Shown: positions 1-64,000 of the stretch, in pieces
How positions within the stretch are numbered: position 1 is the stretch's first letter
Layout of the letters: each line of letters begins with the position of its first letter
NCBI RefSeq assembly: GCF_014204835.1
Contig: NZ_JACHMD010000001.1
Coordinates: forward strand, 2,976,001-3,040,000
Length of the DNA: 64,000 nucleotides
Direction of reading: 5' to 3'
From: Microbacterium marinum
GTDB lineage: Bacteria > Actinomycetota > Actinomycetes > Actinomycetales > Microbacteriaceae
Made by a program: the position numbers and the translations under genes
The notes under the pieces: model-generated
Seen by the model: the letters and a program-made list of their open reading frames with translations, nothing else
Told to the model about the DNA's origin: nothing
Databases searched by the model: none

Positions 1-68
1 TGAAGATGGGCGAGTTCGCGATCGTCGAAATCGACCTTGATGGCACCCTCGTAGATGAACTTGCCCAT
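1..68 (-). CDS. DUF7882-type small protein, N-terminus only (partial)
   Basis: The first 22 codons of a minus-strand gene are present and run off the window edge. The reading begins MGKFIYEGAIKVDFDDREL. That beginning resembles the small DUF7882-type proteins common in Microbacteriaceae; this is from memory of the family. The ATG at 68 is preceded by a modest ribosome site (GAGCAGG). It starts 8 bp after the dps stop codon, so the two are probably co-transcribed. No function is known to me. Confidence 0.6.
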   Translation of the reverse strand, partial: MGKFIYEGAIKVDFDDRELAHL

Positions 69-76
69 GCCTGCTC

Positions 77-628
77 TTAACGCGGAGTGCGGTTCTCGGC
101 GCTGACCATCCAGGCGTACTGCTCGAGAGTCTCGAGGATCTCGTGGAGGATGTCGGCACTCGTCGGGTCTTCTTCGTCGACGTCGTCGTGCACGTCGCGG
201 CAGGTCCCGATCGTCGCCTCGAGGCGTTCGGTGATCAGGTCGATGACGTCGGTGGTCAGCACCTCGCCGTGGGGGAACTCCGGCAGCGTCGTCTGCTCGG
301 CGACGGTGTCGCTGCGCCCGTCGGGCACGGCGTGGAGGGCTCGCATGCGTTCGGCGACGGTGTCGCTGAAGCCGCGCGCGGCGTCGATGATCTCGTCGAG
401 CTGCACGTGGGTGTCGCGGAAGTTCTTCCCGACCACGTTCCAGTGCGCCTGCTTGCCCTGCGAGGCGAGTTCGAGCAGATCGACCAGAACCTTCTGGAGG
501 TTGTCGCTGAGCGCCTGCGATGCGGAGAATCCGCGTTCGGCGTTCTGCTCGTCGGTCAGGCGGGCTCCGGAAGCGCGTCGGTTGTTGCGCGGGGTGGAGT
601 CGGTCTTCTTCTGCGTCGTCGTGGCCAC
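77..628 (-). CDS. dps: Dps family DNA-binding ferritin-like protein
   Basis: A 183-residue Dps protein that oxidises and stores iron and protects DNA in starvation or oxidative stress; the family forms cytoplasmic dodecamers. The inter-subunit ferroxidase ligands are all present with the E. coli Dps spacing: H62 in the AHWN motif, H74, D89 and E93. The first 25 residues are rich in Lys and Arg, like the DNA-binding tail of E. coli Dps. The GTG at 628 was chosen over the upstream GTG at 646 because a strong GAGAAGGGA ribosome site lies between them. It is followed 8 bp later by the partial small gene at 1-68, probably in one operon. Confidence 0.92.
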   Translation of the reverse strand: MATTTQKKTDSTPRNNRRASGARLTDEQNAERGFSASQALSDNLQKVLVDLLELASQGKQAHWNVVGKNFRDTHVQLDEIIDAARGFSDTVAERMRALHAVPDGRSDTVAEQTTLPEFPHGEVLTTDVIDLITERLEATIGTCRDVHDDVDEEDPTSADILHEILETLEQYAWMVSAENRTPR

Positions 629-810
629 GGGGGTCCCTTCTCTCACAGGTGTGTGTTTGTGATGTGAACGCTAGACGCCCGGCGGGTTGGCGGCATCGGG
701 GTTGCGCCCATCAGAGCCCGGTGATAACTGCCAGATAACCAGTCGGGGCGAGCGCGTCAAGCCCCGCACGGATCGCGCCGGTGGACGCGAAGCTGTGCGG
801 TGGAGGACCC

Positions 811-1839
811 ATGCCGCACACCCCTGCCTCGAGCGCGCTCGAGGCCTCCCCGCTCGATTCCGTCCCAGTCGATGCCGACGTTGCCGAGATCCTCCGCGTC
901 GCCGCGCACGCGAGCGGGGAACTGCCGCTTCCCGGGCGCGGTCAGACGCTCGTCCTCTGGGATGCCCTCGCCGGCCTCGCTGCACGGAGCGTCGAAGCCG
1001 CTCGCATCGTGGAACCGCACCTCGATGCGATCGCGATCCTCGCCCAGGCCCGTGCGGACGGCGCCGACCTCGGGCGGCTGGACGGGATGTCGGATGCCGC
1101 TTCTCCCGCGACCTGGGGCGTGTTCGCCGCCGAGGGCGCGGGAGTGCACTTGCAGGCTCGTCGGGAGTCCGACGGCTGGCGCCTGTCCGGCACCAAGCCG
1201 TGGTGCTCGCTCGCGGGAACGCTCAGCCACGCGTTGGTCACGGCCTGGGTCGACGACGAGCACCGGCAGCTGTTCGCCGTGAACCTCCGCGACCCCGGCG
1301 TGCGCCCCCGCACCGGCCCGTGGGTCTCGCGCGGACTGCAACGCGTCGTCAGCGCACCCGTCGACTTCGACGCGGCACCGGTCCAGCCGATCGGCGACAT
1401 CGGGTGGTACCTGCACCGACCCGGCTTCAGCTGGGGCGGCATCGGCGTCGCCGCGATCTGGTGGGGCGGTGCGGCACCGCTCGTGACGGCCATCGCGGAT
1501 GCCGCACGCAGCGAGCGTGCCGATCAGGCCGCGCACGTCTACGCCGGACGGGCGGATGCCGCGCAGTGGACCGCCCGGCTCGCTCTCGAACACGCCGCGG
1601 CGCGGATCGACGCCGGCGCCGACCCGGCCGCATCGAAGCTCTTGGCGGCTCGTGTGCGTGCCGTCGTGGCCGACGCCGCGGAGGAGATCATCGCCCTGGC
1701 CGATCGCGCGCTCGGCCCGGCACCGCTGACGACCGATGCCGCCCATGCCGGCCGCGTCGCGGATCTCCGGATCTACCTCCGTCAGCATCACGCCGAGCGT
1801 GATCTGGCGCGACTGGGAGTTGCGGCGGTGCGATCGTGA
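811..1839 (+). CDS. Acyl-CoA dehydrogenase-like protein
   Basis: A 342-residue protein resembling acyl-CoA dehydrogenases, flavoenzymes that oxidise acyl-CoA thioesters. It is shorter than the usual 380-400 residues. The middle domain is recognisable around the stretch GWRLSGTKPWCSLAG (typical of the beta domain), with a helical C-terminal half. I do not see a convincing catalytic glutamate, so activity is uncertain. ATG 811 is preferred over 781 because GTGGAGGA sits 7 nt upstream. Its stop overlaps the next start (GTGA), so it is translationally coupled to the PIG-L/methyltransferase gene and then a glycosyltransferase. That context suggests a small biosynthetic operon rather than fatty-acid degradation. 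Confidence 0.75.
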   Translation: MPHTPASSALEASPLDSVPVDADVAEILRVAAHASGELPLPGRGQTLVLWDALAGLAARSVEAARIVEPHLDAIAILAQARADGADLGRLDGMSDAASPATWGVFAAEGAGVHLQARRESDGWRLSGTKPWCSLAGTLSHALVTAWVDDEHRQLFAVNLRDPGVRPRTGPWVSRGLQRVVSAPVDFDAAPVQPIGDIGWYLHRPGFSWGGIGVAAIWWGGAAPLVTAIADAARSERADQAAHVYAGRADAAQWTARLALEHAAARIDAGADPAASKLLAARVRAVVADAAEEIIALADRALGPAPLTTDAAHAGRVADLRIYLRQHHAERDLARLGVAAVRS

Positions 1840-3152
1840 GCGTCGCGTTCGATCACCGTGACCCCGGGACGCCCGAGACGTCGTGGCGCTCCGTCGACAT
1901 CGACGCCGAGCCTCTCAGCCTCACCCAGTCGCGTCTGGTCGTCGTGGCCGCGCACCCCGACGATGAGACCCTGGGCGCCGGCGGGCTCCTCGCGACCGCA
2001 GCCGCAGCCGGCCTCGACATCACCGTGATCGTCGCGACCGACGGCGAGGCCGCCGATCCCGAGCGGCGTGGAGCCGGTCTGGAACGACGTCGAGAGCTGA
2101 CCGCCGCCCTGTACCGACTGGCGCCACGCGCCCGCGTCCGGCATCTCGCGCTCCCTGACGGGGGCCTGCGGGAGAACACCCGTCGGCTGATTTCCCTGCT
2201 CACCGCCGAGCTCGCCACGTTCGACCCCGACGACACCCTCATCGCCGTGACGTGGTGGGGCGACGGTCACCGCGATCATCGGGTGCTGGGAGAGACCGTC
2301 CGTTCGATCGCGCACGGTGCTCGCGTCATCGGCATCCCGATCTGGTACTGGCACTGGGGCGACCCGGCATCCCCCGATCCCGGTCCCTGGCAGCGTCTCG
2401 CCCTGACTCCGCGCGCGATCGCCGCGAAGTCGGCTGCGATCGCGGAGCACTCCTCGCAGCAGGGCGGCGATCGTGACGACCCGATCCTGCACGGCAGCAT
2501 GCTCGCCCACTTCCAACGCGATCATGAGCTCTTCATCGACGCGGGGAGTGCGGCGCCGGAACCCTCGGTGGATCCCGAGCGCTTCGAGGAGTACTTCCGG
2601 ACGCACGACGATCCGTGGGGATTCGACTCACGCTGGTACGAGCAGCGCAAGCGCGCCCTGCTCACGGCGACCCTCCCGAGGCGGCGCTTCTCCCGGACCC
2701 TCGAACTCGGGTGCGCGACGGGGGCGCTGACGGCCGAACTGGCGGCACGTTCCGACGAGATCGTGGCCGTCGACGCCTCCCCCACAGCCGTCGCCCGCGC
2801 GCGCGACCGCGTGCCCGAGGCGATCGTCGAGGAGCGGGTGCTCCCGGGAGACTGGCCCGAGGGCACATGGGATCTCGTGGTGCTGTCGGAGCTCGGCTAC
2901 TACTGGTCTCACGACGATCTGACGACGGCGGTGAAACGCATCGTCGAGGGGCTGCGGGAGGACGGGGTGGTGATCGCGTGCCACTGGCGGCGCACGATCC
3001 CCGACGCCGTGCTGGATGCCGCAGCGGTGCACCGGGCCATCGGGCGCAGCGGGCTGCAGCGCCTCGCCCGGCACGTCGAGGAGGATTTCATCCTCGAGGC
3101 CTGGACCCCTTACGGCGTCCCCTCGGTCGCCGCGGCGGAGGGCCTCGCGTGA
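1836..3152 (+). CDS. Bifunctional PIG-L deacetylase / SAM-dependent methyltransferase
   Basis: A 438-residue two-domain protein. Residues about 33-235 are a PIG-L (LmbE-like) zinc N-deacetylase with AHPDDE at 39-44 and HRDH at 145-148 supplying the metal ligands. Residues about 250-430 are a class I methyltransferase of the NodS type, with SAM motif LELGCATG at 289-296 and acidic VDAS after strand 2. PIG-L enzymes remove acetyl groups from N-acetylglucosamine-type sugars, and NodS methylates such amino groups, so sequential deacetylation and methylation of an amino sugar is plausible. That substrate is inference. Start and stop both overlap the neighbours by 4 bp (GTGA), so all three genes are translationally coupled. 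Confidence 0.9.
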   Translation: MSVAFDHRDPGTPETSWRSVDIDAEPLSLTQSRLVVVAAHPDDETLGAGGLLATAAAAGLDITVIVATDGEAADPERRGAGLERRRELTAALYRLAPRARVRHLALPDGGLRENTRRLISLLTAELATFDPDDTLIAVTWWGDGHRDHRVLGETVRSIAHGARVIGIPIWYWHWGDPASPDPGPWQRLALTPRAIAAKSAAIAEHSSQQGGDRDDPILHGSMLAHFQRDHELFIDAGSAAPEPSVDPERFEEYFRTHDDPWGFDSRWYEQRKRALLTATLPRRRFSRTLELGCATGALTAELAARSDEIVAVDASPTAVARARDRVPEAIVEERVLPGDWPEGTWDLVVLSELGYYWSHDDLTTAVKRIVEGLREDGVVIACHWRRTIPDAVLDAAAVHRAIGRSGLQRLARHVEEDFILEAWTPYGVPSVAAAEGLA

Positions 3153-3889
3153 GCCGCCGGATCGATGCGCTCGTGGTCGTGGTGCCGGCGCACAACGAGG
3201 AGGAACTCCTCGCGTCGTGTCTCGCCTCGCTTGAGATCGCGACACTCGCCGCTCGCGGCGTGGTGGAGCGGATCGAGGTGGTGGTCGTCCTCGACGCCTG
3301 CACGGACGATTCCGCGGAGATCGCGCGGGCGGCGGGGGTGCGCGTCGTGGAGACCGACGCTCGGAGTGTCGGCGTCGCACGGGCGGCCGGCGTCGCCGCC
3401 GGGCTCGGAGAGCTCGTCGACGTCGGCCACCGACACGTCTGGACGGCTCACACGGATGCGGACTCCTCCGTGCCGCCGCATTGGCTCACCCACCAGCTCG
3501 CCCTCGCACGCCGCGGCGCGCACGCGGTGGTCGGCACGGTCCGCCCGAACTTCGACGACCTCAGTCCCGAGCAGACGGAGGCGTGGTGGGCGACCCATAC
3601 CCCGGGGACGGCGAACGGCCACGTGCACGGTGCCAACCTCGGCCTCCGCGCCGACGTCCTCCTGCGCGCCGGTGGATTCCCCGGCATCCCCGCACACGAA
3701 GACGTGCGGCTCATGGACCGCGTGCGGTCAGCGGGCGCACGCGTCGTGGCCTCGGATGCCGCGTGGGTCCGAACCAGCGGGCGCGCGCAGGGCCGTGCCC
3801 CCGAGGGTTACGCACGCTACCTGCGCGAAGACCTCACCGCTGCTGTGGCGGCCGAGGCGCAGCTCCCTCGGGAGATCTCTCTCCTGTAG
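3149..3889 (+). CDS. Glycosyltransferase family 2
   Basis: A 246-residue GT-A glycosyltransferase. PAHNEEE near residues 13-19 starts the nucleotide-sugar binding fold, DACTDDS follows strand 2, and DADS near residue 100 is the metal-binding DxD-like motif. It presumably transfers a sugar from an NDP-sugar donor. GTG 3149 overlaps the upstream TGA, so it is coupled to the PIG-L/methyltransferase gene. Together with the acyl-CoA dehydrogenase-like gene this makes a three-gene operon whose product I cannot name. No membrane segments are visible, so it is probably cytoplasmic or peripheral. Confidence 0.9.
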   Translation: MSRRIDALVVVVPAHNEEELLASCLASLEIATLAARGVVERIEVVVVLDACTDDSAEIARAAGVRVVETDARSVGVARAAGVAAGLGELVDVGHRHVWTAHTDADSSVPPHWLTHQLALARRGAHAVVGTVRPNFDDLSPEQTEAWWATHTPGTANGHVHGANLGLRADVLLRAGGFPGIPAHEDVRLMDRVRSAGARVVASDAAWVRTSGRAQGRAPEGYARYLREDLTAAVAAEAQLPREISLL

Positions 3890-3913
3890 GCAACGCCGCC
3901 GCACTCGTGCGAG

Positions 3914-4240
3914 TCAGAGGCGCCGGGCGATCTCGTCGAACTCGTCGCTGGTGAGGGCGATGCCCGCCTGACCGAGGCGCTCGGCCAGCAGTGCACGGGC
4001 GTCGACGTCATCGTGACCAGTGACGTCGGCTCGTGTCTGAACCAGGACGCCCTCGATCTTCTCGGAGACGTCCGCCCGGTTCTGCGACATGGCGGGCAGA
4101 TCCTGCATCCGATCGCCGGCTCGGTCGGACTGCGTGTCGCTCACCGAGATGGCATCCGTCGGCTCATGCTGGCCGTAGTGGTCGCCCGGTCGTGCCTGCG
4201 CGGGGGTTTCGCGGGTGATGTCCTTCTGGTCGTCGTCCAT
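3914..4240 (-). CDS. Acidic hypothetical protein
   Basis: A 108-residue protein I do not recognise. The N-terminal half is polar and low in complexity (many Asp, Gln, Thr), which suggests disorder. The C-terminal half could form two or three helices (DARALLAERLGQAG..EFDEIARRL). ATG 4240 (MDDDQKD) is preferred to an upstream start because the extra residues look like read-through. No clear ribosome site is visible. It is the first of three small minus-strand genes of similar character, a pattern common in Microbacterium. Confidence 0.55.
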   Translation of the reverse strand: MDDDQKDITRETPAQARPGDHYGQHEPTDAISVSDTQSDRAGDRMQDLPAMSQNRADVSEKIEGVLVQTRADVTGHDDVDARALLAERLGQAGIALTSDEFDEIARRL

Positions 4241-4312
4241 GACATCACTGTGCGACGTGGCCGCCAGGCACGACAAGGCCTTGACCTGTGCCGATGCCGC
4301 GTCTATCGCACG

Positions 4313-4615
4313 TCAGCTGCGGGGGCGGAGAGTGGGACCGGTCCACTCCGGCGGCGGACCGGCGATCTCGGGGTCGAGCACGTCGACGGCGGTCTCACTC
4401 GGCGGATCGTGCGGCTCGGGGGTCGGGACCACGGCGATGGGCACCCCGGGCGAGATGGAGAGATATGCGGGCCGGGGCTGACCCTCGCCGTCGTTCACCT
4501 CGAGCCAATGGTGCCCGGCGAGGATTCCCGCCCGGATCTCTTCGTGCACATCCTCGAGGGAGCGGTTGCCGATGCTGAACCACTGGCCACCGTACGAGAT
4601 GTCGATGCGCTTCAT
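4313..4615 (-). CDS. Small conserved-looking hypothetical protein
   Basis: A 100-residue protein beginning MKRIDISYGGQWFSIG. The first 60 residues look like a compact alpha/beta fold (YGGQWFSIGNRSLEDVHEEIRAGILAGHHWLEVN). The last 40 are Pro/Glu rich and probably unstructured. ATG 4615 has GGAGG 11 nt upstream. I do not know the family. The fold-like start resembles small sequence-variable proteins seen near stress genes in Microbacteriaceae, but that is an impression only. Confidence 0.6.
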   Translation of the reverse strand: MKRIDISYGGQWFSIGNRSLEDVHEEIRAGILAGHHWLEVNDGEGQPRPAYLSISPGVPIAVVPTPEPHDPPSETAVDVLDPEIAGPPPEWTGPTLRPRS

Positions 4616-4725
4616 CGGGTCTGCCTCCGTCGGGCTACGGCGTGCACTGGTTTGATTGACCAACATCGCCCAGAGTCGTCGATGCACCAAGTCCTTGACA
4701 GCCGGATGCGCGTCGAGTACCCCGC

Positions 4726-5013
4726 TCAGATGGCTGCGAGCGGCGGACGATGGGCGATGGTCACCGGCTTGCGACGCCGTGATGTCTCCGCGTTCACGCG
4801 AGCGGCTGCGGCGCGAAGGATGTCGTCGAGACTTTCGAAGCTCACGGCGCTGCGACCACCGCGCACCCAGGTCACGCGGTATCGCTCACCTTTCCGTTCG
4901 ACGTATGCGAGGACGCTCTCCGCGTCGTTCGGTGACACCGACGTATCGCACACCCGCCAGGCACCTTCGCCCAGGGGATGGATGCGGATGCGATCAGCCG
5001 GGTCCGGGGGCAT
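4726..5013 (-). CDS. Small hypothetical protein
   Basis: A 95-residue protein starting MPPDPADRIRIHP. The body reads like a small mixed alpha/beta domain (WRVCDTSV..AESVLAYVERKGERYRVTWV..SFESLDDILRAA) with a basic C-terminus. ATG 5013 is chosen because GGAGGT lies 7 nt upstream; the in-frame ATG at 5028 would overlap that site. Family unknown to me. It lies in the same direction as the two small genes downstream, but 110-bp gaps argue against a tight operon. Confidence 0.6.
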   Translation of the reverse strand: MPPDPADRIRIHPLGEGAWRVCDTSVSPNDAESVLAYVERKGERYRVTWVRGGRSAVSFESLDDILRAAAARVNAETSRRRKPVTIAHRPPLAAI

Positions 5014-5416
5014 GGTGACGACCTCCATGAATATCGCGGGAGTCGCTCGTCGGTGAGCGTCTCGATGACCGCGGTGTCATCACACCCTCCGTCGGCGGAT
5101 GCCCACCACAGAGGGGCTTGACAACGCATTTCATGGCTGTTCACGCCCCGGAGATATAGCAGGGCCGAACTCGGAAAGTCAATGCCTCTCACCTGACCGC
5201 CATGCTCGTTTAGCGTGTTCGTGCAAGGTAAGTAGGCGGCACGGTCGAGACGAAAGGTGTTCGGGTCACCGATCAACTCCCACGCTTATGAACAGGCCCC
5301 GGCGATCGGGCTTATCGCCGGGGCCTTCCCTTGTCCGGTTCGCATCAGGTGGTCAACCCCCTCCGTGGCGATGAGCTCGGCGCTTAGCGTCGTGGCATCC
5401 GTGAGAAGGAGGAGAC
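5014..5416. other. 400-bp gene-poor intergenic region
   Basis: No convincing gene is visible on either strand. The only strong structure is the hairpin at 5294-5326. The stretch from about 5150 to 5290 is less GC-rich than its surroundings and precedes that hairpin, so it could hold promoters for the flanking divergent genes or a small RNA ending at the hairpin. Confidence 0.5.
5294..5326 (+). terminator. Perfect 13-bp hairpin, terminator-like
   Basis: Left arm AGGCCCCGGCGAT and right arm ATCGCCGGGGCCT pair perfectly across a 7-nt loop. The hairpin is followed by CTTCCCTT on the plus strand, a weak pyrimidine tail. No annotated gene reads into it from either side, so either it ends an unannotated transcript or it insulates the downstream gene. 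Confidence 0.55.
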
Positions 5417-5605
5417 ATGACCGACCACCGCGACCAGCATGATCCGACCAAACCGATTCCCGGGGGCGAACTGCCCGATGAGGACCCCATCGAGGCGGCG
5501 TCAGACGCTGCAGCGCATGACGAAGGCGTTCCCGTCGAGGGCATCGAACCGGGTGTCGATCCCGACTCGGCCGACTCGAGTTCTGCCCTGAATCGCAAGG
5601 ACTGA
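5417..5605 (+). CDS. 62-residue acidic hypothetical protein
   Basis: A short, very acidic, probably disordered protein (many Asp, Glu, Ala, Ser; ends SALNRKD). It is supported as a gene by an excellent ribosome site, AAGGAGG, about 6 nt before the ATG. Small acidic proteins like this are frequent in Microbacterium genomes, but no function is known to me. It converges on the lytic transglycosylase gene, with 14 bp between the stop codons. Confidence 0.65.
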   Translation: MTDHRDQHDPTKPIPGGELPDEDPIEAASDAAAHDEGVPVEGIEPGVDPDSADSSSALNRKD

Positions 5606-5619
5606 TCGAACGGCGCGCG

Positions 5620-6426
5620 TCACTCCAGCGCGAGTGTCGCGTATTCGGTGGCGCGCGCGGCGACCGAGTCGACGTAGGCCGTCAGCGGGTTGTACCGCAG
5701 GATGGCTGCCCGCCATGCTTCGGTCCCGTCCATCGAGCCCGATTGACACAGGTACCGGGCGGCGGCGAGTGCCGCGTCGTCGATGTGATTGGGGTCGCGG
5801 ACCCCGTCGAGGTTGCCGTCTGCCCCCCAGTGCCGCCAGGTCTCCGGAATGAATTGCAGGGGACCGACCGCTCGATCCCAGACATCGTCGCCGTCCCACG
5901 CTCCACCGTCGGTGTCGGGGATCGCAGCGACGCCGTCGCCGTTCAACGCTGGCCCGACGATGCGCGGGCTGACCCATCCGTCGGAGGCGAGGACGGACGA
6001 ACCGTGACTGCCGTGCCCGGACTCCACCGACCCGATGCCGGCGAGCGTGTTCCAGGCGATTCCGCAGTCCGGCTGCTCCGCCGCGAGAGTCAGGTCGGCG
6101 CTCGCGTACGCCTGAAGTGCGCGGGACGGGATGCCGGTGACCTCGGCGACCCGCTCGACCCATTGCGGGTCCGGCACACGAACCGCGAGCTCGTCCGACG
6201 GCTCCCCCTCTCCCGCGGCTGCACCGGACGCGGCCTGCGCGGGAGGCGCGGGCAGTGGCGCGCGCACAGGAGCGACCTCCTCGTTGTCGGTCACGAGGCC
6301 CGCATAGTGCACAGCAAGGATCGTCAGCGCGGCCAGCGGCAACAGTGCGGCGATGAATGCCGCGCCACGCGTGAGGGAACGCCAGCGCCGCCTGCGTGAG
6401 CGGGAGCGTCTCCGTGTGCGCGCCAT
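5620..6426 (-). CDS. Lytic murein transglycosylase (SLT-like), membrane-anchored
   Basis: A 268-residue peptidoglycan-cleaving enzyme. It has an Arg-rich N-terminus, one membrane segment at about residues 22-42 (AAFIAALLPLAALTILAVHY) and a Pro/Ala linker. The catalytic domain covers about residues 80-268. The motif GIGSVESGHG carries the probable catalytic glutamate, and AVGPLQFIPETW is typical of MltB-like and resuscitation-linked transglycosylases. It would cleave the MurNAc-GlcNAc bond outside the membrane. ATG 6426 has AGGAAGG 4 nt upstream. It stands alone as a transcription unit. Confidence 0.9.
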   Translation of the reverse strand: MARTRRRSRSRRRRWRSLTRGAAFIAALLPLAALTILAVHYAGLVTDNEEVAPVRAPLPAPPAQAASGAAAGEGEPSDELAVRVPDPQWVERVAEVTGIPSRALQAYASADLTLAAEQPDCGIAWNTLAGIGSVESGHGSHGSSVLASDGWVSPRIVGPALNGDGVAAIPDTDGGAWDGDDVWDRAVGPLQFIPETWRHWGADGNLDGVRDPNHIDDAALAAARYLCQSGSMDGTEAWRAAILRYNPLTAYVDSVAARATEYATLALE

Positions 6427-6509
6427 GCTGCCTTCCTCTGCGACCGACGGCACAGCGTACCCCGCGGAGGCGTCGGAAGACTGGGCGCCGCCACCGCGCT
6501 CCGCGCCGC

Positions 6510-7085
6510 CTAGCGACGTTGTGCAGGCAGGAACACCGCGCGCCCGAGCCGGAACGCGACATACGCTGCGGCGACCCAGGGGCCCACCACCAGCACCGGG
6601 TCGAGCCAGGTGTGCTTCAGATCGACCCGACCCTGACCCAGTCGAGAAGCCACCGGACGCCGTCCGAGTTCTCCCCGCACGCCCGACTGCGTCACCGGTT
6701 CGTCCGGTCGACGGCTGAACAGAGAGCGGAGGTGAGCGCCCGCCGCCTCCACCCTGTCGCCGGCGACGAGGAGCATCCAGTGCGCGGTCTGAGCTTCGCT
6801 GTACCTCGTGTAAGCGAGCCGCCGGATCGCGCCGGACACCCCGTGCAACGGCTGCGCCGTTCCGAAAACGGGCGTGAGTCGCTCGTGCTCGATGGACCGT
6901 TCACGTCCGGCGCCGTGCGGCTGCTGCTCGGGAAGCGTCCATCGCGCTCCCGTGTCGATGCCCGGCTGCTCGCGGGGGAACGCGGGACGGTCGGCGGGGT
7001 CGAGATCGGCACCCCAGCCCGGGATGCGGCGACGCAGCTCCTCGGGGTCGGGAACAGCACCGGGCTTGTCTGCGGTGTAAGGCAT
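6510..7085 (-). CDS. Hypothetical protein with C-terminal membrane segment
   Basis: A 191-residue protein I do not recognise. The N-terminal 70 residues are rich in Pro, Asp and Arg. The middle is predicted helical (GAIRRLAYTRYSEAQTAHWMLLVAGDRVEAAG). One hydrophobic stretch near the C-terminus (DPVLVVGPWVAAAYVAFRLG) could be a membrane anchor. Start ATG 7085 is firmly supported by GAGGAGGA just upstream. It lies 20 bp downstream of the zinc alcohol dehydrogenase gene and is probably co-transcribed with it. Confidence 0.65.
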   Translation of the reverse strand: MPYTADKPGAVPDPEELRRRIPGWGADLDPADRPAFPREQPGIDTGARWTLPEQQPHGAGRERSIEHERLTPVFGTAQPLHGVSGAIRRLAYTRYSEAQTAHWMLLVAGDRVEAAGAHLRSLFSRRPDEPVTQSGVRGELGRRPVASRLGQGRVDLKHTWLDPVLVVGPWVAAAYVAFRLGRAVFLPAQRR

Positions 7086-7105
7086 GTCTCCTCCTCTTGC
7101 TCCGG

Positions 7106-8251
7106 TCAGGCGCCGAATGTGACGAGCGGCTTGATGATCCCGTCGAGCTTCGACGAGAAGACGTGATAGCCCTCGGCGATGTCGTCGAGCTCGAAGCGGT
7201 GCGTGATGAGGTCGCGCGGGGCGATGTGGCCGGCCCGGATGTGCTCCAGCAGCCGGGGCCATTGACGCTTCACCGGCGCCTGATTCGCCCGTATCGTGAG
7301 CCCCTTGTTCATGGCGTCGCCGAACTTGATGGCGCTGAACAGCGGTCCGTAGGCGCCCATCACCGAGATGGTCCCACCCTTCCGGACCGCATCGATGGCC
7401 CAGTTCAGCGCCACCGGCGATCCGCCCTGGAGCTTGAGCTTCGCGGCTGTCACGTGCTGGAGCACATGGCCGTCCGCCTCCGCGCCGACCGCGTCGATCA
7501 CCGCGTCTGCCCCGAGGCCGTCGGTCATCTTCTTGAGAGCCAGAACGATGTCGGATTCCCGGCCGAAGTGCACGGTCTCGGCGAAGGCGAACTCCGCGGC
7601 CTTCTCTAGGCGGTCCGGGATGTGGTCCACGACGATGACCCGGCCCGCACCCATCAGCCAGCACGAGCGCGCCGCCGCGAGGCCGACGGGACCCGCCCCC
7701 AGCACCACGACCGTGTCGCCTTCCGTGATGTCGGCGAGCTGTGAACCGAAGTATCCCGTCGAGAACGCATCGGTCAGCAGGAGCGCGTCCTCCGAAGCGA
7801 TGTCGCCGGGGATCACCATGGGCCCCACGTCGGCGAACGGCACACGGACGAGCTCCGCCTGACCACCGTCGTATCCGCCCGTCGAGTGCGAGTAGCCGTA
7901 GATGCCGCCGATCGCGGTGGCGTTCGCGTTCACGTTGTGGCAGTTCGAGTAGAGCCCCCGCGCGCAGAAGAAACACGACCCGCAGGAGATGTTGAACGGC
8001 ACCATGACGCGGTCCCCGACCGACAGGTTCTGCACGGACGGGCCCACCTGCTCGACGCGGCCGACGAACTCGTGGCCGAACGTGTGGCCCACCCGGGTGT
8101 CGGGCATCATGCCGTGGTAGAGGTGCAGGTCGGAGCCGCAGATCGATGCGAGCTCGACCCTCACGATCGCGTCGTTGGGGTGGACGATCACGGGATCGGG
8201 TTTGCTGTCGACGCGGATCTTGTAGGGCCCGCGATAGGTCATCGCCTTCAT
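7106..8251 (-). CDS. Zinc-dependent alcohol / formaldehyde dehydrogenase-like
   Basis: A 381-residue medium-chain dehydrogenase. Catalytic zinc ligands are C38 and the GHE pair H60/E61. Structural zinc is held by C90, C93, C96 and C104. The nucleotide-binding loop is VVLGAGPVGLAAARS. The length and the loop after the structural zinc resemble glutathione-independent formaldehyde dehydrogenase or zinc-type aldehyde/alcohol dehydrogenases, so a short-chain aldehyde or alcohol is the likely substrate. The start has a GGAGGA site. It is followed by the unknown gene at 6510-7085, probably one operon. Confidence 0.88.
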   Translation of the reverse strand: MKAMTYRGPYKIRVDSKPDPVIVHPNDAIVRVELASICGSDLHLYHGMMPDTRVGHTFGHEFVGRVEQVGPSVQNLSVGDRVMVPFNISCGSCFFCARGLYSNCHNVNANATAIGGIYGYSHSTGGYDGGQAELVRVPFADVGPMVIPGDIASEDALLLTDAFSTGYFGSQLADITEGDTVVVLGAGPVGLAAARSCWLMGAGRVIVVDHIPDRLEKAAEFAFAETVHFGRESDIVLALKKMTDGLGADAVIDAVGAEADGHVLQHVTAAKLKLQGGSPVALNWAIDAVRKGGTISVMGAYGPLFSAIKFGDAMNKGLTIRANQAPVKRQWPRLLEHIRAGHIAPRDLITHRFELDDIAEGYHVFSSKLDGIIKPLVTFGA

Positions 8252-8453
8252 CAGTCCTCCTGGGGTCCCGGCGAGCCTCGCGGGGATGACAGGAGGAAGG
8301 GAGGGGCTTGCGCCCGCGTCTTCGACGTGTCAGTCGCGGACGTCGTCGCCCCAACTTGAACCGATACCCCACACGGCCCGGGACGAACCCGGGAGGGGGA
8401 ACGTTTTCTCACGTAGGCTCGGACGCACCGCATCGACGTCGAGAGGGAGCAGG

Positions 8454-9104
8454 ATGCCGCACGGCGACCACATCATCGTTCTTCCCGGAGGCGGGTACGA
8501 GCGTCACGCCGACCACGAGGGCGAGCCCGTCGCGCAGTGGCTGCGCGACCTGGGGCTGACCGCGAGTGTCTTCGCCTACCCCGTCCGCACCCGCCACCCC
8601 GAACCGCTGCGCGCCATCCGCGGGGCGATCACCGCCGCGCGGTCGCAGGGCGCGACCCGAGTCGGACTGCTCGGCTTCTCGGCGGGCGGGCACGCGGCCG
8701 CCTTCGCGGCGGTGGCGCCGGGTGCGACACCCGACGAGCGGGTGGACCTGGCGATCACCGCGTACCCCGTCGTGTCCATGGAGCTCGACTCCCATCGAGG
8801 GTCGCGCGTCCAACTGCTCGGCGATGACGCCGCGCCGATCCTGCGCACGCAGACCTCCGCCGACCGCCTCGTCACCGCGGACACGCCGCCCTTCTTCATC
8901 TGGCACACCGCCGACGATGAGGCTGTGCCGGTCGCGCACTCCCTGCTTCTCGCCTCAGCCCTGTCGGCGCAGAGCGTCCCCTACGAGCTCCACGTCTACG
9001 AGAGCGGTGTGCACGGCCTCGGTCTCGCACCCGACGCCGGCACCGCCGAGGGCTGGACCACGGCGTGCGAGCAGTGGCTGCGGGCGCGCGGCTGGATCGA
9101 CTGA
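8454..9104 (+). CDS. Alpha/beta hydrolase (BD-FAE / acetylxylan-esterase type)
   Basis: A 216-residue serine hydrolase. The oxyanion-hole motif LPGGGY is at residues 10-15 and the nucleophile elbow is GFSAGG with S76. The acid is D154 or D155 in HTADDEAVPV, and the base is H187 in SGVHGL. The compact size matches the esterase/lipase family that removes acetyl or other short acyl groups from sugars. ATG 8454 has GAGGGAGCAGG upstream, and TAGGCT at 8414-8419 is a possible -10 box. It converges on the PmoA-like gene, which ends 4 bp away. Confidence 0.85.
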   Translation: MPHGDHIIVLPGGGYERHADHEGEPVAQWLRDLGLTASVFAYPVRTRHPEPLRAIRGAITAARSQGATRVGLLGFSAGGHAAAFAAVAPGATPDERVDLAITAYPVVSMELDSHRGSRVQLLGDDAAPILRTQTSADRLVTADTPPFFIWHTADDEAVPVAHSLLLASALSAQSVPYELHVYESGVHGLGLAPDAGTAEGWTTACEQWLRARGWID

Positions 9105-9108
9105 CTTC

Positions 9109-10017
9109 TCACAGGATCGCGCGTAGCTCGTCGGCGAGCGATGCGGCGCGCTCCGACCCGGCATCCGCGATGCCGATCGCGTACCGGAAGGTCGCGGTGC
9201 CGCCGACGGGGATCTCGAGTTCGTCGCTGAAGAACGGTGCCGGATTCAGTCCGGCGAATTCCTCCGAGCGGGCGAACCACTGCGGCGGGTGGTTCGGGTT
9301 GTCCGCACCGTCGACCATGACGACGAGCGACGTCGCATCGATAACGTCGTGCCGGCCGGCGAAACCCATCCACTCGGAGCGGCGGCCGCGGAACTCCGCG
9401 CCCGTCCCCTCTCCCGTCGCCGTGACCAAAACGCCGTCGGTGAAGGAGCGGGGTCCGCGCCAGAAGAGCCCACCGTACCCGGCGTTCTCGCGACCTCGCG
9501 TCGTGGGCGAGCCGAGCGCGATCGCGGCATCCGTGTCGTTGGTCATGCCGATCTCGATCGTGAGGGCCCACGCGTCGCCGCCCAGCAGTCGCGCCGTGAG
9601 GGTGCGGTCCTCGGTGAAGAGGCGCGCGCCGGCCTGGGCCGTCCAGTCGAGCGTGTGGCCGAACCGTGCCACGCCGTCGACCACCGTCGCCTCGCTCACC
9701 GCGCGGTGGACCTGGGCGCCGTTGTTCGGGAGCTGGCGGTAGCCCTCGCCGCGGAGATACGTGGGCCCGCCCCAGAAGTTCTCGTCACCCACGACGGGCA
9801 GCGACCAGGCGAGCCCTTTGTGCCACACGTGATCCCAGGGGCGGAACAGCGTGACGACGTGGCCCGCCCTGGTCCGCAGCGGGTCGAGGTACGGCTTCGG
9901 CGATTCGAGTTGGGGGGAATCCGGGACGATCACGTACCGCCCGAGTTCGAGATTCCCCGCCCGGAAGGATGCCGAGGTCTCATCGACCTCGAGGTCGAGG
10001 CGAGGCGATGAGGTCAT
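9109..10017 (-). CDS. PmoA-like protein (DUF6807 family)
   Basis: A 302-residue, strand-rich protein resembling the PmoA-like family (annotated for a methane monooxygenase operon but not itself an oxygenase). Recognisable blocks are LFRPWDHVWHKGLAWSLP and GGLFWRGPRSF. Such proteins are usually found with Gfo/Idh/MocA oxidoreductases, as here, and are thought to act on sugar derivatives; the reaction is unknown. ATG 10017 overlaps the stop of the upstream oxidoreductase (ATGA), so the two are translationally coupled. Confidence 0.8.
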   Translation of the reverse strand: MTSSPRLDLEVDETSASFRAGNLELGRYVIVPDSPQLESPKPYLDPLRTRAGHVVTLFRPWDHVWHKGLAWSLPVVGDENFWGGPTYLRGEGYRQLPNNGAQVHRAVSEATVVDGVARFGHTLDWTAQAGARLFTEDRTLTARLLGGDAWALTIEIGMTNDTDAAIALGSPTTRGRENAGYGGLFWRGPRSFTDGVLVTATGEGTGAEFRGRRSEWMGFAGRHDVIDATSLVVMVDGADNPNHPPQWFARSEEFAGLNPAPFFSDELEIPVGGTATFRYAIGIADAGSERAASLADELRAIL

Positions 10018-11009
10018 GAGCGGTTCTCCTGGTCGGCGAACGCGATGCCCGCGGAGTCGAGCGCCGCGAGTGCGACATCGAGGACTGCGGCGCTGTGATC
10101 GAGTCGGCGGTCGCGCTCGACGATGTCGTGCTCGCCGATCATGCGCGTGAAGGCCCGGAATTCCTCGACCATCCGATGCTCGTGCGCGTTCCGATCGATG
10201 ATCTCGACTTCTTCGCCGCGCAGGTGCAGCTCGACCGTGGGGATGACGTTCGGAGCGCCGTTGACGACGATCGAACCCTCGGTCCCTTGGATCTTCGTTC
10301 GCGACGGACCCGGCGAATCCTTCGCGCACACGCAGACCGCGGTGAGGTCGCCGTAGCGGAGAGTCACGACGCCCGAGGTGTCCACGCCCCGTTCCATGTG
10401 CGCGGCGTAGTCCACAGACTCGGGACAGCCGAGCAGCCCGACCACGATGTGAAGCGTGTAGATGCCGAGATCGAGGAGCGCTCCGCCGCCCATCGCCGGA
10501 TCGAACGCGGGCAGAACCTTTCCCTCCCGGAACGCGTCGTATCGCGACGAGTACTGCGAGTACTCGCACTGGACGACGCGCAGATCGCCGAGCCTGCCCA
10601 CGTTCTGGCGGATCCATTCGACGTTGGAGAGGTACTGATTGCTGATCGCCTCGACGAGGATGAGGTCGCGCTCCGTCGCCAGCTGTCGGAGTTCGGCGAG
10701 CTCGGCCGCGCGCAGGACGAACGGCTTCTCGCAGATGACGTTCTTCCCGGCCAGGAGCGCCCGTCGGGCGTGATCGAAGTGCAGCGCGTTGGGCAGCGCG
10801 ATCCAGACGGTGTCCACCTCGGGATCGGCGAGGCACTCGTCGTAGTCGGTGTGAGCGGTGGGGATGCCGAACTCGGCGGCCAGCCGATCGAGTTTCTCGC
10901 GACTGCGCGGTGTGCCGAGGATGGCGGTGACGGTGAGCCCCTCGACCGCCGATGCGTGCGGGAGGAAGTCGGCGACGATCTGACCGGCGCCGATGACAGC
11001 GAGCTTCAC
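10014..11009 (-). CDS. Gfo/Idh/MocA family oxidoreductase
   Basis: A 331-residue NAD(P)-dependent dehydrogenase of the glucose-fructose oxidoreductase / inositol dehydrogenase type. The Rossmann motif VIGAGQIVADF is at the N-terminus, and CEKPF (the conserved EKP, with the structural lysine) is near residue 93. The C-terminal half is the alpha/beta substrate domain. It probably oxidises a sugar or cyclitol. The start is GTG 11009, 4 bp after the DUF1304 stop, and its own stop overlaps the PmoA-like start. The three genes form one operon. Confidence 0.92.
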   Translation of the reverse strand: MKLAVIGAGQIVADFLPHASAVEGLTVTAILGTPRSREKLDRLAAEFGIPTAHTDYDECLADPEVDTVWIALPNALHFDHARRALLAGKNVICEKPFVLRAAELAELRQLATERDLILVEAISNQYLSNVEWIRQNVGRLGDLRVVQCEYSQYSSRYDAFREGKVLPAFDPAMGGGALLDLGIYTLHIVVGLLGCPESVDYAAHMERGVDTSGVVTLRYGDLTAVCVCAKDSPGPSRTKIQGTEGSIVVNGAPNVIPTVELHLRGEEVEIIDRNAHEHRMVEEFRAFTRMIGEHDIVERDRRLDHSAAVLDVALAALDSAGIAFADQENRS

Positions 11010-11013
11010 GGGT

Positions 11014-11400
11014 TCAGAGCGCCATTCCGATGGCCAGCGCCACGATGCCCAGGAGCGGCGGGACCAGCTGCTTCAGGGCTGCGCTCGTCTTCGTGCGGTC
11101 GGAGAGGAGCAGAACGAGGCCGGCGGCGACCATCGACCCGGCGCCGACGAACACCAGAGTGGCGCCGACCGCTTTCCACCCGATCGCGACGAACACGATG
11201 CCGAGCACGATCTCGATCGCGAGGAAGAGGTTGTAGAACCCCTGGTTGAACGCGAGTGGCTTGGTGACCTCGGCGGTTCGCTGATCGGTGCCGAAGGTCT
11301 TCTGCGCGGCCTTTCCGGTCCACGCGATCGACTCGAGGAAGAAGATGTACACGTGGATGGCGGCGGCGACGGCTGCCAGCACGAGCCCGACGATGATCAT
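11014..11400 (-). CDS. DUF1304 family membrane protein
   Basis: A 128-residue integral membrane protein with four hydrophobic segments, about residues 2-20, 57-75, 77-97 and 111-128. The motif HVYIFFLESIAW near residue 16 and the N-Q-G-F-Y-N block near residue 52 are typical of DUF1304. Function is unknown in the family. It is the first gene of the operon with Gfo/Idh and PmoA-like genes downstream. Confidence 0.85.
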   Translation of the reverse strand: MIIVGLVLAAVAAAIHVYIFFLESIAWTGKAAQKTFGTDQRTAEVTKPLAFNQGFYNLFLAIEIVLGIVFVAIGWKAVGATLVFVGAGSMVAAGLVLLLSDRTKTSAALKQLVPPLLGIVALAIGMAL

Positions 11401-11618
11401 CCCGTCATCATCCCACTCCGCCCGGTGGCCTGCCGCCTCGCTTTCCGCGCGGCTGAACTGCCTTCATGAGTCTCACAATCTCAGATACTCATTTCGTTGC
11501 GCGCTCGCCGCGTTGGAAAAGCCTCGCAAACATCTTTCGCCACTCTTTTAGATCAGAACGCTGCTCGGTACTCGTCCCCGCTCGAGGTTCTCGCCGTCCA
11601 ACGATTCGCGCTCTCGTC
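11401..11618. other. Intergenic stretch left of the tRNA remnant
   Basis: No gene is visible. The part from about 11460 to 11570 is clearly less GC-rich than the surrounding genome, as often seen where foreign DNA or old mobile elements have decayed. It directly borders the tRNA-Ser-like direct repeat. Confidence 0.4.
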
Positions 11619-11716
11619 TCCCAGTGTTTTCAGGGGATACCGGGCCAAGAAGTTCTGCGGAGACGGCGGGATTTGAACCCTCGGTCCCCTTACAGGGACT
11701 CCACCTGGCAGGGTGG
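11619..11716 (-). repeat. Decayed tRNA-Ser(GCT) 3' fragment, putative att site (left)
   Basis: On the minus strand this matches the tRNA-Ser(GCT) gene at 37940-38031 from the anticodon arm to the acceptor 3' strand. The T-arm block GAGGGTTCAAATCCC is identical. The match runs about 40 bp past the tRNA end, where TCCCAGTGTTT and a following CA-GGGA block (read on the plus strand) are shared. The anticodon loop has lost one base and the CCA is mutated. The 5' half of a tRNA is missing, so it cannot be functional. The copy at 37906-38002 is in the same orientation, as expected for the displaced 3' fragment left by an element that integrated into the tRNA gene. Confidence 0.8.
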
Positions 11717-11730
11717 AGCCCTGCGGGTAC

Positions 11731-14565
11731 TCACCGTCGCGTGAGGCGCTCGAGTACTTCGATCACGTGCTCATATGGCCGGTCGGTCGCGCGGCTCATG
11801 CCGATCTCGCACGTGCGGTTGGCCGACACGTACGCATCGAAGCCACCGAGATCGTCCGCCGCTGCCGCGACCTCGAACGCCTCCACGTCGGTCGCACTCG
11901 CGGTGAGCTCGGGGTGCAGCATCCCTCGGTCGCCGGCGAAGGCGCAGCATCCCCACCCTTCGGGGACGAAGACGGTGTCGGCCACGGCATACGCCAGCGC
12001 CGTGAGCGCGCCGGTGGCACCGAGCGCGGTGGTCGAGCATGTCGGGTGCACGGCGATGCGGTCGAGCTTGGCCGATACCTCCACTTTCGGGAGCACCTCG
12101 CGCGCCACGTAGGTCGTCGCGTCTTCGATCACCAGGGACGCGTACTCCGGATGCGCGGCTGCGGCCTTGGCGAGCATGACATGGAGTCCCTCGGTGCAGG
12201 ATGCCGCATCGCACACGACCGGGAGCTCGCCGCCACGACTGGCGCTCCAGAGCAAGGAGAGCACGCGGTCGGTCATCCGGTCATATCCGGACAGGTACCC
12301 CTTCGACTTCCAGGGCGTCCCGCAGCAGAGCCCACCAGCATCCTGCGGGACGACGAAAGGGATGTCGGCGCGCGACAGTAGCTCGCGCAGGGCGTCCCTC
12401 GAGCCGATTCCGTGATCCTCCGGGCCGAACATCGTGCCGATGCACGCGCCGAACAGCACGACCTCGGCGTCCGCCGGGCTGTCCGCCCGAAGCGGCTTCG
12501 ATCCGCCACCCGGCAGCCCCGCGTCATACAGGGGAACGATGTCGGCACCGAGCACGGCGCGTCCAACCTTGGTCACCCCGGTGACGAGCGGTGCAGGAAG
12601 CGCATCGGCCACGGTGAGCGCGAGTCCGCCGGCGCGCGCGGCCGCTCTCCACCCCTTGGCGGCGACATCCCAGAGGCCGTCCGCGACGGACGACGCCTGC
12701 TCGGCGCGCAGCCGCCGCACGAGGTCACCGGTATTGATGTCGACGGGGCAAGCGACACCGCACATGCCGTCGACCGCGCATGTCTGCACACCGTCGTAGT
12801 CGTAATCGACGCGGAGCTCCTTCACGAGCTCAGTGTCACCCTGCTCCTCCGCCCAGGCCATGTCGCGGCGGAGCACGATCCGCTGCCGCGGGGTGAGCGT
12901 GAGGCTCTTGCTGGGGCAGGTCGGCTCGCAGTACCCGCATTCGACGCAGCGGTCGACCTCCTTCTCGACGGTTGGCACGCGCTTGAGGTCCTTCAGGTAC
13001 GACTCCGGATCCTCCGACAGCACGACTCCCGGATTCAGAATGCCGTCGGGGTCGAGCAGCTTCTTGATGCCCCACATGAGGTCGGTGAGCTCGTCGCCGT
13101 ACTGGCGCCGCACGAACGGCGCCATGATGCGGCCGGTGCCGTGCTCTGCCTTGAGCGACCCCTGCTGACCGAGCACGAGCTCGACGAGGTCGTCCGTGAA
13201 GCGCCGGTAGCGCGCGATGCTGTCGGCATCGTCGAAGCGCTCGTTCAGGAGGAAGTGCACGTTGCCGTCCTTGGCGTGTCCGAAGATCACCGAGCCGTCG
13301 TACCCGTGCTCCTCGAACAGCTCGATCAGCCGCTCGCACGTGAACAGCAGACGGTCCACCGGCACGACGATGTCCTCCAGCAGCGCGGTCGTGCCGGACG
13401 GGCGCGCACCCGCGACCGCCGTATAAAGACCCTTGCGGACGTGCCAGAGCGCCGCGCGTTCCGCAGCATCCGTCGTGAGCCCGGCCTCGACGACCAGCGG
13501 AAGGGCGCGCATGTGCGACAGCACGATGTCGGCGCCGTGCACGAGAGCATCCGCGTCCGCCGCGTGCACCTCGACGAGGAGCGCCGCATGCTGATCCACC
13601 GGGATGTCGGCGATCGCGCGCGGCACGTCGCTGAGCCCCTGCGCGACGCGCAGCGAGGCGGCATCCAGCAGTTCGATCGTTGCGAGCCCGAGCTCGACGA
13701 GCCGGGGGAGGGCGGCCATGGCGTCCGACAGCGTCTCGAACACGAGCAGACCGGTCGCGATCGCCGGGCGCACCTCGATCGTGCGGAACCTCGCCTCTGC
13801 GACGAAGGCTAGCGTGCCCTCAGAGCCGATGACGAGGTGCTCAAGGATCTTCACCGGGTCGTCGAAGTCGAGCAGCGCGTTGATGCCGTAACCCATCGTG
13901 TTCTTCATCGAGAACTGCCGGCGCACGAACTCGACGCGCTCCGGCGAGGCGAGCAGCCGCTCCCGCAGGGCGAGCAGTCCCTCCGCGATCGCCGGCTCGA
14001 CGGCGGTCAGCGTCTCGATCGCGTCGGGAGCACCGGTGTCGAGGACGGTTCCGCTGGGCAGCACGAGTAGCAGCGACTCGACGGTGCGGTAGGAGTTCTC
14101 CACGGTGCCGCAGGCCATGCCGCTGGAGTTGTTCGCGATCACACCGCCGATCGTGCAGGCGATCTCGCTGGCCGGATCCGGACCGAGCTTGCGACCGAAA
14201 CGCGCGAGGCGCGTGTTGACCTGGCGCACGGTCGCACCCGGACCGACTCGGACGATGCGCGCGTCATCCTCGACCGCGATGTTCCGGAACGCGCTGCGAG
14301 TGTCGACGAGGATGTCCCCGCTCACCCCCTGGCCGGACAGGCTCGTGCCTCCCGAGCGGAACGTCAGCGTACGGCCGGCCGCGCGGACCGCGCGGAAGAC
14401 ATCCGCCACATCGGATGCCGAGGACGGCGAGAGCACGGCGTCAGGGACCAGGAGGTAGTGCGAGGCGTCATGAGCCTGCGCGAACCGATCGATCGACCGA
14501 TCCTTCACCTCGGTCGAGGGCGACAGGAGTGCGCGATCCAGCGGGAAGGTGAGCGACGTCCGCAC
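11731..14565 (-). CDS. FAD- and Fe-S-binding oxidoreductase, probable D-lactate dehydrogenase
   Basis: A 944-residue fusion. The N-terminal half is a PCMH-type FAD domain (RSGGTSLSGQ, GPGATVRQVN) with the FAD-oxidase C-terminal domain that binds 2-hydroxyacids. Around residues 520-640 come Fe-S motifs (CVECGYCEPTCPSKS; CAVDGMCGVACPVD). The last third carries CCG-type cysteines (GGLCCG, GWGCCAF). This layout is that of respiratory D-lactate or glycolate dehydrogenases of actinobacteria, passing electrons to quinone. GTG 14565 is chosen because GAGGAGGA lies just upstream; the longer TTG start has no such support. A divergent FCD-type GntR gene and an LldR-like operator (14591-14601) support lactate as substrate. 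Confidence 0.85.
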   Translation of the reverse strand: MRTSLTFPLDRALLSPSTEVKDRSIDRFAQAHDASHYLLVPDAVLSPSSASDVADVFRAVRAAGRTLTFRSGGTSLSGQGVSGDILVDTRSAFRNIAVEDDARIVRVGPGATVRQVNTRLARFGRKLGPDPASEIACTIGGVIANNSSGMACGTVENSYRTVESLLLVLPSGTVLDTGAPDAIETLTAVEPAIAEGLLALRERLLASPERVEFVRRQFSMKNTMGYGINALLDFDDPVKILEHLVIGSEGTLAFVAEARFRTIEVRPAIATGLLVFETLSDAMAALPRLVELGLATIELLDAASLRVAQGLSDVPRAIADIPVDQHAALLVEVHAADADALVHGADIVLSHMRALPLVVEAGLTTDAAERAALWHVRKGLYTAVAGARPSGTTALLEDIVVPVDRLLFTCERLIELFEEHGYDGSVIFGHAKDGNVHFLLNERFDDADSIARYRRFTDDLVELVLGQQGSLKAEHGTGRIMAPFVRRQYGDELTDLMWGIKKLLDPDGILNPGVVLSEDPESYLKDLKRVPTVEKEVDRCVECGYCEPTCPSKSLTLTPRQRIVLRRDMAWAEEQGDTELVKELRVDYDYDGVQTCAVDGMCGVACPVDINTGDLVRRLRAEQASSVADGLWDVAAKGWRAAARAGGLALTVADALPAPLVTGVTKVGRAVLGADIVPLYDAGLPGGGSKPLRADSPADAEVVLFGACIGTMFGPEDHGIGSRDALRELLSRADIPFVVPQDAGGLCCGTPWKSKGYLSGYDRMTDRVLSLLWSASRGGELPVVCDAASCTEGLHVMLAKAAAAHPEYASLVIEDATTYVAREVLPKVEVSAKLDRIAVHPTCSTTALGATGALTALAYAVADTVFVPEGWGCCAFAGDRGMLHPELTASATDVEAFEVAAAADDLGGFDAYVSANRTCEIGMSRATDRPYEHVIEVLERLTRR

Positions 14566-14590
14566 GGATCCTCCTCGACGGCGACGTGAA

Positions 14591-14601
14591 TTGTCTGACA
14601 A
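14591..14601. promoter_or_regulatory. LldR-like operator between the lactate dehydrogenase and GntR genes
   Basis: TTGTCTGACAA is a perfect inverted repeat (TTGTC/GACAA around one T). It fits TNGTNNNACNA, the consensus reported for the lactate regulator LldR of Corynebacterium glutamicum. It touches a minus-strand TATACT (14606-14601), a plausible -10 box for the oxidoreductase gene, so bound regulator would block that promoter. Confidence 0.7.
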
Positions 14602-14626
14602 GTATACCGCTGGATCGGGCGATCGC

Positions 14627-14632
14627 TAGACT
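14627..14632 (+). promoter_or_regulatory. -10 box TAGACT for the leaderless GntR gene
   Basis: TAGACT ends 7 nt before the GntR ATG at 14640, leaving no room for a ribosome site. Transcription would start at or next to the initiation codon. Confidence 0.5.
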
Positions 14633-14639
14633 TGAGCGC

Positions 14640-15308
14640 ATGGCAGCGATCCCGGAGGCAGCACTGGACGTCGTCGGCGTGGTCGACGCCGTGACCGCAC
14701 GGCTGCGGACCCGCATCCTCGCGGGCGAGATCCGCTCGGGGGAACCGCTCACCGAGGCGGCGGTGTCCCAGGCCTACGGAGTCGCCCGCCCCAGCGCCAA
14801 GGCCGCGATCGAGCAGCTCGTCGCGGCGGGACTGCTCGTGCGCATCGCGCACCGCACCGCGCGGGTGGTCGACATCGATTCGGCGACCGTGCACGATGTG
14901 TATCGCACGCGGGCGCGGCTCGAGAGCGCGGCCCTGCGTGAGCTCTCGGCCTCTCGCACGATCCCGGCATCAGCGATCGCCGCGAACGCCGAGATCCAGG
15001 CAATGCCCCCGGGGCCGAGCGCCGAGACGGTCGACCCCGACCTGCGCTTCCACACCGCGCTCATCGACGCGCTCGGCAGCGAGCGCACCGCCCGCATGTA
15101 CCGCAGCGTGCTCGACGAGGTCCGACTGTGCATGGCTCAAGTGCAGGAGCGGCGGCTGCTCGGGGCCTCCGTCATCGCCCGACAGCATGCCGAGATCCTG
15201 GATGCCGTGCAGGTCGGCGATTCGGATCTCGCCGCCCGCCTGCTCGATGAGCACCTGCACTCGGCGGCGGAAAGCCTCATCAGCGCGCTGACCACACCAG
15301 GCCCGTAA
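14640..15308 (+). CDS. GntR-family regulator with FCD domain (LldR-like)
   Basis: A 222-residue regulator. The winged helix-turn-helix covers about residues 10-75 (VTARLRTRILAGEIRSGEPL..AVSQAYGVARPSAKAAIEQL). The FCD ligand domain covers about residues 85-215, with metal-binding Asp/His positions suggested by DPDLRFHTALI and ARQHAEIL. FCD regulators respond to small carboxylates. It is divergent from the lactate-dehydrogenase-like gene, with an LldR-type operator between them, so it probably represses that gene in the absence of lactate. ATG 14640 has no ribosome site, but TAGACT (14627-14632) ends 7 nt before it, indicating a leaderless mRNA. Confidence 0.85.
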   Translation: MAAIPEAALDVVGVVDAVTARLRTRILAGEIRSGEPLTEAAVSQAYGVARPSAKAAIEQLVAAGLLVRIAHRTARVVDIDSATVHDVYRTRARLESAALRELSASRTIPASAIAANAEIQAMPPGPSAETVDPDLRFHTALIDALGSERTARMYRSVLDEVRLCMAQVQERRLLGASVIARQHAEILDAVQVGDSDLAARLLDEHLHSAAESLISALTTPGP

Positions 15309-15527
15309 GCGCTCGAGATTCCCTTCCATCTCCGCGAACTCCGCCTCGCGGGCACGGACCACGCTGCCTTCGCGCCCCGCGCCAATGCTGCTCCGACCCG
15401 CATTGCTCGACTCCCGTTGGCGTGCCTTGACGCGTGTGGACGGCGGCCCGCGCGGAGATCAACCACAGCAAGGGCCTTCCGGTTCGCGCGTCTCTCCGGT
15501 GAAGAGACAGGGGACGTTCGTCGGGTT

Positions 15528-15543
15528 GTTCCACATATGGAAC
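15528..15543. promoter_or_regulatory. Operator copy 1, upstream of the GH5-like gene
   Basis: GTTCCACATATGGAAC, inverted repeat GTTCCA-N4-TGGAAC. It lies just upstream of the predicted -35 box at 15558. The same pattern recurs at 25734-25749 and, with changed inner bases, at 18274-18289 and 25543-25558. The IclR regulator in this cluster is the likely binder. Confidence 0.65.
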
Positions 15544-15555
15544 CCACGTTGAACC

Positions 15556-15587
15556 TATTGAACAATAGAGTGCTTTCGCACTAGGCT
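15556..15587 (+). promoter_or_regulatory. Predicted promoter of the GH5-like gene
   Basis: TTGAAC (15558-15563) and TAGGCT (15582-15587) are separated by 18 bp, a good actinobacterial promoter. The -35 lies inside TATTGAACAATA (15556-15567), a TATTG/CAATA inverted repeat that may be a second operator. Confidence 0.55.
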
Positions 15588-15634
15588 CAGGCCGACAACC
15601 GTCCAGCACCACGGATCACAATGGAGAGATCGGC

Positions 15635-18253
15635 ATGGCCATCGACTTCTCAAGACGAACCCTGCTCATCGGCATGGGAGCGGTCGTCACGACATCCGTC
15701 CTCGGCAACTTCGGAGCGCCCATGTCGGCGGCTGCAGCCGCCGACCCTACGACATGGACCGACATCGTCGGCAGGTTCGAGTCCCGGCATGAGCCGTGGT
15801 CGGTGTCATTCGGCCCCGAGTACGGAACCGCAGCAGGTGGATTCGTGCGAGATGAGGAGCGTGCCGCCGAGGGCGCTTTCTCGGGGCGGCTTACGGCGGA
15901 CTTCTCGGAATCCGGACGGTATGTGGCGCTGATCAAGTCACTGGACCACCTGGATATCACGAAGGTCCGATTCAAGGTCACCGCTCGCAATGTCACTCGC
16001 GTCGCCGTCCGACTCGTCAGCGGAGGGCGAGTCCTCAGGCAGGCGTATGCCGCCGTGCAGCCCACGCCCGGAACGTGGGTCGGTGTCGAGATGGACAGGT
16101 GGAACAACATCGTCGGGTTCTCCGACGCGGTCACACTCCAGATCCAAGTCTGGAAGGAGCACCTCGCCAACGCCGCAGACCCGACGGGTGACCTCTGGGT
16201 CGACGACGTGCAGGTCGATCACCTCGTGCAAGAGCAGAGGCCTGCATCCCTCGAGACCTCGGGTCTGCCGGTGCTGCTGGTGGGCGACGCCGACCCGGTT
16301 CCCCTCACGGTGCGGGCCACGTACCCCGACCGCGAAGCGCGTGACGTCACACAGCACTCCAGACTGAGCTCCTCGAACAACGCGGTGATCACGATCGACA
16401 GGTTCGGCACCCTCGCGCCGGTGGCCCCGGGGCGGGCCGAGATCCGCATCGAGCATCTCGGCGTCTCACAGGCGTTCCTTGTCGAGGTCCGCGCGCCGCG
16501 CGAACTGACGCCGATAACGATCCATGACGGCAAGTTCCGGGATCGCGACTCTCCGTTCGGGTTCACCGGCTTCAACTACGATCTGTTCCTTCTCAGCTAT
16601 CCGCGTCGTGCGCTGTGGTCGAGCCTCGATGCCGACATCAGCCTCATGGCCAGCTGGGGACTGGGTGCCATCCGAGTGCCACTCGCCGTGAGCCTGGTGC
16701 AACCGGCGAAGGGCGTCTTCCCCGGCGACGTCGGGTGGGCGGGTGAGTTGCGCAAACGCGGGCTGAACACCGAGTTCATCAAGATGCTTGACCATTTCGT
16801 CGCACGTGCCGGCGAGCACGGCATCCGCGTGATCTTCGACTGGCACCGCTTTCCCACCGACCCCTACGACTACTGGCAGGGAGGCACGCCCGCCGATCGC
16901 GGAACAGGGAAGCCGGGGACGGCCATCTCCTACCTCGCTCCTTCGTCCACGCAGAGCGGTGAACTCGACCTGGCGGATGCTGAGCACCGCACCGTGCTGT
17001 TCGAATCCCTCACGTGGATCGCTTCTCACTACAAGGGGTCACCGAACGTCCTCGGTATCGAGGTCCCGCACAACGAGCCGCACGCGGCATACATGTCGAT
17101 TCAGTCGAACTGGCGGCGACTGACGGAGCAAGCATCCTTGGCGGTGAAGGCGGGCGACCCAGATCGCCTGACCTTCGCGATGCCTCCCGCCTACGGGCAC
17201 GACGTCTCCACCGCGGCGCCGACGTGGCAGTTCTCGAACGTGGTGGACGCGAATGCGCCTCATCACTATCTGCCCAATGCGCCGGTGCCGACGCGCCCCG
17301 ACGCCCCGACGCGCCATTCGCCGTGGCTGGCCCGTGACATCGACGCGACCTTCGCTTACGCCATTCCAGCGCTGTTCGCCCCGTACTCGACGTCGAAGCA
17401 TCCGGTCTACAACGGTGAGGGCGGTCACTATGGCTTCGACTCCTTCCTGCCCGACATGGATCGCGTCCAGGCGGCGGACTACATGATGGAGGCGGGCCTG
17501 GTGCAGTACTACGCAGCGGGTGCCGCCGGGCAGCTGCACTGGAGCCTCTGGCACAACCTCAACGACTTCGTGCCCTTTGAGGATCTGTTCGAAAAGCACT
17601 ATCGCCGTTTCTCGGCCGTATATTCGGCTGGTCCTGTCGACTGGTCTGGCGCCGAGGTCGCATTCATCCAGAATCCCGCAGCAGTGCCGCCCGCTAACGG
17701 GCACAACTTCGCCGTCGTTCCCTTCGTCCGCCGTGCGCTCGACCTGCACCTGCCGATCTGGCATCTGCTGACGGACGACGAGATCATCGAGACGCTGCTC
17801 ACCCAAGTGCCATCCGGACTGGAACAGGTGGAGGGAATGGACGCGGCCTTCGACTACAAGGCGGTCGTCGCGGACCGCCGGAATCTCGACCAGCGCGTGC
17901 GGCAGGTGCTCGAACGGGACGGCTTCGACAGGCCCATCCTCTGGCTGAACGACGCGGAGGCCCTCACCACCAACGCCTTGGGCTCCTTCCTCCGCAAGGC
18001 GGGAGTCGCCGAGGATCGCCGGACGAGCGCGCACCTGCAGCTCGTGTACGGTCCTCAGCACCTCGTGGTCTATCGCCGCAGCGGCGCCGGTGGCAAGAAG
18101 CGCATCTTTCCCCGCGTTCGCCGGGATGGGGTGTTCTCTCTCGTGGATGAGTCCGGCGAGACGCGGTACCGGGGGGATGCGAACACGCTGTGGACCCGCG
18201 GCATCTCCATCGACCTGCCGAAGTGGCGCAGCGCGATCCTGCGGATCGAGTGA
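15635..18253 (+). CDS. Tat-exported multidomain glycoside hydrolase, GH5-like
   Basis: An 872-residue secreted enzyme. The Tat signal SRRTLLIG is followed by a hydrophobic segment and Ala-rich cleavage region near residue 36. Residues about 40-195 look like a carbohydrate-binding beta-sandwich, 210-290 like a bacterial Ig-like (Big2) domain and 300-640 a clan GH-A TIM barrel. The probable acid/base is E481 (HNEPH) and the nucleophile E595 (NGEGGHY). The last 230 residues resemble the flavodoxin-like and beta-rich tail of GH42-type enzymes. The substrate cannot be read from sequence; cellulase/mannanase-like folds are possible. An operator and promoter lie upstream and a long inverted repeat follows the stop. 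GGAGA precedes the ATG. Confidence 0.8.
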   Translation: MAIDFSRRTLLIGMGAVVTTSVLGNFGAPMSAAAAADPTTWTDIVGRFESRHEPWSVSFGPEYGTAAGGFVRDEERAAEGAFSGRLTADFSESGRYVALIKSLDHLDITKVRFKVTARNVTRVAVRLVSGGRVLRQAYAAVQPTPGTWVGVEMDRWNNIVGFSDAVTLQIQVWKEHLANAADPTGDLWVDDVQVDHLVQEQRPASLETSGLPVLLVGDADPVPLTVRATYPDREARDVTQHSRLSSSNNAVITIDRFGTLAPVAPGRAEIRIEHLGVSQAFLVEVRAPRELTPITIHDGKFRDRDSPFGFTGFNYDLFLLSYPRRALWSSLDADISLMASWGLGAIRVPLAVSLVQPAKGVFPGDVGWAGELRKRGLNTEFIKMLDHFVARAGEHGIRVIFDWHRFPTDPYDYWQGGTPADRGTGKPGTAISYLAPSSTQSGELDLADAEHRTVLFESLTWIASHYKGSPNVLGIEVPHNEPHAAYMSIQSNWRRLTEQASLAVKAGDPDRLTFAMPPAYGHDVSTAAPTWQFSNVVDANAPHHYLPNAPVPTRPDAPTRHSPWLARDIDATFAYAIPALFAPYSTSKHPVYNGEGGHYGFDSFLPDMDRVQAADYMMEAGLVQYYAAGAAGQLHWSLWHNLNDFVPFEDLFEKHYRRFSAVYSAGPVDWSGAEVAFIQNPAAVPPANGHNFAVVPFVRRALDLHLPIWHLLTDDEIIETLLTQVPSGLEQVEGMDAAFDYKAVVADRRNLDQRVRQVLERDGFDRPILWLNDAEALTTNALGSFLRKAGVAEDRRTSAHLQLVYGPQHLVVYRRSGAGGKKRIFPRVRRDGVFSLVDESGETRYRGDANTLWTRGISIDLPKWRSAILRIE

Positions 18254-18260
18254 TCGCGAA

Positions 18261-18302
18261 CTGTGGATCCGCGGTTCGATATGCCGAATCGCGGATCCAC
18301 AG
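18261..18302. repeat. 18-bp-arm inverted repeat containing operator copy 2
   Basis: Arms start CTGTGGATCCGCG and end CGCGGATCCACAG, pairing over 18 bp with one G-T wobble around a 6-nt loop. It begins 8 bp after the GH5-like stop and could terminate that transcript, though no T-run follows. Its centre, GTTCGATATGCCGAAT (18274-18289), differs by one base from the site before the IclR gene (25543-25558), so it is probably also the operator for the sugar-acid operon. Confidence 0.7.
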
Positions 18303-18374
18303 ATTGAATCTGGCGAGAAAGCCCACTACGTTGTCCTATTCAAGGAGTCAGCACGGATGCAGCAGGGAGCCGGC

Positions 18375-19469
18375 ATGCGCATCACCAAGGTCGTCACAGC
18401 CGTCGCGCCCTTCACCCGCGGAACGAGCCTGGATGACACCCGCATCTCCACGCCCATGGGAGTGTTCCCCCGCCATGCGGAACGACGGTCGTCATGGCGC
18501 GGCCCCGGCGCCGATCTCATCTGGGTGCTCGTGCGCACGGATGACAGCGAGGTCTGGGGCATCGGACAGTCCCGCGGTGGTCGTGTCACAGAGGCACTGA
18601 TCCTCGAACACCTCGCCGGCCTGCTGCATGGCCGGGATCCACTGGCCATCTCGGAACGAGTGGCCGAGCTGGACCGGGCCACCCAGCCGTATGCTGCCGG
18701 CGGCATCGCCTCGATGGGGATCGCCGCCGTGGAGCTCGCGCTGTGGGACCTTGCCGCACGGGCGGCGGGACTCCCGCTCGTGCGCCTGCTGGGCGGATCG
18801 GAATCGGATGTTCCCTATTACCTCACGGTCCCGGATCACTCGCTGTTCGACGTCCTCGAGCCCGAGCTGATCGCCAGGGCTCGAACCGTGAAGATCCCCG
18901 CCCGGTTCGGCCCGGCCGACGGCCGGTCGGCGATCACGCGCGTGATCGCCGACCTCGAGGCCACGCGCGAGCGCGTCCCTGAGCATGTGCCGCTCTCCAT
19001 CGACTGCTTCATGTCGTGGGATGCCGAGTTCGCCAGGCGTGTCGTCCACTGTGCCTCGGATCTCGGTCTGGACTGGATCGAGGAGCCACTGCACCCGCTC
19101 GACGTCGACGGGCATCGGATGCTGCGGACGACGTTGCCGGCGCGAGTGGCGTCAGGCGAGCATGTCTTCACACTGCGCGAAGGGCGTCGCCTGGTGGAGG
19201 CGGGTTGCGTGGATGTCGCGCAGTTCGACGTCACGTGGTGCGGAGGACTCGAAGTCGCCCGGACTCTGGGTCGGCAGGCCGTCGACGCGGGGATGCTGTT
19301 CGCACCGCACGCTGCAGGCCTGCAGCCCTGGGCTACGCACCTGGTGAACGCGTTCGGGCCCGGTGCATGGCTCGAGGTGCTCGTCGGTGTCGATGGCACT
19401 GCAGAGGTGCCCACGGTCCGCGACGGTCCGGGCGTCGGGATCGACCCCGCGCAGGTCGGCCTCGCATGA
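18375..19469 (+). CDS. Enolase-superfamily sugar-acid dehydratase, L-rhamnonate-dehydratase-like
   Basis: A 364-residue mandelate-racemase-type enolase that would dehydrate a sugar acid to a 2-keto-3-deoxy acid. Magnesium ligands are D210 (SIDCFMSWD), E236 (WIEEPL) and E262 (SGEHVF). H312 in APHAAG is the general base, and K173 lies on the earlier strand. The DCFMSWD and GEH blocks resemble L-rhamnonate dehydratase more than other groups; the precise substrate (rhamnonate, fuconate or a related acid) is inference. A start at 18357 with AGGAG 10 nt upstream is also possible; MRITKV at 18375 is the usual family beginning and has GGGAG upstream. The stop overlaps the next start (ATGA). Confidence 0.85.
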   Translation: MRITKVVTAVAPFTRGTSLDDTRISTPMGVFPRHAERRSSWRGPGADLIWVLVRTDDSEVWGIGQSRGGRVTEALILEHLAGLLHGRDPLAISERVAELDRATQPYAAGGIASMGIAAVELALWDLAARAAGLPLVRLLGGSESDVPYYLTVPDHSLFDVLEPELIARARTVKIPARFGPADGRSAITRVIADLEATRERVPEHVPLSIDCFMSWDAEFARRVVHCASDLGLDWIEEPLHPLDVDGHRMLRTTLPARVASGEHVFTLREGRRLVEAGCVDVAQFDVTWCGGLEVARTLGRQAVDAGMLFAPHAAGLQPWATHLVNAFGPGAWLEVLVGVDGTAEVPTVRDGPGVGIDPAQVGLA

Positions 19470-20278
19470 TCATCGACTCCCACTGCCACGCCTGGCGCAC
19501 CTGGCCCTACGAACCCGCTGTGGCCCAGCCGGAGGAGCACGCGTCGCTGCAGCGCGCGTGGCGAGAACTGGTGTCGTGGGGCGTCTCGTCAGCACTCGTC
19601 GTCGCGGCGCGGTTGACCGGCAACAGCGACAACAACGAATGGCTCACCGCTCAGGCCCCGGCGTTCGACGGGGTGTTCGCCATCGCGGCGGATTGGGACT
19701 CGCGCTGGCTCCCCACCTACCACGCTCCGGACGCGGACGCCCGTCTCGGCGCGATCCTGCGGGAGATGCGCCCGCAGGCGGTCGCGCACTACCTCGGTGA
19801 CGCCGACGACGGCTGGTTCGGTGAGCCCGCGACCGACGTCGCGCTCGCTCTGCTCGCTGAGCACGCCACTCCGCTCAGTCTTCACGCGCCACCGGGCTGG
19901 CGCGATGCCGTCATCGGCGCCGCGCGCCGACACCCCGGGTTGCCGATCGTCCTGCACCATCTCGCATTCAGCGGCCATGACGACGTCGACGACCTGCGGG
20001 CGCTTGCGGCCTGCGACAACGTCTACGTCAAGGCATCCGGCGCGTACTACGCATCCGCTGCCGATTCCGCACGGACGCTGGCGGCGCGAACCCGCGCCGC
20101 CGTCGACCTGTTCGGTCCGCTGCGCGTGCTGTGGGGGTCGGATCACCCCGTCGCGCAGCGGCGCGGCTTCGATCCGCGTGTCCATCTCGAGGCGGTCGCA
20201 GCCGTGCTCGACCCCGCCGAGCAGCGCGCCGTCCTCGGCGACAACGCGCGCCGCCTCTTCTTCGAGGAGCCCGAATGA
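19466..20278 (+). CDS. Amidohydrolase-2 family lactonase-like hydrolase
   Basis: A 270-residue metal-dependent hydrolase of the COG3618/amidohydrolase-2 group. Metal and catalytic residues are H6 and H8 (DSHCHAW), H140, H164/H165 (VLHHLAF) and D226 (WGSDHP). Relatives next to acid-sugar dehydratases open sugar lactones such as L-fucono- or L-rhamnonolactone, and that role fits here between a dehydratase and dehydrogenases. ATG 19466 overlaps the upstream stop and its stop overlaps the next start, so the operon is tightly coupled. A decarboxylase-type activity is the main alternative. Confidence 0.82.
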   Translation: MIIDSHCHAWRTWPYEPAVAQPEEHASLQRAWRELVSWGVSSALVVAARLTGNSDNNEWLTAQAPAFDGVFAIAADWDSRWLPTYHAPDADARLGAILREMRPQAVAHYLGDADDGWFGEPATDVALALLAEHATPLSLHAPPGWRDAVIGAARRHPGLPIVLHHLAFSGHDDVDDLRALAACDNVYVKASGAYYASAADSARTLAARTRAAVDLFGPLRVLWGSDHPVAQRRGFDPRVHLEAVAAVLDPAEQRAVLGDNARRLFFEEPE

Positions 20279-21303
20279 TCCGTCGTATCGCTGTCCTGGG
20301 CGCGGGCGAGTGGGCGCAGGCGCACCATCTTCCTGCCCTGGCGGCTCACCCGGATGTGGCACTGGCACGCATCGTGGATATCGACGGCGAGCGCGCAGCC
20401 CAGGCCGCCGCACGCTTCGACGCGGCATCGTGGTCAACATCTCCCGACATGTCCGACGTCGACGCGGTGGTCATCGCCACCCCGCACGCCACGCATGCCG
20501 AGCTGACGACTGCGTATCTCGAGCGGGGCATCGCCGTCCTCGTCGAGAAGCCCCTCGCGACCCGGGTCGACGATGCCTTCGCTCTCGTCGCGACAGCGGA
20601 ACGCACCGGAGTCCCCCTGCTGGTCGGCTACACCGCGCAGTTCAGCAACGCGGCGGCCCGGGTGCGGGAGTGGTTCCACGAGGGGCTGATCGGTGAGCTG
20701 CTCCACGTCGCCATCGAGTTCAGCTCCCGTGCCGGCCGACTGTACCGCGCGCACGCGGAAGACTCACGATCCGCCTACTCGGCCGAGAACGGCGGTCAGG
20801 CGGCGACGCAGCTGTCGCACGCCGTCGCCGCCGCGCTGTCGTCGCTCGGCCAGGAGGCGACGCGGGTCGCCGGGATCGTGGCGAACCGAGGCACCGCGGT
20901 CGATGTCGACGACGCCTTCGTCTTCGCGCTGAGCGGCGGCGCGAAGGGGGCGGGGACGTCCACGGGTGCCCTGGCCGACGGGGCCGCGTTGCGTCAGGTC
21001 GTGCGTTACATCGGCGATCAGGGATCGATCAGCCACGATCTGCTGTGGGGCCGAGCGACCCTTTCGACCGAAGGCGGCATGCGCTGCGCCGCGCCATCGC
21101 ATCACGAAGCCCCGTACCCGGCTGCAGGCCCCGTGTCCACGCTCGTGAGCATCCTCGGGGGTGGACCCAACCCGTCCCCGGTCCGTCCCGCGGCAGCCAC
21201 GGTCGCCTTCATCGACGCGCTGCAGACGGCGGCGCGCACCGGTCGACTCGAATCCGTCCGTCCACTGCCCGCGCCAATGAGCCGCGACAAGGGAGATCAT
21301 TGA
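20275..21303 (+). CDS. Gfo/Idh/MocA family dehydrogenase
   Basis: A 342-residue NAD(P)-dependent dehydrogenase. The Rossmann motif VLGAGEWAQAHHLP is at residues 6-19, and VEKPLAT near residue 93 is the family EKP motif. The C-terminal half is the substrate domain with QLSHAVAAAL near residue 180. In this operon it may oxidise the free sugar to its lactone, or the 2-keto-3-deoxy acid to the diketo acid; which step cannot be told from sequence. It is joined to its neighbours by 4-bp and 1-bp start/stop overlaps. Confidence 0.88.
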   Translation: MIRRIAVLGAGEWAQAHHLPALAAHPDVALARIVDIDGERAAQAAARFDAASWSTSPDMSDVDAVVIATPHATHAELTTAYLERGIAVLVEKPLATRVDDAFALVATAERTGVPLLVGYTAQFSNAAARVREWFHEGLIGELLHVAIEFSSRAGRLYRAHAEDSRSAYSAENGGQAATQLSHAVAAALSSLGQEATRVAGIVANRGTAVDVDDAFVFALSGGAKGAGTSTGALADGAALRQVVRYIGDQGSISHDLLWGRATLSTEGGMRCAAPSHHEAPYPAAGPVSTLVSILGGGPNPSPVRPAAATVAFIDALQTAARTGRLESVRPLPAPMSRDKGDH

Positions 21304-22157
21304 TGAAACTGCTACGACTGGGTCCGGTGGGGCGCGAGATCCCCGCAGTCGAGGACGACGAGGGTCGTGTCTTCGACGCGCGTGACATCACGGATGACAT
21401 CGACGGCGACTTCCTCGCATCCGACGGCATCAGCAGAGTCCGAGCAGCACTCGACGCCCGCACCCTGCCCGAGCTCGACCACGCCGCGCTGCGCCGCGGA
21501 GCGCCGATCGCCCGGCCGACCGCCGTCGTGTGCGTCGGTCAGAACTACGCCGCGCACGCGGCCGAGTCCGGCGACAGTCCACCCGAAGTGCCCATCATCT
21601 TCTTCAAGCACCCGAACACCGTCATCGGGCCGGACGACGATGTCGAACTGCCCACGGGCGCCGCGAAGCTGGACTGGGAGGTGGAACTGGGCGTCGTCAT
21701 CGGGCGACCGGCACACCGTCTCGCCTCTGCCGCGGAGGCTCTCTCGGTGATCGCGGGGCTGGTGGTGAGCCACGACGTGAGCGAGAGGGCGTGGCAGGTC
21801 GCCGAATCGGGTGGCCAATGGAGCAAGGGCAAGTGCGCACCCACGTTCAACCCGCTCGGGCCCTACCTCGTGCCACTCGAGGACTCACCCGCGCTCGATG
21901 CCCTCACGCTGTGGTCGCGTGTGAACGGCGAATCGCGTCAGCACTCGTCGACCGCAGACATGATCTTCGATGTCCCGCATCTGATCCACCACCTCTCGCA
22001 GTACATGCGTCTGGAGCCCGGCGACCTCATCAACACCGGAACGCCGCAGGGAGTCGCATTGTCGGGCCGCTTCGCGTACCTCCGCACCGGAGATGTCGTC
22101 GAACTCGGCATCGATGGGCTCGGGTCTCAGCGGCAGGAGATCGTCGCCGAGCGATGA
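21303..22157 (+). CDS. FAH-family hydrolase, 2,4-diketo-3-deoxy acid hydrolase-like
   Basis: A 284-residue fumarylacetoacetate-hydrolase fold protein. VGQNYAAHAAESG near residues 78-90 carries the conserved His and Glu, and DWEVELGVVIG near residues 124-134 supplies the metal-binding glutamates. NTGTPQGVALS near the C-terminus is diagnostic of the family. Members next to fuconate or rhamnonate dehydratases split 2,4-diketo-3-deoxy acids into pyruvate and lactate, which fits this operon. ATG 21303 shares one base with the previous stop. It is the last gene of the four-gene operon. Confidence 0.9.
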   Translation: MKLLRLGPVGREIPAVEDDEGRVFDARDITDDIDGDFLASDGISRVRAALDARTLPELDHAALRRGAPIARPTAVVCVGQNYAAHAAESGDSPPEVPIIFFKHPNTVIGPDDDVELPTGAAKLDWEVELGVVIGRPAHRLASAAEALSVIAGLVVSHDVSERAWQVAESGGQWSKGKCAPTFNPLGPYLVPLEDSPALDALTLWSRVNGESRQHSSTADMIFDVPHLIHHLSQYMRLEPGDLINTGTPQGVALSGRFAYLRTGDVVELGIDGLGSQRQEIVAER

Positions 22158-22229
22158 GCGCTGCCGCCGGTGCCGAGGCTGACCACCCCGGCACCGGGCC
22201 GGTGCGCGCATTCGAGCCGGACCGCGTGC

Positions 22230-22246
22230 CCGGTGATCAGCACCGG
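22230..22246. terminator. Possible small hairpin between convergent genes
   Basis: CCGGTG and CACCGG can pair around a 5-nt loop in the 108-bp gap between the FAH gene and the convergent glycosidase-like gene. The stem is short and no T-run follows, so this is a weak terminator candidate. Confidence 0.25.
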
Positions 22247-22265
22247 CGACCGTGTGCGCGGCAGC

Positions 22266-24767
22266 TCACTCCTGCCAGGCCACGCTGAGGTGGCCGGAGA
22301 CCTGGCGGATCTCGATTCGGTCCGTGCCGTCGACCCGCAACACGAAAGCATCCGGTGACAGCGGCGTCTCCACGCGCGCTCCCGCGGCGGAACCCGGGGG
22401 CAGAGCGATGATCACGCGCGCGTTCGTCAGTCCCTCGACGCGCAGGCCGCGCGTGCGGTCCGCCGGGAACGGGGCGATCTCGCGGCAGCGCATCATCCCC
22501 GAAGCCTCCTGGGTGACGAACACGCGACACTCGGCGTGAACGGACTTCGCGAGCTGATACGTCGCCACCCCGTCTTCGTACCACGCCTCGGCATGGGTCA
22601 GCAGCGGCGCTCCGTCCGCGAGCGACAAGCGCAGCCGCACAGTCGTATCCGGCACGTACCCGCTCAGCCAGTGGGCCCCGGCATGACGACGGATGCCGAG
22701 GACAGCACGCGCGGCGTCCGCCGAGCGGAGCTCGTGCGCGACCGAGACGCCGAGCGTCGCCACGGCATCGCGCAGCAGCGCCGCGCTGTCGTCGAAGCGT
22801 GCGCGGTCGACGAGCACGCGGTGGCGCACGCCGCGCTCATCGGCCTCGGAGTAGTCGAACGGCGCCGAGCCGCGCACCCAGATCGCCGCCCCCGGCGCTC
22901 CAGTGCCCTCGTCACCGCCGTGCACGGTCGCGTACGGCGCCTCGGTCCCGGCAGGCATGCGCACCCGGGCCAGCAGCCGAACGCCGTCGACCGGATGAAC
23001 GAGATCGATCGGCCCGTCGGACAGCAGAGCGTTGTGCCGCAGCATCCCGCGGCGCCCGCCCGGCAGACGGTCGCCGACGAGGTCGGTGACCAGCGCGAGG
23101 TCGCCCTCGACGACCGCCGCGGCATCGCCCGCATCCGCCCGGTCCAGCCCGAGCAGCCCGAGCGCCTCCTCGGACACCCCACGCAGCGATCCGTAGACGA
23201 CGACGTCACCGCCACCATCCCGGTGTGCGTGCAGCGCGGCGACGACGTGCGCGGTGAGCGCGCCCGCGGGCACGATGAGGATGCTGCTCGCGAGCGCACC
23301 CGACCTCTGCGCGCCGGCGACCTCATCGGTGCTGACGACCGTGTTCAGCGGCAGTCCCGCGGTGATCGCCGCGGACAGGTACCAGTCCTCCGCGTACGGC
23401 CGCGCGATCGTCTCGGGGTCGGCGGCCATGGCCTCGTGGTACTCCCGGAACGGATACACCCAGACCAGCGGGCCGGCCGCGTCGGGCCGGGTCTCGAGGT
23501 CGATGGCGATCGCGGTGCCCACCTCACGCGCGCACCGCTCGTCGAGCACGCCATGCGCGGTGTCGATCGAGAGGATGTTCACCTCGCGGGGCGGCTGGAT
23601 CATGCCGTCGCCGGTCACCCGGGCGACGCTCAGCGGCAGGTGGATGTCGAAGGTCTCGCGGTGATAGAAGTCCCACCACGGCTGCTGCCAGAACCACGGG
23701 TCGTTGGCGTAGAAGCGGAACCGGTACCCCTCTGAGCCCCTCGGCAGCATCGCGATGCGCGACAGGTACCCGCAGATCTCGATGCCGAAGTCCTCGTTCA
23801 GCGGACCCCACGGTGAGTTCGGAGGCGGACCGGCGATGTGGCCGCGCTCGTAGATCTCCAGGGCAGGCACACTGTCGGCTCCGATGTCGATGCCGGCGCT
23901 CTGATTCGTGCCGCGCACCTCGATGGGCACGGACAGCTCGCGGCGCAGGTCGTCCCAGAACTCCAGCGCCCGCGCCCGCAGGCCAGCCGTGCGGTCGGTG
24001 TGGAACTCCGCCCCGTCGAACGATTCGCCCAGCTCCGACCAGGCGTAGCCGCTGAAGCCGAAGCCGTTCGACAGCCACAGGTAGTCGAAGCCCATCGCTG
24101 CGAGGTAGTCCTCGGCCTGCCGCCCGAGAAACTCGCCGAAGCGGGTGCCGGCGGGGATGCCGTCGGGGTACGCGGCATAGTGATGGTCGTCGCCGTCGAG
24201 CACCGAGAAATGGCGCACCATCTCGATGATCGGCCCGATACCGACATCGGCGCCGCGGGCGAGGATCTCAGGATGCCGGCGGAACTTGAACGCCGAGGCC
24301 GCGAACTCCGGCCCGGGGTCGAAGGTGGCGCCGACGCGGGTCGGGATGCCGCGGCGCTCGCCGGTCTCGCGGATGATCCGCACGAGCGAGCGGATGCGGT
24401 CGTAGTCGAGCGCGGGCGGATCGTCGCGGTAGCGCACCGCCACCCGCTCGGGCTCCTTGTGCTCGCCGTAGGGCTCGGCGTCAACGTTGTTGAAGCCGAT
24501 GGTGTCGGCCCATACGACGGGCGCGTCGAGGTCGCCCGCCCAGTCGAGGATCTCGCTGCCGTCCGAGATCCACAGCAGCAGCGAGCACTCGGCGGCGGTG
24601 GCCAGCAGCGTGCTCCACTGCGTGAACATCTCCTCGACGCCGGCGCGCAGCGAGGCGTCGTCGAAGGCGTCGAAGGGCTTGAGTGAGGTCTCGAGGGTGA
24701 CGGTCGCCAGCTCCGACGCGAGACGTCGCGCGCGGGCCGGAATGCGCTCAGGACTGCGAGATGTCAT
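22266..24767 (-). CDS. Uncharacterised glycosidase-like protein
   Basis: An 833-residue protein that I cannot place in a named family. The order of parts is readable. Residues about 10-430 look like a TIM barrel, with LETSLKPF near the start and strand-like blocks ADVGIGPIIEM, FDYLWLSNGFGF and IEVRGTNQSAGID. Residues about 470-630 resemble the flavodoxin-like trimerisation domain of GH42 beta-galactosidases (SSILIVPAGALTAHVVAAL..GGDVVVYGSL). The last 130 residues are strand-rich. There is no signal peptide, so it is cytoplasmic. It probably hydrolyses an imported oligosaccharide. Its ATG lies inside the end of the IclR gene (20-bp overlap), so the two form an operon divergent from the transporter operon. 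Confidence 0.75.
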   Translation of the reverse strand: MTSRSPERIPARARRLASELATVTLETSLKPFDAFDDASLRAGVEEMFTQWSTLLATAAECSLLLWISDGSEILDWAGDLDAPVVWADTIGFNNVDAEPYGEHKEPERVAVRYRDDPPALDYDRIRSLVRIIRETGERRGIPTRVGATFDPGPEFAASAFKFRRHPEILARGADVGIGPIIEMVRHFSVLDGDDHHYAAYPDGIPAGTRFGEFLGRQAEDYLAAMGFDYLWLSNGFGFSGYAWSELGESFDGAEFHTDRTAGLRARALEFWDDLRRELSVPIEVRGTNQSAGIDIGADSVPALEIYERGHIAGPPPNSPWGPLNEDFGIEICGYLSRIAMLPRGSEGYRFRFYANDPWFWQQPWWDFYHRETFDIHLPLSVARVTGDGMIQPPREVNILSIDTAHGVLDERCAREVGTAIAIDLETRPDAAGPLVWVYPFREYHEAMAADPETIARPYAEDWYLSAAITAGLPLNTVVSTDEVAGAQRSGALASSILIVPAGALTAHVVAALHAHRDGGGDVVVYGSLRGVSEEALGLLGLDRADAGDAAAVVEGDLALVTDLVGDRLPGGRRGMLRHNALLSDGPIDLVHPVDGVRLLARVRMPAGTEAPYATVHGGDEGTGAPGAAIWVRGSAPFDYSEADERGVRHRVLVDRARFDDSAALLRDAVATLGVSVAHELRSADAARAVLGIRRHAGAHWLSGYVPDTTVRLRLSLADGAPLLTHAEAWYEDGVATYQLAKSVHAECRVFVTQEASGMMRCREIAPFPADRTRGLRVEGLTNARVIIALPPGSAAGARVETPLSPDAFVLRVDGTDRIEIRQVSGHLSVAWQE

Positions 24768-25533
24768 CGCTGATGCGCTTCCGGAGCTTCTGTGCGGCGT
24801 CCTGCAGAGCCGTGAGTGCGGCGTGAATGTGCTCGTCGTCGAAACGGTGGACGGGTCCGCTGACCGACAGGGCCGCGACGATCTGCTCGTCTCGGGAGAG
24901 CACGGGCACGGCGACGCAGCGGATGCCGAGGATGTACTCGCCGTGATCCTCGGCGTAGCCGAGCTCCCGCACGCGGACCAGATCAGCCTTCAGCGCGGAC
25001 AGGTCGGCCATGGTCGTCTCGGTGAACTGCTCCAGCTCGCCGTGGGGGTAGAGGGCGTCGAGCTGGGCTTCGTCGAGGCCGCTGAGCAGAGCCTTGCCGA
25101 GTCCGGTGGCGTGCGCGGGAAGCCGCGCGCCGATGCGCTGGTCGAACACGAGCGTGTGCGAACCGGGGCTCTTGGCGATGCACACCTGCCCCTGTCCGGA
25201 GAGCACGGCCAGGCGGACCGTCTCGTCGATCTGGTCGCGCACCTCGTCCATGAAGCCTCGTGCCCGCTGGCTGAGCGTCTGCGCGTGGTCATAGGCCTGC
25301 CCGACCTCCCAGGCGCGCAGTCCCAGACTCAGCCGCAGGTCGGCGTCGCGCTCCACCCAGCCGCGATCGATGAGGGCTCCCAGCACGTGATGCACGCTCG
25401 ACTTGGGCAGTCCCAGGCTCGACGCGATGGTCGTGAGGGTCTGGCCCTCTTCGGCGTCCGCGAGCAGTTCGAGAACGCGCAGGGCCCGGTCTGCGGCCGG
25501 CGCGGTGATTTTCGAGGAGGCGTCGTCTGGCAT
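24748..25533 (-). CDS. IclR-family transcriptional regulator
   Basis: A 261-residue regulator. The winged helix is at about residues 14-70 (VLELLADAEEGQTLTTIASSLGLPKSSVHHVLGAL). The effector-binding domain is at about residues 85-250, with LPAHATGLGKALLSG and LGYAEDHGEYILGIRCVAVPV, both characteristic. It likely senses a sugar or sugar acid and controls this cluster. A palindromic site (25543-25558) lies 10 bp upstream of its start, and related sites stand before the GH5-like gene, the sugar-acid operon and the dehydrogenase/ABC operon. It is co-transcribed with the unknown glycosidase-like gene. Confidence 0.9.
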   Translation of the reverse strand: MPDDASSKITAPAADRALRVLELLADAEEGQTLTTIASSLGLPKSSVHHVLGALIDRGWVERDADLRLSLGLRAWEVGQAYDHAQTLSQRARGFMDEVRDQIDETVRLAVLSGQGQVCIAKSPGSHTLVFDQRIGARLPAHATGLGKALLSGLDEAQLDALYPHGELEQFTETTMADLSALKADLVRVRELGYAEDHGEYILGIRCVAVPVLSRDEQIVAALSVSGPVHRFDDEHIHAALTALQDAAQKLRKRISDDISQS

Positions 25534-25542
25534 TCATCTTCC

Positions 25543-25558
25543 GTTCGATATGTCGAAT
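25543..25558. promoter_or_regulatory. Operator copy 3, before the IclR gene
   Basis: GTTCGATATGTCGAAT, a TTCGA/TCGAA inverted repeat. It matches the centre of the inverted repeat at 18274-18289 in 15 of 16 bases. Its position 10 bp before the IclR start suggests autoregulation. Confidence 0.65.
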
Positions 25559-25733
25559 GGCTGTTGCTTTGGCTGAACGGTACTGGGAACCCTACTGGGC
25601 ACCCATCGGCGATGTCCACCGAACCGCTGCTCGACCGAGCGCCCGGCGGTCCTGCCGGATAGCTACGGCGAGTGCGGCTTGCGCCGCGTCGGCTTTCGGG
25701 CTTAGTCTGCACGATACAGCATATGAAAATCCG

Positions 25734-25749
25734 GTTCCAGATGTGGAAC
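25734..25749. promoter_or_regulatory. Operator copy 4, before the dehydrogenase/ABC operon
   Basis: GTTCCAGATGTGGAAC, inverted repeat GTTCCA-N4-TGGAAC, 13 bp upstream of the dehydrogenase ATG. It shares both six-base arms with the site at 15528-15543. An AT-rich segment just upstream (from about 25710) probably holds the promoter. Confidence 0.65.
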
Positions 25750-25762
25750 AGAATGGTGAACA

Positions 25763-26854
25763 ATGTCTCTGCCCCTCCCCACCACCGCGACGCACGCCGC
25801 CGCCCCGGCGGCGACGATGAGCGCGCTCGTCCTCGAGGACTACGGTCGCATGGTCGTGGCGCAGCGGCCGGTCCCCGTCGTCGGCGATGGCGAGGTGCGG
25901 GTGCGTGTGCACGGCGTCGGCATCTGCGGCTCGGATCTGCACGGTTTCACCGGCGCAAACGGCCGGCGCTTTCCCGGGCAGGTCATGGGTCACGAAGCGG
26001 TCGGCACCGTGGATGCCGTCGGCGCAGGCGTGACATCTTTCACGGGGGGCGAGCGAGTCGTCGTCAATCCGACGCTTGCCTGCCAGGCGTGCGACTGGTG
26101 CGCACGCGGCCAGCAGCACATCTGCCCGCAGCGGCGCGTGCTCGGTGTCGACCCGACTCTGTCCAGTGCCTTCGCGGAGTTCTTCGTCGTGCCCGAGCGC
26201 AACCTCATCCCGTTCGACGGCATCCTGCTGCACGGGGCACTCGTCGAGCCGCTGGCCGTCGGCTACCACGCCGCCCGGCGCGCGGGCGTGAGCGCTGGAG
26301 ACACCGTCGCCGTCATCGGCGGAGGACCGATCGGTCAGGCCGCCGCGCTCGCCTGCATCCGTCTGGGGGCCGCCCGCGTGATCGTCGGCGAACCGCGCGA
26401 GGCGCGCCGGCGGCTGCTCGAGGACATCGGCGCAGAGACATTCGATCCGTTCACCGCGAGCGCCCCGCTCGGCGCCGGAGAAGCGGATGCCGCGATCGAC
26501 GCGGTCGGTGCGAGCGAGACCATCCTCACCGCGCTCGAACTGACAGCTCCCGGTGGCACGGTCGTGCTCGTCGGGATGGATGCGCCCGCCGTCGAACTGC
26601 AGGCATACCCCCTGACCACACAGGAGCGCTCGCTCGTCGGCGCCTTCTGCTACACCGCCGAGGAATTCGCCGAGACGGCGGCCTGGGCGGCCACGGTGCC
26701 CGAGACCCTCGATCGGCTGATCGAGCGAGCGGTCCCGCTCGACGACGGTCCTGCGGCCTTCGAAGAGCTCACCGACCCCGAACGCCTCGCCGGGAAGATC
26801 ATCATCGAGTTCCCCGCGAAGCCCGAGAGCGCCGGACCACCGGCTTCCTCTTAA
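25763..26854 (+). CDS. Zinc-dependent sugar / polyol dehydrogenase
   Basis: A 363-residue medium-chain zinc dehydrogenase of the sorbitol/threonine dehydrogenase type. Catalytic zinc ligands are C55 (GICGSD) and H77/E78 (GHE). Structural zinc cysteines are C107, C110, C113 and C121. The Rossmann loop is VIGGGPIGQAA. In this cluster it could oxidise the free sugar, or the 4-hydroxyl of a 2-keto-3-deoxy acid. ATG 25763 has no good ribosome site; M19 (25817) is an alternative start nearer the usual family length. It leads an operon with the ABC transporter and SGNH esterase. Confidence 0.88.
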   Translation: MSLPLPTTATHAAAPAATMSALVLEDYGRMVVAQRPVPVVGDGEVRVRVHGVGICGSDLHGFTGANGRRFPGQVMGHEAVGTVDAVGAGVTSFTGGERVVVNPTLACQACDWCARGQQHICPQRRVLGVDPTLSSAFAEFFVVPERNLIPFDGILLHGALVEPLAVGYHAARRAGVSAGDTVAVIGGGPIGQAAALACIRLGAARVIVGEPREARRRLLEDIGAETFDPFTASAPLGAGEADAAIDAVGASETILTALELTAPGGTVVLVGMDAPAVELQAYPLTTQERSLVGAFCYTAEEFAETAAWAATVPETLDRLIERAVPLDDGPAAFEELTDPERLAGKIIIEFPAKPESAGPPASS

Positions 26855-26899
26855 CCGTCCTGCACGACCCGAGTTACCAATCATCCAATGGAGGATCGC

Positions 26900-28189
26900 A
26901 TGTCACAGTTCATGTCGAGTCGTCTCACCCGGCTCGCCGGGGTGTCACTCGTCGCGGCGCTGGCCCTCACGGGCTGCTCCGCGCAGAGCGAGGAGGCGCC
27001 CAACAGCACCGGTGAGGTGAGTGGGGAGCTGAGCATCGCCACCACGAGCGACGTCGGCATCGGCGCGCTCATCGAATCGTTCGAGAAGGAGACCGGGGTC
27101 GGCTTCGAGACCACGTTCGCCGAGGCGGGCGCGCTCAACGAGCAGCTCTCGCTGCAGATCAACGGCGGGACCGCACCCGACATCTTCCGCTCCGCGCCGG
27201 GCTGGGCGGCACCGTCCTCGGTGCTCAACCTCGCCGCCATCGGCGCCGTGCGCGACCTCTCCGGTGAGGACTGGACCGCGAACGTGCCGAAGGCGTTCGA
27301 CTCGCTGCAGGTCTACGAGGGTGGCACCTACGCCTACCCCACGTTCGGGCAGGCCATCCTCGCCTTCTACAACATCAGCGTCTTCGAGGAGGTCGGCGTC
27401 ACCCCGCCCACCACGTGGGATGAGCTGATCGAGGTCTCCGACAAGCTCAAGGCCGCAGGCAAGGTGCCGATCTCGCTCGGCTTCGCCGACAACTACGTGA
27501 CGCAGTTCATCACCTACGCGCTCTCGGCCTCCCTGGTCAACGGCGCCGAGCCTGACTTCTACGAAGAGCTCGACGCAGGCAAGACCACGTTCGCGGAGTC
27601 GGACGGGTGGCGCGAGACCTTCGAGAAGATCGTGAGCCTGATCGACGACGGCTACACCACCGCCGACCCGCTCGGCACCCCTGGTGACCCGGCGATGCAG
27701 GCGGTCGGCAACGGCGATGCCGCGATCGTCATCATGCCCTCGGGCGCCTCGCCGAACCTCGCCAAGATGACCGAGGGCGGCTGGGACAACCTGGGCATCT
27801 TCGCCTTTCCCGCCACGAACTCGGCTGACGACACGTTCATCCCGTTCAGCCCCGACTTCCTCGTCGTCAGCAGCAAGACCGAGAACCCGGATGCCGCTCT
27901 CGCGTTCCTAGACCACATCTCCCAGCCCGACAACGCGGCGGCATTCGCCGAGGCGCAGGGCGCCATCCCCGCGCTGACCAACGCGACGCCGGTCGACAAC
28001 CAGCTCAACACCGCCATCCAGGTCTACCTGGATGAGGAGCGCACCACGCCGTTCGCCAACCACATCTGGCCCGGCGGAGAGGTCGCCGCGGCGCTCATGG
28101 CAGGCTTGCAGCAGGTCGTCCAGGGCGATAAGGACATCGACGGGCTGCTCGCCGACCTCGACACCGCCTATGCCGGAGTCAAGCGTTGA
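26900..28189 (+). CDS. Sugar ABC transporter substrate-binding lipoprotein
   Basis: A 429-residue extracytoplasmic binding protein of the CUT1 (MalE-like) family. The lipobox LALTGC places the lipidated cysteine at residue 26. The mature part has the typical two-lobe pattern (ELSIATTSDVG; GTYAYPTFGQAILAFYN; PPTTWDELIEVSDKL). It captures an oligosaccharide and delivers it to the permeases encoded next. ATG 26900 has GGAGG 6 nt upstream; an in-frame ATG at 26888 overlaps that site. The stop overlaps the TTG start of the next gene. Confidence 0.93.
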   Translation: MSQFMSSRLTRLAGVSLVAALALTGCSAQSEEAPNSTGEVSGELSIATTSDVGIGALIESFEKETGVGFETTFAEAGALNEQLSLQINGGTAPDIFRSAPGWAAPSSVLNLAAIGAVRDLSGEDWTANVPKAFDSLQVYEGGTYAYPTFGQAILAFYNISVFEEVGVTPPTTWDELIEVSDKLKAAGKVPISLGFADNYVTQFITYALSASLVNGAEPDFYEELDAGKTTFAESDGWRETFEKIVSLIDDGYTTADPLGTPGDPAMQAVGNGDAAIVIMPSGASPNLAKMTEGGWDNLGIFAFPATNSADDTFIPFSPDFLVVSSKTENPDAALAFLDHISQPDNAAAFAEAQGAIPALTNATPVDNQLNTAIQVYLDEERTTPFANHIWPGGEVAAALMAGLQQVVQGDKDIDGLLADLDTAYAGVKR

Positions 28190-29133
28190 CGATGACCGCC
28201 ATCCCGAGGAGCCCTGCGGAGGCGCAGGGCTCCTCGGAGCGACCTGCCCGCAAGCAGAACCGGGTGTTCCGCCTCAACCGGGTGCCGCAGTGGTTTCTGC
28301 TGCCGGCCCTCATCTTCTACATCGTCGTCGTGCTGTACCCGAGCGTCGCGGGCAGCGTGCTCGCCTTCACCGACGCCAGAACGCTGCGCGGCGGCGACTG
28401 GGTCGGTTTCGAGAACTTCGTCACCATCCTGCAGAACGAGGCCGCTCGCGCCGCGCTGCTGAACACGCTCACGATCGCCGTCACCCTCACGATCGTGCAG
28501 ACCACGCTGGGTCTGCTGCTGGCGGTCGCGCTGAACAGCGCCATCCGCGGACGCAACCTGCTGCGCACCATCTTCTTCGCCCCGATGATGCTGCCCCCGA
28601 TCATCACCGGTCTGCTGTGGCAGTACATCTACACGCCGAACGGTCCGCTCGACTCCGCGATGGACTTCCTGGGATTGGGTGATTTCAAGGCCAGCTGGCT
28701 CGGTGACGCGAACATCGCCCTGTGGTCGATCATCGGCAGCGTCATCTGGCATCACGTCGGCATGTCGATGGTGATCTACCTCGCCGGACTGCAGGGCATC
28801 CCCGACGAGCTCTACGAAGCCGCCGCTGTCGACGGCGCGGGGCCGATGCGCAGGTTCTGGAGCATCACCCGCCCGCTGCTGGGCCAGGCGACCACGATCG
28901 CCACCGTGCTCACCATGACTTCGTCGCTCAAGCTGTTCGATCAGATCTTCGTGATGACCGGCGGCGGCCCCGGGGTATCGACCCAGACGCTGTCGCTCAT
29001 CATGTACCAGGAGGCGTTCGTGTACGGCAAGCAGGGCTACGGCTCGGCCATCGCCCTCGTACTGACCATGATCGTCGCAGCCATCGTCTTCGTGCAGATG
29101 AGCATGACCCGCCGAGGGGAGCAGGAGGCTTGA
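28186..29133 (+). CDS. Sugar ABC transporter permease (MalF-like)
   Basis: A 315-residue inner-membrane permease with six predicted membrane segments after a basic N-terminus. The EAA loop EAAAVDGAGPMRRFWSITRP contacts the ATPase. TTG 28186 has GGAG 7 nt upstream and overlaps the previous stop; ATG 28192 is the alternative start. It pairs with the permease encoded next and the upstream binding protein. No ATPase gene is present in the operon, so a shared MsiK-type ATPase elsewhere in the genome is expected. Confidence 0.92.
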   Translation: MTMTAIPRSPAEAQGSSERPARKQNRVFRLNRVPQWFLLPALIFYIVVVLYPSVAGSVLAFTDARTLRGGDWVGFENFVTILQNEAARAALLNTLTIAVTLTIVQTTLGLLLAVALNSAIRGRNLLRTIFFAPMMLPPIITGLLWQYIYTPNGPLDSAMDFLGLGDFKASWLGDANIALWSIIGSVIWHHVGMSMVIYLAGLQGIPDELYEAAAVDGAGPMRRFWSITRPLLGQATTIATVLTMTSSLKLFDQIFVMTGGGPGVSTQTLSLIMYQEAFVYGKQGYGSAIALVLTMIVAAIVFVQMSMTRRGEQEA

Positions 29134-29138
29134 GTACC

Positions 29139-30008
29139 ATGACCCTCACTGTCCCGAAGAGCGAGGCTGCGCCCCGCAGACGGCGGATCCGACACGGCTA
29201 CGGTCGTCCGCTGCTCGAAGTGGTCATGGTCCTGGTGACCGTGGCGTACCTGTTCCCGCTGTACATCATGCTGACGATGTCGTTCAAGACGCCGGTCGAG
29301 ATCGCCGAGTCGTCGGTCGCCCTGCCCAAGGGGCTGTTCCTCGACAACTACGCCACGGCGTGGTCACAGGCGAACCTCGGCCGGGCGCTGCTGAACAGCG
29401 CGCTCATCACGAGCGTCAGCATCACCCTCGTCGTGATCGTCGGCGCAATGGCGGGGTACGCCATCGCACGCGGCAACCGCCGCACCAGCACGCCGAAGCT
29501 GATGCTGTTCATGCTCGGCCTGATGATCCCCGGCCAGCTCGGCATGGTGCCGCTGTACAACCTGATGCGCGACGCCGGTCTGCTGCAGAGCTATTGGTCG
29601 CTGATCATTTTCTACGCGGGGTCGATGATGCCCCTGACGGTGTTCCTGTACACCGGGTTCCTGCGGGCCCAGTCGTCGACATACGAAGAGGCGGCGCGCA
29701 TCGACGGTGCCGGCTGGTGGCGCTCGTTCTGGCATGTCGTGTTCCCGCTGCTGCGGCCGGTCACCGGCACCGTGATCATCGTCAACGCGATCAACATCTG
29801 GAACGACTTCCTCACTCCGCTGCTGTACGTGTCCGGTTCGGCGAACCGCACGCTGCCTGTCGCCGTGTTCTCGTTCCAGGGCGAGTTCGCCAGTGAGTGG
29901 GGCCTGATCTTCGCCGGCATGGTGATCGCGGCGCTGCCGGTGCTCATCGTCTACTTCTTCCTGCAGCGGCACATCATCCACGGCTTCGCCGGCGGACTGA
30001 AGGGATGA
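29139..30008 (+). CDS. Sugar ABC transporter permease (MalG-like)
   Basis: A 289-residue permease with six membrane segments and the EAA loop EEAARIDGAGWWRSFWHVVFP. The C-terminal IIHGFAGGLKG is typical of MalG-type CUT1 permeases. ATG 29139 is chosen because GGAGG sits 10 nt upstream; the TTG at 29130 is too close to it. The stop overlaps the SGNH esterase start (ATGA), so transport and ester removal are translationally coupled. Confidence 0.92.
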   Translation: MTLTVPKSEAAPRRRRIRHGYGRPLLEVVMVLVTVAYLFPLYIMLTMSFKTPVEIAESSVALPKGLFLDNYATAWSQANLGRALLNSALITSVSITLVVIVGAMAGYAIARGNRRTSTPKLMLFMLGLMIPGQLGMVPLYNLMRDAGLLQSYWSLIIFYAGSMMPLTVFLYTGFLRAQSSTYEEAARIDGAGWWRSFWHVVFPLLRPVTGTVIIVNAINIWNDFLTPLLYVSGSANRTLPVAVFSFQGEFASEWGLIFAGMVIAALPVLIVYFFLQRHIIHGFAGGLKG

Positions 30009-31162
30009 GCGCGCTCGTCCCCATCGCGTCCACGACGCACCAGCCGGTGCGCGTGGGTGACGGCCGCAACCTCTCGGACGGCACGACGCAGACCCTCAGC
30101 ACGCTGTTCACGCACGAGCTGCTGAGGCCCGCCGACAGCATCCGGCTCGTCTTCGCGAACTGGTACGACACCGACGGCGACAGCCTGCCCGGTACCGACC
30201 CGATCCGGGTCCGTGCCGAGGTGCGGGCGGGCGGCATCCTGCCGGTGACGTTCGACGGACGCGATCACGTCAGGATCGAACCAGGAGAGACCGTGCTGTC
30301 CGACCCCGTGCCGCTCGATCCGCACGGCGGTGTGGGGACGGATCGGATGCGACTGTCGACCTGCACGGTCGTCTCAGTGGCGCGAGGCGGGCGGTTCCCG
30401 CTCGGTTCGAGCACAGACGCCTCCTCGGGGGAAGGGGTCGCGGTGGGAGACCTTCGCGGCCGGGCCGTGCCCACGGCATCCGTCTACGGATACGGGCCGT
30501 GGCAGCTGCTCGCCGAGGGACCGACTGCAGGGTCGCTGCTGCTCGTGGTGGGCGACTCGAACGGGGTCGGCTTCGGCGACCGCCGAGGCGGCGCCGAGCA
30601 CTTCGGCTGGGTGCGCCGCCGGTTCGACGGACGCAGCGATGTGATGAACATCTCGGTCAGCGGCGCGCGTCTCGAGAACAGCATGACACCGGCGCAGCTG
30701 GCGCTGCGGCTGGCGCAGGTGCAGTGGTCGTTGCCGACCGCCGTGATCACGGCGCTCGGCACGAATGACATCCGTTGCGGGGGGCCGGGGGTCGAGGAGG
30801 TGCGAGAGCGGATGCTAAATCACTGGGGCGTGCTGGCCACCGTTGCGCCGCGCCTGATCGCGACCACGGTGCCGCCCGCGACGACGAGCATCGACGGCTG
30901 GCACACGCTCGAGGGGCAGCGGCTCGATCACGGCAATGACACCCGCCTCATCATCAACGACTGGCTGCGGACCGTTCCCGCCCCGCTCGACGCCGTGTTC
31001 GATCTCGCCGCAGCCGTCGAGGCCGAGCCCGGGCTGTGGCGGCCCCGTCTCACAGAGGACGGTGTCCACCCCAGCCCTGAGGGTCACGCGGCGATCGCCG
31101 AGGCGGCGCGCGAGTTCGTGTTCGAGGCGGCGGTCGTCGAAGAGAGCCGTCAGCTCACCTGA
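30005..31162 (+). CDS. SGNH/GDSL hydrolase, probable carbohydrate esterase
   Basis: A 385-residue two-domain protein without a signal peptide. Residues 1-165 are strand-rich (a jelly-roll-like domain). Residues about 175-380 are an SGNH hydrolase. VVGDSNGVG is block I with the nucleophile serine, ALGTNDIR is block III, and EDGVHPSPEGH is block V with the Asp/His pair. SGNH enzymes of this layout deacylate sugars. Being last in the import operon and coupled to the permease, it probably removes acetyl or similar groups from the imported oligosaccharide inside the cell. Confidence 0.85.
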   Translation: MSALVPIASTTHQPVRVGDGRNLSDGTTQTLSTLFTHELLRPADSIRLVFANWYDTDGDSLPGTDPIRVRAEVRAGGILPVTFDGRDHVRIEPGETVLSDPVPLDPHGGVGTDRMRLSTCTVVSVARGGRFPLGSSTDASSGEGVAVGDLRGRAVPTASVYGYGPWQLLAEGPTAGSLLLVVGDSNGVGFGDRRGGAEHFGWVRRRFDGRSDVMNISVSGARLENSMTPAQLALRLAQVQWSLPTAVITALGTNDIRCGGPGVEEVRERMLNHWGVLATVAPRLIATTVPPATTSIDGWHTLEGQRLDHGNDTRLIINDWLRTVPAPLDAVFDLAAAVEAEPGLWRPRLTEDGVHPSPEGHAAIAEAAREFVFEAAVVEESRQLT

Positions 31163-31258
31163 CCGATCTTCGAGAAGAAGTCCTCGAGAAGATCCCGCGT
31201 GTCCAGAGGATCTGCTGAAGCGGATGGAGGACGCCTTCCAAGGCTGACGCACAGAGTC

Positions 31259-31289
31259 CGAGAGGGCCCCCGGAAGGTGCGCCCTCTCG
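31259..31289. terminator. Hairpin between the ABC operon and the LacI-like gene
   Basis: CGAGAGGGC and GCCCTCTCG pair over 9 bp around a 13-nt loop in the gap between convergent genes. It probably ends the dehydrogenase-ABC-esterase transcript and perhaps the opposite one. No strong T-run is present. Confidence 0.5.
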
Positions 31290-31305
31290 CATATCCGGGT
31301 GACGA

Positions 31306-32190
31306 TCAGCGCGGTACCGCGGTGGAATCGCGGACGATCAGCACCGGGGGGTCAGCCTCGATGACGGTGCGCGCTCCGCCTTCGGCGAGCCGCAGCAGGG
31401 TCCGGGCAGACAGTTGGCCGAATGCATGGATGTCACGGCTCATGGCAGTCAGCGGCGGGCGGGTGATGCGGCAGAGCACGGAATCGTCGCCGGCCAGCAC
31501 GGCGACATTTTCGGGGATGCGTACGCCGCGCGCGGTGAGACCCTCGACGGCACCTGCGGCCATCACATCGTTGTCGAACGTGATCGCCGTCGGGGCGCCG
31601 TCGACGTCCAGCAACTCGTTGACGGCGGCCGCACCGCCCTCCCGCGAGAAGTCGGCACTGACCACCGACGGTGAGCCGCCCGCGTCGACCACGGCTGAAA
31701 GAAACGCCGCCGTCCTTCTTTGGGTATGCGAAAATCCGGCGGGACCGGCGACTCTGCCGATGCGCCGGTGGCCAAGCGCGACGAGGTGGTCGACGGCCCC
31801 CTGAATCACCGCAGACTCGTCAGTCCACAACACGGCATGGCCACCGGCGTCGTCGGGATGTGCAAGCGCCAGAGCTGTGAAACCGAGTTCGTCGACGAGC
31901 TCCAGCCGCGGGTCGTCTGGGACGAGCACGTCGACCAGCAGGACCGCGCTGACCCGGCCGCTTTCGTGCCAGCGGTGATAGGCATCGAGTTCAGATGACA
32001 TATCGGGCACGACCTGCAGGATGAGTGCCCAGTCGTGCGCAGTGAGCACGTCTTCGAGGCCTGCCATGAAGTCGTTGTAGAAGGCCTCGATCCCCAGCGT
32101 CCTCACCGACCGGCGCAGCACGAGCCCGACCGCCGTCCGCTCCCGGTCAGCGGCGCTCCTCGTCCTCGTGATCATGCTCAGCAGTATCAC
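31306..32190 (-). CDS. LacI-like sensor protein lacking its DNA-binding domain
   Basis: A 294-residue protein matching the periplasmic-binding-protein-like ligand domain of LacI regulators (AVGLVL at the usual domain start; GAPTAITFDNDVMAAGAVEGL; VAVLAGDDS; LTAMSRDIHAFGQLSA). The roughly 60-residue N-terminal helix-turn-helix and hinge that LacI proteins need are absent. The DNA upstream codes for the end of the beta-mannosidase, so there is no hidden HTH exon or frameshift. GTG 32190 overlaps the beta-mannosidase stop (GTGA); ATG 32175 is an alternative. It is either a regulator that lost its head by deletion or a free sugar-sensing protein. Confidence 0.75.
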   Translation of the reverse strand: MILLSMITRTRSAADRERTAVGLVLRRSVRTLGIEAFYNDFMAGLEDVLTAHDWALILQVVPDMSSELDAYHRWHESGRVSAVLLVDVLVPDDPRLELVDELGFTALALAHPDDAGGHAVLWTDESAVIQGAVDHLVALGHRRIGRVAGPAGFSHTQRRTAAFLSAVVDAGGSPSVVSADFSREGGAAAVNELLDVDGAPTAITFDNDVMAAGAVEGLTARGVRIPENVAVLAGDDSVLCRITRPPLTAMSRDIHAFGQLSARTLLRLAEGGARTVIEADPPVLIVRDSTAVPR

Positions 32191-34652
32191 GCATTCCGCG
32201 GATCGCAGAGATCGTTCGCCGAGCGCAGCACCCTCGGATCCGTGAACGCCGCGGGTTCCAGGCCGGGCCGGGCCTGAACCCGGATCTCCGCGACCTCGCC
32301 CGGCAGCAGTGTGAGCAGCCCGTCTTGGGCCCGGGCCCCGGCATCCACTTTGTCGGCGAGGACCGTCAGATCCTTGACCAGACTCCGAGCCTCGACGCGG
32401 ACCGCGTACCCGCCAGGCACCTCTGTCGCGGACGCAGCGACGGCGTCCGACTGCAGAAGGAGTGCAGGGTCTTCGGCGAAATACCAGAATGCCCGCTCGC
32501 CACTGTCTGCGATCACGGCGGCGAACTCGGCGGAAGAGTCGGCGACGGATGCGATGGATGCGGGAACGGTGATCACTGTCGCGCTGCGGGCATCGACCTC
32601 GACGGGCATTCGCTCCTGGGCGAGTATCTCGCCGAGGAGCGAGCGGCGTGTCAGTGTCACGGTCGTCGACAGGGCTTCCGCGGCGTCGTTGTGCAGCACC
32701 GCAACCAGAGCCCCTTCGCGGGGCTGAATCGTCAGCAGCCGGTCGGCGTAGACGCGTCGGAGCGCGTGCCAGAGCGGCTTGCGATGGCGCATGCTGTCGA
32801 CGGCCGCCCAGGACACGACGGGCCAGCAGTCGTTCAGCTGCCAGACGATCGATCCGCGGTTCAACGGGAACAGCGACCGGAAATGCTCGATACCGTAGGC
32901 CACCGCCCGCGCCTGATTCAGCTGCATCGTCCAGTGCCAGTCCTCGTAAGAGTCCGGCTGCGGCAGGTGCTCGCCGAGGCCGCGCTGCAGCTTGCCGTTG
33001 CCGTCATCGGCCTTCTGATGCACGAGCATGTTCGGACCGAAAGGATCGCGCGGCTCGTCGTGTACGGCGTACTCCAGGGTTGACCAGGCGGGCGGCCCCT
33101 GGAAGCCGAACTCCGACACGAACCGCGGCCGGTAGTCGCGATAGTGGGTGTAGTCGACGCGGTTCCACACGTCCCAGATGTGCATGGTGCCGTGCGCATC
33201 GTCGTTGGGGTGCACGTAGCGGCTGAACGAGAACGGGCTGCCCTCGGAGTAGGGCGTGTTCGGCGCGAGCTGCCGGACGATGCGAGGAAACAGATCGATG
33301 TAATACCCCTCGCCCCAGGTCATGGCACCCAGCTGCGAGCGCCAGTTCCAATCGATGTAGCCCCAGATGTTCTCATTGCCGCCGTTCCACACCACGAGAC
33401 TCGGATGCGCGGTGAGTCGGGTCACGGCCTCGACGGCCTCGGCTTCGAACTCCGACCACAGCGCGTCGTCCTCCGCATAGGCTGCGCAGGCGAGCAGGAA
33501 GTCCTGCCAGACGAGGATGCCGTTCTCGTCGCAGAGATCGTAGAAGTCCTCCGACTCGTAGATGCCCCCTCCCCAGACCCGCAGCATGTTCATGTTCGAC
33601 TCGAGGGCATCGGTGATGCTCTTCTGCAGCGTGTCGCGAGTGATGCGCGGGAAGAACACGTCGTCCGGGATCCAGTTCGCGCCGCGGATGTAGACGTCCT
33701 CACCGTTGACGATGATGCGGAACGCGCTGCCCTGCTCGTCGGGCGCGACGTCGATCTCGACGCTGCGGAACCCGATCCGGCGGGTCCAATGGGACAGCTC
33801 GTCGCCTGTTTCGCTCAGCAGGCGCACGTCGAGCTCGTGACGGGTCTGCTCGCCGTAGCCACGCGGCCACCACAGGGCGGCGCCGGGCGCGTCGATCGTT
33901 GTGGATGCAGAGGTCTGCCCGGGGCCGAGGGCCACGAGCGCCGTCTGACCCGCCACCTCGACCGCGAGCTCCGCGCCGGCTGCGGGCTCGGTGTCAGCCC
34001 ACTCGACGTCGACATGGACGGTCACGGTCGGCACCCCGTCGATGACGTCGACAAGGGGACGCACCGCGGCGATCCGCGCGCCGGACCAGGAGTGGATGCC
34101 GATCGGCTTCCAGATCCCGACCGAGGCGAGGTCGGGACCCCAGTCCCAGCCGAAGTTGCATGCGGCCTTGCGCATGGCGTTGAAGGGGTTCTCGTACGAG
34201 TGCGGACGCTTGCCGAGCAGATCCTCCTGCTCGCGTGCGTAGGCATACGGTGAGCGGAACGTGATCACGATGTCATTGCAGCCTGGGCGCAGCAGCTCTG
34301 CGACGGGGAGCCGATAGCTGCGGTGCTGGTTGACGGTGCGAGCAACGGTGACGCCGTTGAGCTCGACGTGGGCGACGGTGTCGAGACCCTCTGCGACGAG
34401 GTCGACGCGGGTGTCGCCCGTGTCGGACCAGTCGAAGCTCGTGCGGTACTCCCAATCGCTCTCGCCGATCCAGCGCAGCGATGCCTCGGCGTCGTCGACG
34501 AAAGGATCCGTGATGAGCCCGGCCGCGAGCAGATCGGTGTGCACCACTCCGGGGACTTCGGCCGGCACGGCATCCAGGCGGCTCGCCAGGTCATCCGGTG
34601 CCTCGCCCGTGACGAGACGGACAGTCCAGCCGGTGGCCAGGTCATGATGCAT
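32187..34652 (-). CDS. GH2 beta-mannosidase
   Basis: An 821-residue cytoplasmic glycoside hydrolase family 2 enzyme of the beta-mannosidase type. The order is an N-terminal sugar-binding jelly roll (WEYRTSFDW), an Ig-like domain, the TIM barrel and C-terminal beta domains. The acid/base is E427 in NGGNEN and the nucleophile is E514 in SEFGFQG. NGGNEN rather than NEP-type contexts, together with the WGGGIYE block, favours mannosidase over galactosidase or glucuronidase. It would release mannose from the non-reducing end of imported oligosaccharides. GAGGAG precedes the ATG. It is divergent from a ROK regulator and coupled to the LacI-like gene. Confidence 0.88.
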   Translation of the reverse strand: MHHDLATGWTVRLVTGEAPDDLASRLDAVPAEVPGVVHTDLLAAGLITDPFVDDAEASLRWIGESDWEYRTSFDWSDTGDTRVDLVAEGLDTVAHVELNGVTVARTVNQHRSYRLPVAELLRPGCNDIVITFRSPYAYAREQEDLLGKRPHSYENPFNAMRKAACNFGWDWGPDLASVGIWKPIGIHSWSGARIAAVRPLVDVIDGVPTVTVHVDVEWADTEPAAGAELAVEVAGQTALVALGPGQTSASTTIDAPGAALWWPRGYGEQTRHELDVRLLSETGDELSHWTRRIGFRSVEIDVAPDEQGSAFRIIVNGEDVYIRGANWIPDDVFFPRITRDTLQKSITDALESNMNMLRVWGGGIYESEDFYDLCDENGILVWQDFLLACAAYAEDDALWSEFEAEAVEAVTRLTAHPSLVVWNGGNENIWGYIDWNWRSQLGAMTWGEGYYIDLFPRIVRQLAPNTPYSEGSPFSFSRYVHPNDDAHGTMHIWDVWNRVDYTHYRDYRPRFVSEFGFQGPPAWSTLEYAVHDEPRDPFGPNMLVHQKADDGNGKLQRGLGEHLPQPDSYEDWHWTMQLNQARAVAYGIEHFRSLFPLNRGSIVWQLNDCWPVVSWAAVDSMRHRKPLWHALRRVYADRLLTIQPREGALVAVLHNDAAEALSTTVTLTRRSLLGEILAQERMPVEVDARSATVITVPASIASVADSSAEFAAVIADSGERAFWYFAEDPALLLQSDAVAASATEVPGGYAVRVEARSLVKDLTVLADKVDAGARAQDGLLTLLPGEVAEIRVQARPGLEPAAFTDPRVLRSANDLCDPRNA

Positions 34653-34693
34653 GGTGGTTCTCCTCGTCGGGAATATGGGCCGACTCTAGTGGA

Positions 34694-34703
34694 CTTTATA
34701 AAG
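34694..34703. promoter_or_regulatory. Palindrome CTTTATAAAG between beta-mannosidase and ROK genes
   Basis: A perfect 10-bp palindrome in an unusually AT-rich patch of the 146-bp divergent gap. ROK-family regulators bind AT-rich palindromes, so this is a reasonable operator for the adjacent ROK gene. Confidence 0.5.
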
Positions 34704-34798
34704 CAAGTGAAATTAGTCACTCATGCAGTGCGCTCACCGCCGTGTGCGATCGATACACTGAGCGTCGCCCCCCCGTCGGCAGGCGTGAAGGGAAGTGC

Positions 34799-35998
34799 AT
34801 GATCAAGGCGTCCGATGCGGTCCGCGCACAACGTACGAACACGCGTGGACTCATCCTTGAAGCGATCCGCACACGCGGCCCGATCAGCCGAGGCGAGCTG
34901 GCCGAGGCGACGGGCCTCACTGCTGCGACGATGACCAATGTCGTCCGCCGGCTGCTCGAGGACGGCCTCGTCCTCGAGACCGGAAGGGGGGAATCGACGG
35001 GCGGCAAGCGCCGCGTGCTGCTGGAGGTCGACGCGGGCGCGCGCTTCGGCGTCGGGATCCAGCTGGGATTCGGCTCGACCGTGCTCGTGGTGTCGAACAT
35101 GTGGGGAGCCGTGGTCGGCCGGTCGCGCATGGCCGGCATCGGCCGGGCGCATCCTGACGAGTACATCGAGCGCCTCGCCATAGGCCTTCTGGACCTCATC
35201 GACTCGCTGGGGCTGGACCGTGATCTCGTCGTTGGCGCGGGCGTCGCCGTGCCTGGTTCGTTCGACGGGTTCAGACAGTCGCCGGACACCCAGGAACTTC
35301 TCGAAGCGTGGGCATCCTTCCCCCTGCAGGACCGGCTCGTCGAGTACACCGCCGTGGACGCCGTCGCGGAGTGCGAGGCGATCGCGGCGGCGATCGGCGA
35401 GCGGTGGAGCGGGGCCGTAGCCGACTCGGAGGCTTTCGCCGTCATCCTCATGGAAGATGCGATCGGTGTGGGCGCCGTGCTGCAGGGTCGCACGCTGCGC
35501 GGTGCGCACGGTCACGCGGGCGACCTCGGTCACATGCTCATCGACCCCGCCGGTCCCTCCTGTACGTGCGGAGCCAGAGGGTGCCTTGTCGCGGTGGCAG
35601 GACCGGCTGCTTCACTGCGCCGCTACAGCTCCGCGGTCGGCCGGCAGGTTAGTGCCGCACGCCTCAACGCTGCGGCAGTGGCAGGCGATCCCGTCGCGGT
35701 GTCCGCGCTCGCGCCATCGGTGAATGCATTCGCAACCGCGGCCGCGAGCATGACCGACATGCTGGATCTGGAGCGGATCGTGTTGGCCGGTACCGGATTC
35801 GGCAGCGCGATGTCGCTGTTCATCACCGGCATCCAGACTGCTCTCGACGAGCGATCGCGCCGCCGGGGCAGGCCACCGGTGATCGTCCAGGCGTCCGTCA
35901 GCGTCCGCGACGCTCCGGCGCTCGGCGCCGCAGCACTTGTGCTGCACGAGGAGATGATCGGCGTGGGCATGCCGCCGGGCATCGTCGCGGCGCGCTGA
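34799..35998 (+). CDS. ROK-family transcriptional regulator
   Basis: A 399-residue NagC/XylR-type regulator. The winged helix-turn-helix is at residues 28-57 (PISRGELAEATGLTAATMTNVV). The sugar-kinase-like ROK domain follows, with the zinc motif CTCGARGC (C255, C257, C262) and HAGDLGHM before it. The ATP-binding part looks degraded, as usual in regulators. It is divergent from the beta-mannosidase and probably represses it, responding to a sugar. ATG 34799 has GAAGGGA 6 nt upstream. Confidence 0.9.
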   Translation: MIKASDAVRAQRTNTRGLILEAIRTRGPISRGELAEATGLTAATMTNVVRRLLEDGLVLETGRGESTGGKRRVLLEVDAGARFGVGIQLGFGSTVLVVSNMWGAVVGRSRMAGIGRAHPDEYIERLAIGLLDLIDSLGLDRDLVVGAGVAVPGSFDGFRQSPDTQELLEAWASFPLQDRLVEYTAVDAVAECEAIAAAIGERWSGAVADSEAFAVILMEDAIGVGAVLQGRTLRGAHGHAGDLGHMLIDPAGPSCTCGARGCLVAVAGPAASLRRYSSAVGRQVSAARLNAAAVAGDPVAVSALAPSVNAFATAAASMTDMLDLERIVLAGTGFGSAMSLFITGIQTALDERSRRRGRPPVIVQASVSVRDAPALGAAALVLHEEMIGVGMPPGIVAAR

Positions 35999-36055
35999 TA
36001 GACGCTGCTGCTGCCGGTAGGACGAGGGCGTGGACAGCGCGCGGCTGCGGATCGG

Positions 36056-37375
36056 TCACACGAGGGGAGCGGCGTCGCGTTGCGGCTTCGCTTTCGCCGC
36101 GCTTCTGGGCGTCCCGGCATGCTTGGCTCTCACGCTCATCCACTGCGCGCGCTCGTCACGCGGAAACTTCTCGATGGCGTAGCGCAGAGTCGTGCGCGGC
36201 ATCGAGGCAGCGTGCCGGTCGAGGAATGCCACCAGGACTGGCGGGTCTACCTCGCCGATCGAGCGCAGCATCCAGCCCGTCGCTTTGCGTATGAGGTCGT
36301 GCGGATCGTCGACCAGGATCTCGGCGATCGCCACGGCGTCGTGGGCCTGGCCGGCCCGGATGAAGGCCCAGCAGCTCACCATGGCTGTTCGGCGTTCCCA
36401 GACATTCGCCGAGCGCGCCAGCCGGTACAGGATGTCTCGTGGCTTGTCCATCAGGTACCCTCCGACCACCCATCGGCAGGCGAGATCGACCAGGTCCCAG
36501 TTGTTGATCCGGTCATGGCGTCGGAGATACAGCTCGAAGAGCTCGGCACGCCGGGCCTCGACGGTCCGCGCCCGGGAGGCCTCCTGATGCATGATGCTCA
36601 GAGCCGTGGTCCTCACCTCGTGATAGGGACTCTCGAGCAGGCGCTCGAGCTCGGCCACCGGCAGCCCGAGGTTCTCCTTCGCGATCGCAGACACGGTGCT
36701 CAGATGCAGGCCGAGGAATCGATCGCCCTCGCCGTACTCACCCGGACCTGTCTTAAAGTACCTGGCCAGGCCCGCCGCTTCGACCGGCGACGCGTGCGCC
36801 CGTAGCGCCGCGACGATCTCATCTGCGTCGGTGTGGTGCGTGAGCCCCGCGAACCCGGCGACGCCCTCGCGACGGCGGGTCCACAGCGCCATATCGAGGC
36901 AGTCGAGCACAAGCGGGGTGGTCATGCTCGTGGCGGCGCGCCAGCCGAGGATGCGGCGGGAGTGCGCGTCGAACACGAACGCGACGTAGACCCATCCGGA
37001 CCACGTCCAGACGTAGGTGAAATCGGCTACCCAGAGCTGGTAGGTGCGGAACCGCCAGAAGTGGCGGGCGACGAGGTCAGCCGGCCTGCTCTCCCGAAGC
37101 GCCGTGTCGACGGGACGCTTGCGTTTCCCGCGGACCACACCCGCGATCCCGAGCTCCCGCATCAGCCGTTCGACCGTGCAGCGGGCGATGTCATGCCCGT
37201 CGCGCCGCAACCGGAGCCAGAGCTTGCGGGCGCCGAACACCTTCCGCTGCTTCTCCCAGGTGCCGAGGATGATCGGCTTCCACCGCTCATCCGACACCTC
37301 ACGAGGCGACGGACCGCAACCGCGAGCGTCGTAGTAGGTCGATGGGGCGATCTTCACGCCGTGCTGCGTGAGCAC
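36056..37375 (-). CDS. Chimera: IS3 OrfB N-terminal part fused to AlkD-like DNA glycosylase
   Basis: A 439-residue open frame made of two unrelated parts. Residues 1-184 are an IS3-family OrfB: the HTH_21 region and the first part of the rve integrase core, with catalytic D118 (VADFTYV) and D183 (HHTDA) but no third acidic residue, so it cannot transpose. From residue 185 (position 36823) the frame continues as an AlkD-like DNA alkylation repair protein (DEIVAALRAHA; YFKTGPGEYGEGDRFLG; NNWDLVDL with W293/D294/D297; HDLIRKATGWMLRSIG). Only its first few residues seem replaced. The start given is a GTG; the frame runs on to about 37450 and is normally reached by frameshifting from OrfA. Whether the repair half is active is unknown. 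Confidence 0.85.
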   Translation of the reverse strand: MLTQHGVKIAPSTYYDARGCGPSPREVSDERWKPIILGTWEKQRKVFGARKLWLRLRRDGHDIARCTVERLMRELGIAGVVRGKRKRPVDTALRESRPADLVARHFWRFRTYQLWVADFTYVWTWSGWVYVAFVFDAHSRRILGWRAATSMTTPLVLDCLDMALWTRRREGVAGFAGLTHHTDADEIVAALRAHASPVEAAGLARYFKTGPGEYGEGDRFLGLHLSTVSAIAKENLGLPVAELERLLESPYHEVRTTALSIMHQEASRARTVEARRAELFELYLRRHDRINNWDLVDLACRWVVGGYLMDKPRDILYRLARSANVWERRTAMVSCWAFIRAGQAHDAVAIAEILVDDPHDLIRKATGWMLRSIGEVDPPVLVAFLDRHAASMPRTTLRYAIEKFPRDERAQWMSVRAKHAGTPRSAAKAKPQRDAAPLV

Positions 37376-37850
37376 GTCGCAGATCGACTCGACACCCCAC
37401 CGCAGACCACCGTCGCGACGGTCCTTGTGGTCCTCGATGAACGTGACTATCGCTTCTGTGGCCGGTCGAGTTCGGCCGCGAAGAAAGCCGAGGCCGCCTT
37501 CAGAATCTCGTTGGCGCGCCGTAGTTCGGCGTTCTCCCGCTTGAGTCGCTTGATCGCCTCCGCGGCCTCGGTTGTGACGCCGGGCCGTTCGCCGGCGTCG
37601 ACCTGGTTGCGGCGGATCCAGGTCCGGATCGTCTCCGGGGACCCGATGCCGAGCATCTGCGCAGTCGCGGTCATCGCCGCGTACTCGCTCGGATAGTCGG
37701 GCCGCAGCTCGGCGACCATACGGACTGCGCGCTCACGAAGCTCGCGCGGATACTTACAGGGACGTCCCATGAGACAGATCCATCCAAGGAATCATGTCTC
37801 CGGACGCGCCGGGGCGAGTCAGAGACTTCGCACAAAGCTCTGACTCCACG
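36824..37850 (-). mobile_element. IS3-family insertion sequence, truncated at its left end
   Basis: It contains OrfA, the frameshift junction and the first part of OrfB. The OrfB C-terminus with the last catalytic glutamate and the left terminal repeat are missing, replaced by the AlkD-like coding sequence at 36823. On the right, GAGTCAGAG (37816-37824) and CTCTGACTC (37838-37846) form an inverted repeat near the expected end of the element. The exact right end is uncertain. Confidence 0.7.
37447..37770 (-). CDS. IS3-family transposase OrfA
   Basis: A 107-residue IS3-type OrfA. The N-terminal helix-turn-helix (residues about 8-60; GRPCKYPRELRERAVRMV, GIGSPETIRTWIRR) recognises the element ends. 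A leucine-zipper-like coiled coil follows (IKRLKRENAELRRANEILKAA). It ends DRPQKR, where the OrfB frame overlaps, as in elements that make the transposase by -1 frameshifting. Because OrfB is truncated, no active transposase can be produced here; OrfA alone may act as a repressor. Confidence 0.92.
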   Translation of the reverse strand: MGRPCKYPRELRERAVRMVAELRPDYPSEYAAMTATAQMLGIGSPETIRTWIRRNQVDAGERPGVTTEAAEAIKRLKRENAELRRANEILKAASAFFAAELDRPQKR

Positions 37851-37905
37851 GTCTTACACAATCCCTACGCAAAACCGAACTCTATGCGAAAGCCATGGCC
37901 CGCGA

Positions 37906-38002
37906 TCCCAGTGTTTCCAAGGGAGGGCCGGGGCATTAATGGCGGAGACGGAGGGATTTGAACCCTCGGTCCCCGTGAGGGGACTCCACCTTAGCAGGGT
38001 GG
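37906..38002 (-). repeat. Right direct repeat (intact tRNA-Ser side of putative att)
   Basis: This segment covers the 3' part of tRNA-Ser(GCT) and about 35 bp of its downstream flank. It matches the left copy at 11619-11716 in the same orientation, including TCCCAGTGTTT beyond the tRNA end. The two copies bound about 26 kb. Confidence 0.75.
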
Positions 38003-38031
38003 TGCACTAGGCCTGACTATGCGACGTCTCC
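37940..38031 (-). tRNA. tRNA-Ser (anticodon GCT)
   Basis: A complete class II tRNA with long variable arm. The acceptor GGAGACG pairs with CGTCTCC, the anticodon loop is CTGCTAA within CCACC/GGTGG, the variable stem is TCCCC/GGGGA and the T-arm contains GGTTCAAATCC. CCA is encoded at 37942-37940. It reads AGC/AGU serine codons. Its 3' end coincides with the edge of the proposed island. Confidence 0.95.
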
Positions 38032-38097
38032 AGGCATCCGACGCGCGGATGCACCCCGCAAGCATAACCGTTCGACGCGGTGACGCCGAACCGGCGA

Positions 38098-39441
38098 TCA
38101 CTGCTCCGCGACGGTGCAGGTGACCTGGTTGGCGGACTGACCCGTGATCTCCGACGGCAGGTCGACGGCCTCGCCCGTCTCGGTCGGCGTGGGGGTCTCC
38201 TCGGCGTCGGGCGTCTCACCCGCGTCCGGAGCCTCCGATGACGGCGCCTCTGCGCTCTCCGTGGGGGCCGGCGTGCTGGTCTCGGTGGGCGTCGGCTTCT
38301 CGGCCTCGCCGACGACCTCGACACCGTTGCCGCCACTCGCGTTGCCGGTCACGCGGATCGGCTTGTTCTCTTCGAGTGCGGTGAAGAGCACGTCCGCCGC
38401 CGAGGTCACCGGCAGCACACGGCCACCACCGGGCGCGTACACGGTCGGGTACTGCACGAACACGATGTCCTCGTAGGGCACATCGGCCACTGCCATCGCG
38501 ATCTGCACCATCCGCTGCGGGTTGGTGAGCGATTCGCTGAGCACGAGCTGCTTCTCGTTCACCTGGCGCACGGCGGTGTTCGCGAGGTTCAGGAGCGTCG
38601 AGTAGTTCGACAGCACCTCGCCGGACTGGAGCTTGCGCACCAGGGAGCTCATGAACTGCTGCTGGTTCGAGATGCGGCCGAGGTCGGATCCGTCTCCGAT
38701 TCCGTGACGGATGCGGAGGAACTGCAGGGCTTCGGCACCGACCAGGGTGTTCTCGCCCGCCTTCAGCGAGAGGCCGGTGTGCCGGTCGGAGATGTCACTG
38801 CTGACGCAGACGTCGACGCCGCCGATGGCGTCGGACATGTTGATCACACCGGTCCATCGAATGGATGCCGCGAACTGGATGTCGATCCGGGTGAGTTCTT
38901 CCACGGTCGAGACGGTGCACCCGAGGCCGCCGTACATGTACGACGCGTTGATCATCTGGGCGCTCATCGCGGAATACGAGCCGCCCGTCTCGGGGTCTTC
39001 GCACGACGGGATCGGCACGATCATGTCGCGGGGGAAGGAGACGACCGTCACACGGCGGGGCTCGTCACTGATGTGGACGAGCATGGTGACGTCGTTACGC
39101 TCACCGCCGTCGTCGTCGGCGCAGCGCGGGAAGAGCTTGAGGTCCTGGCCCTCGCACGAGTCGGTTCCGACGACGAGCATGTTGACGCCGCCCTCGATCT
39201 CGCCGATGTGAGGCGGCAGTTCGCCGTCATCACCGATCGAGACACCGCTGTCACCCAGGGCCCGCGCGGCATCCCACACATAGAACGCGCCGACCGCGCC
39301 GACGCTGACGACCACGACGGCGAGCATCGCCCCGAGGATCGTCAGCACCTGCACGAGCGGGTTCGGCGAGGACAGCACACCGTGACGGGCAACGGGCTGG
39401 CGTCGGAACTTCGACGCCTTCGCCTCGGGCTGTGCGCTCAC
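38098..39441 (-). CDS. LytR-CpsA-Psr (LCP) family cell-wall ligase
   Basis: A 447-residue membrane-anchored LCP protein. A cytoplasmic basic N-terminus and one membrane segment at about residues 31-53 precede the LCP domain at about residues 80-260. NDVTMLVHI, VSFPRDM and the FLRIRHG region contain the conserved Asp and Arg residues that bind the polyprenyl-phosphate substrate. LCP enzymes attach secondary polymers such as teichoic-type or arabinogalactan-like glycans to peptidoglycan. The last 90 residues are a Pro/Thr/Glu-rich wall-spanning tail. Start is GTG 39441 with AAAGGTGA upstream. tRNA-Ser genes flank it on both sides. Confidence 0.92.
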   Translation of the reverse strand: MSAQPEAKASKFRRQPVARHGVLSSPNPLVQVLTILGAMLAVVVVSVGAVGAFYVWDAARALGDSGVSIGDDGELPPHIGEIEGGVNMLVVGTDSCEGQDLKLFPRCADDDGGERNDVTMLVHISDEPRRVTVVSFPRDMIVPIPSCEDPETGGSYSAMSAQMINASYMYGGLGCTVSTVEELTRIDIQFAASIRWTGVINMSDAIGGVDVCVSSDISDRHTGLSLKAGENTLVGAEALQFLRIRHGIGDGSDLGRISNQQQFMSSLVRKLQSGEVLSNYSTLLNLANTAVRQVNEKQLVLSESLTNPQRMVQIAMAVADVPYEDIVFVQYPTVYAPGGGRVLPVTSAADVLFTALEENKPIRVTGNASGGNGVEVVGEAEKPTPTETSTPAPTESAEAPSSEAPDAGETPDAEETPTPTETGEAVDLPSEITGQSANQVTCTVAEQ

Positions 39442-39461
39442 GGATCACCTTTCAGACACTG

Positions 39462-39546
39462 CGGAGGGTGTGGGATTCGAACCCACGGGACATTGCTGCC
39501 CACCGGTTTTCAAGACCGGATCCTTCGGCCGCTCGGACAACCCTCC
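39462..39546 (-). tRNA. tRNA-Ser (anticodon TGA)
   Basis: A class II tRNA: acceptor GGAGGGT/ACCCTCC, anticodon loop CTTGAAA within CCGGT/ACCGG, long variable arm, and T-arm GTGGGTTCGAATCCCAC. CCA is not encoded. It reads UCA-family serine codons and lies close to serS. Confidence 0.95.
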
Positions 39547-39654
39547 CGACGGCGCCTCACGGCGCACGACGAACGGCGTCGAGTCTAGCCGACCCCAGAA
39601 CAGCACCCATTCTCGCGGGAACGCCTGGACAGCCGCTGAAAGACGAACCGGGCG

Positions 39655-40554
39655 TCAGAGTCCGCGAAGGATCGCGGTGACGCCGCCTTCGGTGACCGAG
39701 GCTGTCGACTCGGACGCCTCGATGCGGACCTCTTCCGGCCCCTGCCCCATCGCGATCGCCCGGCCGCCGTGCGCACGGGCCCAGCGGAACATGCCGATGT
39801 CGTTGCGACCGTCGCCGATGACGATGACGGATGCCGCGGGCACCCCGAGCCAGTCGCGCACCTTCTCGAGGGCCGTCGCCTTGTCGACGCCCTGCGGGGC
39901 GATGTCGAGCCATGCCGACCACCCGACGGCGTAGGAGACCTCGTTGAGGCCGATGCGGGAGACGAGCTCGACGAAGTCGTGGTCGGTGTCGTCTTCGGAG
40001 ACGACGACCACGCGCGAGACCGGCTGCGCGGACAGCTCCTCGAACGGGACGCGGTCGGCGCGCGCGAGGTTCCAGTCGTCCATCTGGTCGGTGTAGAGGC
40101 GCCGGCCGTCGGGCAGCTCGACCATGTAGTGGGCGTCGGGAAGGTGGTCACGCAGCAGCCGCAGCACCTCCGTCGCGTCGAACTGCTCGGTGTGGAAGCG
40201 CTCGTACTCGGGGCCGTCTCCCACGCGCTTCAGGATCACCGCGCCGTTGGAGCACACGGCGTACTCGGGCGTGATCGCGAGGTGCGCGAGGATGTGGCGG
40301 GTGCCCTCCCACGAGCGCCCCGTCGCGAGCATGACCTCGTGACCAGCGTTCTGGGCGTCGGCGACCGCGTCGACCACGCCGGGACTGTACGACTCGTCTT
40401 CGAGGAGGACGGTGCCGTCGATGTCGAGCGCGATCAGGAGTCGTTCGCGAGGGGATGCCGCGGCATCCTCGGCCATCTCGTCGACGACGTCCGCGGCCTC
40501 ACCCGGCTCGACGACCTCGACCTCGCCCGCGGCGGGCTCCGTCTCCGGGCTCAC
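39655..40554 (-). CDS. HAD-superfamily hydrolase (Cof-like)
   Basis: A 299-residue HAD hydrolase. After an acidic 35-residue N-terminus comes motif I ALDIDGT with D44 (nucleophile) and D46. VMLATGRSW is motif II, and [12 protein letters not shown] is motif IV with the magnesium-binding aspartates. The C2-type cap between motifs II and III is typical of the Cof group, which dephosphorylate small phosphorylated metabolites such as sugar phosphates. The GTG start overlaps the serS stop (GTGA), so the gene is translationally coupled to serS. Confidence 0.9.
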
Positions 40555-41828
40555 GCGACGGGCTCCGCCACCTCGAGGCCGCCCAGGTACGGGCGGAGGA
40601 CCTCGGGGATGACGACCGAGCCGTCGGCGCGCTGGTGGGTCTCCAGGAGGGCGACGATCCAGCGGGTGGTCGCGAGCGTGCCGTTGAGCGTTGCGACCGG
40701 AGCCGTGCGGGCGCCCCCGCCCTCGACCGCCGGTCGGTGACGGATGTCGAGACGGCGCGCCTGATAGGTGGTGCAGTTCGAGGTCGACGTGAGCTCCCGG
40801 TAGGCGCCCTGGGTCGGGACCCACGCCTCGACGTCGTACTTCCGCGCTGCGGAGGAGCCCAGATCGCCGGCGGCCACGTCGATGACGCGGTACGCGAGGC
40901 CGAGGTCCTGCAGCATCCGCTCCTGCATCTCGACGAGACGCTCGTGTTCGGCTTCGGCGTCTTCCGGCGTCGTGTAGACGAACATCTCCAGCTTGTTGAA
41001 CTGATGCACCCGGATGATGCCGCGGGTGTCCTTGCCGTGCGAGCCGGCTTCGCGCCGGTAGCAGGTCGACCAGCCCGCGTAGCGCTTCGCGCCCGCCTCG
41101 AGGTCGAGGATCTCGTCCATGTGGTACCCGGCGAGGGGCACCTCGCTGGTCCCGACGAGGTAGAGGTCGTCGTCGTCGAGGTGGTACACCTCGTCGGCGT
41201 GCTGCCCGAGGAATCCGGTGCCGCGCATGACCTCCGGACGCACGAGGGTCGGCGGGATCATCGGGATGAAGCCCGCGGCGAGCGCACGCTCCATGCCGAG
41301 GTTCATGAGCGCCAGTTCGAGTCGTGCGCCGATTCCGGTCAGGAAGCTGAAGCGCGCCCCCGACACCTTCGCACCCCGCTCCATGTCGATGGCTCCGAGC
41401 AGTTCGCCGATCGCGAGGTGATCGCGCGGTTCGAAGTCGAACGCGACCGGCTCGCCGTGGGTGCGAAGCGTCACGAAGTCTGCCTCACCGCCGGCGGGCA
41501 CACCGTCGAGCACGATGTTCTCGATCTTCGCGAGCGCAGCCGTCGCGGCATCCTCGGCTGCAGCGACTGCCTGCTGCGCCGCCTTCACCCGATCACTGAG
41601 TTCCTTGGCCTGGGCGACGAGGGCCGCCTTCTCCTCCTTGGGAGCCTTGGCGACGGTCTTGCCGTGGGCGTTCTGCGCCGCGCGAAGCTCTTCGAACGAC
41701 GCGATCGCGGCACGGCGTTCGCGGTCGGCTTCGAGGGCGGCGTCGACGGTGTCGGGGGATTCGCCGCGCGCCTCCTGCGAGCGCTTCACGAGAGCGGGGT
41801 CGTCACGGAGGAGAGCGAGATCGATCAC
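40551..41828 (-). CDS. serS: Seryl-tRNA synthetase
   Basis: A 425-residue class II aminoacyl-tRNA synthetase that charges tRNA-Ser. The N-terminal coiled-coil arm (residues about 30-105) binds the long variable arm of the tRNA. The catalytic core has [36 protein letters not shown] (motif 2) and the motif 3 region [21 protein letters not shown]. Length and all blocks are normal. GTG 41828 has no ribosome site, but TAGACT ends 6 nt before it on the coding strand, so the mRNA is probably leaderless. Two tRNA-Ser genes lie within 4 kb. Confidence 0.97.
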
Positions 41829-41834
41829 ATCCCG

Positions 41835-41840
41835 AGTCTA
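41835..41840 (-). promoter_or_regulatory. -10 box TAGACT for leaderless serS
   Basis: TAGACT on the minus strand ends 6 nt before the serS GTG, with no ribosome site between them. Confidence 0.55.
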
Positions 41841-41924
41841 GTCGCGGCCTCCGCACGGACTCTCAGACCCATGGGCGCTCTCGCGCCGTCGCGCAAGGGG
41901 CGCGGACCGATCGATCGCGATCAT

Positions 41925-41930
41925 TACTCT
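41925..41930 (+). promoter_or_regulatory. -10 box TACTCT for the leaderless lipid kinase gene
   Basis: TACTCT ends 6 nt before the ATG at 41937, and no ribosome site is present between them. Confidence 0.45.
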
Positions 41931-41936
41931 GTACGC

Positions 41937-43094
41937 ATGGCGACCGACCAGGGCACGACGACCGGCCCCGACGACGAGCACGACCCGACCGAGGAGGGCG
42001 ACGTCATCCGCGAACCGGGCGACGTCTCCCCCGACACCACCGACGGCGAGACGGGCGAAGCCCGCCGGGTCGACGAGTCGGGGCAGCCCGAGCCGATGGA
42101 CGACGAGCCGGGCAGACCGAACCCGAAGGCGGCGCTGGTCTACAACCCGACCAAGGTCGACGGCGACGAACTGCGCGAGCTCGTGGCATCCCTCGCGAAG
42201 GATGCCGGATGGTCGGAGCCCCTCTTCTACGAGACCACCGTCGACGACCTCGGTGACGACGTCACGCGCCAGGCCCTCGACGAGGGAGTGAACGCGGTGC
42301 TGGTCGCCGGCGGTGACGGCACCGTGCGTGCGGTGAGCGAGGCGATGACGGGGAAGAAGGTGCCGCTGACGATCGTCCCGAGCGGAACCGGCAACCTGCT
42401 GGCCCGGAACCTCCGCCTGCCCCTCGATGACACGGAGGCGATGGTCGCGGCCACCTTCGACGGCGACACGATCGCGATCGACGTGGGCCTCGCCCGCATC
42501 CGCCGACCCGACGGCGAAACGGGCGAGCACGCGTTCGTCGTCATGGGCGGGATGGGGCTGGATGCCGCGATGATCGCGAACACCCGTAGCGACCTGAAGA
42601 AGAAGGTGGGCTGGGTCGCCTACGTCGACGGCGCCGCCCGCTCGCTCGCGCAGGCGAAGCCCTTCCCGGTGATGTACCAGGTGCCGCAGCATCGTCTGCA
42701 CCGGGCGAATGTGCAGAGCGTGCTGTTCGCGAACTGCGGGTCGCTGCCCGCGGGCCTGGAGCTGATCCCCGAAGCCTCGATCACCGACGGCGAACTCGAC
42801 ATCGCGATCCTGCAGCCGCGGAGCGCGTTCGGGTGGCTACTCGTGTGGCGACGTCTGGCGTGGGACAACAGCGTGCTCCGCAAGTTCCGCGCGGGGCGCC
42901 GGATCCTCTCGCTCCGCACCGCCGACAACTCCGTCCGTTACACGAAGGGCACAGGGATCGACCTGGCTGCCGAAGAGGCCCACCCGGTCCAGCTCGACGG
43001 CGACGAGTTCGGCGAGGCCACCCACGTCGCCGTCCGTGTCGCCGCCGGCGCCCTCACCCTCGCCGTGCCGCGCGGCCACCGCATCACCGCCTGA
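41937..43094 (+). CDS. Diacylglycerol kinase family protein (YegS/DgkB-like)
   Basis: A 385-residue lipid kinase. The first 60 residues are acidic and probably disordered. The ATP-binding motif GGDGT is at residues 125-129 and PSGTGN at 148-153. The C-terminal domain carries ELDIAIL and the final DGDEF block seen in the YegS family. It phosphorylates diacylglycerol or a related lipid at the membrane. No ribosome site precedes the ATG; a TACTCT box 6 nt upstream suggests a leaderless mRNA. It is divergent from serS, 108 bp away. Confidence 0.9.
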   Translation: MATDQGTTTGPDDEHDPTEEGDVIREPGDVSPDTTDGETGEARRVDESGQPEPMDDEPGRPNPKAALVYNPTKVDGDELRELVASLAKDAGWSEPLFYETTVDDLGDDVTRQALDEGVNAVLVAGGDGTVRAVSEAMTGKKVPLTIVPSGTGNLLARNLRLPLDDTEAMVAATFDGDTIAIDVGLARIRRPDGETGEHAFVVMGGMGLDAAMIANTRSDLKKKVGWVAYVDGAARSLAQAKPFPVMYQVPQHRLHRANVQSVLFANCGSLPAGLELIPEASITDGELDIAILQPRSAFGWLLVWRRLAWDNSVLRKFRAGRRILSLRTADNSVRYTKGTGIDLAAEEAHPVQLDGDEFGEATHVAVRVAAGALTLAVPRGHRITA

Positions 43095-43155
43095 CCGATC
43101 CGTCGGCATCCGTCAAGGGGCGGCGCCAGCGGGTGCCGCTGGCCAGGATGAGGGG

Positions 43156-44526
43156 ATGCCGTCTCCTTCGATCGTCTGGTTCCGCGACGACCTCCGGCTC
43201 GCCGACCACCCCGCGCTGCGCGCGGCGATCGACCGTGACGAGCCGATCGTCGGGCTGTACGTCCTGGACGAGGAGTCCCGCGACATCCGTCCCCTCGGCG
43301 GGGCAGCCCGGTGGTGGCTCCACCACTCACTCGCCTCGCTCGAGGAGCGGCTGCGCGAACGCGGCGGTCGCCTCATTCTCCGCCGAGGTCCCGCAGACCG
43401 GATCGTCCGCGAGACCGCCGCGGACCTGGGCGCCGGCGCCGTCTTCTGGAACCGGCGATACGGCGGGCCCGAGCGCGACATCGACGCCGGCCTGAAGCAG
43501 TCGCTCCGAGACGACGGCATCGAGGTCCGCTCCTTCGCGGGCTCGCTCCTGTTCGAGCCGTGGACGATCACGACGGGAGCCGGTACCCACTTCTCCGTCT
43601 ACAGCCCGTTCTGGCGGGCCTGCCTCGCCCAGCCCGCCCCGCGCTCACCGCTCCCCGAGCCGCGCAAGATCCAGGGCCCAAGCCGGACCCCGGCATCCGA
43701 TGACCTCGCCGATTGGGACCTGCTGCCCACCGAACCCGACTGGGCGGAAGGCTTGCGCGAGACGTGGGAGCCCGGGGAGCCGGCCGCTCGCCGCCGCCTC
43801 CGCGAGTTCCTGCGAGATGACGTCGACTCGTACGATCGGGCACGCGACCGCCCCAGCGCCGGGGCGACCTCGCTGCTCTCCCCGCGTCTGCGCTGGGGTG
43901 AGCTCAGCCCGCACACGATCTGGCACGCGAGCATCGAATCCGGCGACTCCAGCGGGTTCCTCTCCGAACTCGGCTGGCGCGAGTTCGCGTGGCACACGCT
44001 CTTCCACTTCCCCGACCTCGCGACGAAGAACCTGCGCAGCGAGTTCGACGCCTTCCCGTGGCCGCGGCTGAGCCCCGCCGCGCTCCGCGCCTGGCAACGG
44101 GGCCGGACGGGCTTCCCGATCGTGGATGCCGGGATGCGGGAGCTCTGGCGCACCGGCTACATGCACAACCGGGTGCGGATGATCACGGCATCCTTCCTCA
44201 TCAAGAACCTCATGATCGACTGGCGGCGCGGAGAGGAGTGGTTCTGGGACACCCTCGTCGACGCCGACGCGGCGAACAACCCGTTCAACTGGCAGTGGGT
44301 CGCCGGGTCGGGCGCCGACGCGGCACCCTATTTCCGGATCTTCAATCCCGAGCTGCAGGCGAAGAAGTTCGACGCCGAAGGACACTACGTCGGCGAGTGG
44401 GCGCCGGAGTACCGCGCGGAGGACGGGCAGCCTCCGCAGCCGATCGTCGACCTCGGCGCGACCCGGAAGGACGCGCTGGCCGCGTACGAGAAGGTCAAGC
44501 AGGCGTCCCGGTCGCGCACGTCCTGA
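43156..44526 (+). CDS. phr: Deoxyribodipyrimidine photolyase
   Basis: A 456-residue class I photolyase/cryptochrome that repairs UV-induced pyrimidine dimers with blue light and FAD. The N-terminal antenna domain begins IVWFRDDLRLADHPAL. The FAD-binding helical domain includes GATSLLSPRLRWGELSP, GRTGFPIVDAGMREL, GYMHNRVRM, and WFWDTLVDADAANNPFNWQWVAGSGADAAPYFRIFNP split across blocks, all conserved in CPD photolyases. The tryptophan electron chain region is intact. ATG 43156 has GATGAGGGG directly upstream. It stands alone, between the lipid kinase and the LLM oxidoreductase. Confidence 0.95.
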   Translation: MPSPSIVWFRDDLRLADHPALRAAIDRDEPIVGLYVLDEESRDIRPLGGAARWWLHHSLASLEERLRERGGRLILRRGPADRIVRETAADLGAGAVFWNRRYGGPERDIDAGLKQSLRDDGIEVRSFAGSLLFEPWTITTGAGTHFSVYSPFWRACLAQPAPRSPLPEPRKIQGPSRTPASDDLADWDLLPTEPDWAEGLRETWEPGEPAARRRLREFLRDDVDSYDRARDRPSAGATSLLSPRLRWGELSPHTIWHASIESGDSSGFLSELGWREFAWHTLFHFPDLATKNLRSEFDAFPWPRLSPAALRAWQRGRTGFPIVDAGMRELWRTGYMHNRVRMITASFLIKNLMIDWRRGEEWFWDTLVDADAANNPFNWQWVAGSGADAAPYFRIFNPELQAKKFDAEGHYVGEWAPEYRAEDGQPPQPIVDLGATRKDALAAYEKVKQASRSRTS

Positions 44527-44654
44527 CGACGGATGGCGCCTTCATCTCGCGACCCGCGGCCGCGGTACTCCCACGACGGGCGGTCGCGATCAAGAAGTGA
44601 GCTGACCGTGCGGCGCGGAATGCGACGCACCGGGCCGGGGTTGCAGTGGAGGAT

Positions 44655-45698
44655 ATGAGCACTGCGACCCCGGCCCTCTCCGTTCTCGACCTCGTCCCCG
44701 TCCGCACCGGACAGACCAGCGCGCAGGCGGTGACCGCGTCTCTCGCGGTGGCCGCGCGGGCCGATGAGCTTGGCTACCGGCGCTACTGGTTCGCCGAGCA
44801 CCACAACATGCCCGCGGTCGCCTCGACCACCCCGCCGGTGCTCATCGCCGCCGCGGCCGCTCGCACGCGCCGCATTCGGGTCGGCTCGGGCGGCGTGATG
44901 CTGCCCAACCACTCGCCGCTCGTGGTGGCGGAGCAGTTCGCCGCTCTCGAGGCCCTGGCGCCGGGTCGCATCGACCTCGGCATCGGTCGCGCGCCCGGGT
45001 CCGATCCGGTCATCACGCAGTTGCTGCGACAGTCGGGCACGACGAGCGACGTCGAGCGGTTCCCCCAGCACATCCGCGACATCCACTCGCTGGTCTCCCC
45101 CGAAGGCGCGTCGCTGCGGTTCACCTCGGGGGGAACTTACGACGTCCACGCGACCCCTGCGGCGACGACCGCGCCCGAAGTGTGGCTGCTCGGGTCGAGC
45201 GACTACTCCGCGCAGCTGGCCGCGAGCATGGGGCTTCCCTACGTCTTCGCGAACCACTTCTCCGGCGAGGGTCTGGACCGCGCGCTCGAGCTGTACCGTA
45301 CGCAGTTCCAGCCCTCCGAAACGCTGGCCGCTCCCCGCACCTTCCTGACCGCGAACGCGGTGGTCGCCGACACCGACGAGCAGGCCCGCGCGCAGATGCT
45401 CCCCCAGGCGCGCATGATGGCGCGGCTGCGGGGAGGTCGTCCGCTGGTCGCCCTCGAGACCGTCGAGCAGGCCGCCGCTGCAGAAGCCGTGGACGGGCTC
45501 GCCGCGCCGGTGCTCGAGACAATGCTCTCGCGCTCATTCGTGGGGACCGCCGACGACACCCGCACCCGTCTCGCCGAGTTCGCGACGCGCTACGGCGTGG
45601 ACGAGGTCATGATCTCGCCGGTCGCCGCCGCGACCGACGACGAGCCGATGGATGCCGCGGCATCCCGGATCCGCACGCTGGAGCTGCTGGCCGCCTGA
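44655..45698 (+). CDS. LLM-class flavin-dependent oxidoreductase
   Basis: A 347-residue luciferase-like monooxygenase of the group beginning LSVLDLVPV. The TIM-barrel fold is marked by YWFAEHHNMP, RIRVGSGGVMLPNHSPLVVAEQF and GRIDLGIGRAPG, which bind FMN. The substrate is unknown; these enzymes oxidise varied small molecules using reduced FMN from a partner. ATG 44655 follows GGAGGAT almost directly, so a GTG at 44646 is an alternative start. It is convergent with pheA. Confidence 0.9.
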   Translation: MSTATPALSVLDLVPVRTGQTSAQAVTASLAVAARADELGYRRYWFAEHHNMPAVASTTPPVLIAAAAARTRRIRVGSGGVMLPNHSPLVVAEQFAALEALAPGRIDLGIGRAPGSDPVITQLLRQSGTTSDVERFPQHIRDIHSLVSPEGASLRFTSGGTYDVHATPAATTAPEVWLLGSSDYSAQLAASMGLPYVFANHFSGEGLDRALELYRTQFQPSETLAAPRTFLTANAVVADTDEQARAQMLPQARMMARLRGGRPLVALETVEQAAAAEAVDGLAAPVLETMLSRSFVGTADDTRTRLAEFATRYGVDEVMISPVAAATDDEPMDAAASRIRTLELLAA

Positions 45699-45720
45699 CG
45701 GCGGCCGGCGAGGCGCGTGG

Positions 45721-46698
45721 TCAGGCCTCGGGCTCGCCCGAGACCAATCCGCGCAGCCAGTCCCGCGCCTCCACGAACACGTCGTCGGAGTAGCGGTCGG
45801 GATAGCGGACGATCGCGCGGTCGGCGCGCGGGTAAGAGCCGAGGTAGAGCACGCGCGGCGAGAACCGGCGGAGCCCCAGCAGCGCGTCGGCCATCCGCTC
45901 GTCCTCGATGTGACCGTCGGCATCGATGACGAACCGGTACCGGCCCAGGGCGTCGCCGATCGGACGTGAGGCCAGAAGCGACAGGTTGATCCCGCGGGTG
46001 GCGAACTGCTCGAGCAGTTCGAGCAGCGCGCCCGGGTGGTCCTCGGGGAGTTCGACGATCAGCGACGTCTTGTCCGCGCCTGTCGGGGCGGGCGGCGCGA
46101 CCGTGCGGCTCACGAGCACGAAGCGGGTGACCGCATGAGGGTTGTCACCGATCTTCTCGGCGAGCAGGTCGAGGTCGTGGAGCTTCAGGATGCCGGGAGG
46201 CGCGATCGCCGCGTCGGCGTTGATCGCGCCTTCGACGATCCCGACGGCCGCGGCGACGTTGCTCGTGGCCGGGATGTGCGAGTGCTCGGGCAGCTGCGCG
46301 GAGAGCCACGCGAGGCATTGGGCGTAGGCGACGGGGTGCGCGGCGATCACCGAGACGTCTTCGAGCCGCACGCCGCGATTCGCGACGAGCACGAACTCGA
46401 CGGGGACGAGGTACTCGCCGACGATGCGCAGCCCGGGGACGGTCGCGAGGGCGTCCTGGGTCGTCGAGACGCCGCCGTCGACGGAGTTCTCGATCGCGAT
46501 CATGGCGGCATCCGATCGCCCCTCGACGACGTCGGCGAGCGCTTCGCCGACGTTGCGGACGGGGCGCCAGTTCTGGTCGCGGGCTTCGGGGACCTGCGCG
46601 AGGGCCGCCTCTGTGAAGGTGCCGGCGGGTCCGAGGAAGCTGTACGTGCGCCGGACGGGCGCAGCATCGACGTCGGCGGCGGGGGACTCGGGTGTCAC
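45721..46698 (-). CDS. pheA: Prephenate dehydratase
   Basis: A 325-residue monofunctional prephenate dehydratase that makes phenylpyruvate for phenylalanine synthesis. The dehydratase domain (about 17-200) begins YSFLGPAGTFTEAAL and includes ENSVDGGVSTT and the catalytic Thr-Arg-Phe in PHAVTRFVLV. The C-terminal ACT domain (about 215-290; SLIVELPEDHPGALLELL, FVIDADGH) gives feedback inhibition by phenylalanine. Start is GTG 46698, overlapping the EamA exporter stop (GTGA), so exporter and enzyme are translationally coupled. Confidence 0.95.
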   Translation of the reverse strand: MTPESPAADVDAAPVRRTYSFLGPAGTFTEAALAQVPEARDQNWRPVRNVGEALADVVEGRSDAAMIAIENSVDGGVSTTQDALATVPGLRIVGEYLVPVEFVLVANRGVRLEDVSVIAAHPVAYAQCLAWLSAQLPEHSHIPATSNVAAAVGIVEGAINADAAIAPPGILKLHDLDLLAEKIGDNPHAVTRFVLVSRTVAPPAPTGADKTSLIVELPEDHPGALLELLEQFATRGINLSLLASRPIGDALGRYRFVIDADGHIEDERMADALLGLRRFSPRVLYLGSYPRADRAIVRYPDRYSDDVFVEARDWLRGLVSGEPEA

Positions 46699-47621
46699 GC
46701 GGACAGCCTAGTGGCCTGCCTCTCCCGCTCGATCCGTGCCGTCGGCGGCGCGGGACGCGGACGGATGCCGGTGACGAGCACACCCACGACGAGGATCACT
46801 CCCCCGATAGATTCGGCCGCTGTGGGCACCTCGCCCAGCAGCACGGCGGCCGAGGCCATCGCGACGATCGGTGCGAGGAGTATCCACGGAACGACCGCCG
46901 CTGAGGGGTTGCGCCCGAGCAGTTCGTTGAAGATCGCGTAGCCGACGATCGTGCACAGCACCGCCGTATACAGGGTGGACAGCGTCGCGGACCACCCGAA
47001 GGCCGCGAGACCCGAGCCGATCCGGTCGGGGCCCTCGATCGCGAACGAGAGCGCGAGCGCCGGAACCGGCACGACGAGCGCCGACCAGACCGTCAGGGAG
47101 AGCGATCCGAGCCGCCCGGCCCCGCGAACCGTTCCCGCCCGGCGCGCGATCACGTTGCCGATCGCCCACGACAGTGCGCCGCCGAGGCAGAGGACGACGG
47201 CGATCGCGGGCGCGTCACCGCCGCGGCCGAAGGCGACGATCGCGAGGCCGACGACGCCGAGCCCCACGCCGACGACCTGCGGCGGTGTAGGACGTTCGCG
47301 AAGCGCGCACGCGGCGATGACGATCGTGAGCACCGCCTGCGCCTGCAGCAGCAGCGCGGCGAGCCCCGGGCTGAGTCCGAGCGCCATCGAGGTGTAGAGC
47401 AGCCCGAACTGGCCGAGGCTCATGAACAGGCCCACCCCGACGACCGCGCGCCACCCGGTTTGGGGCCGCGGGACGAACAGCACCGCGAGCGACACCACGG
47501 CAAAGCGGATCGCGACGAACAGGAGGGGCGGGATCCCCGCCATCCCCCAGTCGATCACGACGAAGTTGAATCCCCACAGGGATGCCACGGCGGCGGCGAG
47601 GAGCATGTCTCGGCGGGTCAC
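46695..47621 (-). CDS. EamA/DMT-family transporter
   Basis: A 308-residue membrane protein with ten predicted helices in two EamA repeats (first near residues 8-130, second near 145-290). The N-terminus MTRRDMLLAAAVASLWGFNFVVIDWG is typical of RhtA/YdcZ-like metabolite exporters, given here in outline only. It may export an amino acid or related metabolite. Its stop overlaps the pheA start, hinting at an aromatic compound, though that is inference. A divergent LysR gene probably controls it. Confidence 0.88.
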   Translation of the reverse strand: MTRRDMLLAAAVASLWGFNFVVIDWGMAGIPPLLFVAIRFAVVSLAVLFVPRPQTGWRAVVGVGLFMSLGQFGLLYTSMALGLSPGLAALLLQAQAVLTIVIAACALRERPTPPQVVGVGLGVVGLAIVAFGRGGDAPAIAVVLCLGGALSWAIGNVIARRAGTVRGAGRLGSLSLTVWSALVVPVPALALSFAIEGPDRIGSGLAAFGWSATLSTLYTAVLCTIVGYAIFNELLGRNPSAAVVPWILLAPIVAMASAAVLLGEVPTAAESIGGVILVVGVLVTGIRPRPAPPTARIERERQATRLSA

Positions 47622-47648
47622 AGCGTCAGTCCATCCCGTCTAACAATG

Positions 47649-47665
47649 AAGCACAAGCAATGCTT
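47649..47665. promoter_or_regulatory. Inverted repeat AAGCA-N7-TGCTT, likely LysR operator
   Basis: A perfect 5-bp inverted repeat in the 72-bp gap between the EamA exporter and the divergent LysR gene. It covers the probable -35 region of the LysR gene, whose -10 is TAGCAT (47682-47687). Confidence 0.55.
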
Positions 47666-47681
47666 TCTGCGCTGGATTCGG

Positions 47682-47687
47682 TAGCAT
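47682..47687 (+). promoter_or_regulatory. -10 box TAGCAT for the leaderless LysR gene
   Basis: TAGCAT ends 6 nt before the ATG at 47694, and no ribosome site is present between them. Confidence 0.5.
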
Positions 47688-47693
47688 CTCTGC

Positions 47694-48611
47694 ATGATCG
47701 ATCTCGAGGCGGTCGTCTCACTGCGGACCATCGCGACCAGCGGATCCGTCGCGGCTGCGGCATCCGTCCTGGGATACACGCCCTCGGCGGTCTCGCAGCA
47801 GGTCAAACGCCTTGAGCGCGACATCGGGGTCGCGCTCCTCGAACGCGCCGGGCGCGGCGTCGTCCTCACCGAGGCCGCCACGCGGCTCGTGGTCGCGTCG
47901 ACGCCGATCCTCGCCGACCTGGAGCGCGTTCGCGCAGACCTGCAGGCACCCGGCGAGGCGCACGGGAGCCTCTCCGGCGAGGTGCGGCTCGCCGCGTTCT
48001 CGACCGTCGTCCGCGGCATGCTCGTTCCCCTGCTCGCCGAGCTCGCCGACGCCCACCCCGACCTCCGCCTGCCGCTGCGCGAGAGCGAGCCGTGGGAGAC
48101 GGTCGCGCTCGTCGCATCCGGCCAGCGCGACCTCGGCATCGTGCACCAGTGGGGCGGCGTCGCGCTGTCGCTGCCGGAACCGCTCGTCGCGACGCCGCTG
48201 TTCACCGACGTGGCCGACGTGATCCTCCACCGGAGCCACCCGCTCGCGGGCCGCGCCGAGCTCCGCCCCGAAGACCTCGGCGACGAGCGGTGGGTCGCGA
48301 CGTTCGACGCGACGATCTGCCGGCAATGGCTGCGCCGCCTCTTCGACGGGGTGTCCGGAGCGCCGCGCATCGTGCACGAGTCGATGGAGTTCGAGAACCA
48401 CCTCGAACTCGCCCGTGCCGGCGTCGCCGTCGCCCTCGTCCCCCGGCTCGGGCGAGGCGAGCTCGGCCCCGACCTCGTCGCGATCCCCACCGTCGCGCCC
48501 GCGTCGACGCGCGACATCCTCGCCGTGCACCGACGCACCCAGGCGGACTCCCCCGCGCTCCGCGCCGTGCTCGACGCGGTGGTCGCGCGGGCGGCGGATC
48601 TCGCAGGCTGA
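47694..48611 (+). CDS. LysR-family transcriptional regulator
   Basis: A 305-residue LysR regulator. The helix-turn-helix is at about residues 3-60 (LEAVVSLRTIATSGSVAAAASVLGYTPSAVSQQV, given in outline). The two-lobe effector domain starts near residue 92 (SGEVRLAAF). It is divergent from the EamA exporter and likely activates it in response to a ligand; the layout recalls LysR/exporter pairs such as LysG/LysE and ArgP/ArgO. The start is leaderless-type. Confidence 0.9.
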   Translation: MIDLEAVVSLRTIATSGSVAAAASVLGYTPSAVSQQVKRLERDIGVALLERAGRGVVLTEAATRLVVASTPILADLERVRADLQAPGEAHGSLSGEVRLAAFSTVVRGMLVPLLAELADAHPDLRLPLRESEPWETVALVASGQRDLGIVHQWGGVALSLPEPLVATPLFTDVADVILHRSHPLAGRAELRPEDLGDERWVATFDATICRQWLRRLFDGVSGAPRIVHESMEFENHLELARAGVAVALVPRLGRGELGPDLVAIPTVAPASTRDILAVHRRTQADSPALRAVLDAVVARAADLAG

Positions 48612-48713
48612 GCGATCGCGGCATCCGCCGCCCGGCTGAGCACACGCTGGTGATCACCGCAAGAGCTCCGACACGAACGACCCGTGCGGGCCACCACCTG
48701 GCAGACTGAGTGC

Positions 48714-50354
48714 ATGAGCCGCGCCGGACAGCCAGCCGAATCCTCTGACCTGATCGATGTCGACGAGCTGATCGCCGCCTATTACGATCGCAAGCCGGAT
48801 GCCGCAGTCCCGGCGCAGCGCGTCGCGTTCGGCACGAGCGGACACCGCGGCTCGTCGCTGTCCACGAGCTTCAACGAGGACCACATCCTCGCCACCACGC
48901 AGGCGATCGTCGAGTACCGCGCCGCGCAGGGGATCACCGGTCCCCTGTTCCTCGGACGCGACACCCACGGGCTGTCCCTGCCGGCCGAGCGCACCGCGAT
49001 CGAGGTGCTCGTCGCGAACGGCGTCGACGTCCGCGTCGACTCGCGCGACGCGTGGGTGCCGACCCCCGCGCTCAGCCACGCGATCCTCGCGTACAACCAC
49101 GGTCGCGCCGAGGGCGACCCGGGCCGCGCCGACGGCATCGTCGTCACCCCCTCGCACAACCCGCCTCGCGACGGCGGCTTCAAGTACAACCCGCCGCACG
49201 GCGGGCCCGCCGACACCGACGCCACCGGCTGGATCGCCGAACGCGCGAATGCCCTCATCGAAGGCGGGCTCGCCGACGTGAAGCGCGTCCGCCACGCCGA
49301 CATCGACGCCGATGCGCTCGGCGACTATGACTTCCGCGAGGGATACGTCGCCGACCTGGCCTCGATCATCGACGTCGAGGCGATCGCGCGGGCGGGCGTG
49401 CGCATCGGCGCCGACCCCCTCGGCGGCGCCTCGGTGGAGTACTGGGCGCTGATCGGCGAGCGCTACGGCCTCGACCTGACCGTCGTGAACCCCGAGGTCG
49501 ACCCGACCTGGAAGTTCATGACCCTCGACTGGGACGAGAAGATCCGCATGGATCCGTCGTCCCCGTCGGCCATGGCCTCGCTCGTCTCGCGGCGCGATGA
49601 GTTCGACATCCTCACCGGCAACGACGCCGACGCCGACCGGCACGGCATCGTCACGCCCGACGCGGGTCTCATGAACCCGAACCACTTCCTCGCCGTCGCG
49701 ATCGACTACCTGTACCGCCATCGCGAGGGGTGGCCCGCGGATGCCGCGATCGGCAAGACCCTCGTCTCGTCGATGATCATCGACCGTGTCGCATCGTCGC
49801 TCGGGCGCACCCTCGTCGAGGTGCCGGTCGGCTTCAAGTGGTTCGTGCCCGGCCTCATCGACGGTTCGGTCGCGTTCGGCGGCGAGGAATCCGCTGGTGC
49901 GTCGTTCCTCCGCAAGAACGGCACCGTGTGGACCACCGACAAGGACGGCATCCTGCTGTGCCTGCTGGCCGCCGAGATCCTCGCCGTCACCGGCAAGACC
50001 CCCTCGCAGCGGTACGCGGAGCTCGAGGCCGAGTACGGCTCCTCCGCCTACCAGCGTGTCGACGCCCCGGCATCGGCGGAGCAGAAGGCCGCGCTCTCGA
50101 AGCTGTCGGGCGACGCCGTGTCGGCGAGCGAGCTGGCCGGCGACCCCGTGACGGCGAAGCTGTCGCACGCGCCCGGCAACGGCGCGGCGATCGGCGGCCT
50201 GAAGGTGCAGACCGAGTTCGCGTGGTTCGCCGCACGCCCGTCGGGCACGGAGGACGTCTACAAGCTCTACGCCGAGAGCCTCAAGGGTCCCGAGCACCTC
50301 GCCGAGGTGCAGGAGCAGGCCCGGGCCGTGGTCGCCGCCGCGCTGGGGTCCTGA
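48714..50354 (+). CDS. pgm: Phosphoglucomutase (alpha-D-glucose phosphate specific)
   Basis: A 546-residue phosphohexomutase that interconverts glucose 1- and 6-phosphate. The phosphoserine loop is [11 protein letters not shown] with S147, the magnesium loop is [10 protein letters not shown], the sugar-binding motif is GGEESAGAS, and the phosphate-binding C-terminal motif is [10 protein letters not shown]. Length matches the Pgm group with the extended N-terminus. It lies 83 bp before galE, linking glucose 1-phosphate from galactose breakdown to glycolysis. No ribosome site is seen; CAGACT ends 6 nt before the ATG. Confidence 0.95.
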
Positions 50355-50424
50355 GCGCTGGGGTCCTGAGCGGGCTGGGGTCCTGACCGCGCGGCATCCG
50401 TCGGGAGCGTGCTCGTCACCCCAG

Positions 50425-50430
50425 TAGGCT
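50425..50430 (+). promoter_or_regulatory. -10 box TAGGCT for leaderless galE
   Basis: TAGGCT ends 7 nt before the galE ATG at 50438, and no ribosome site is present. Confidence 0.5.
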
Positions 50431-50437
50431 CGGGACC

Positions 50438-51415
<978 letters not shown>

Positions 51416-51616
51416 CCGGCGCGCTGGCTGGCGCTGCCGCGCGCTGACTGTCGCCGCGCGCTGCCCGGTCGCGAATGCGCCGGTTTGTGCCGAGCGCGTC
51501 GCCTCTTGCGCGGCAATACCGGGCGCTGTCGGCGCGGAGGGGCGCTCTCGAGCGCAGCGAACGGGCCTCGCTCGCGCGAGACGCGGTGCGCTCGCGAGAG
51601 GGGGCGCGCGGGCGCG
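51416..51616. other. GC-rich gap between convergent galE and LacI genes
   Basis: It contains several short repeats and palindromes (GCGCGCTG repeated near the start; GCGCTC/GAGCGC near 51540; CTCGCGAG near 51590), probably acting as terminators for both genes. No coding sequence is convincing. Confidence 0.4.
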
Positions 51617-52600
51617 TCAGCCGGAGGCGCGGGCGATGAGCGTCGTGGGGACGACCGTCCGGGTGGGCGGCGCGCCGTCGAGCGTCGCCGCGAGCGCGGC
51701 GACGGCGGCCTCACCCAGCGCCGCGAAGTCCTGCCGGACGGTGGTCAGCGGCGGGCGGTAGTCCGCGGCATCCGCCACGTCATCGAATCCGATCACGGCG
51801 ACGTCGTCGCGTCCGGCCTCGGCGAGCGCGCGGAGGACACCGAGCGCCATCTGGTCGTTCGCGGCGAAGACGGCGTCCACGTCGGCGTGCGCAGCGAGGG
51901 TGACTCCGGCGGCATGACCGGATGCCGCGCCCCAGTCGCCGCGCACGGGCTCCGGCGCCGGCGCCCCGTCGTGCGCTGCGCGCCAGCCGCGCTCACGCTC
52001 GGCTGCGGCGAACGATCCCTCGGGGCCGGCGACGTGGGCGATCGCCTGACGACCGGCGTCCCGCAACCGTCGCGTCGCCTCCTCGGCGCCGCCCGCGTGG
52101 TCGGAGTGGACCGTCGCGAACGACCCTCCCGGCGAGTCGACCGCGACGAGCGCGAGACCCTCTGGCGGCACCACGCCCTGCGCGATGGCGGTCGCCTCGT
52201 TAAGGACGATCGCCCCGTCGACACCGAGGTCGTGCAGACGATCGAAGGCGGCGGCGATGTCGGCCCGTTCCGCGAGCGAAATGAGGGTCACCGCGAGCTC
52301 ACGCTGCGCGGCGGCGGATGCCACGGCCTCGAGCATCCGGGAGTTCCCGACCGTCGCGAGGGTGGCGACGATCACGCCGATCGTGCCGGAGCGCCCGGTG
52401 CGCAGGGCGCGCGCGGCGCGGTGCGGGCGATAGCCGAGGTCGGCCATCGCCGTTTCGACGCGGGCGCGGGTCTCGGGGTCGACGCGCGGACTGCCGTTGA
52501 CGACGCGCGAGACGGTCTGGCCGGACACGCCGGCTGTCGCGGCCACGTCGGCCATCGAGACGCGTCGCTGCACGGCATCCTCCCGGCGCGGCCCGGACAC
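51617..52600 (-). CDS. LacI-family repressor, probable galactose regulator
   Basis: A 327-residue complete LacI repressor. The helix-turn-helix is at residues 16-40 (MADVAATAGVSGQTVSRVVNG), given in outline, with the hinge up to about residue 68 (AARALRTGRSGTIGVIV, in outline). The ligand domain follows (VDGAIVLNE; VDAVFAANDQMALGVL; VIGFDDVADA). It is divergent from galT-galK, and two matching operators lie in the gap, so it probably represses galTK and itself until galactose or a galactoside is present. Confidence 0.9.
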   Translation of the reverse strand: MSGPRREDAVQRRVSMADVAATAGVSGQTVSRVVNGSPRVDPETRARVETAMADLGYRPHRAARALRTGRSGTIGVIVATLATVGNSRMLEAVASAAAQRELAVTLISLAERADIAAAFDRLHDLGVDGAIVLNEATAIAQGVVPPEGLALVAVDSPGGSFATVHSDHAGGAEEATRRLRDAGRQAIAHVAGPEGSFAAAERERGWRAAHDGAPAPEPVRGDWGAASGHAAGVTLAAHADVDAVFAANDQMALGVLRALAEAGRDDVAVIGFDDVADAADYRPPLTTVRQDFAALGEAAVAALAATLDGAPPTRTVVPTTLIARASG

Positions 52601-52620
52601 GACTCGGGAGATCCGCGTGA

Positions 52621-52634
52621 TGTTGACGATAACA
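52621..52634. promoter_or_regulatory. LacI operator O1 (gal)
   Basis: TGTTGACGATAACA, inverted repeat TGTT-N6-AACA. It includes TTGACG (52623-52628), the probable -35 of galT. It matches O2 (52652-52665) in 12 of 14 bases. Confidence 0.65.
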
Positions 52635-52646
52635 CAGCGCCTCGGC

Positions 52647-52652
52647 TAGCGT
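52647..52652 (+). promoter_or_regulatory. galT promoter -10 TAGCGT
   Basis: TTGACG (52623-52628), an 18-bp spacer, then TAGCGT, 6 nt before the galT GTG. The mRNA is probably leaderless. Confidence 0.6.
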
Positions 52653-52666
52653 GTTGACGTGAACAC
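52651..52666. promoter_or_regulatory. LacI operator O2 (gal), over the galT start
   Basis: GTGTTGACGTGAACAC, inverted repeat GTGTT-N6-AACAC. It covers the transcription start and the galT initiation codon. Its centre is 31 bp from that of O1, three helical turns. Confidence 0.65.
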
Positions 52667-53840
52667 TCCGGAGTCGCAGCCCACCCCCGCGACGACCACC
52701 GCGCTCGGCGCGGGCGTCGTGAAGCGCAGCACCCGCCTCGCCGACGGTCGCGAGCTGATCTACTTCGACGACCCCGGCACGACCCTCGGACCCGAGCGCG
52801 CCATCGACGCGCGCGACCTGGCGCCGCGGCCCGACACCGCGACGATGCGTCAGGACATCCTCACCGGCGACTGGGTGTCGATCGCCGCAGCCCGACAGAA
52901 CCGCGCCTTCCTGCCGCCCGCCGAGCTCGATCCGCTCGCGCCGCAGACGAGCACCAACCCCTCGGAGATCCCCTCGGTCTACGACGTCGCCGTCTTCGAG
53001 AACAAGTCGCCCTCCTTCGGACCGGCCCTCGCCGACGCGACCGAGGACGCCCCCGCAGCAGTCGACCCTCCGCGCGGCTTGGATGACCTCGCCCACCTGG
53101 GGCTCGGCCGCACCCGCACGAGCGTCGGGCGCACCGAGGTCGTCTGCTTCTCCCCCGAGCGCACCGGGTCGTTCGGCACGCAGACCGTCACCCGCGCGCG
53201 CACCGTCATAGAGGCGTGGGCAGACCGCACCGCCGCCTTGTCGGCGCTCCCGGGAATCGAGCAGGTCTTCCCCTTCGAGAACCGCGGCGAAGCCATCGGC
53301 GTGACCCTCCAGCACCCCCACGGCCAGATCTACGCGTACCCGTACGTCACCCCGCGCACCACACGCCTGCTCGACTCCATCGACCGCACGGCGCCCGACA
53401 TGTTCCAGCGGATCCTCGAGTTCGAGCAGGCTGGCCCGCGCGTGCTGCTGCGCGGCGAGCACTGGACCGCTTTCGTCCCCTTCGCGGCCCGGTGGCCTAT
53501 CGAGATCCACATGCTGCCGCACCGCCACGTGCCCGATTTCGCGGCGCTCGACGACGCTGAGAAGGACGAACTCGCGCCCCTCTACCTGCGACTGCTGCGC
53601 GGCCTCGACGCGCTCTACGGCACGCCGACGCCCTACATCGCCGCGTGGCACCAGGCCCCCGTCAGCGTCGGACGCGACACCGTGCGTCTGAGCCTCCAGC
53701 TCACGAGCCCCCGTCGCGCCGTCGACAAGCTCAAGTTCCTCGCCGGATCCGAGGCCGCCATGGGCGCCTGGATCGGCGACATCCCCCCGGAGGATGCCGC
53801 GGCACGCCTCCGCACTGCAATCGAAGGAATCACGCTGTGA
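52659..53840 (+). CDS. galT: Galactose-1-phosphate uridylyltransferase
   Basis: A 393-residue HIT-superfamily enzyme that swaps UMP between UDP-glucose and galactose 1-phosphate. The active-site motif HPHGQIYAYP contains the nucleophilic histidine, and ENRGEAIG precedes it. The later IEIHMLPHRHVPDF block supplies metal-binding histidines. Length is normal for actinobacterial GalT. GTG 52659 is leaderless-type and lies inside operator O2. The stop overlaps the galK start (GTGA). Confidence 0.95.
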   Translation: MNTPESQPTPATTTALGAGVVKRSTRLADGRELIYFDDPGTTLGPERAIDARDLAPRPDTATMRQDILTGDWVSIAAARQNRAFLPPAELDPLAPQTSTNPSEIPSVYDVAVFENKSPSFGPALADATEDAPAAVDPPRGLDDLAHLGLGRTRTSVGRTEVVCFSPERTGSFGTQTVTRARTVIEAWADRTAALSALPGIEQVFPFENRGEAIGVTLQHPHGQIYAYPYVTPRTTRLLDSIDRTAPDMFQRILEFEQAGPRVLLRGEHWTAFVPFAARWPIEIHMLPHRHVPDFAALDDAEKDELAPLYLRLLRGLDALYGTPTPYIAAWHQAPVSVGRDTVRLSLQLTSPRRAVDKLKFLAGSEAAMGAWIGDIPPEDAAARLRTAIEGITL

Positions 53841-55015
53841 CCGCTGCCGGCGAGGCCTACGCCCTCTTCTCCTCCCTGAACGGCGACGAGCCGCTCGGCC
53901 TCTGGTCGGCTCCGGGCCGCGTGAACCTCATCGGTGAGCACACCGACTACAACGACGGATTCGTGCTCCCCTTCGCGATCCCGCATCGCACCTCCGTCGC
54001 CCTCGGGCGCCGCGGCGACGCGCGCATCCGGGTCGTCTCCACTTTCGACCCGGTGCCCGTCGAGGTCGCCCTCGAAGACCTCGACGCCCTGTTCCCCGCC
54101 CGCCGCGACGAGATCGTCGAGTGGGCCCGATACCCGCTCGGCGTCGCGTGGGCGCTGCTGACCGCAGCCGGAGTCGATGCGGCATCCGTCAGCGGGGTCG
54201 ACCTCGCGTTCGCCTCCGACGTCCCCGTCGGTGCCGGGCTCTCGTCTTCGGCGGCCATCGAGGGATCGACGGCCTCCGCGCTGAACGACGTGTGGGGCCT
54301 CGGCCTCGACCGGGTGGCGCTCGCCCGCGCCGGACGCACCGCCGAGAACGAGGCGGTCGGCGCCCCGACGGGAATCATGGACCAGATGGCGTCGATGCTG
54401 GGCCGGCCCGACGCTGGCACCTTCCTCGACTGCCGCAGCCTCGAGGCCGAGGTGATCGACCTCGGCTTCACCCGGGCGGGCCTCGAACTCCTCGTGATGG
54501 ACACACGCGTCTCGCACGCGCACTCGACCGGAGGCTACGGCGAGCGTCGCGCGGCGTGCGAGCGCGGCGCGGCGGCGATGGGGGTGCCCGCGCTGCGCGA
54601 TGTGACGATCGATCAGCTGCCCCGCGTGGCGGAGCTCGTCGACGAGGTGACCTACCGGCGGGTGCGCCACATCGTCACCGAGAACCAGCGCGTCCTCGAC
54701 ACGGTGGCCACTCTCCGCGAGAAGGGCCCCCGTGCGATCGGCGACCTGCTCTACGCGTCGCACGAATCGATGCGCGACGACTTCGAGATCTCGGTCCCCG
54801 AACTCGACCTCGCCGTCGAGACCGCCCTGGCGCACGGCGCACTCGGCGCCCGCATGACCGGCGGCGGGTTCGGTGGCGCGGCGATCGCCCTCGTCGAGCG
54901 GGGCGACGTCGAGCGCGTCGGTGCGGCCGTCGTGGCGGCATTCGCCGCGGCAGGTCACGCCGAACCGCACGTGTTCACGGTGCAGCCCGCCGACGGTGCA
55001 CGCCGCGACGGCTGA
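53837..55015 (+). CDS. galK: Galactokinase
   Basis: A 392-residue GHMP kinase that phosphorylates galactose. Signature blocks are GRVNLIGEHTDYNDG (galactokinase signature), PVGAGLSSSAA (ATP loop) and MTGGGFGGAA near the C-terminus. The start is GTG 53837, overlapping the galT stop, so galT-galK is a coupled operon under the LacI repressor. Confidence 0.96.
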   Translation: MTAAGEAYALFSSLNGDEPLGLWSAPGRVNLIGEHTDYNDGFVLPFAIPHRTSVALGRRGDARIRVVSTFDPVPVEVALEDLDALFPARRDEIVEWARYPLGVAWALLTAAGVDAASVSGVDLAFASDVPVGAGLSSSAAIEGSTASALNDVWGLGLDRVALARAGRTAENEAVGAPTGIMDQMASMLGRPDAGTFLDCRSLEAEVIDLGFTRAGLELLVMDTRVSHAHSTGGYGERRAACERGAAAMGVPALRDVTIDQLPRVAELVDEVTYRRVRHIVTENQRVLDTVATLREKGPRAIGDLLYASHESMRDDFEISVPELDLAVETALAHGALGARMTGGGFGGAAIALVERGDVERVGAAVVAAFAAAGHAEPHVFTVQPADGARRDG

Positions 55016-55089
55016 TCGCGGCGTTACGAGTCCGTAAAGCCCCGCGCCAATCGGTGCGGGAACGGATGCCACGGGGCAGGATGGAACCC

Positions 55090-56772
55090 ATGCCCCTCGA
55101 GACGACCCCCGGCGCCGGCGCCCCCCTCCTCCAGGTCCGCGACATGGCGGTCGACTTCGAGACCATTGACGGGACGGTTCACGCCGTCGAGGGCGTCGAC
55201 CTCGACATCGCCGCCGGCGAGACCGTCGCGATCGTCGGCGAGTCGGGGTCGGGCAAGTCGACCACGGCGATGGCCATCATCGGCCTCCTCGCCGGGAACG
55301 GTCGCGTGTCGGCGGGCAGCATCCGGCTGGACGGCCAGGAGCTCGTGGGAGCGTCCGAGGCGACGATGCGGTCGGTTCGCGGCGCCGAGATCGGCCTCGT
55401 CCCGCAGGACCCGATGTCGAATCTCAACCCGACGTCGAAGATCGGCACCCAGGTCGCCGAAACCCTCCTCGCGCACGGGCTCGCCACGAAGAAGGACGTC
55501 GACGAGAAGGTCGTCGAGACCCTCGCCGCCGCGGGTCTGCCGAATGCCGCGGACCGGGCGAAGCAGTACCCGCACGAGTTCTCGGGCGGCATGCGCCAGC
55601 GCGCGCTCATCGCGATCGGCCTCGCGTGCAACCCGCGCCTGCTCATCGCCGACGAGCCGACGAGCGCGCTCGACGTGACCGTGCAGAAGACGATCCTCGA
55701 CCAGCTCGGCCGCATGACCACCGAGCTCGGCACGTCGGTGCTGCTGATCACCCACGACCTCGGTCTCGCCGCCGAGCGCGCGTCGCGGGTGGTGGTGATG
55801 CACCGCGGACGGATCGTCGAGCAGGGACCGGCCCGCCAGATCCTCGAGAGCCCGCAGCATCCGTACACGCAGTCGCTGGTGCAGGCCGCGCCGTCCGTCG
55901 CGGTCGCGCGACTGCGCCCCGAGGCGTTCGCCGCCCCCTCCTCGGCGGGGGATGCCGCGACTTCGGCGCCCGCGGCATCCGCCCGCGACAACATCGTCGA
56001 GGTCGAAGACCTCACCAAGCTCTACAAGGTGCGCGGGCAGAAGGATGACTTCGCTGCCGTCAAGGACGTCTCCTTCGCGATTCCCCGCGGCCGGACGGTC
56101 GCCATCGTGGGCGAGTCGGGGTCGGGCAAGACGACCACCGCTCGCATGATGCTGAAGGTCGTCGAGCCGACGAACGGCATCATCCGCTTCGACGGGGTCG
56201 ATGTGGCTTCGCTGAAGGGGCGGGAGCTGCGCGAGTTCCGCCAGAAGGTGCAGCCGATCTTCCAGGACCCGTACTCGTCGCTGAATCCGATGTTCACGAT
56301 CGAGCGGATCATCGCGGAGCCGCTCGAGTTCTACAAGCGCGGTTCGGCGAAGGAGCGTGCGGCGCGCGTGCGGAAGCTCCTCGACGATGTGGCCCTGCCG
56401 GAGTCGACGCTCCGCCGATACCCGTCAGAGCTGTCGGGTGGGCAGCGTCAGCGCGTTGCGATCGCCCGTGCGCTCGCCCTGTCGCCCGAGCTGATCGTCT
56501 GCGACGAGCCGGTCTCCGCGCTCGACGTGCTCGTGCAGGACCAGATCCTCACGCTGCTCCGCGACCTGCAGAACGAGTACGGCCTCAGCTACCTCTTCAT
56601 CTCGCACGACCTCGCCGTCGTGCGGCTGATCAGCGACTACGTGTGCGTCATGAAGGACGGGCAGCTGGTCGAAGCGGCATCCAGCGAAGAGATCTTCACG
56701 AACCCCCGCGACCCCTACACGCGCAACCTGCTCGCCTCGATCCCCGGCAACGAACTCGACATCGCCGTCTGA
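55090..56772 (+). CDS. Dipeptide ABC transporter, fused double ATPase (DppD-DppF)
   Basis: A 560-residue protein with two complete ABC ATPase domains. Domain 1 (about 13-265) has GESGSGKST and SGGMRQR, and domain 2 (about 300-555) has GESGSGKTT and SGGQRQR. Each is followed by an oligopeptide-type C-terminal motif (HPYTQSL; DPYTRNL). Most Dpp/Opp systems use two separate ATPases; the fused form is common in actinobacteria. It would power the permeases encoded convergently at 56973-58930. ATG 55090 is preferred; 55081 and 55066 are possible upstream starts. galK ends 74 bp upstream. Confidence 0.93.
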   Translation: MPLETTPGAGAPLLQVRDMAVDFETIDGTVHAVEGVDLDIAAGETVAIVGESGSGKSTTAMAIIGLLAGNGRVSAGSIRLDGQELVGASEATMRSVRGAEIGLVPQDPMSNLNPTSKIGTQVAETLLAHGLATKKDVDEKVVETLAAAGLPNAADRAKQYPHEFSGGMRQRALIAIGLACNPRLLIADEPTSALDVTVQKTILDQLGRMTTELGTSVLLITHDLGLAAERASRVVVMHRGRIVEQGPARQILESPQHPYTQSLVQAAPSVAVARLRPEAFAAPSSAGDAATSAPAASARDNIVEVEDLTKLYKVRGQKDDFAAVKDVSFAIPRGRTVAIVGESGSGKTTTARMMLKVVEPTNGIIRFDGVDVASLKGRELREFRQKVQPIFQDPYSSLNPMFTIERIIAEPLEFYKRGSAKERAARVRKLLDDVALPESTLRRYPSELSGGQRQRVAIARALALSPELIVCDEPVSALDVLVQDQILTLLRDLQNEYGLSYLFISHDLAVVRLISDYVCVMKDGQLVEAASSEEIFTNPRDPYTRNLLASIPGNELDIAV

Positions 56773-56881
56773 CGACGCTTCCTCTCGCACGGCGAACGCG
56801 CCCCGCAGACAATCGCCCGTCCGGGCAGCGAAGCGATCCCGGTGGGACGGACAGTCGGGGTAGGGGCCCTGTTGTCCGACC

Positions 56882-56965
56882 CGCCGGGATCGCGAAGCGG
56901 CGTCAACCGCGCCGGGATCGCGAAGCGGCGTCAACCGCGGCGGGATCGCGGAGCGGTACCAGCCG
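56882..56965. repeat. Three tandem 28-bp repeats between convergent genes
   Basis: Two exact copies of a unit starting CGCCGGGATCGCGAAGCGGC (56882-56909 and 56910-56937) are followed by a third, diverged copy (56938-56965). They lie between the convergent ends of the fused ATPase gene and the dppC-like gene. The unit has self-complementary potential (GCCGG, GCGGC) and may serve as a bidirectional terminator or a protein-binding site. Confidence 0.75.
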
Positions 56966-56972
56966 CCAGGGA

Positions 56973-57929
56973 TCAGCGCCCGCGCGTCCGCGGATCCATG
57001 GCCTCACGCAGCGCCTCACCCAGCAGTGTGAACCCGAGCGCGGTGACGGCGATGCAGATGCCGGGGAGGAACGCGAGCCACGGGGCGATCGCGAGTTCGG
57101 CCTGCGCGTAGGTGAGCATGCGCCCCCATTCCGCGGTTTCCGGCCGTCCACCGCCGAGGCCGAGGAACGACAGGGCTGCGGCGTCGATGACGGCGGTCGC
57201 GAGGGAGAGGGTTCCCTGCACGATCACCGGGCCCACCGCGTTGGGGAGGACGTGGCTCATCGTGATGCGGCCGCGGCCGAGGCCCAGGGTCTGCGCCGAG
57301 AGGACGTAGTCCGCCGAGCGCTGCTGGAGCATCGAGGCGCGGAGCAGGCGCGCGAAGATCGGCACCTGCGCGACACCGATCGCGATCATGACCGAGTTCT
57401 GGTTCTGGCCGAGGATGGCCGCGATCGAGACGGCGAGGAGCAGGCTCGGCACCGAGAGCAGGATGTCGACGAGTCGCATGATGAGGTTGTCGACCCAGCC
57501 GCCGAAGGTGCCGGCGATGAGGCCCAGCAGCATCCCGCCGATGAGTCCGTACGCCGTGGAGACGACACCGATGAGGAGCGACGACTGCGCGCCCCAGATG
57601 AGCTTGGAGAGCACGTCGCCGCCGAAGCGGTCGAGTCCGAGGGGGAACCCGTCGACTTCGCCGGGGCCCGGGATGGAGGTGGGTGTGATCTGGCGCGCAC
57701 CCGGCAGGGCGGTCTCGGCGTACGGCGCCAGGAGCGGCGCGAGCAGCGAGACCAGCACGAACAGCAACACGATGACGGCCCCGATCCAGGCGGTCGGGTT
57801 GCGGCGCAGGCGGCGGAAGACGTCGTGCCAGAAGCCACCGCGCGGAGCTCCGCCGGCGGCGGGGGCGAGGTCGACTCCCGCCTGTGAGGCGGCGCTGCCG
57901 TCGGCAGCGGGGGGAAGGACGGCGCTCAT
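56973..57929 (-). CDS. Dipeptide ABC transporter permease (DppC-like)
   Basis: A 318-residue inner-membrane permease with six predicted helices. The N-terminal 30 residues are Ala/Gly rich and cytoplasmic; the first helix is WIGAVIVLLFVLVSLLAPLL. GLDRFGGDVLSKLIWGAQSSL is typical of DppC, given in outline, and the EAA-type loop is SAQTLGLGRGRITMSHVLPN in outline. ATG 57929 overlaps the dppB-like stop (ATGA). It is last in the dppABC-like operon. Confidence 0.92.
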   Translation of the reverse strand: MSAVLPPAADGSAASQAGVDLAPAAGGAPRGGFWHDVFRRLRRNPTAWIGAVIVLLFVLVSLLAPLLAPYAETALPGARQITPTSIPGPGEVDGFPLGLDRFGGDVLSKLIWGAQSSLLIGVVSTAYGLIGGMLLGLIAGTFGGWVDNLIMRLVDILLSVPSLLLAVSIAAILGQNQNSVMIAIGVAQVPIFARLLRASMLQQRSADYVLSAQTLGLGRGRITMSHVLPNAVGPVIVQGTLSLATAVIDAAALSFLGLGGGRPETAEWGRMLTYAQAELAIAPWLAFLPGICIAVTALGFTLLGEALREAMDPRTRGR

Positions 57930-58930
57930 GAGACCCTCACTCTCGGGTCGATCAGGCTGTAAGAGACGTCGACGATCAGGTTGATCAGTGCGTACGCGAT
58001 CGCGATGAAGATGATGAACCCCTGGAGGACCGGGAAGTCGCGGTTGAAGATGGCGCTCGCGAGGAACGAGCCGATGCCCGGGAAGGCGAAGACCGTTTCG
58101 GTGAGGATCGCGCCCGAGAGCAGGAGCCCCGCCTGCAGGCCGATGGTCGTCACCACAGGGAGCATCGAGTTCCGGAGGATGAAGCGGTTCCGCAGGAGCG
58201 CGCCCGGGATGCCCTTGGCCTTTCCGGTGCGGACGTAGTCGGCGTTCTGCACCTCGAGGACCGACGCGCGGGTGATGCGCACGATGATCGCGAGCGGGAT
58301 CGTGCCGAGGGCGAGGGCGGGCAGGACGAGGTGCAGGATCGCGTCCCACGCGGCATCGAATTCGCCGGTGATCAGGCCGTCGAGCACGTAGAAATTCGTG
58401 TAGTGGGTCGCGTCGATGCGAGGGTTCTGGCGGCCATCGGACGGCAGCCATCCCAGCTGGACGGCGAAGAAGTACTTCAGGATGAACGCCAGGAAGAAGA
58501 CCGGGATGGTGATGCCGATGAGGCTGAAGACGACGGCGGCGTGATCGGCGACCTTGCCGTGCCGTCGCGCTGCCCAGTACCCGAGGGGCACGCCGACGCC
58601 CACCGCGATGATGAGCGCCGCGACCGAGAGCTCGATCGTCGCGGGGAAGCGGCGCAGGAATTCTTCGAGCACCGGTCGCCCGGTCTGGATCGAGTTGCCG
58701 AAGTCGCCGGTGAGGAGGCGCCCGATCCACGTGAAGTACTGCTCCACGATGGGTCGGTCGAATCCGTAGAGCTCGTTGACCCGGGCGATGGCCTCGGGGG
58801 TCGCCTTCTCGCCGAGGAGGGCGACGGCTGGCCCGCCTTTGAGTGAGCGGACCCACCAAAACAGCAGGATGCTCATGCCGAGCAGGGTGGGGATCAGCAG
58901 CAGGAGCCGTTTGCCGATGGTTCGGAGCAC
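57926..58930 (-). CDS. Dipeptide ABC transporter permease (DppB-like)
   Basis: A 334-residue permease with six predicted helices, starting VLRTIGKRLLLLIPTLLGMS, the usual DppB-type beginning. GDFGNSIQTGRPVLEEF and the loop VLEVQNADYVRTGKAKG are family hallmarks. The GTG at 58930 is chosen because a longer start at 58981 would translate a strong RNA hairpin and add 17 residues unlike the family. It is second in the operon after the binding protein. Confidence 0.92.
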   Translation of the reverse strand: MLRTIGKRLLLLIPTLLGMSILLFWWVRSLKGGPAVALLGEKATPEAIARVNELYGFDRPIVEQYFTWIGRLLTGDFGNSIQTGRPVLEEFLRRFPATIELSVAALIIAVGVGVPLGYWAARRHGKVADHAAVVFSLIGITIPVFFLAFILKYFFAVQLGWLPSDGRQNPRIDATHYTNFYVLDGLITGEFDAAWDAILHLVLPALALGTIPLAIIVRITRASVLEVQNADYVRTGKAKGIPGALLRNRFILRNSMLPVVTTIGLQAGLLLSGAILTETVFAFPGIGSFLASAIFNRDFPVLQGFIIFIAIAYALINLIVDVSYSLIDPRVRVS

Positions 58931-58949
58931 AGTGTCGCTTTCGATGGGC

Positions 58950-58982
58950 GGTGCGGGACGGGGATGACCCCCGCCCCGCACC
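58950..58982 (-). promoter_or_regulatory. Strong stem-loop between dppA- and dppB-like genes
   Basis: GGTGCGGG-A-CGGGG pairs with CCCCG-C-CCCGCACC over 13 bp with one mismatch and a 5-nt loop. Such intercistronic hairpins after binding-protein genes stabilise the upstream message or reduce read-through, giving more binding protein than permease. Confidence 0.7.
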
Positions 58983-59012
58983 GGTCAGGCGACGGATGCC
59001 GCCTGGTACGTC

Positions 59013-60686
59013 TTACTCGGTGAGGACGATCTCGCTGAAGACCTCGTCGTTCACGGGGCTGGCCGGGTAGCTCTCGACACGGGGGTCGAAGGCCAGGGTC
59101 GGGGCCGGGTGAGCGAGCGGGACGCCGGGGATGAACTCCGCGACCATCTCGTTGATGTCCTGGTACAGCGTGGACTGCTCTTCGAGGTCGGGGATGCCGC
59201 GGGCCTCATCGAGGGCTGCGAACAGCTCCGGGTTGTCGAAGCCCCACTCCGAGGACTTCTGGCCGAAGAAGACGCCGACGAAGTTGTCGGTGTCGTTGTA
59301 GTCACCGGTCCATCCCAGCAGATGGATGCCGTGATCGGCGGTAGCCGTGATCTTCTCGAGGTAATCCGGGTTCCACGTGTCGGTGACGGGCTCGGTGACG
59401 ACGCCGACTTCTTCGAGCTGCTTCGACAGCACGGTGAAGATCTGCTCCGGGTCCGGCATGTAGGGGCGCGAGACGTCCGCCGGGTAGTTGAACTCGAGCG
59501 TCAGCGGGTTCGACTCGTCGTACCCGGCCTCGGCGAGGAGCTGCTTGGCCTTCTCGGGGTCGTAGTCGTACGTGGTGACGTCGGGGTTGTATCCGTTGAC
59601 ACTGTCGGGGATGAACTGCGTCGCCTTCTCGGTGCCCTCGGGGAGGACCTGGGAGATGAGCGCGTCCTTATCGATCGCGTACGAGAGCGCCTCGCGCACG
59701 GTCGGGTCCTGGAGCTCTTCGATCGCCTGGTTGAAGGCGAGGTAGAGGATCGTGAACGGGGGACGGGAGACCATCGTGAAGCCGTCCTCCTCGAGCGCGG
59801 CCGTGTCGGCGGGCCCGACGAGGTCGTACCCGTCGATGGAGCCGGCTTCGAGTGCCTGGCGACGGGCGGTCGGGTCGTCGATCACGCGGAAGATGATCTC
59901 GTCGATCTGTCCCGCCTCGCCCCAGTAGTCGTCGTACGCGGTGAGCGTGAGCTGCTCGCCCGGGGCCCACTCCGAGAACTCGTACGGACCGGTGCCCACC
60001 GGGTGGGCGGTCGCGTACTCGCTGAGGGTCGGGGCTTCGGCGGTGCCGCCGACCTCGTCGGCCGCGTACTCCTCGAGCGCCGTCGGCGACTGCATCGCGA
60101 AGGCGGGGAGCGAGAGCGCGGGGATGAACCCGGCGAACGGCTTGTTGAGGGTGATGGTCGCCGTGGCGTCGCCGTCGGCGGCGCACGACTTGTAGACGGC
60201 GTCAGCGGCGTTCGACGCGTAGCCCTTGAAGAGCTTGTTGTAGTAGTAGCCGAGCGCCTCGCTGGCGGCCAGGCCCTCCCAGTTGAACCACCGGTCGAAG
60301 TTCGCGCAGACGGCCTCGGCGTTGAACGGCGTGCCGTCGTGGAAGGTCACGCCTTCCTTCAGGGTGAAGGTGTGCGTGAGACCGTCCTCGCTGGACTCCC
60401 ACGATTCCGCGAGGAGCGGTGCGGGGTCGGCGGTTCCGGGCTCGGTTCCGACGAGGCCCTCGAAGATCTGACGCGAGACGCGGAAGGTCTCGCCGTCCTG
60501 GGCGAATGCCGGGTCGAGGCTGGCGGGGTCGGCCGACGCGGCGAAGACGAACGTCCCGTCGACGTCGTCGGGGGCGGCGTTGTCGTCGCCGCCACCACGC
60601 TGGCTGCCGCACGCGCTGAGCGCGAGCGCACCGATTGCGAGCGTCGCGACGCTCGCGACCACCCGCTTTCTGTGAGTGGAGAGCAT
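59013..60686 (-). CDS. Dipeptide/oligopeptide ABC transporter binding lipoprotein (DppA-like)
   Basis: A 557-residue family 5 binding protein. The lipobox LALSAC puts the lipidated Cys at residue 26. The mature protein has the usual DppA/OppA blocks: FVFAASADPASLDPAF, HTFTLKEGVTFHDGTPFNAE in outline, YAIDKDALISQV, and LHLLGWTGDYNDTDNF-like sequence near residue 455. It binds peptides or, in some relatives, other nutrients outside the membrane. It is the first gene of the dppABC-like operon, followed by a strong stem-loop. Confidence 0.93.
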   Translation of the reverse strand: MLSTHRKRVVASVATLAIGALALSACGSQRGGGDDNAAPDDVDGTFVFAASADPASLDPAFAQDGETFRVSRQIFEGLVGTEPGTADPAPLLAESWESSEDGLTHTFTLKEGVTFHDGTPFNAEAVCANFDRWFNWEGLAASEALGYYYNKLFKGYASNAADAVYKSCAADGDATATITLNKPFAGFIPALSLPAFAMQSPTALEEYAADEVGGTAEAPTLSEYATAHPVGTGPYEFSEWAPGEQLTLTAYDDYWGEAGQIDEIIFRVIDDPTARRQALEAGSIDGYDLVGPADTAALEEDGFTMVSRPPFTILYLAFNQAIEELQDPTVREALSYAIDKDALISQVLPEGTEKATQFIPDSVNGYNPDVTTYDYDPEKAKQLLAEAGYDESNPLTLEFNYPADVSRPYMPDPEQIFTVLSKQLEEVGVVTEPVTDTWNPDYLEKITATADHGIHLLGWTGDYNDTDNFVGVFFGQKSSEWGFDNPELFAALDEARGIPDLEEQSTLYQDINEMVAEFIPGVPLAHPAPTLAFDPRVESYPASPVNDEVFSEIVLTE

Positions 60687-60951
60687 GTGCTGTGCACCTT
60701 CCGTAAGGCTCGTCGGCGGGCGCGACTGTACGCCTGCCGAGGGGATGCGCCCGACGCTACCCCGCCGTTCCCGCCGTAGCGGTTACATCTGGGTCTCAAT
60801 CGTGTTTCTGACGCTCCGCTCGACGGTCGCACGCGCTGTCTTCCCGCGGAGGTCGAGAGGATGCCACGGGTGAGAATTCTCTCATCTGGCCTGGGGTTGA
60901 AGTGGCGACAACGCGGGTGGGAATGTCGGAGGCCCTCACCAGAATGAGGGT

Positions 60952-62271
60952 ATGACCCACACGGCGGAGACTCCCGGATCGGACGCGTTCCTCGCGTCCT
61001 TGGCCGGGTTCGTGCATGAGGTCGAATCCGCCGGGCGACAGGTCGCGGCGGCGCAGGTCCGTGAACTTCGGGTTCTCGCTGCGGCGGGCCGGCTCGCGGA
61101 GAGCCAGGCGGCCGGGTCGCCGGGTCGGGTGCGGGAGCACGACATGATCCTCCGCTCGATCGCGGCGGAACTCGGCGGCGTGATGCGGGTCGCCGACCGG
61201 ACCGTGCAACGCCGGATCAGCGATGCCCGCGCGATCGTCGAGGACTTCCCGGGCGCGTTGGCGGCGTGGGAGTCCGGTGCGATCACCCGCGGTCACGTCC
61301 TCGTGATCGTGGAGACCGGGTCGGTCGTTCCGCCGGAGCTGCGAGCCGAGTTTGAAGTCGCGGCGATCGCCCGGTGCGAGCGGGACACCCCGAACCGGGT
61401 GCGCGCCGAACTCGAGATCCTCGCCCAGCGGATGCACCCGCGATCGTTCACCGAACGGCACGCGGAGGCCGCGTCAGGGCGCGGTGTGCGGGTAGTGCCC
61501 GGGCGGGACGGGATGTCCGACCTGGTCGCGACGCTCCCGACGGCGATCGTCGAAGGGGTACACGACCGGCTCACCCAGATGGCGCGCGCGATCATCGACA
61601 CCCGTGGTGAGCGGGCAGATGGCGACGTCATCGGCACCGACACCCGTTCCACCGACCAGGTCCGTGCCGATGTGTTCGCCGACCTCCTGCTCGCGGGCAC
61701 GCCCGCGCTCGACGACACCCGCGACACGACCGCGGGTCCGCTCGGTGCGATCCGGGCACGAGTGCAGGTCGTCATCCCCGCCCTGGCGCTCGCGGGTGCG
61801 GACGAAGCGTGCGACCTCGTCGGGCGCTCCCCCATCGACCCCGCGACCGCACGGCTGCTCGCCGGGTCGACGCCGACCTGGGAACGACTCGTCACCGACC
61901 CGATCACGGGGACCGTGCTCGCCGTGGACTCGTATCGGGTGCCGTCGGCGATGCGCCGGTACCTGCAAGCTCGCGATCAGCACTGCCGATTCCCCGGATG
62001 CCGCACCGCGGCGATCCGCTGCGAAGTGGACCACACCCACGACGCGGTGCTCGGCGGCGCGACGAAGACATCGAACCTCGCCCATCTCTGCCAACGGCAC
62101 CACTCGATGAAGCAGTTCACCGCCTGGAGGGTCCGACAACTCAAGGGTGGCGTCCTCGAATGGACCTCACCCCTCGGCAGGATCTACCGCGAAGACGCAC
62201 CCACCCCGGCCGTCGCCTTCACCCCTGCCGCACCCCCGCGAGACATCGACACCGGCACCGCACCCTTCTGA
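60952..62271 (+). CDS. DUF222 / HNH endonuclease-signature protein
   Basis: A 439-residue protein of the actinobacterial DUF222-HNH (13E12 repeat) family. The helical DUF222 part spans about residues 30-300. The C-terminal HNH motif is around residues 345-395, with CRFPGCRT, CEVDHTHDAVLGG (catalytic His pair) and LCQRHHSMK. The family is present in many near-copies in actinobacterial genomes and is often treated as mobile or repeat-like; the cutting target is unknown. It overlaps no neighbour and follows the divergent dppA promoter region. Confidence 0.92.
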   Translation: MTHTAETPGSDAFLASLAGFVHEVESAGRQVAAAQVRELRVLAAAGRLAESQAAGSPGRVREHDMILRSIAAELGGVMRVADRTVQRRISDARAIVEDFPGALAAWESGAITRGHVLVIVETGSVVPPELRAEFEVAAIARCERDTPNRVRAELEILAQRMHPRSFTERHAEAASGRGVRVVPGRDGMSDLVATLPTAIVEGVHDRLTQMARAIIDTRGERADGDVIGTDTRSTDQVRADVFADLLLAGTPALDDTRDTTAGPLGAIRARVQVVIPALALAGADEACDLVGRSPIDPATARLLAGSTPTWERLVTDPITGTVLAVDSYRVPSAMRRYLQARDQHCRFPGCRTAAIRCEVDHTHDAVLGGATKTSNLAHLCQRHHSMKQFTAWRVRQLKGGVLEWTSPLGRIYREDAPTPAVAFTPAAPPRDIDTGTAPF

Positions 62272-62280
62272 GCGACCGGC

Positions 62281-62286
62281 TAGCGT
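62281..62286 (+). promoter_or_regulatory. -10 box TAGCGT before the spermidine-synthase-like gene
   Basis: TAGCGT ends 6 nt before the ATG at 62293. GGAG in the spacer could instead be a very close ribosome site. Confidence 0.4.
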
Positions 62287-62292
62287 GGAGCA

Positions 62293-63156
62293 ATGGCCCG
62301 AACGCGCGACTCCGACGACGTCCCGGGCGTGCGACTCTCCGACGGCCGATCGGCGCGGATCATCCCCGGTCGCTTCGCCGGCGGGTGGGAACTCGTCGTC
62401 GAGACGACACCGCAGTCGCACGTCGACCTCGACGACCCGTCCCACCTGCACTTCGAATACGTCGCCCGAATGGGCGCGGTCATCGATCAGCTGGGGCTCC
62501 CCGGCCAGCCCCTCACGGCGGTGCACCTCGGCGCCGGCGCCATGACGCTCCCCCGCTACGTCGAGCACACCCGACCGGGCTCCCGCCAGCAGGTCATCGA
62601 ACTCGAACAGGCGCTCGTCGACCTCGTCCGCGAACACCTCCCCCTCCCCCGCACAGGCCAGCTCCGCGTCCGCATCGGAGACGCCCGCGACGTCGCCGCC
62701 CGCCTCCCCGCCGGCCTCACCGGCATCGTCGACCTCATCGTCTCCGACGTCTTCGCCGGAGCCCAGACACCCGCCCACATCACGACCGTCGAGTACTACC
62801 GCATCCTCGCCGGGCTCCTCGCCCCGAGCGGCATTCTCCTCATCAACATCGCCGACGGCAACGGTCTCGCGTTCGCCCGCCGCCAGGTCGCCACCGTGCG
62901 CTCCGTCCTCGAGCACGTCGTCGCCCTCGCCGAGGTGCGCACGCTCAAGAGCGGACGATTCGGCAACATCGTCATCGCTGCCTCCGCCTCACCACTCCCG
63001 ATGGAGTGGCTCCCCCGCCTCATGGCCGCCGGCCCCCACCCCGCCAAGGTCGCGCACGGCGACGAGCTCGACACCTTCGCGCGCGGCGCCCGCATCGTCA
63101 CCGACGCCGACGCGCAGCCGTCGCCCAAGCCCGCGGCATCCGTCTTCGAACGCTGA
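62293..63156 (+). CDS. Spermidine-synthase-like protein
   Basis: A 287-residue Rossmann-fold protein resembling spermidine synthases and the soluble part of MFS/spermidine-synthase fusions. The SAM-type loop VHLGAGAMTLPRYV is near residue 78, VIELEQALVDL follows strand 2, GDARDVAARL is the acidic adenine-site motif, and DLIVSDVFAGAQTPAH holds the active-site aspartate. The usual polyamine-site residues are not all evident, so methyltransferase activity is an alternative. It starts 21 bp after the HNH gene. Confidence 0.82.
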   Translation: MARTRDSDDVPGVRLSDGRSARIIPGRFAGGWELVVETTPQSHVDLDDPSHLHFEYVARMGAVIDQLGLPGQPLTAVHLGAGAMTLPRYVEHTRPGSRQQVIELEQALVDLVREHLPLPRTGQLRVRIGDARDVAARLPAGLTGIVDLIVSDVFAGAQTPAHITTVEYYRILAGLLAPSGILLINIADGNGLAFARRQVATVRSVLEHVVALAEVRTLKSGRFGNIVIAASASPLPMEWLPRLMAAGPHPAKVAHGDELDTFARGARIVTDADAQPSPKPAASVFER

Positions 63157-63238
63157 GCGCGCGGCGCGCCCTTCGCCCCATCCGCCTCGCTCGGGCGACA
63201 CTGGACAGACACGTCGGGTGCGTTCGGGAGGAGTCGCC

Positions 63239-63766
63239 GTGAGCTACATCAAGGGATACGACCCGGAGACCCTTCGCGAGATCGTCGACCTCGACCAGTG
63301 CCGGGACCGCCTCGCCGAGCTCGGCGAGCAGCGCAGCCTCGCCGCCATGCTCGAGCGCGTCTGGCTGCTGAAGGTCCTCGACCGTCTCGACGACGCGCTG
63401 GTCGTCTCCGAGCAGTCCGTCCGTCTCGCGCGCATGGCCGGCACCCGCAAGGACCTCCTGCGCGCCCGCGTGCTCCACGCCACGATCCAGCAGTTCCGCG
63501 GCGCCTACGCCGCCGCCATCCACGAACTGAACATGTGCGTCGAAGAAGCAGAGGGCCAGGGCTGGGCGGCGCTCGCGGCCTTCGCGTGCCAGCACCGCGG
63601 CAAGACCTCGTACGACGCCGGCGACTACCCCTCGGCGCGAGCCGACTTCAAGAAGGCGCTGTTCCTCCGCCAAGAAGCGGGCGCCCCCGAAGAGCAGCTC
63701 GAATCGACCCTCCTCGCCATCGAGGCCGCCGACCGGCGACGCGCCGGCGCTTCGGTCGCCAGCTGA
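63239..63766 (+). CDS. TPR-repeat protein
   Basis: A 175-residue all-helical protein with about three tetratricopeptide-type helix pairs (ERVWLLKVLDRLDDALVVSE; LLRARVLHATIQQFRGAYAA; ALAAFACQHRGKTSYDAGDY). TPR repeats mediate protein contacts; the partner is unknown. The start is GTG 63239, firmly supported by GGGAGGAG 5 nt upstream. The gap to the next gene is 29 bp, but that gene has its own -10 box. Confidence 0.85.
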   Translation: MSYIKGYDPETLREIVDLDQCRDRLAELGEQRSLAAMLERVWLLKVLDRLDDALVVSEQSVRLARMAGTRKDLLRARVLHATIQQFRGAYAAAIHELNMCVEEAEGQGWAALAAFACQHRGKTSYDAGDYPSARADFKKALFLRQEAGAPEEQLESTLLAIEAADRRRAGASVAS

Positions 63767-63783
63767 GTGTCCCACCCCTCCTC

Positions 63784-63789
63784 TACCGT
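63784..63789 (+). promoter_or_regulatory. -10-like TACCGT before the SprT-like gene
   Basis: TACCGT ends 6 nt before the ATG at 63796, with no ribosome site between them. Confidence 0.35.
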
Positions 63790-63795
63790 CGTCGC

Positions 63796-64000
63796 ATGAC
63801 CGACCCGACCGACGTCCGCCGCGAGGCGGAGGAGCTCCTGCGGACGCACCTCGACGCTTCGTGGTCGTTCGCCTTCGACAACGCCAAGCGCCGGGCCGGA
63901 GCCTGCGACTACCTGCGCAAGCGCATCACGCTGTCGCGATACCTCTCCGCCCGCTACGACGACGAGACGAACCGGCAGACGATCCTCCACGAGATCGCGC
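63796..64000 (+). CDS. SprT-like zinc metalloprotease, N-terminus only (partial)
   Basis: The first 68 codons of a gene cut by the window end. WSFAFDNAKRRAGACDY and the following RITLSRYLSARYDDE are typical of small actinobacterial SprT-like proteins. The visible end, ILHEIA, is the beginning of the HExxH zinc motif. The fold is related to the Spartan DNA-protein crosslink proteases, but the bacterial role is not established. Confidence 0.8.
   Translation, partial: MTDPTDVRREAEELLRTHLDASWSFAFDNAKRRAGACDYLRKRITLSRYLSARYDDETNRQTILHEIA

Follow-up and report, generated by a model that had tools for sequence, protein, structure and literature searches.

Probable successive integrations at tRNA-Ser(GCT) behind a grounded catabolic gene block in Microbacterium marinum

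A 26-kb block with genes for sugar and lactate catabolism lies between an intact tRNA-Ser(GCT) gene and a decayed copy of its 3' part in the 64,000-nucleotide stretch of the Microbacterium marinum genome analysed here (the window). Did these genes enter by integration into the tRNA, and how often was the site used? It is difficult to prove an island whose integrase is gone. Here, the attachment-site signature (a tRNA 3' end, a conserved motif and often a pair of arm-type sites about one helical turn apart) persists and identifies the event.

The target tRNA is called by both ARAGORN (37940-38031, minus strand) and Rfam (37943-38031). Comparison of positions 37840-38060 with the window by BLASTN yields one strong second match, at 11619-11722 (79%, 106 columns, E 6e-19), and the next match of the tRNA query has an E value of only 0.13. 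Three matches exist in the whole 3.12-Mb genome: both repeat copies and a 44-bp match (E 2.6e-5) to the 3' end of another tRNA gene, an intact tRNA-Ser(CGA). At E 0.001, the genome contains no third copy of the tRNA-Ser(GCT) sequence and no further attR past the older element. The left copy retains tRNA sequence that starts at the anticodon arm and runs through to the 3' end, and it is oriented like the right copy. Thus, the direct repeats described in an earlier, sequence-only reading, one within the 3' end of an intact tRNA and the other a 3' fragment, are real.

Table 1. Positions of the repeats, attachment-site elements and genes within the window
Feature	Position	Strand	Basis
Left flank: DUF1304, Gfo/Idh	10014..11400	-	Pfam; syntenic in nine relatives
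Left repeat copy: decayed tRNA-Ser 3' part and motif, read as an older attL (attR/attL junction)	11619..11722	-	BLASTN
Conserved 18-bp motif, left copy	11619..11636	-	pattern scan, alignment
FAD/4Fe-4S oxidoreductase (D-lactate dehydrogenase-like), stop codon 8 bp from left copy	11731..14601	-	Pfam
GntR/FCD regulator	14586..15308	+	Pfam
GH5-like glycosidase, enolase-superfamily enzyme, amidohydrolase, Gfo/Idh oxidoreductase, FAA hydrolase	15635..22157	+	Pfam
833-aa ORF without Pfam match; IclR regulator	22266..25533	-	Pfam
Alcohol dehydrogenase, solute-binding protein, ABC permease, GDSL hydrolase	25763..31162	+	Pfam
LacI-type sensor domain, GH2 glycosidase, ROK regulator	31306..35998		Pfam
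Chimeric ORF: OrfB N-terminal part of IS3 in frame with DNA alkylation repair domain	36056..37375	-	Pfam
Truncated IS3-family element, lacking one end and the OrfB end, adjoining the P' arm	36825..37822	-	Pfam, copy match
Probable P' arm of attL from an integrated element	37823..37939	-	alignment with integrase-bearing loci and G018
Candidate arm-type pair TTGCGTAGG / TTGTGTAAG, 11 bp apart, 7/9 identical	37853..37872	-	pair scan
Conserved 18-bp motif CCCYTGNAAACACYGGGA, right copy	37906..37923	-	pattern scan, alignment
Right repeat copy: anticodon arm to tRNA 3' end, and motif	37906..38008	-	BLASTN
Intact tRNA-Ser(GCT), target of integration, 3' end towards block	37940..38031	-	ARAGORN, Rfam
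Right flank: LytR-CpsA-Psr gene, beside tRNA in relatives read	38098..39441	-	Pfam

Both copies stay alike for about 33 bp past the tRNA 3' end. The sequence-only reading had noticed this similarity and proposed a long att core or an older tandem duplication of the tRNA. Alignment with integrase-bearing loci, a match in another genome (G018; genomes compared here carry G numbers) and the attR sites described below favor a different origin over the long core: the additional sequence most likely represents the attL P' arm, with a duplication as a second possible source. The right end of the block matches the G018 locus at 86.6% over 194 bp, tRNA included, and the last 31 bp or so of the arm (37823-37853) have no counterpart there. 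An 18-bp motif within this arm is also seen in Microbacteriaceae beside tyrosine integrases and the 3' ends of tRNAs. It has only two copies in the 3.12-Mb genome, which are the two ends of the block. A pattern scan recovers 61 sites in 48 of 198 genomes, and the reversed pattern, used as a control, recovers 0 in 198. Besides the window, the motif occurs 3' of tRNA-Ser(GCT) in G018, G022, G037, G067, G089, G101 and G190, and as a variant in G069. Among the matches listed, a related integrase lies within 1 kb in four of the nine genomes with this combination (G022, G037, G089 and G101) and in none of the other five, the window's included. The resemblance of the P' arm to those of integrase-bearing elements at the same tRNA in other Microbacterium supports the proposal of site-specific integration at the tRNA-Ser 3' end.

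On the right side of the block, the motif lies about 20 bp past the tRNA 3' end, and an arm-type pair, weakened but in its usual position, comes next. Of 53 distinct arms, 30 have a pair matching at 8/9 or better after the motif, versus 114 of 1060 random stretches. The right pair of the window is weak at 7/9, a score that 422 of the 1060 controls reach as their best, and the sequence past the left motif yielded no arm-type pair. The stem of the right copy folds no better than shuffled sequences (z -0.8), nor does that of the left copy (z 0.0); the G101 copy scores z -4.8.

The nature of the left copy can be judged from sites where the far end of an element is preserved. An attR could be read for two of the four integrase-bearing elements (G022 and G089), and in both an ordinary terminator follows, without the motif. 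The motif is also absent, with two substitutions allowed, from 23-43 kb of each of nine relatives that share the flanks. The left copy carries this P'-side sequence and so is unlikely to be the plain attR that a single integration would leave. Given the two attR sites, it is better read as an older attL that was overridden by a second integration. Junctions of this kind have parallels at tRNA-Ser(GCT) elsewhere. G095 has one extra tRNA 3' fragment and, about 150 bp from it, a related integrase; G173 has two such fragments, with a related integrase 1.7 kb past the first. G112 has two clear fragments and one weak one, with no related integrase among the matches listed. The left copy (11619-11722) likewise joins a tRNA 3' fragment to P'-side sequence, comparable to the G173 and G095 junctions. 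The P' arms of these three arrays lack the motif, which makes them parallels built from a different type of element. The junction fragments read elsewhere start at the T-loop and, by eye, span about 25 bp, versus about 100 bp in the window. Because the left copy starts at the anticodon arm, its 5' edge may reflect another integrase, a deletion or a duplication.

Both flanks are found on one contig in at least nine relatives, where the gap measures 4.1-18.7 kb and holds other genes; the catabolic genes thus occupy a site whose content is unlike that of the nine relatives. An empty site joining 11.6 kb directly to 38.0 kb, as the sequence-only reading had anticipated, appears in none of the nine among the matches listed, all gaps being occupied. 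One of these relatives, G112, carries its own decayed att fragments in the gap. Where att remnants are lacking, in the other eight relatives, the terminators are ordinary and none has the motif, so the idea that the motif is native to the tRNA terminator was rejected. The root of the tree is weak (69) because some rows are short or missing, chiefly those of G113 and G109.

The absence of an integrase, and the presence of a broken IS3 element where one would be expected, were borne out. All seven PF00589 matches of the genome lie outside the window. Seven tblastn queries, of which five belong to a single integrase family and two are unrelated proteins, gave nothing in the window better than E 0.28, and no integrase relic was found beside the tRNA. 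Pfam identifies HTH_Tnp_1, HTH_21 and a partial rve domain in the IS3 remnant, whose ends are taken from alignment to another copy at C1:850582. With a truncated IS3 beside the tRNA and no integrase gene or recognizable relic, the claim is for a remnant of a tRNA-targeted island and not for a functional member. No P arm is visible at the left end, where only 11723-11730 separate the repeat from the oxidoreductase stop codon, and no remnant of a second element was found left of 11619. By Pfam, the 28 ORFs scanned between 5.5 and 40.8 kb include no relaxase, conjugation or replication genes, and no phage genes were recognized in the block ORFs scanned.

Arrival of the block as one unit, as originally proposed, is not supported. 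With two candidates scored in each of 197 other genomes, the longest best match to the block among those listed is at most 3.6 kb, and its parts differ in distribution. The oxidoreductase and its GntR/FCD regulator are matched jointly at other loci in at least about 30 genomes; among the matches listed, this pair and the GH2 gene are widespread in the genus. A native tRNA-like stem 3' of the oxidoreductase gene was not seen by eye in 12 genomes. To judge from these distributions, the block looks like a mosaic.

Island origin is upheld, and the arrangement suggests that mobile elements entered the site more than once and then lost their mobility gene. The reading we prefer, with a probability of about 0.64, is that the block sits at the 3' end of tRNA-Ser(GCT), a hotspot that integrating elements used in series, and is now grounded. 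At least two successive integrations are the more likely history because the left copy holds a P'-side motif that is absent from the readable attR sites and from the nine relatives. An older element would leave the tRNA and its P' arm behind. A later element, alike in attachment architecture, would integrate into the tRNA once more and rebuild its 3' end, displacing the older attL, truncated within its 5' half, to the far side. IS3 insertion and deletion would then remove the integrase and ground the block, whose cargo could be reshuffled from then on. Most of the older element would be gone, given that DUF1304, the conserved flank, starts 219 bp past the left copy.

A single integration with a long att core, running from the anticodon arm through the motif, would make the right copy a simple attL and the left a simple attR. 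The order and orientation of the copies fit this scheme, and both contain the tRNA 3' part and the motif. It is nevertheless unlikely, since the motif is missing from both readable attR sites and from the corresponding stretches of the nine relatives, and since junction fragments elsewhere, by eye, are about 25 bp and not 100. It is quite unlikely that the tRNA and the arm next to it were duplicated as one segment, by IS-mediated or illegitimate recombination, and then decayed, with ordinary gene turnover and no integrase filling the block between the copies. The broken IS3, the missing P arm at 11723-11730 and a gap content unlike that of all nine flank-sharing relatives agree with such a history, as does a left copy with more tRNA than the integrase junctions elsewhere. 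However, the P' arm of the right copy still requires an integrase-bearing element, and tandem integrations accompanied by integrases are seen at tRNA-Ser(GCT) in G173 and G095.

That the block is instead native, vertically inherited genus content flanked by chance repeats or an old tRNA array seems very improbable. The breadth of the oxidoreductase pair and GH2 gene in the genus is compatible with it, and the GC content of the block (68.2%) is near that of its flanks (69.2 and 70.6%). The tetranucleotide correlation, against a reference that includes the flanks, has its minimum of 0.44 at 15-20 kb. Against vertical inheritance stand the strength of the repeat (E 6e-19), the different genes at this site in nine relatives, and the first half of the block, which has no match at E 1e-30, among those listed, in the four flank-sharing relatives searched.

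Serial integration at one site has precedents. ICESt1-related elements of Streptococcus thermophilus reportedly undergo tandem accretion, and serial tRNA fragments as leftovers are seen for Microbacterium in the present analysis (G173, G095 and G112). One account (PMC3218068) describes AICEs in tandem at tRNA-Lys in Frankia and at tRNA-Arg in Streptomyces avermitilis, as well as integration at probable tRNA remnants. To that extent, these AICEs and the ICESt1 group resemble the window in repeated use of one site. Unlike them, the block has no recognized integrase, replication or transfer genes, and its older element would be reduced to a stub. The nearest comparisons are the Microbacterium elements of G101, G089 and G037, with a tyrosine recombinase of 366-370 aa, and the more distant one of G022. 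They share its target with the window, and their P' side is built alike, with the motif and the arm pair, but they keep the integrase that it lacks; G101, G089 and G037 also have a 212-220 aa partner gene that it does not. Cargo of the G101-type elements was compared by BLASTP to the window ORFs. Grounded prophages and islands (PMC6379469) are similar remnants of integrated elements that retain cargo, whereas this block has no Pfam-recognized phage gene. A fossil integration is itself ordinary in kind. The exposed DNA signature may help to locate other fossils, and could serve as an integrase-independent finder of grounded islands.

The motif extends beyond this locus to Ser, Met, Thr, Lys and Val tRNAs and, among the matches listed, to records named Microbacterium, Cryobacterium, Leifsonia, Leucobacter and Brevibacterium; we estimate that most of the listed matches outside Actinobacteria are due to chance. 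As the pooled loci were chosen for the motif or its neighbourhood, its closeness to tRNAs is informative and does not represent a random sample. Searches of the literature by topic and with three pieces of the motif gave no description of it among the matches listed. The motif may point to an unnamed factor common to the recombination complexes of these elements. One tentative and rather doubtful idea is that it binds a host DNA-bending or accessory protein common to the att sites of Micrococcales tyrosine-recombinase elements, whichever tRNA is used. It would then act as IHF sites do in lambda and would mark a fossil attL after the integrase is lost; Microbacteriaceae would have it on the P' side, Arthrobacter relatives on the P side. 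Counting against this idea, the Arthrobacter-group sites, whose tRNA fragments were read by eye, yielded no related integrase nearby, and the phage match is weak (E 0.4 in one search and 0.02 in another). Phage and plasmid searches returned no known att site.

The integrase partner gene was rejected as the owner of the motif, as it lies near 8 of 99 motif loci, versus 32 with an integrase; the 99 include some elements counted twice. A purely structural element was rejected because the Thr-tRNA and Arthrobacter sites have the motif without a stem, and because the motif is found in both orientations. Across 53 sequence windows, the stems pair in register at 0.64, versus 0.39-0.48 when slid by 1-2 positions.

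The block of sugar and lactate genes between the two repeat copies is a grounded remnant of an integration at tRNA-Ser(GCT), ordinary in kind, and it shows signs of at least two integrations. A direct repeat in and near this tRNA, proposed in the sequence-only reading, was recovered by a search within the window (79% identity, E 6e-19). Across the 3.12-Mb single-contig genome, matches to it comprise both copies and one 44-bp stretch, the 3' end of an intact tRNA-Ser(CGA), and no others. A second serine tRNA (TGA) lies 1.4 kb further right, beyond the LytR gene; this pair is also kept in five relatives and in genome G109.

Features at the ends of the block (window positions)
Feature	Position	Strand	Remark
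Left repeat copy	11619-11722		carries motif
Right repeat copy	37906-38008		
tRNA-Ser(GCT)	37940-38031	minus	3' end directed into block
tRNA-Ser(TGA)	39461-39546		
P' arm	to 37854		recognisable via similarity to G018
IS3 remnant	~36825-37822		cut within rve at ~36825; inferred from other copy in this genome
IS3 OrfB/AlkD-like ORF	36056-37375		possible chimeric protein

The same reading held that the integrase is absent and that a broken IS3 sits beside the tRNA. Both points stand: no integrase relic was found beside the tRNA or in the window, and the IS3 remnant ends close to the P' arm. The N-terminal part of its OrfB and an AlkD-like DNA alkylation repair domain share one reading frame. Insertion of the IS and a deletion would have removed the integrase, and are the likely cause of its loss.

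Comparable elements occur at this tRNA elsewhere in Microbacterium. Nearly all of the genomes searched (194 of 198) had a tRNA-Ser(GCT) match, and the 29 best were inspected. Six carry an imperfect inverted repeat around CCCTTGnAAACACTGGGA, or a variant of it, after the tRNA (G018, G101, G067, G190 and G037, with the variant in G069), 22 lack it, including the close relatives G112, G015, G120 and G056, and one is interrupted by a contig end. Genomes G089 and G022 likewise carry the repeat and the 18-bp motif. In G101, G089 and G037, a tyrosine recombinase of 366-370 amino acids (73-81% mutual identity) ends 178-202 bp from the tRNA 3' end, accompanied by a partner gene of 212-220 amino acids; the G022 recombinase is more distant (48-51%) and lies 55 bp from the tRNA. 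G018 is a parallel to the window: at its locus L050, tRNA and motif are followed by about 12 kb that includes an ABC-ATPase-like gene, and then by a related integrase, beside which no tRNA fragment was found. The motif occurs in both orientations across loci; in G037 (locus L054, 1167-1240) it is opposite to that of the other tRNA-Ser(GCT) elements inspected.

Both ends were obtained for two integrase-bearing elements, those of G022 and G089; no attR turned up in the roughly 80 kb examined of G101, nor in G037 up to the contig end. In the attR sites of G022 (L049:16925) and G089 (L207:15480), some 25 bp of the tRNA 3' end run into an ordinary terminator, and the motif is absent. A single integration would make the left copy a plain attR, but this is unlikely because the left copy carries the motif. 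The best reading is that it is an older attL turned internal: a later integration at the same tRNA would have moved it inside. Against this, the left copy begins at the anticodon arm, whereas tRNA fragments in G173, G095 and G112 begin at the T-loop. The left copy also lacks a P arm, and no part of an older element was recognised on its left side.

These three genomes carry series of tRNA 3' ends at this tRNA. Among the matches listed, G173 has one related integrase beside its intact tRNA and another 1.7 kb past the first of two fragments, and G095 has one about 150 bp from its single fragment. Fragments in G112, one of nine relatives sharing the flanks of the block, lie at 10149 and 17575 of locus L034, with a weaker one near 10343. 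All three are parallels only, because their P' arms lack the motif.

An empty site joining 11.6 to 38.0 kb was looked for, as the sequence-only reading had suggested, and none was found in the nine flank-sharing relatives. When the 1.4-kb DUF1304 and Gfo/Idh query was searched in 366 genus genomes, the matches listed covered nearly the whole query in ten, the window's included, and part of it in six more. All nine relatives have the tRNA on the same contig, at 4.1 (G318), 8.0 (G015), 11.7 (G243), 11.8 (G216), 15.1 (G242 and G347), 17.4 (G120), 17.6 (G112) and 18.7 kb (G056) from DUF1304, compared with 26.5 kb in the window. In eight of them, an ordinary terminator follows the tRNA and the gap holds overlapping subsets of one gene set (among them TetR, fasciclin, LacI, ABC transporter and GH32, with names taken from the G120 copy). 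None of this set occurs in the window; G112 shares one distant GH32-like gene (50-52%). A seven-ORF tree places the window and G112 outside the other eight (support 99). Thus no exact empty site is known among the nine, and across the whole clade the site is variable.

Arrival of the block as one unit also failed to find support. Its halves (11731-25540 and 25541-36820) were searched against 198 genomes, with two candidates scored per genome. Among the matches listed, the longest outside its own genome is at most 3.6 kb and parts are matched separately: an oxidoreductase and GntR pair matches other loci at 74-78% in about 30 genomes, many partners elsewhere match the GH2 stretch, and 15.3-21.3 kb has no DNA match. 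Nor does the first half match G112, G015, G120 or G056 at 1e-30 among those listed. GC content and tetranucleotide use set the block only mildly apart. It looks like a mosaic; a single arrival is possible but cannot be shown.

A scan of 198 genus genomes for the pattern CCCYTGNAAACACYGGGA gave 61 sites in 48 of them, and none for the pattern read backwards; the window's genome has two, the block ends. Twenty further sites were fetched: ARAGORN places an intact tRNA close by in 13, five adjoin a tRNA- or tmRNA-like 3' end or fragment by eye, and two do not. When genus and named contigs are pooled, a tRNA 3' end stands 4-31 bp away from 63 sites, which represent 53 distinct sequences; most of these loci had been fetched because they bear the motif. 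The distance is 17-22 bp in 46, and the tRNAs are Ser (50), Met (4), Thr (4), Lys (3), Val (1) and Pro (1). The commonest neighbour is a tyrosine recombinase (32 of 99 loci, some being one element fetched twice; median distance 263 bp).

Beyond the motif, 30 of the 53 distinct arms contain 9-mer pairs at least 8/9 identical and 9-14 bp apart, compared with 114 of 1060 random stretches from the same loci; spacing is 11 in 18 of 25 arms among those listed. The window's pair has the usual offset and spacing 11 but is 7/9 identical, which controls often reach. This layout would be the anatomy expected of arm-type integrase sites, familiar from lambda-like systems. The motif seems more likely to bind a protein than to act through structure alone, although stems at motif sites do pair more in register than when slid. 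The motif-and-arm architecture may be new as a signature that is shared in Micrococcales and does not depend on the integrase.

Many motif sites occur in Arthrobacter-group loci, including L085 and four loci in Pseudarthrobacter GA104 alone (L079, L080, L134 and L175). In Arthrobacter and relatives, the motif, judged by eye, is separated by about 9 bp from a tRNA-like 3' fragment and sits on the opposite side of the core; the many sites of this kind suggest a family of repeated att remnants. No related integrase was found near them. Microbacterium phage DizzyRudy has a weak match (E 0.4 and 0.02) at 51552-51572 (L260, 3001-3021). The stretch around it is intergenic, rich in repeats and adjacent to recombination-type genes, and may be an origin or control region. 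A contig filed as Stenotrophomonas maltophilia P13 (L103) carries a Microbacterium-like tRNA 3' end with the motif, perhaps through contamination.
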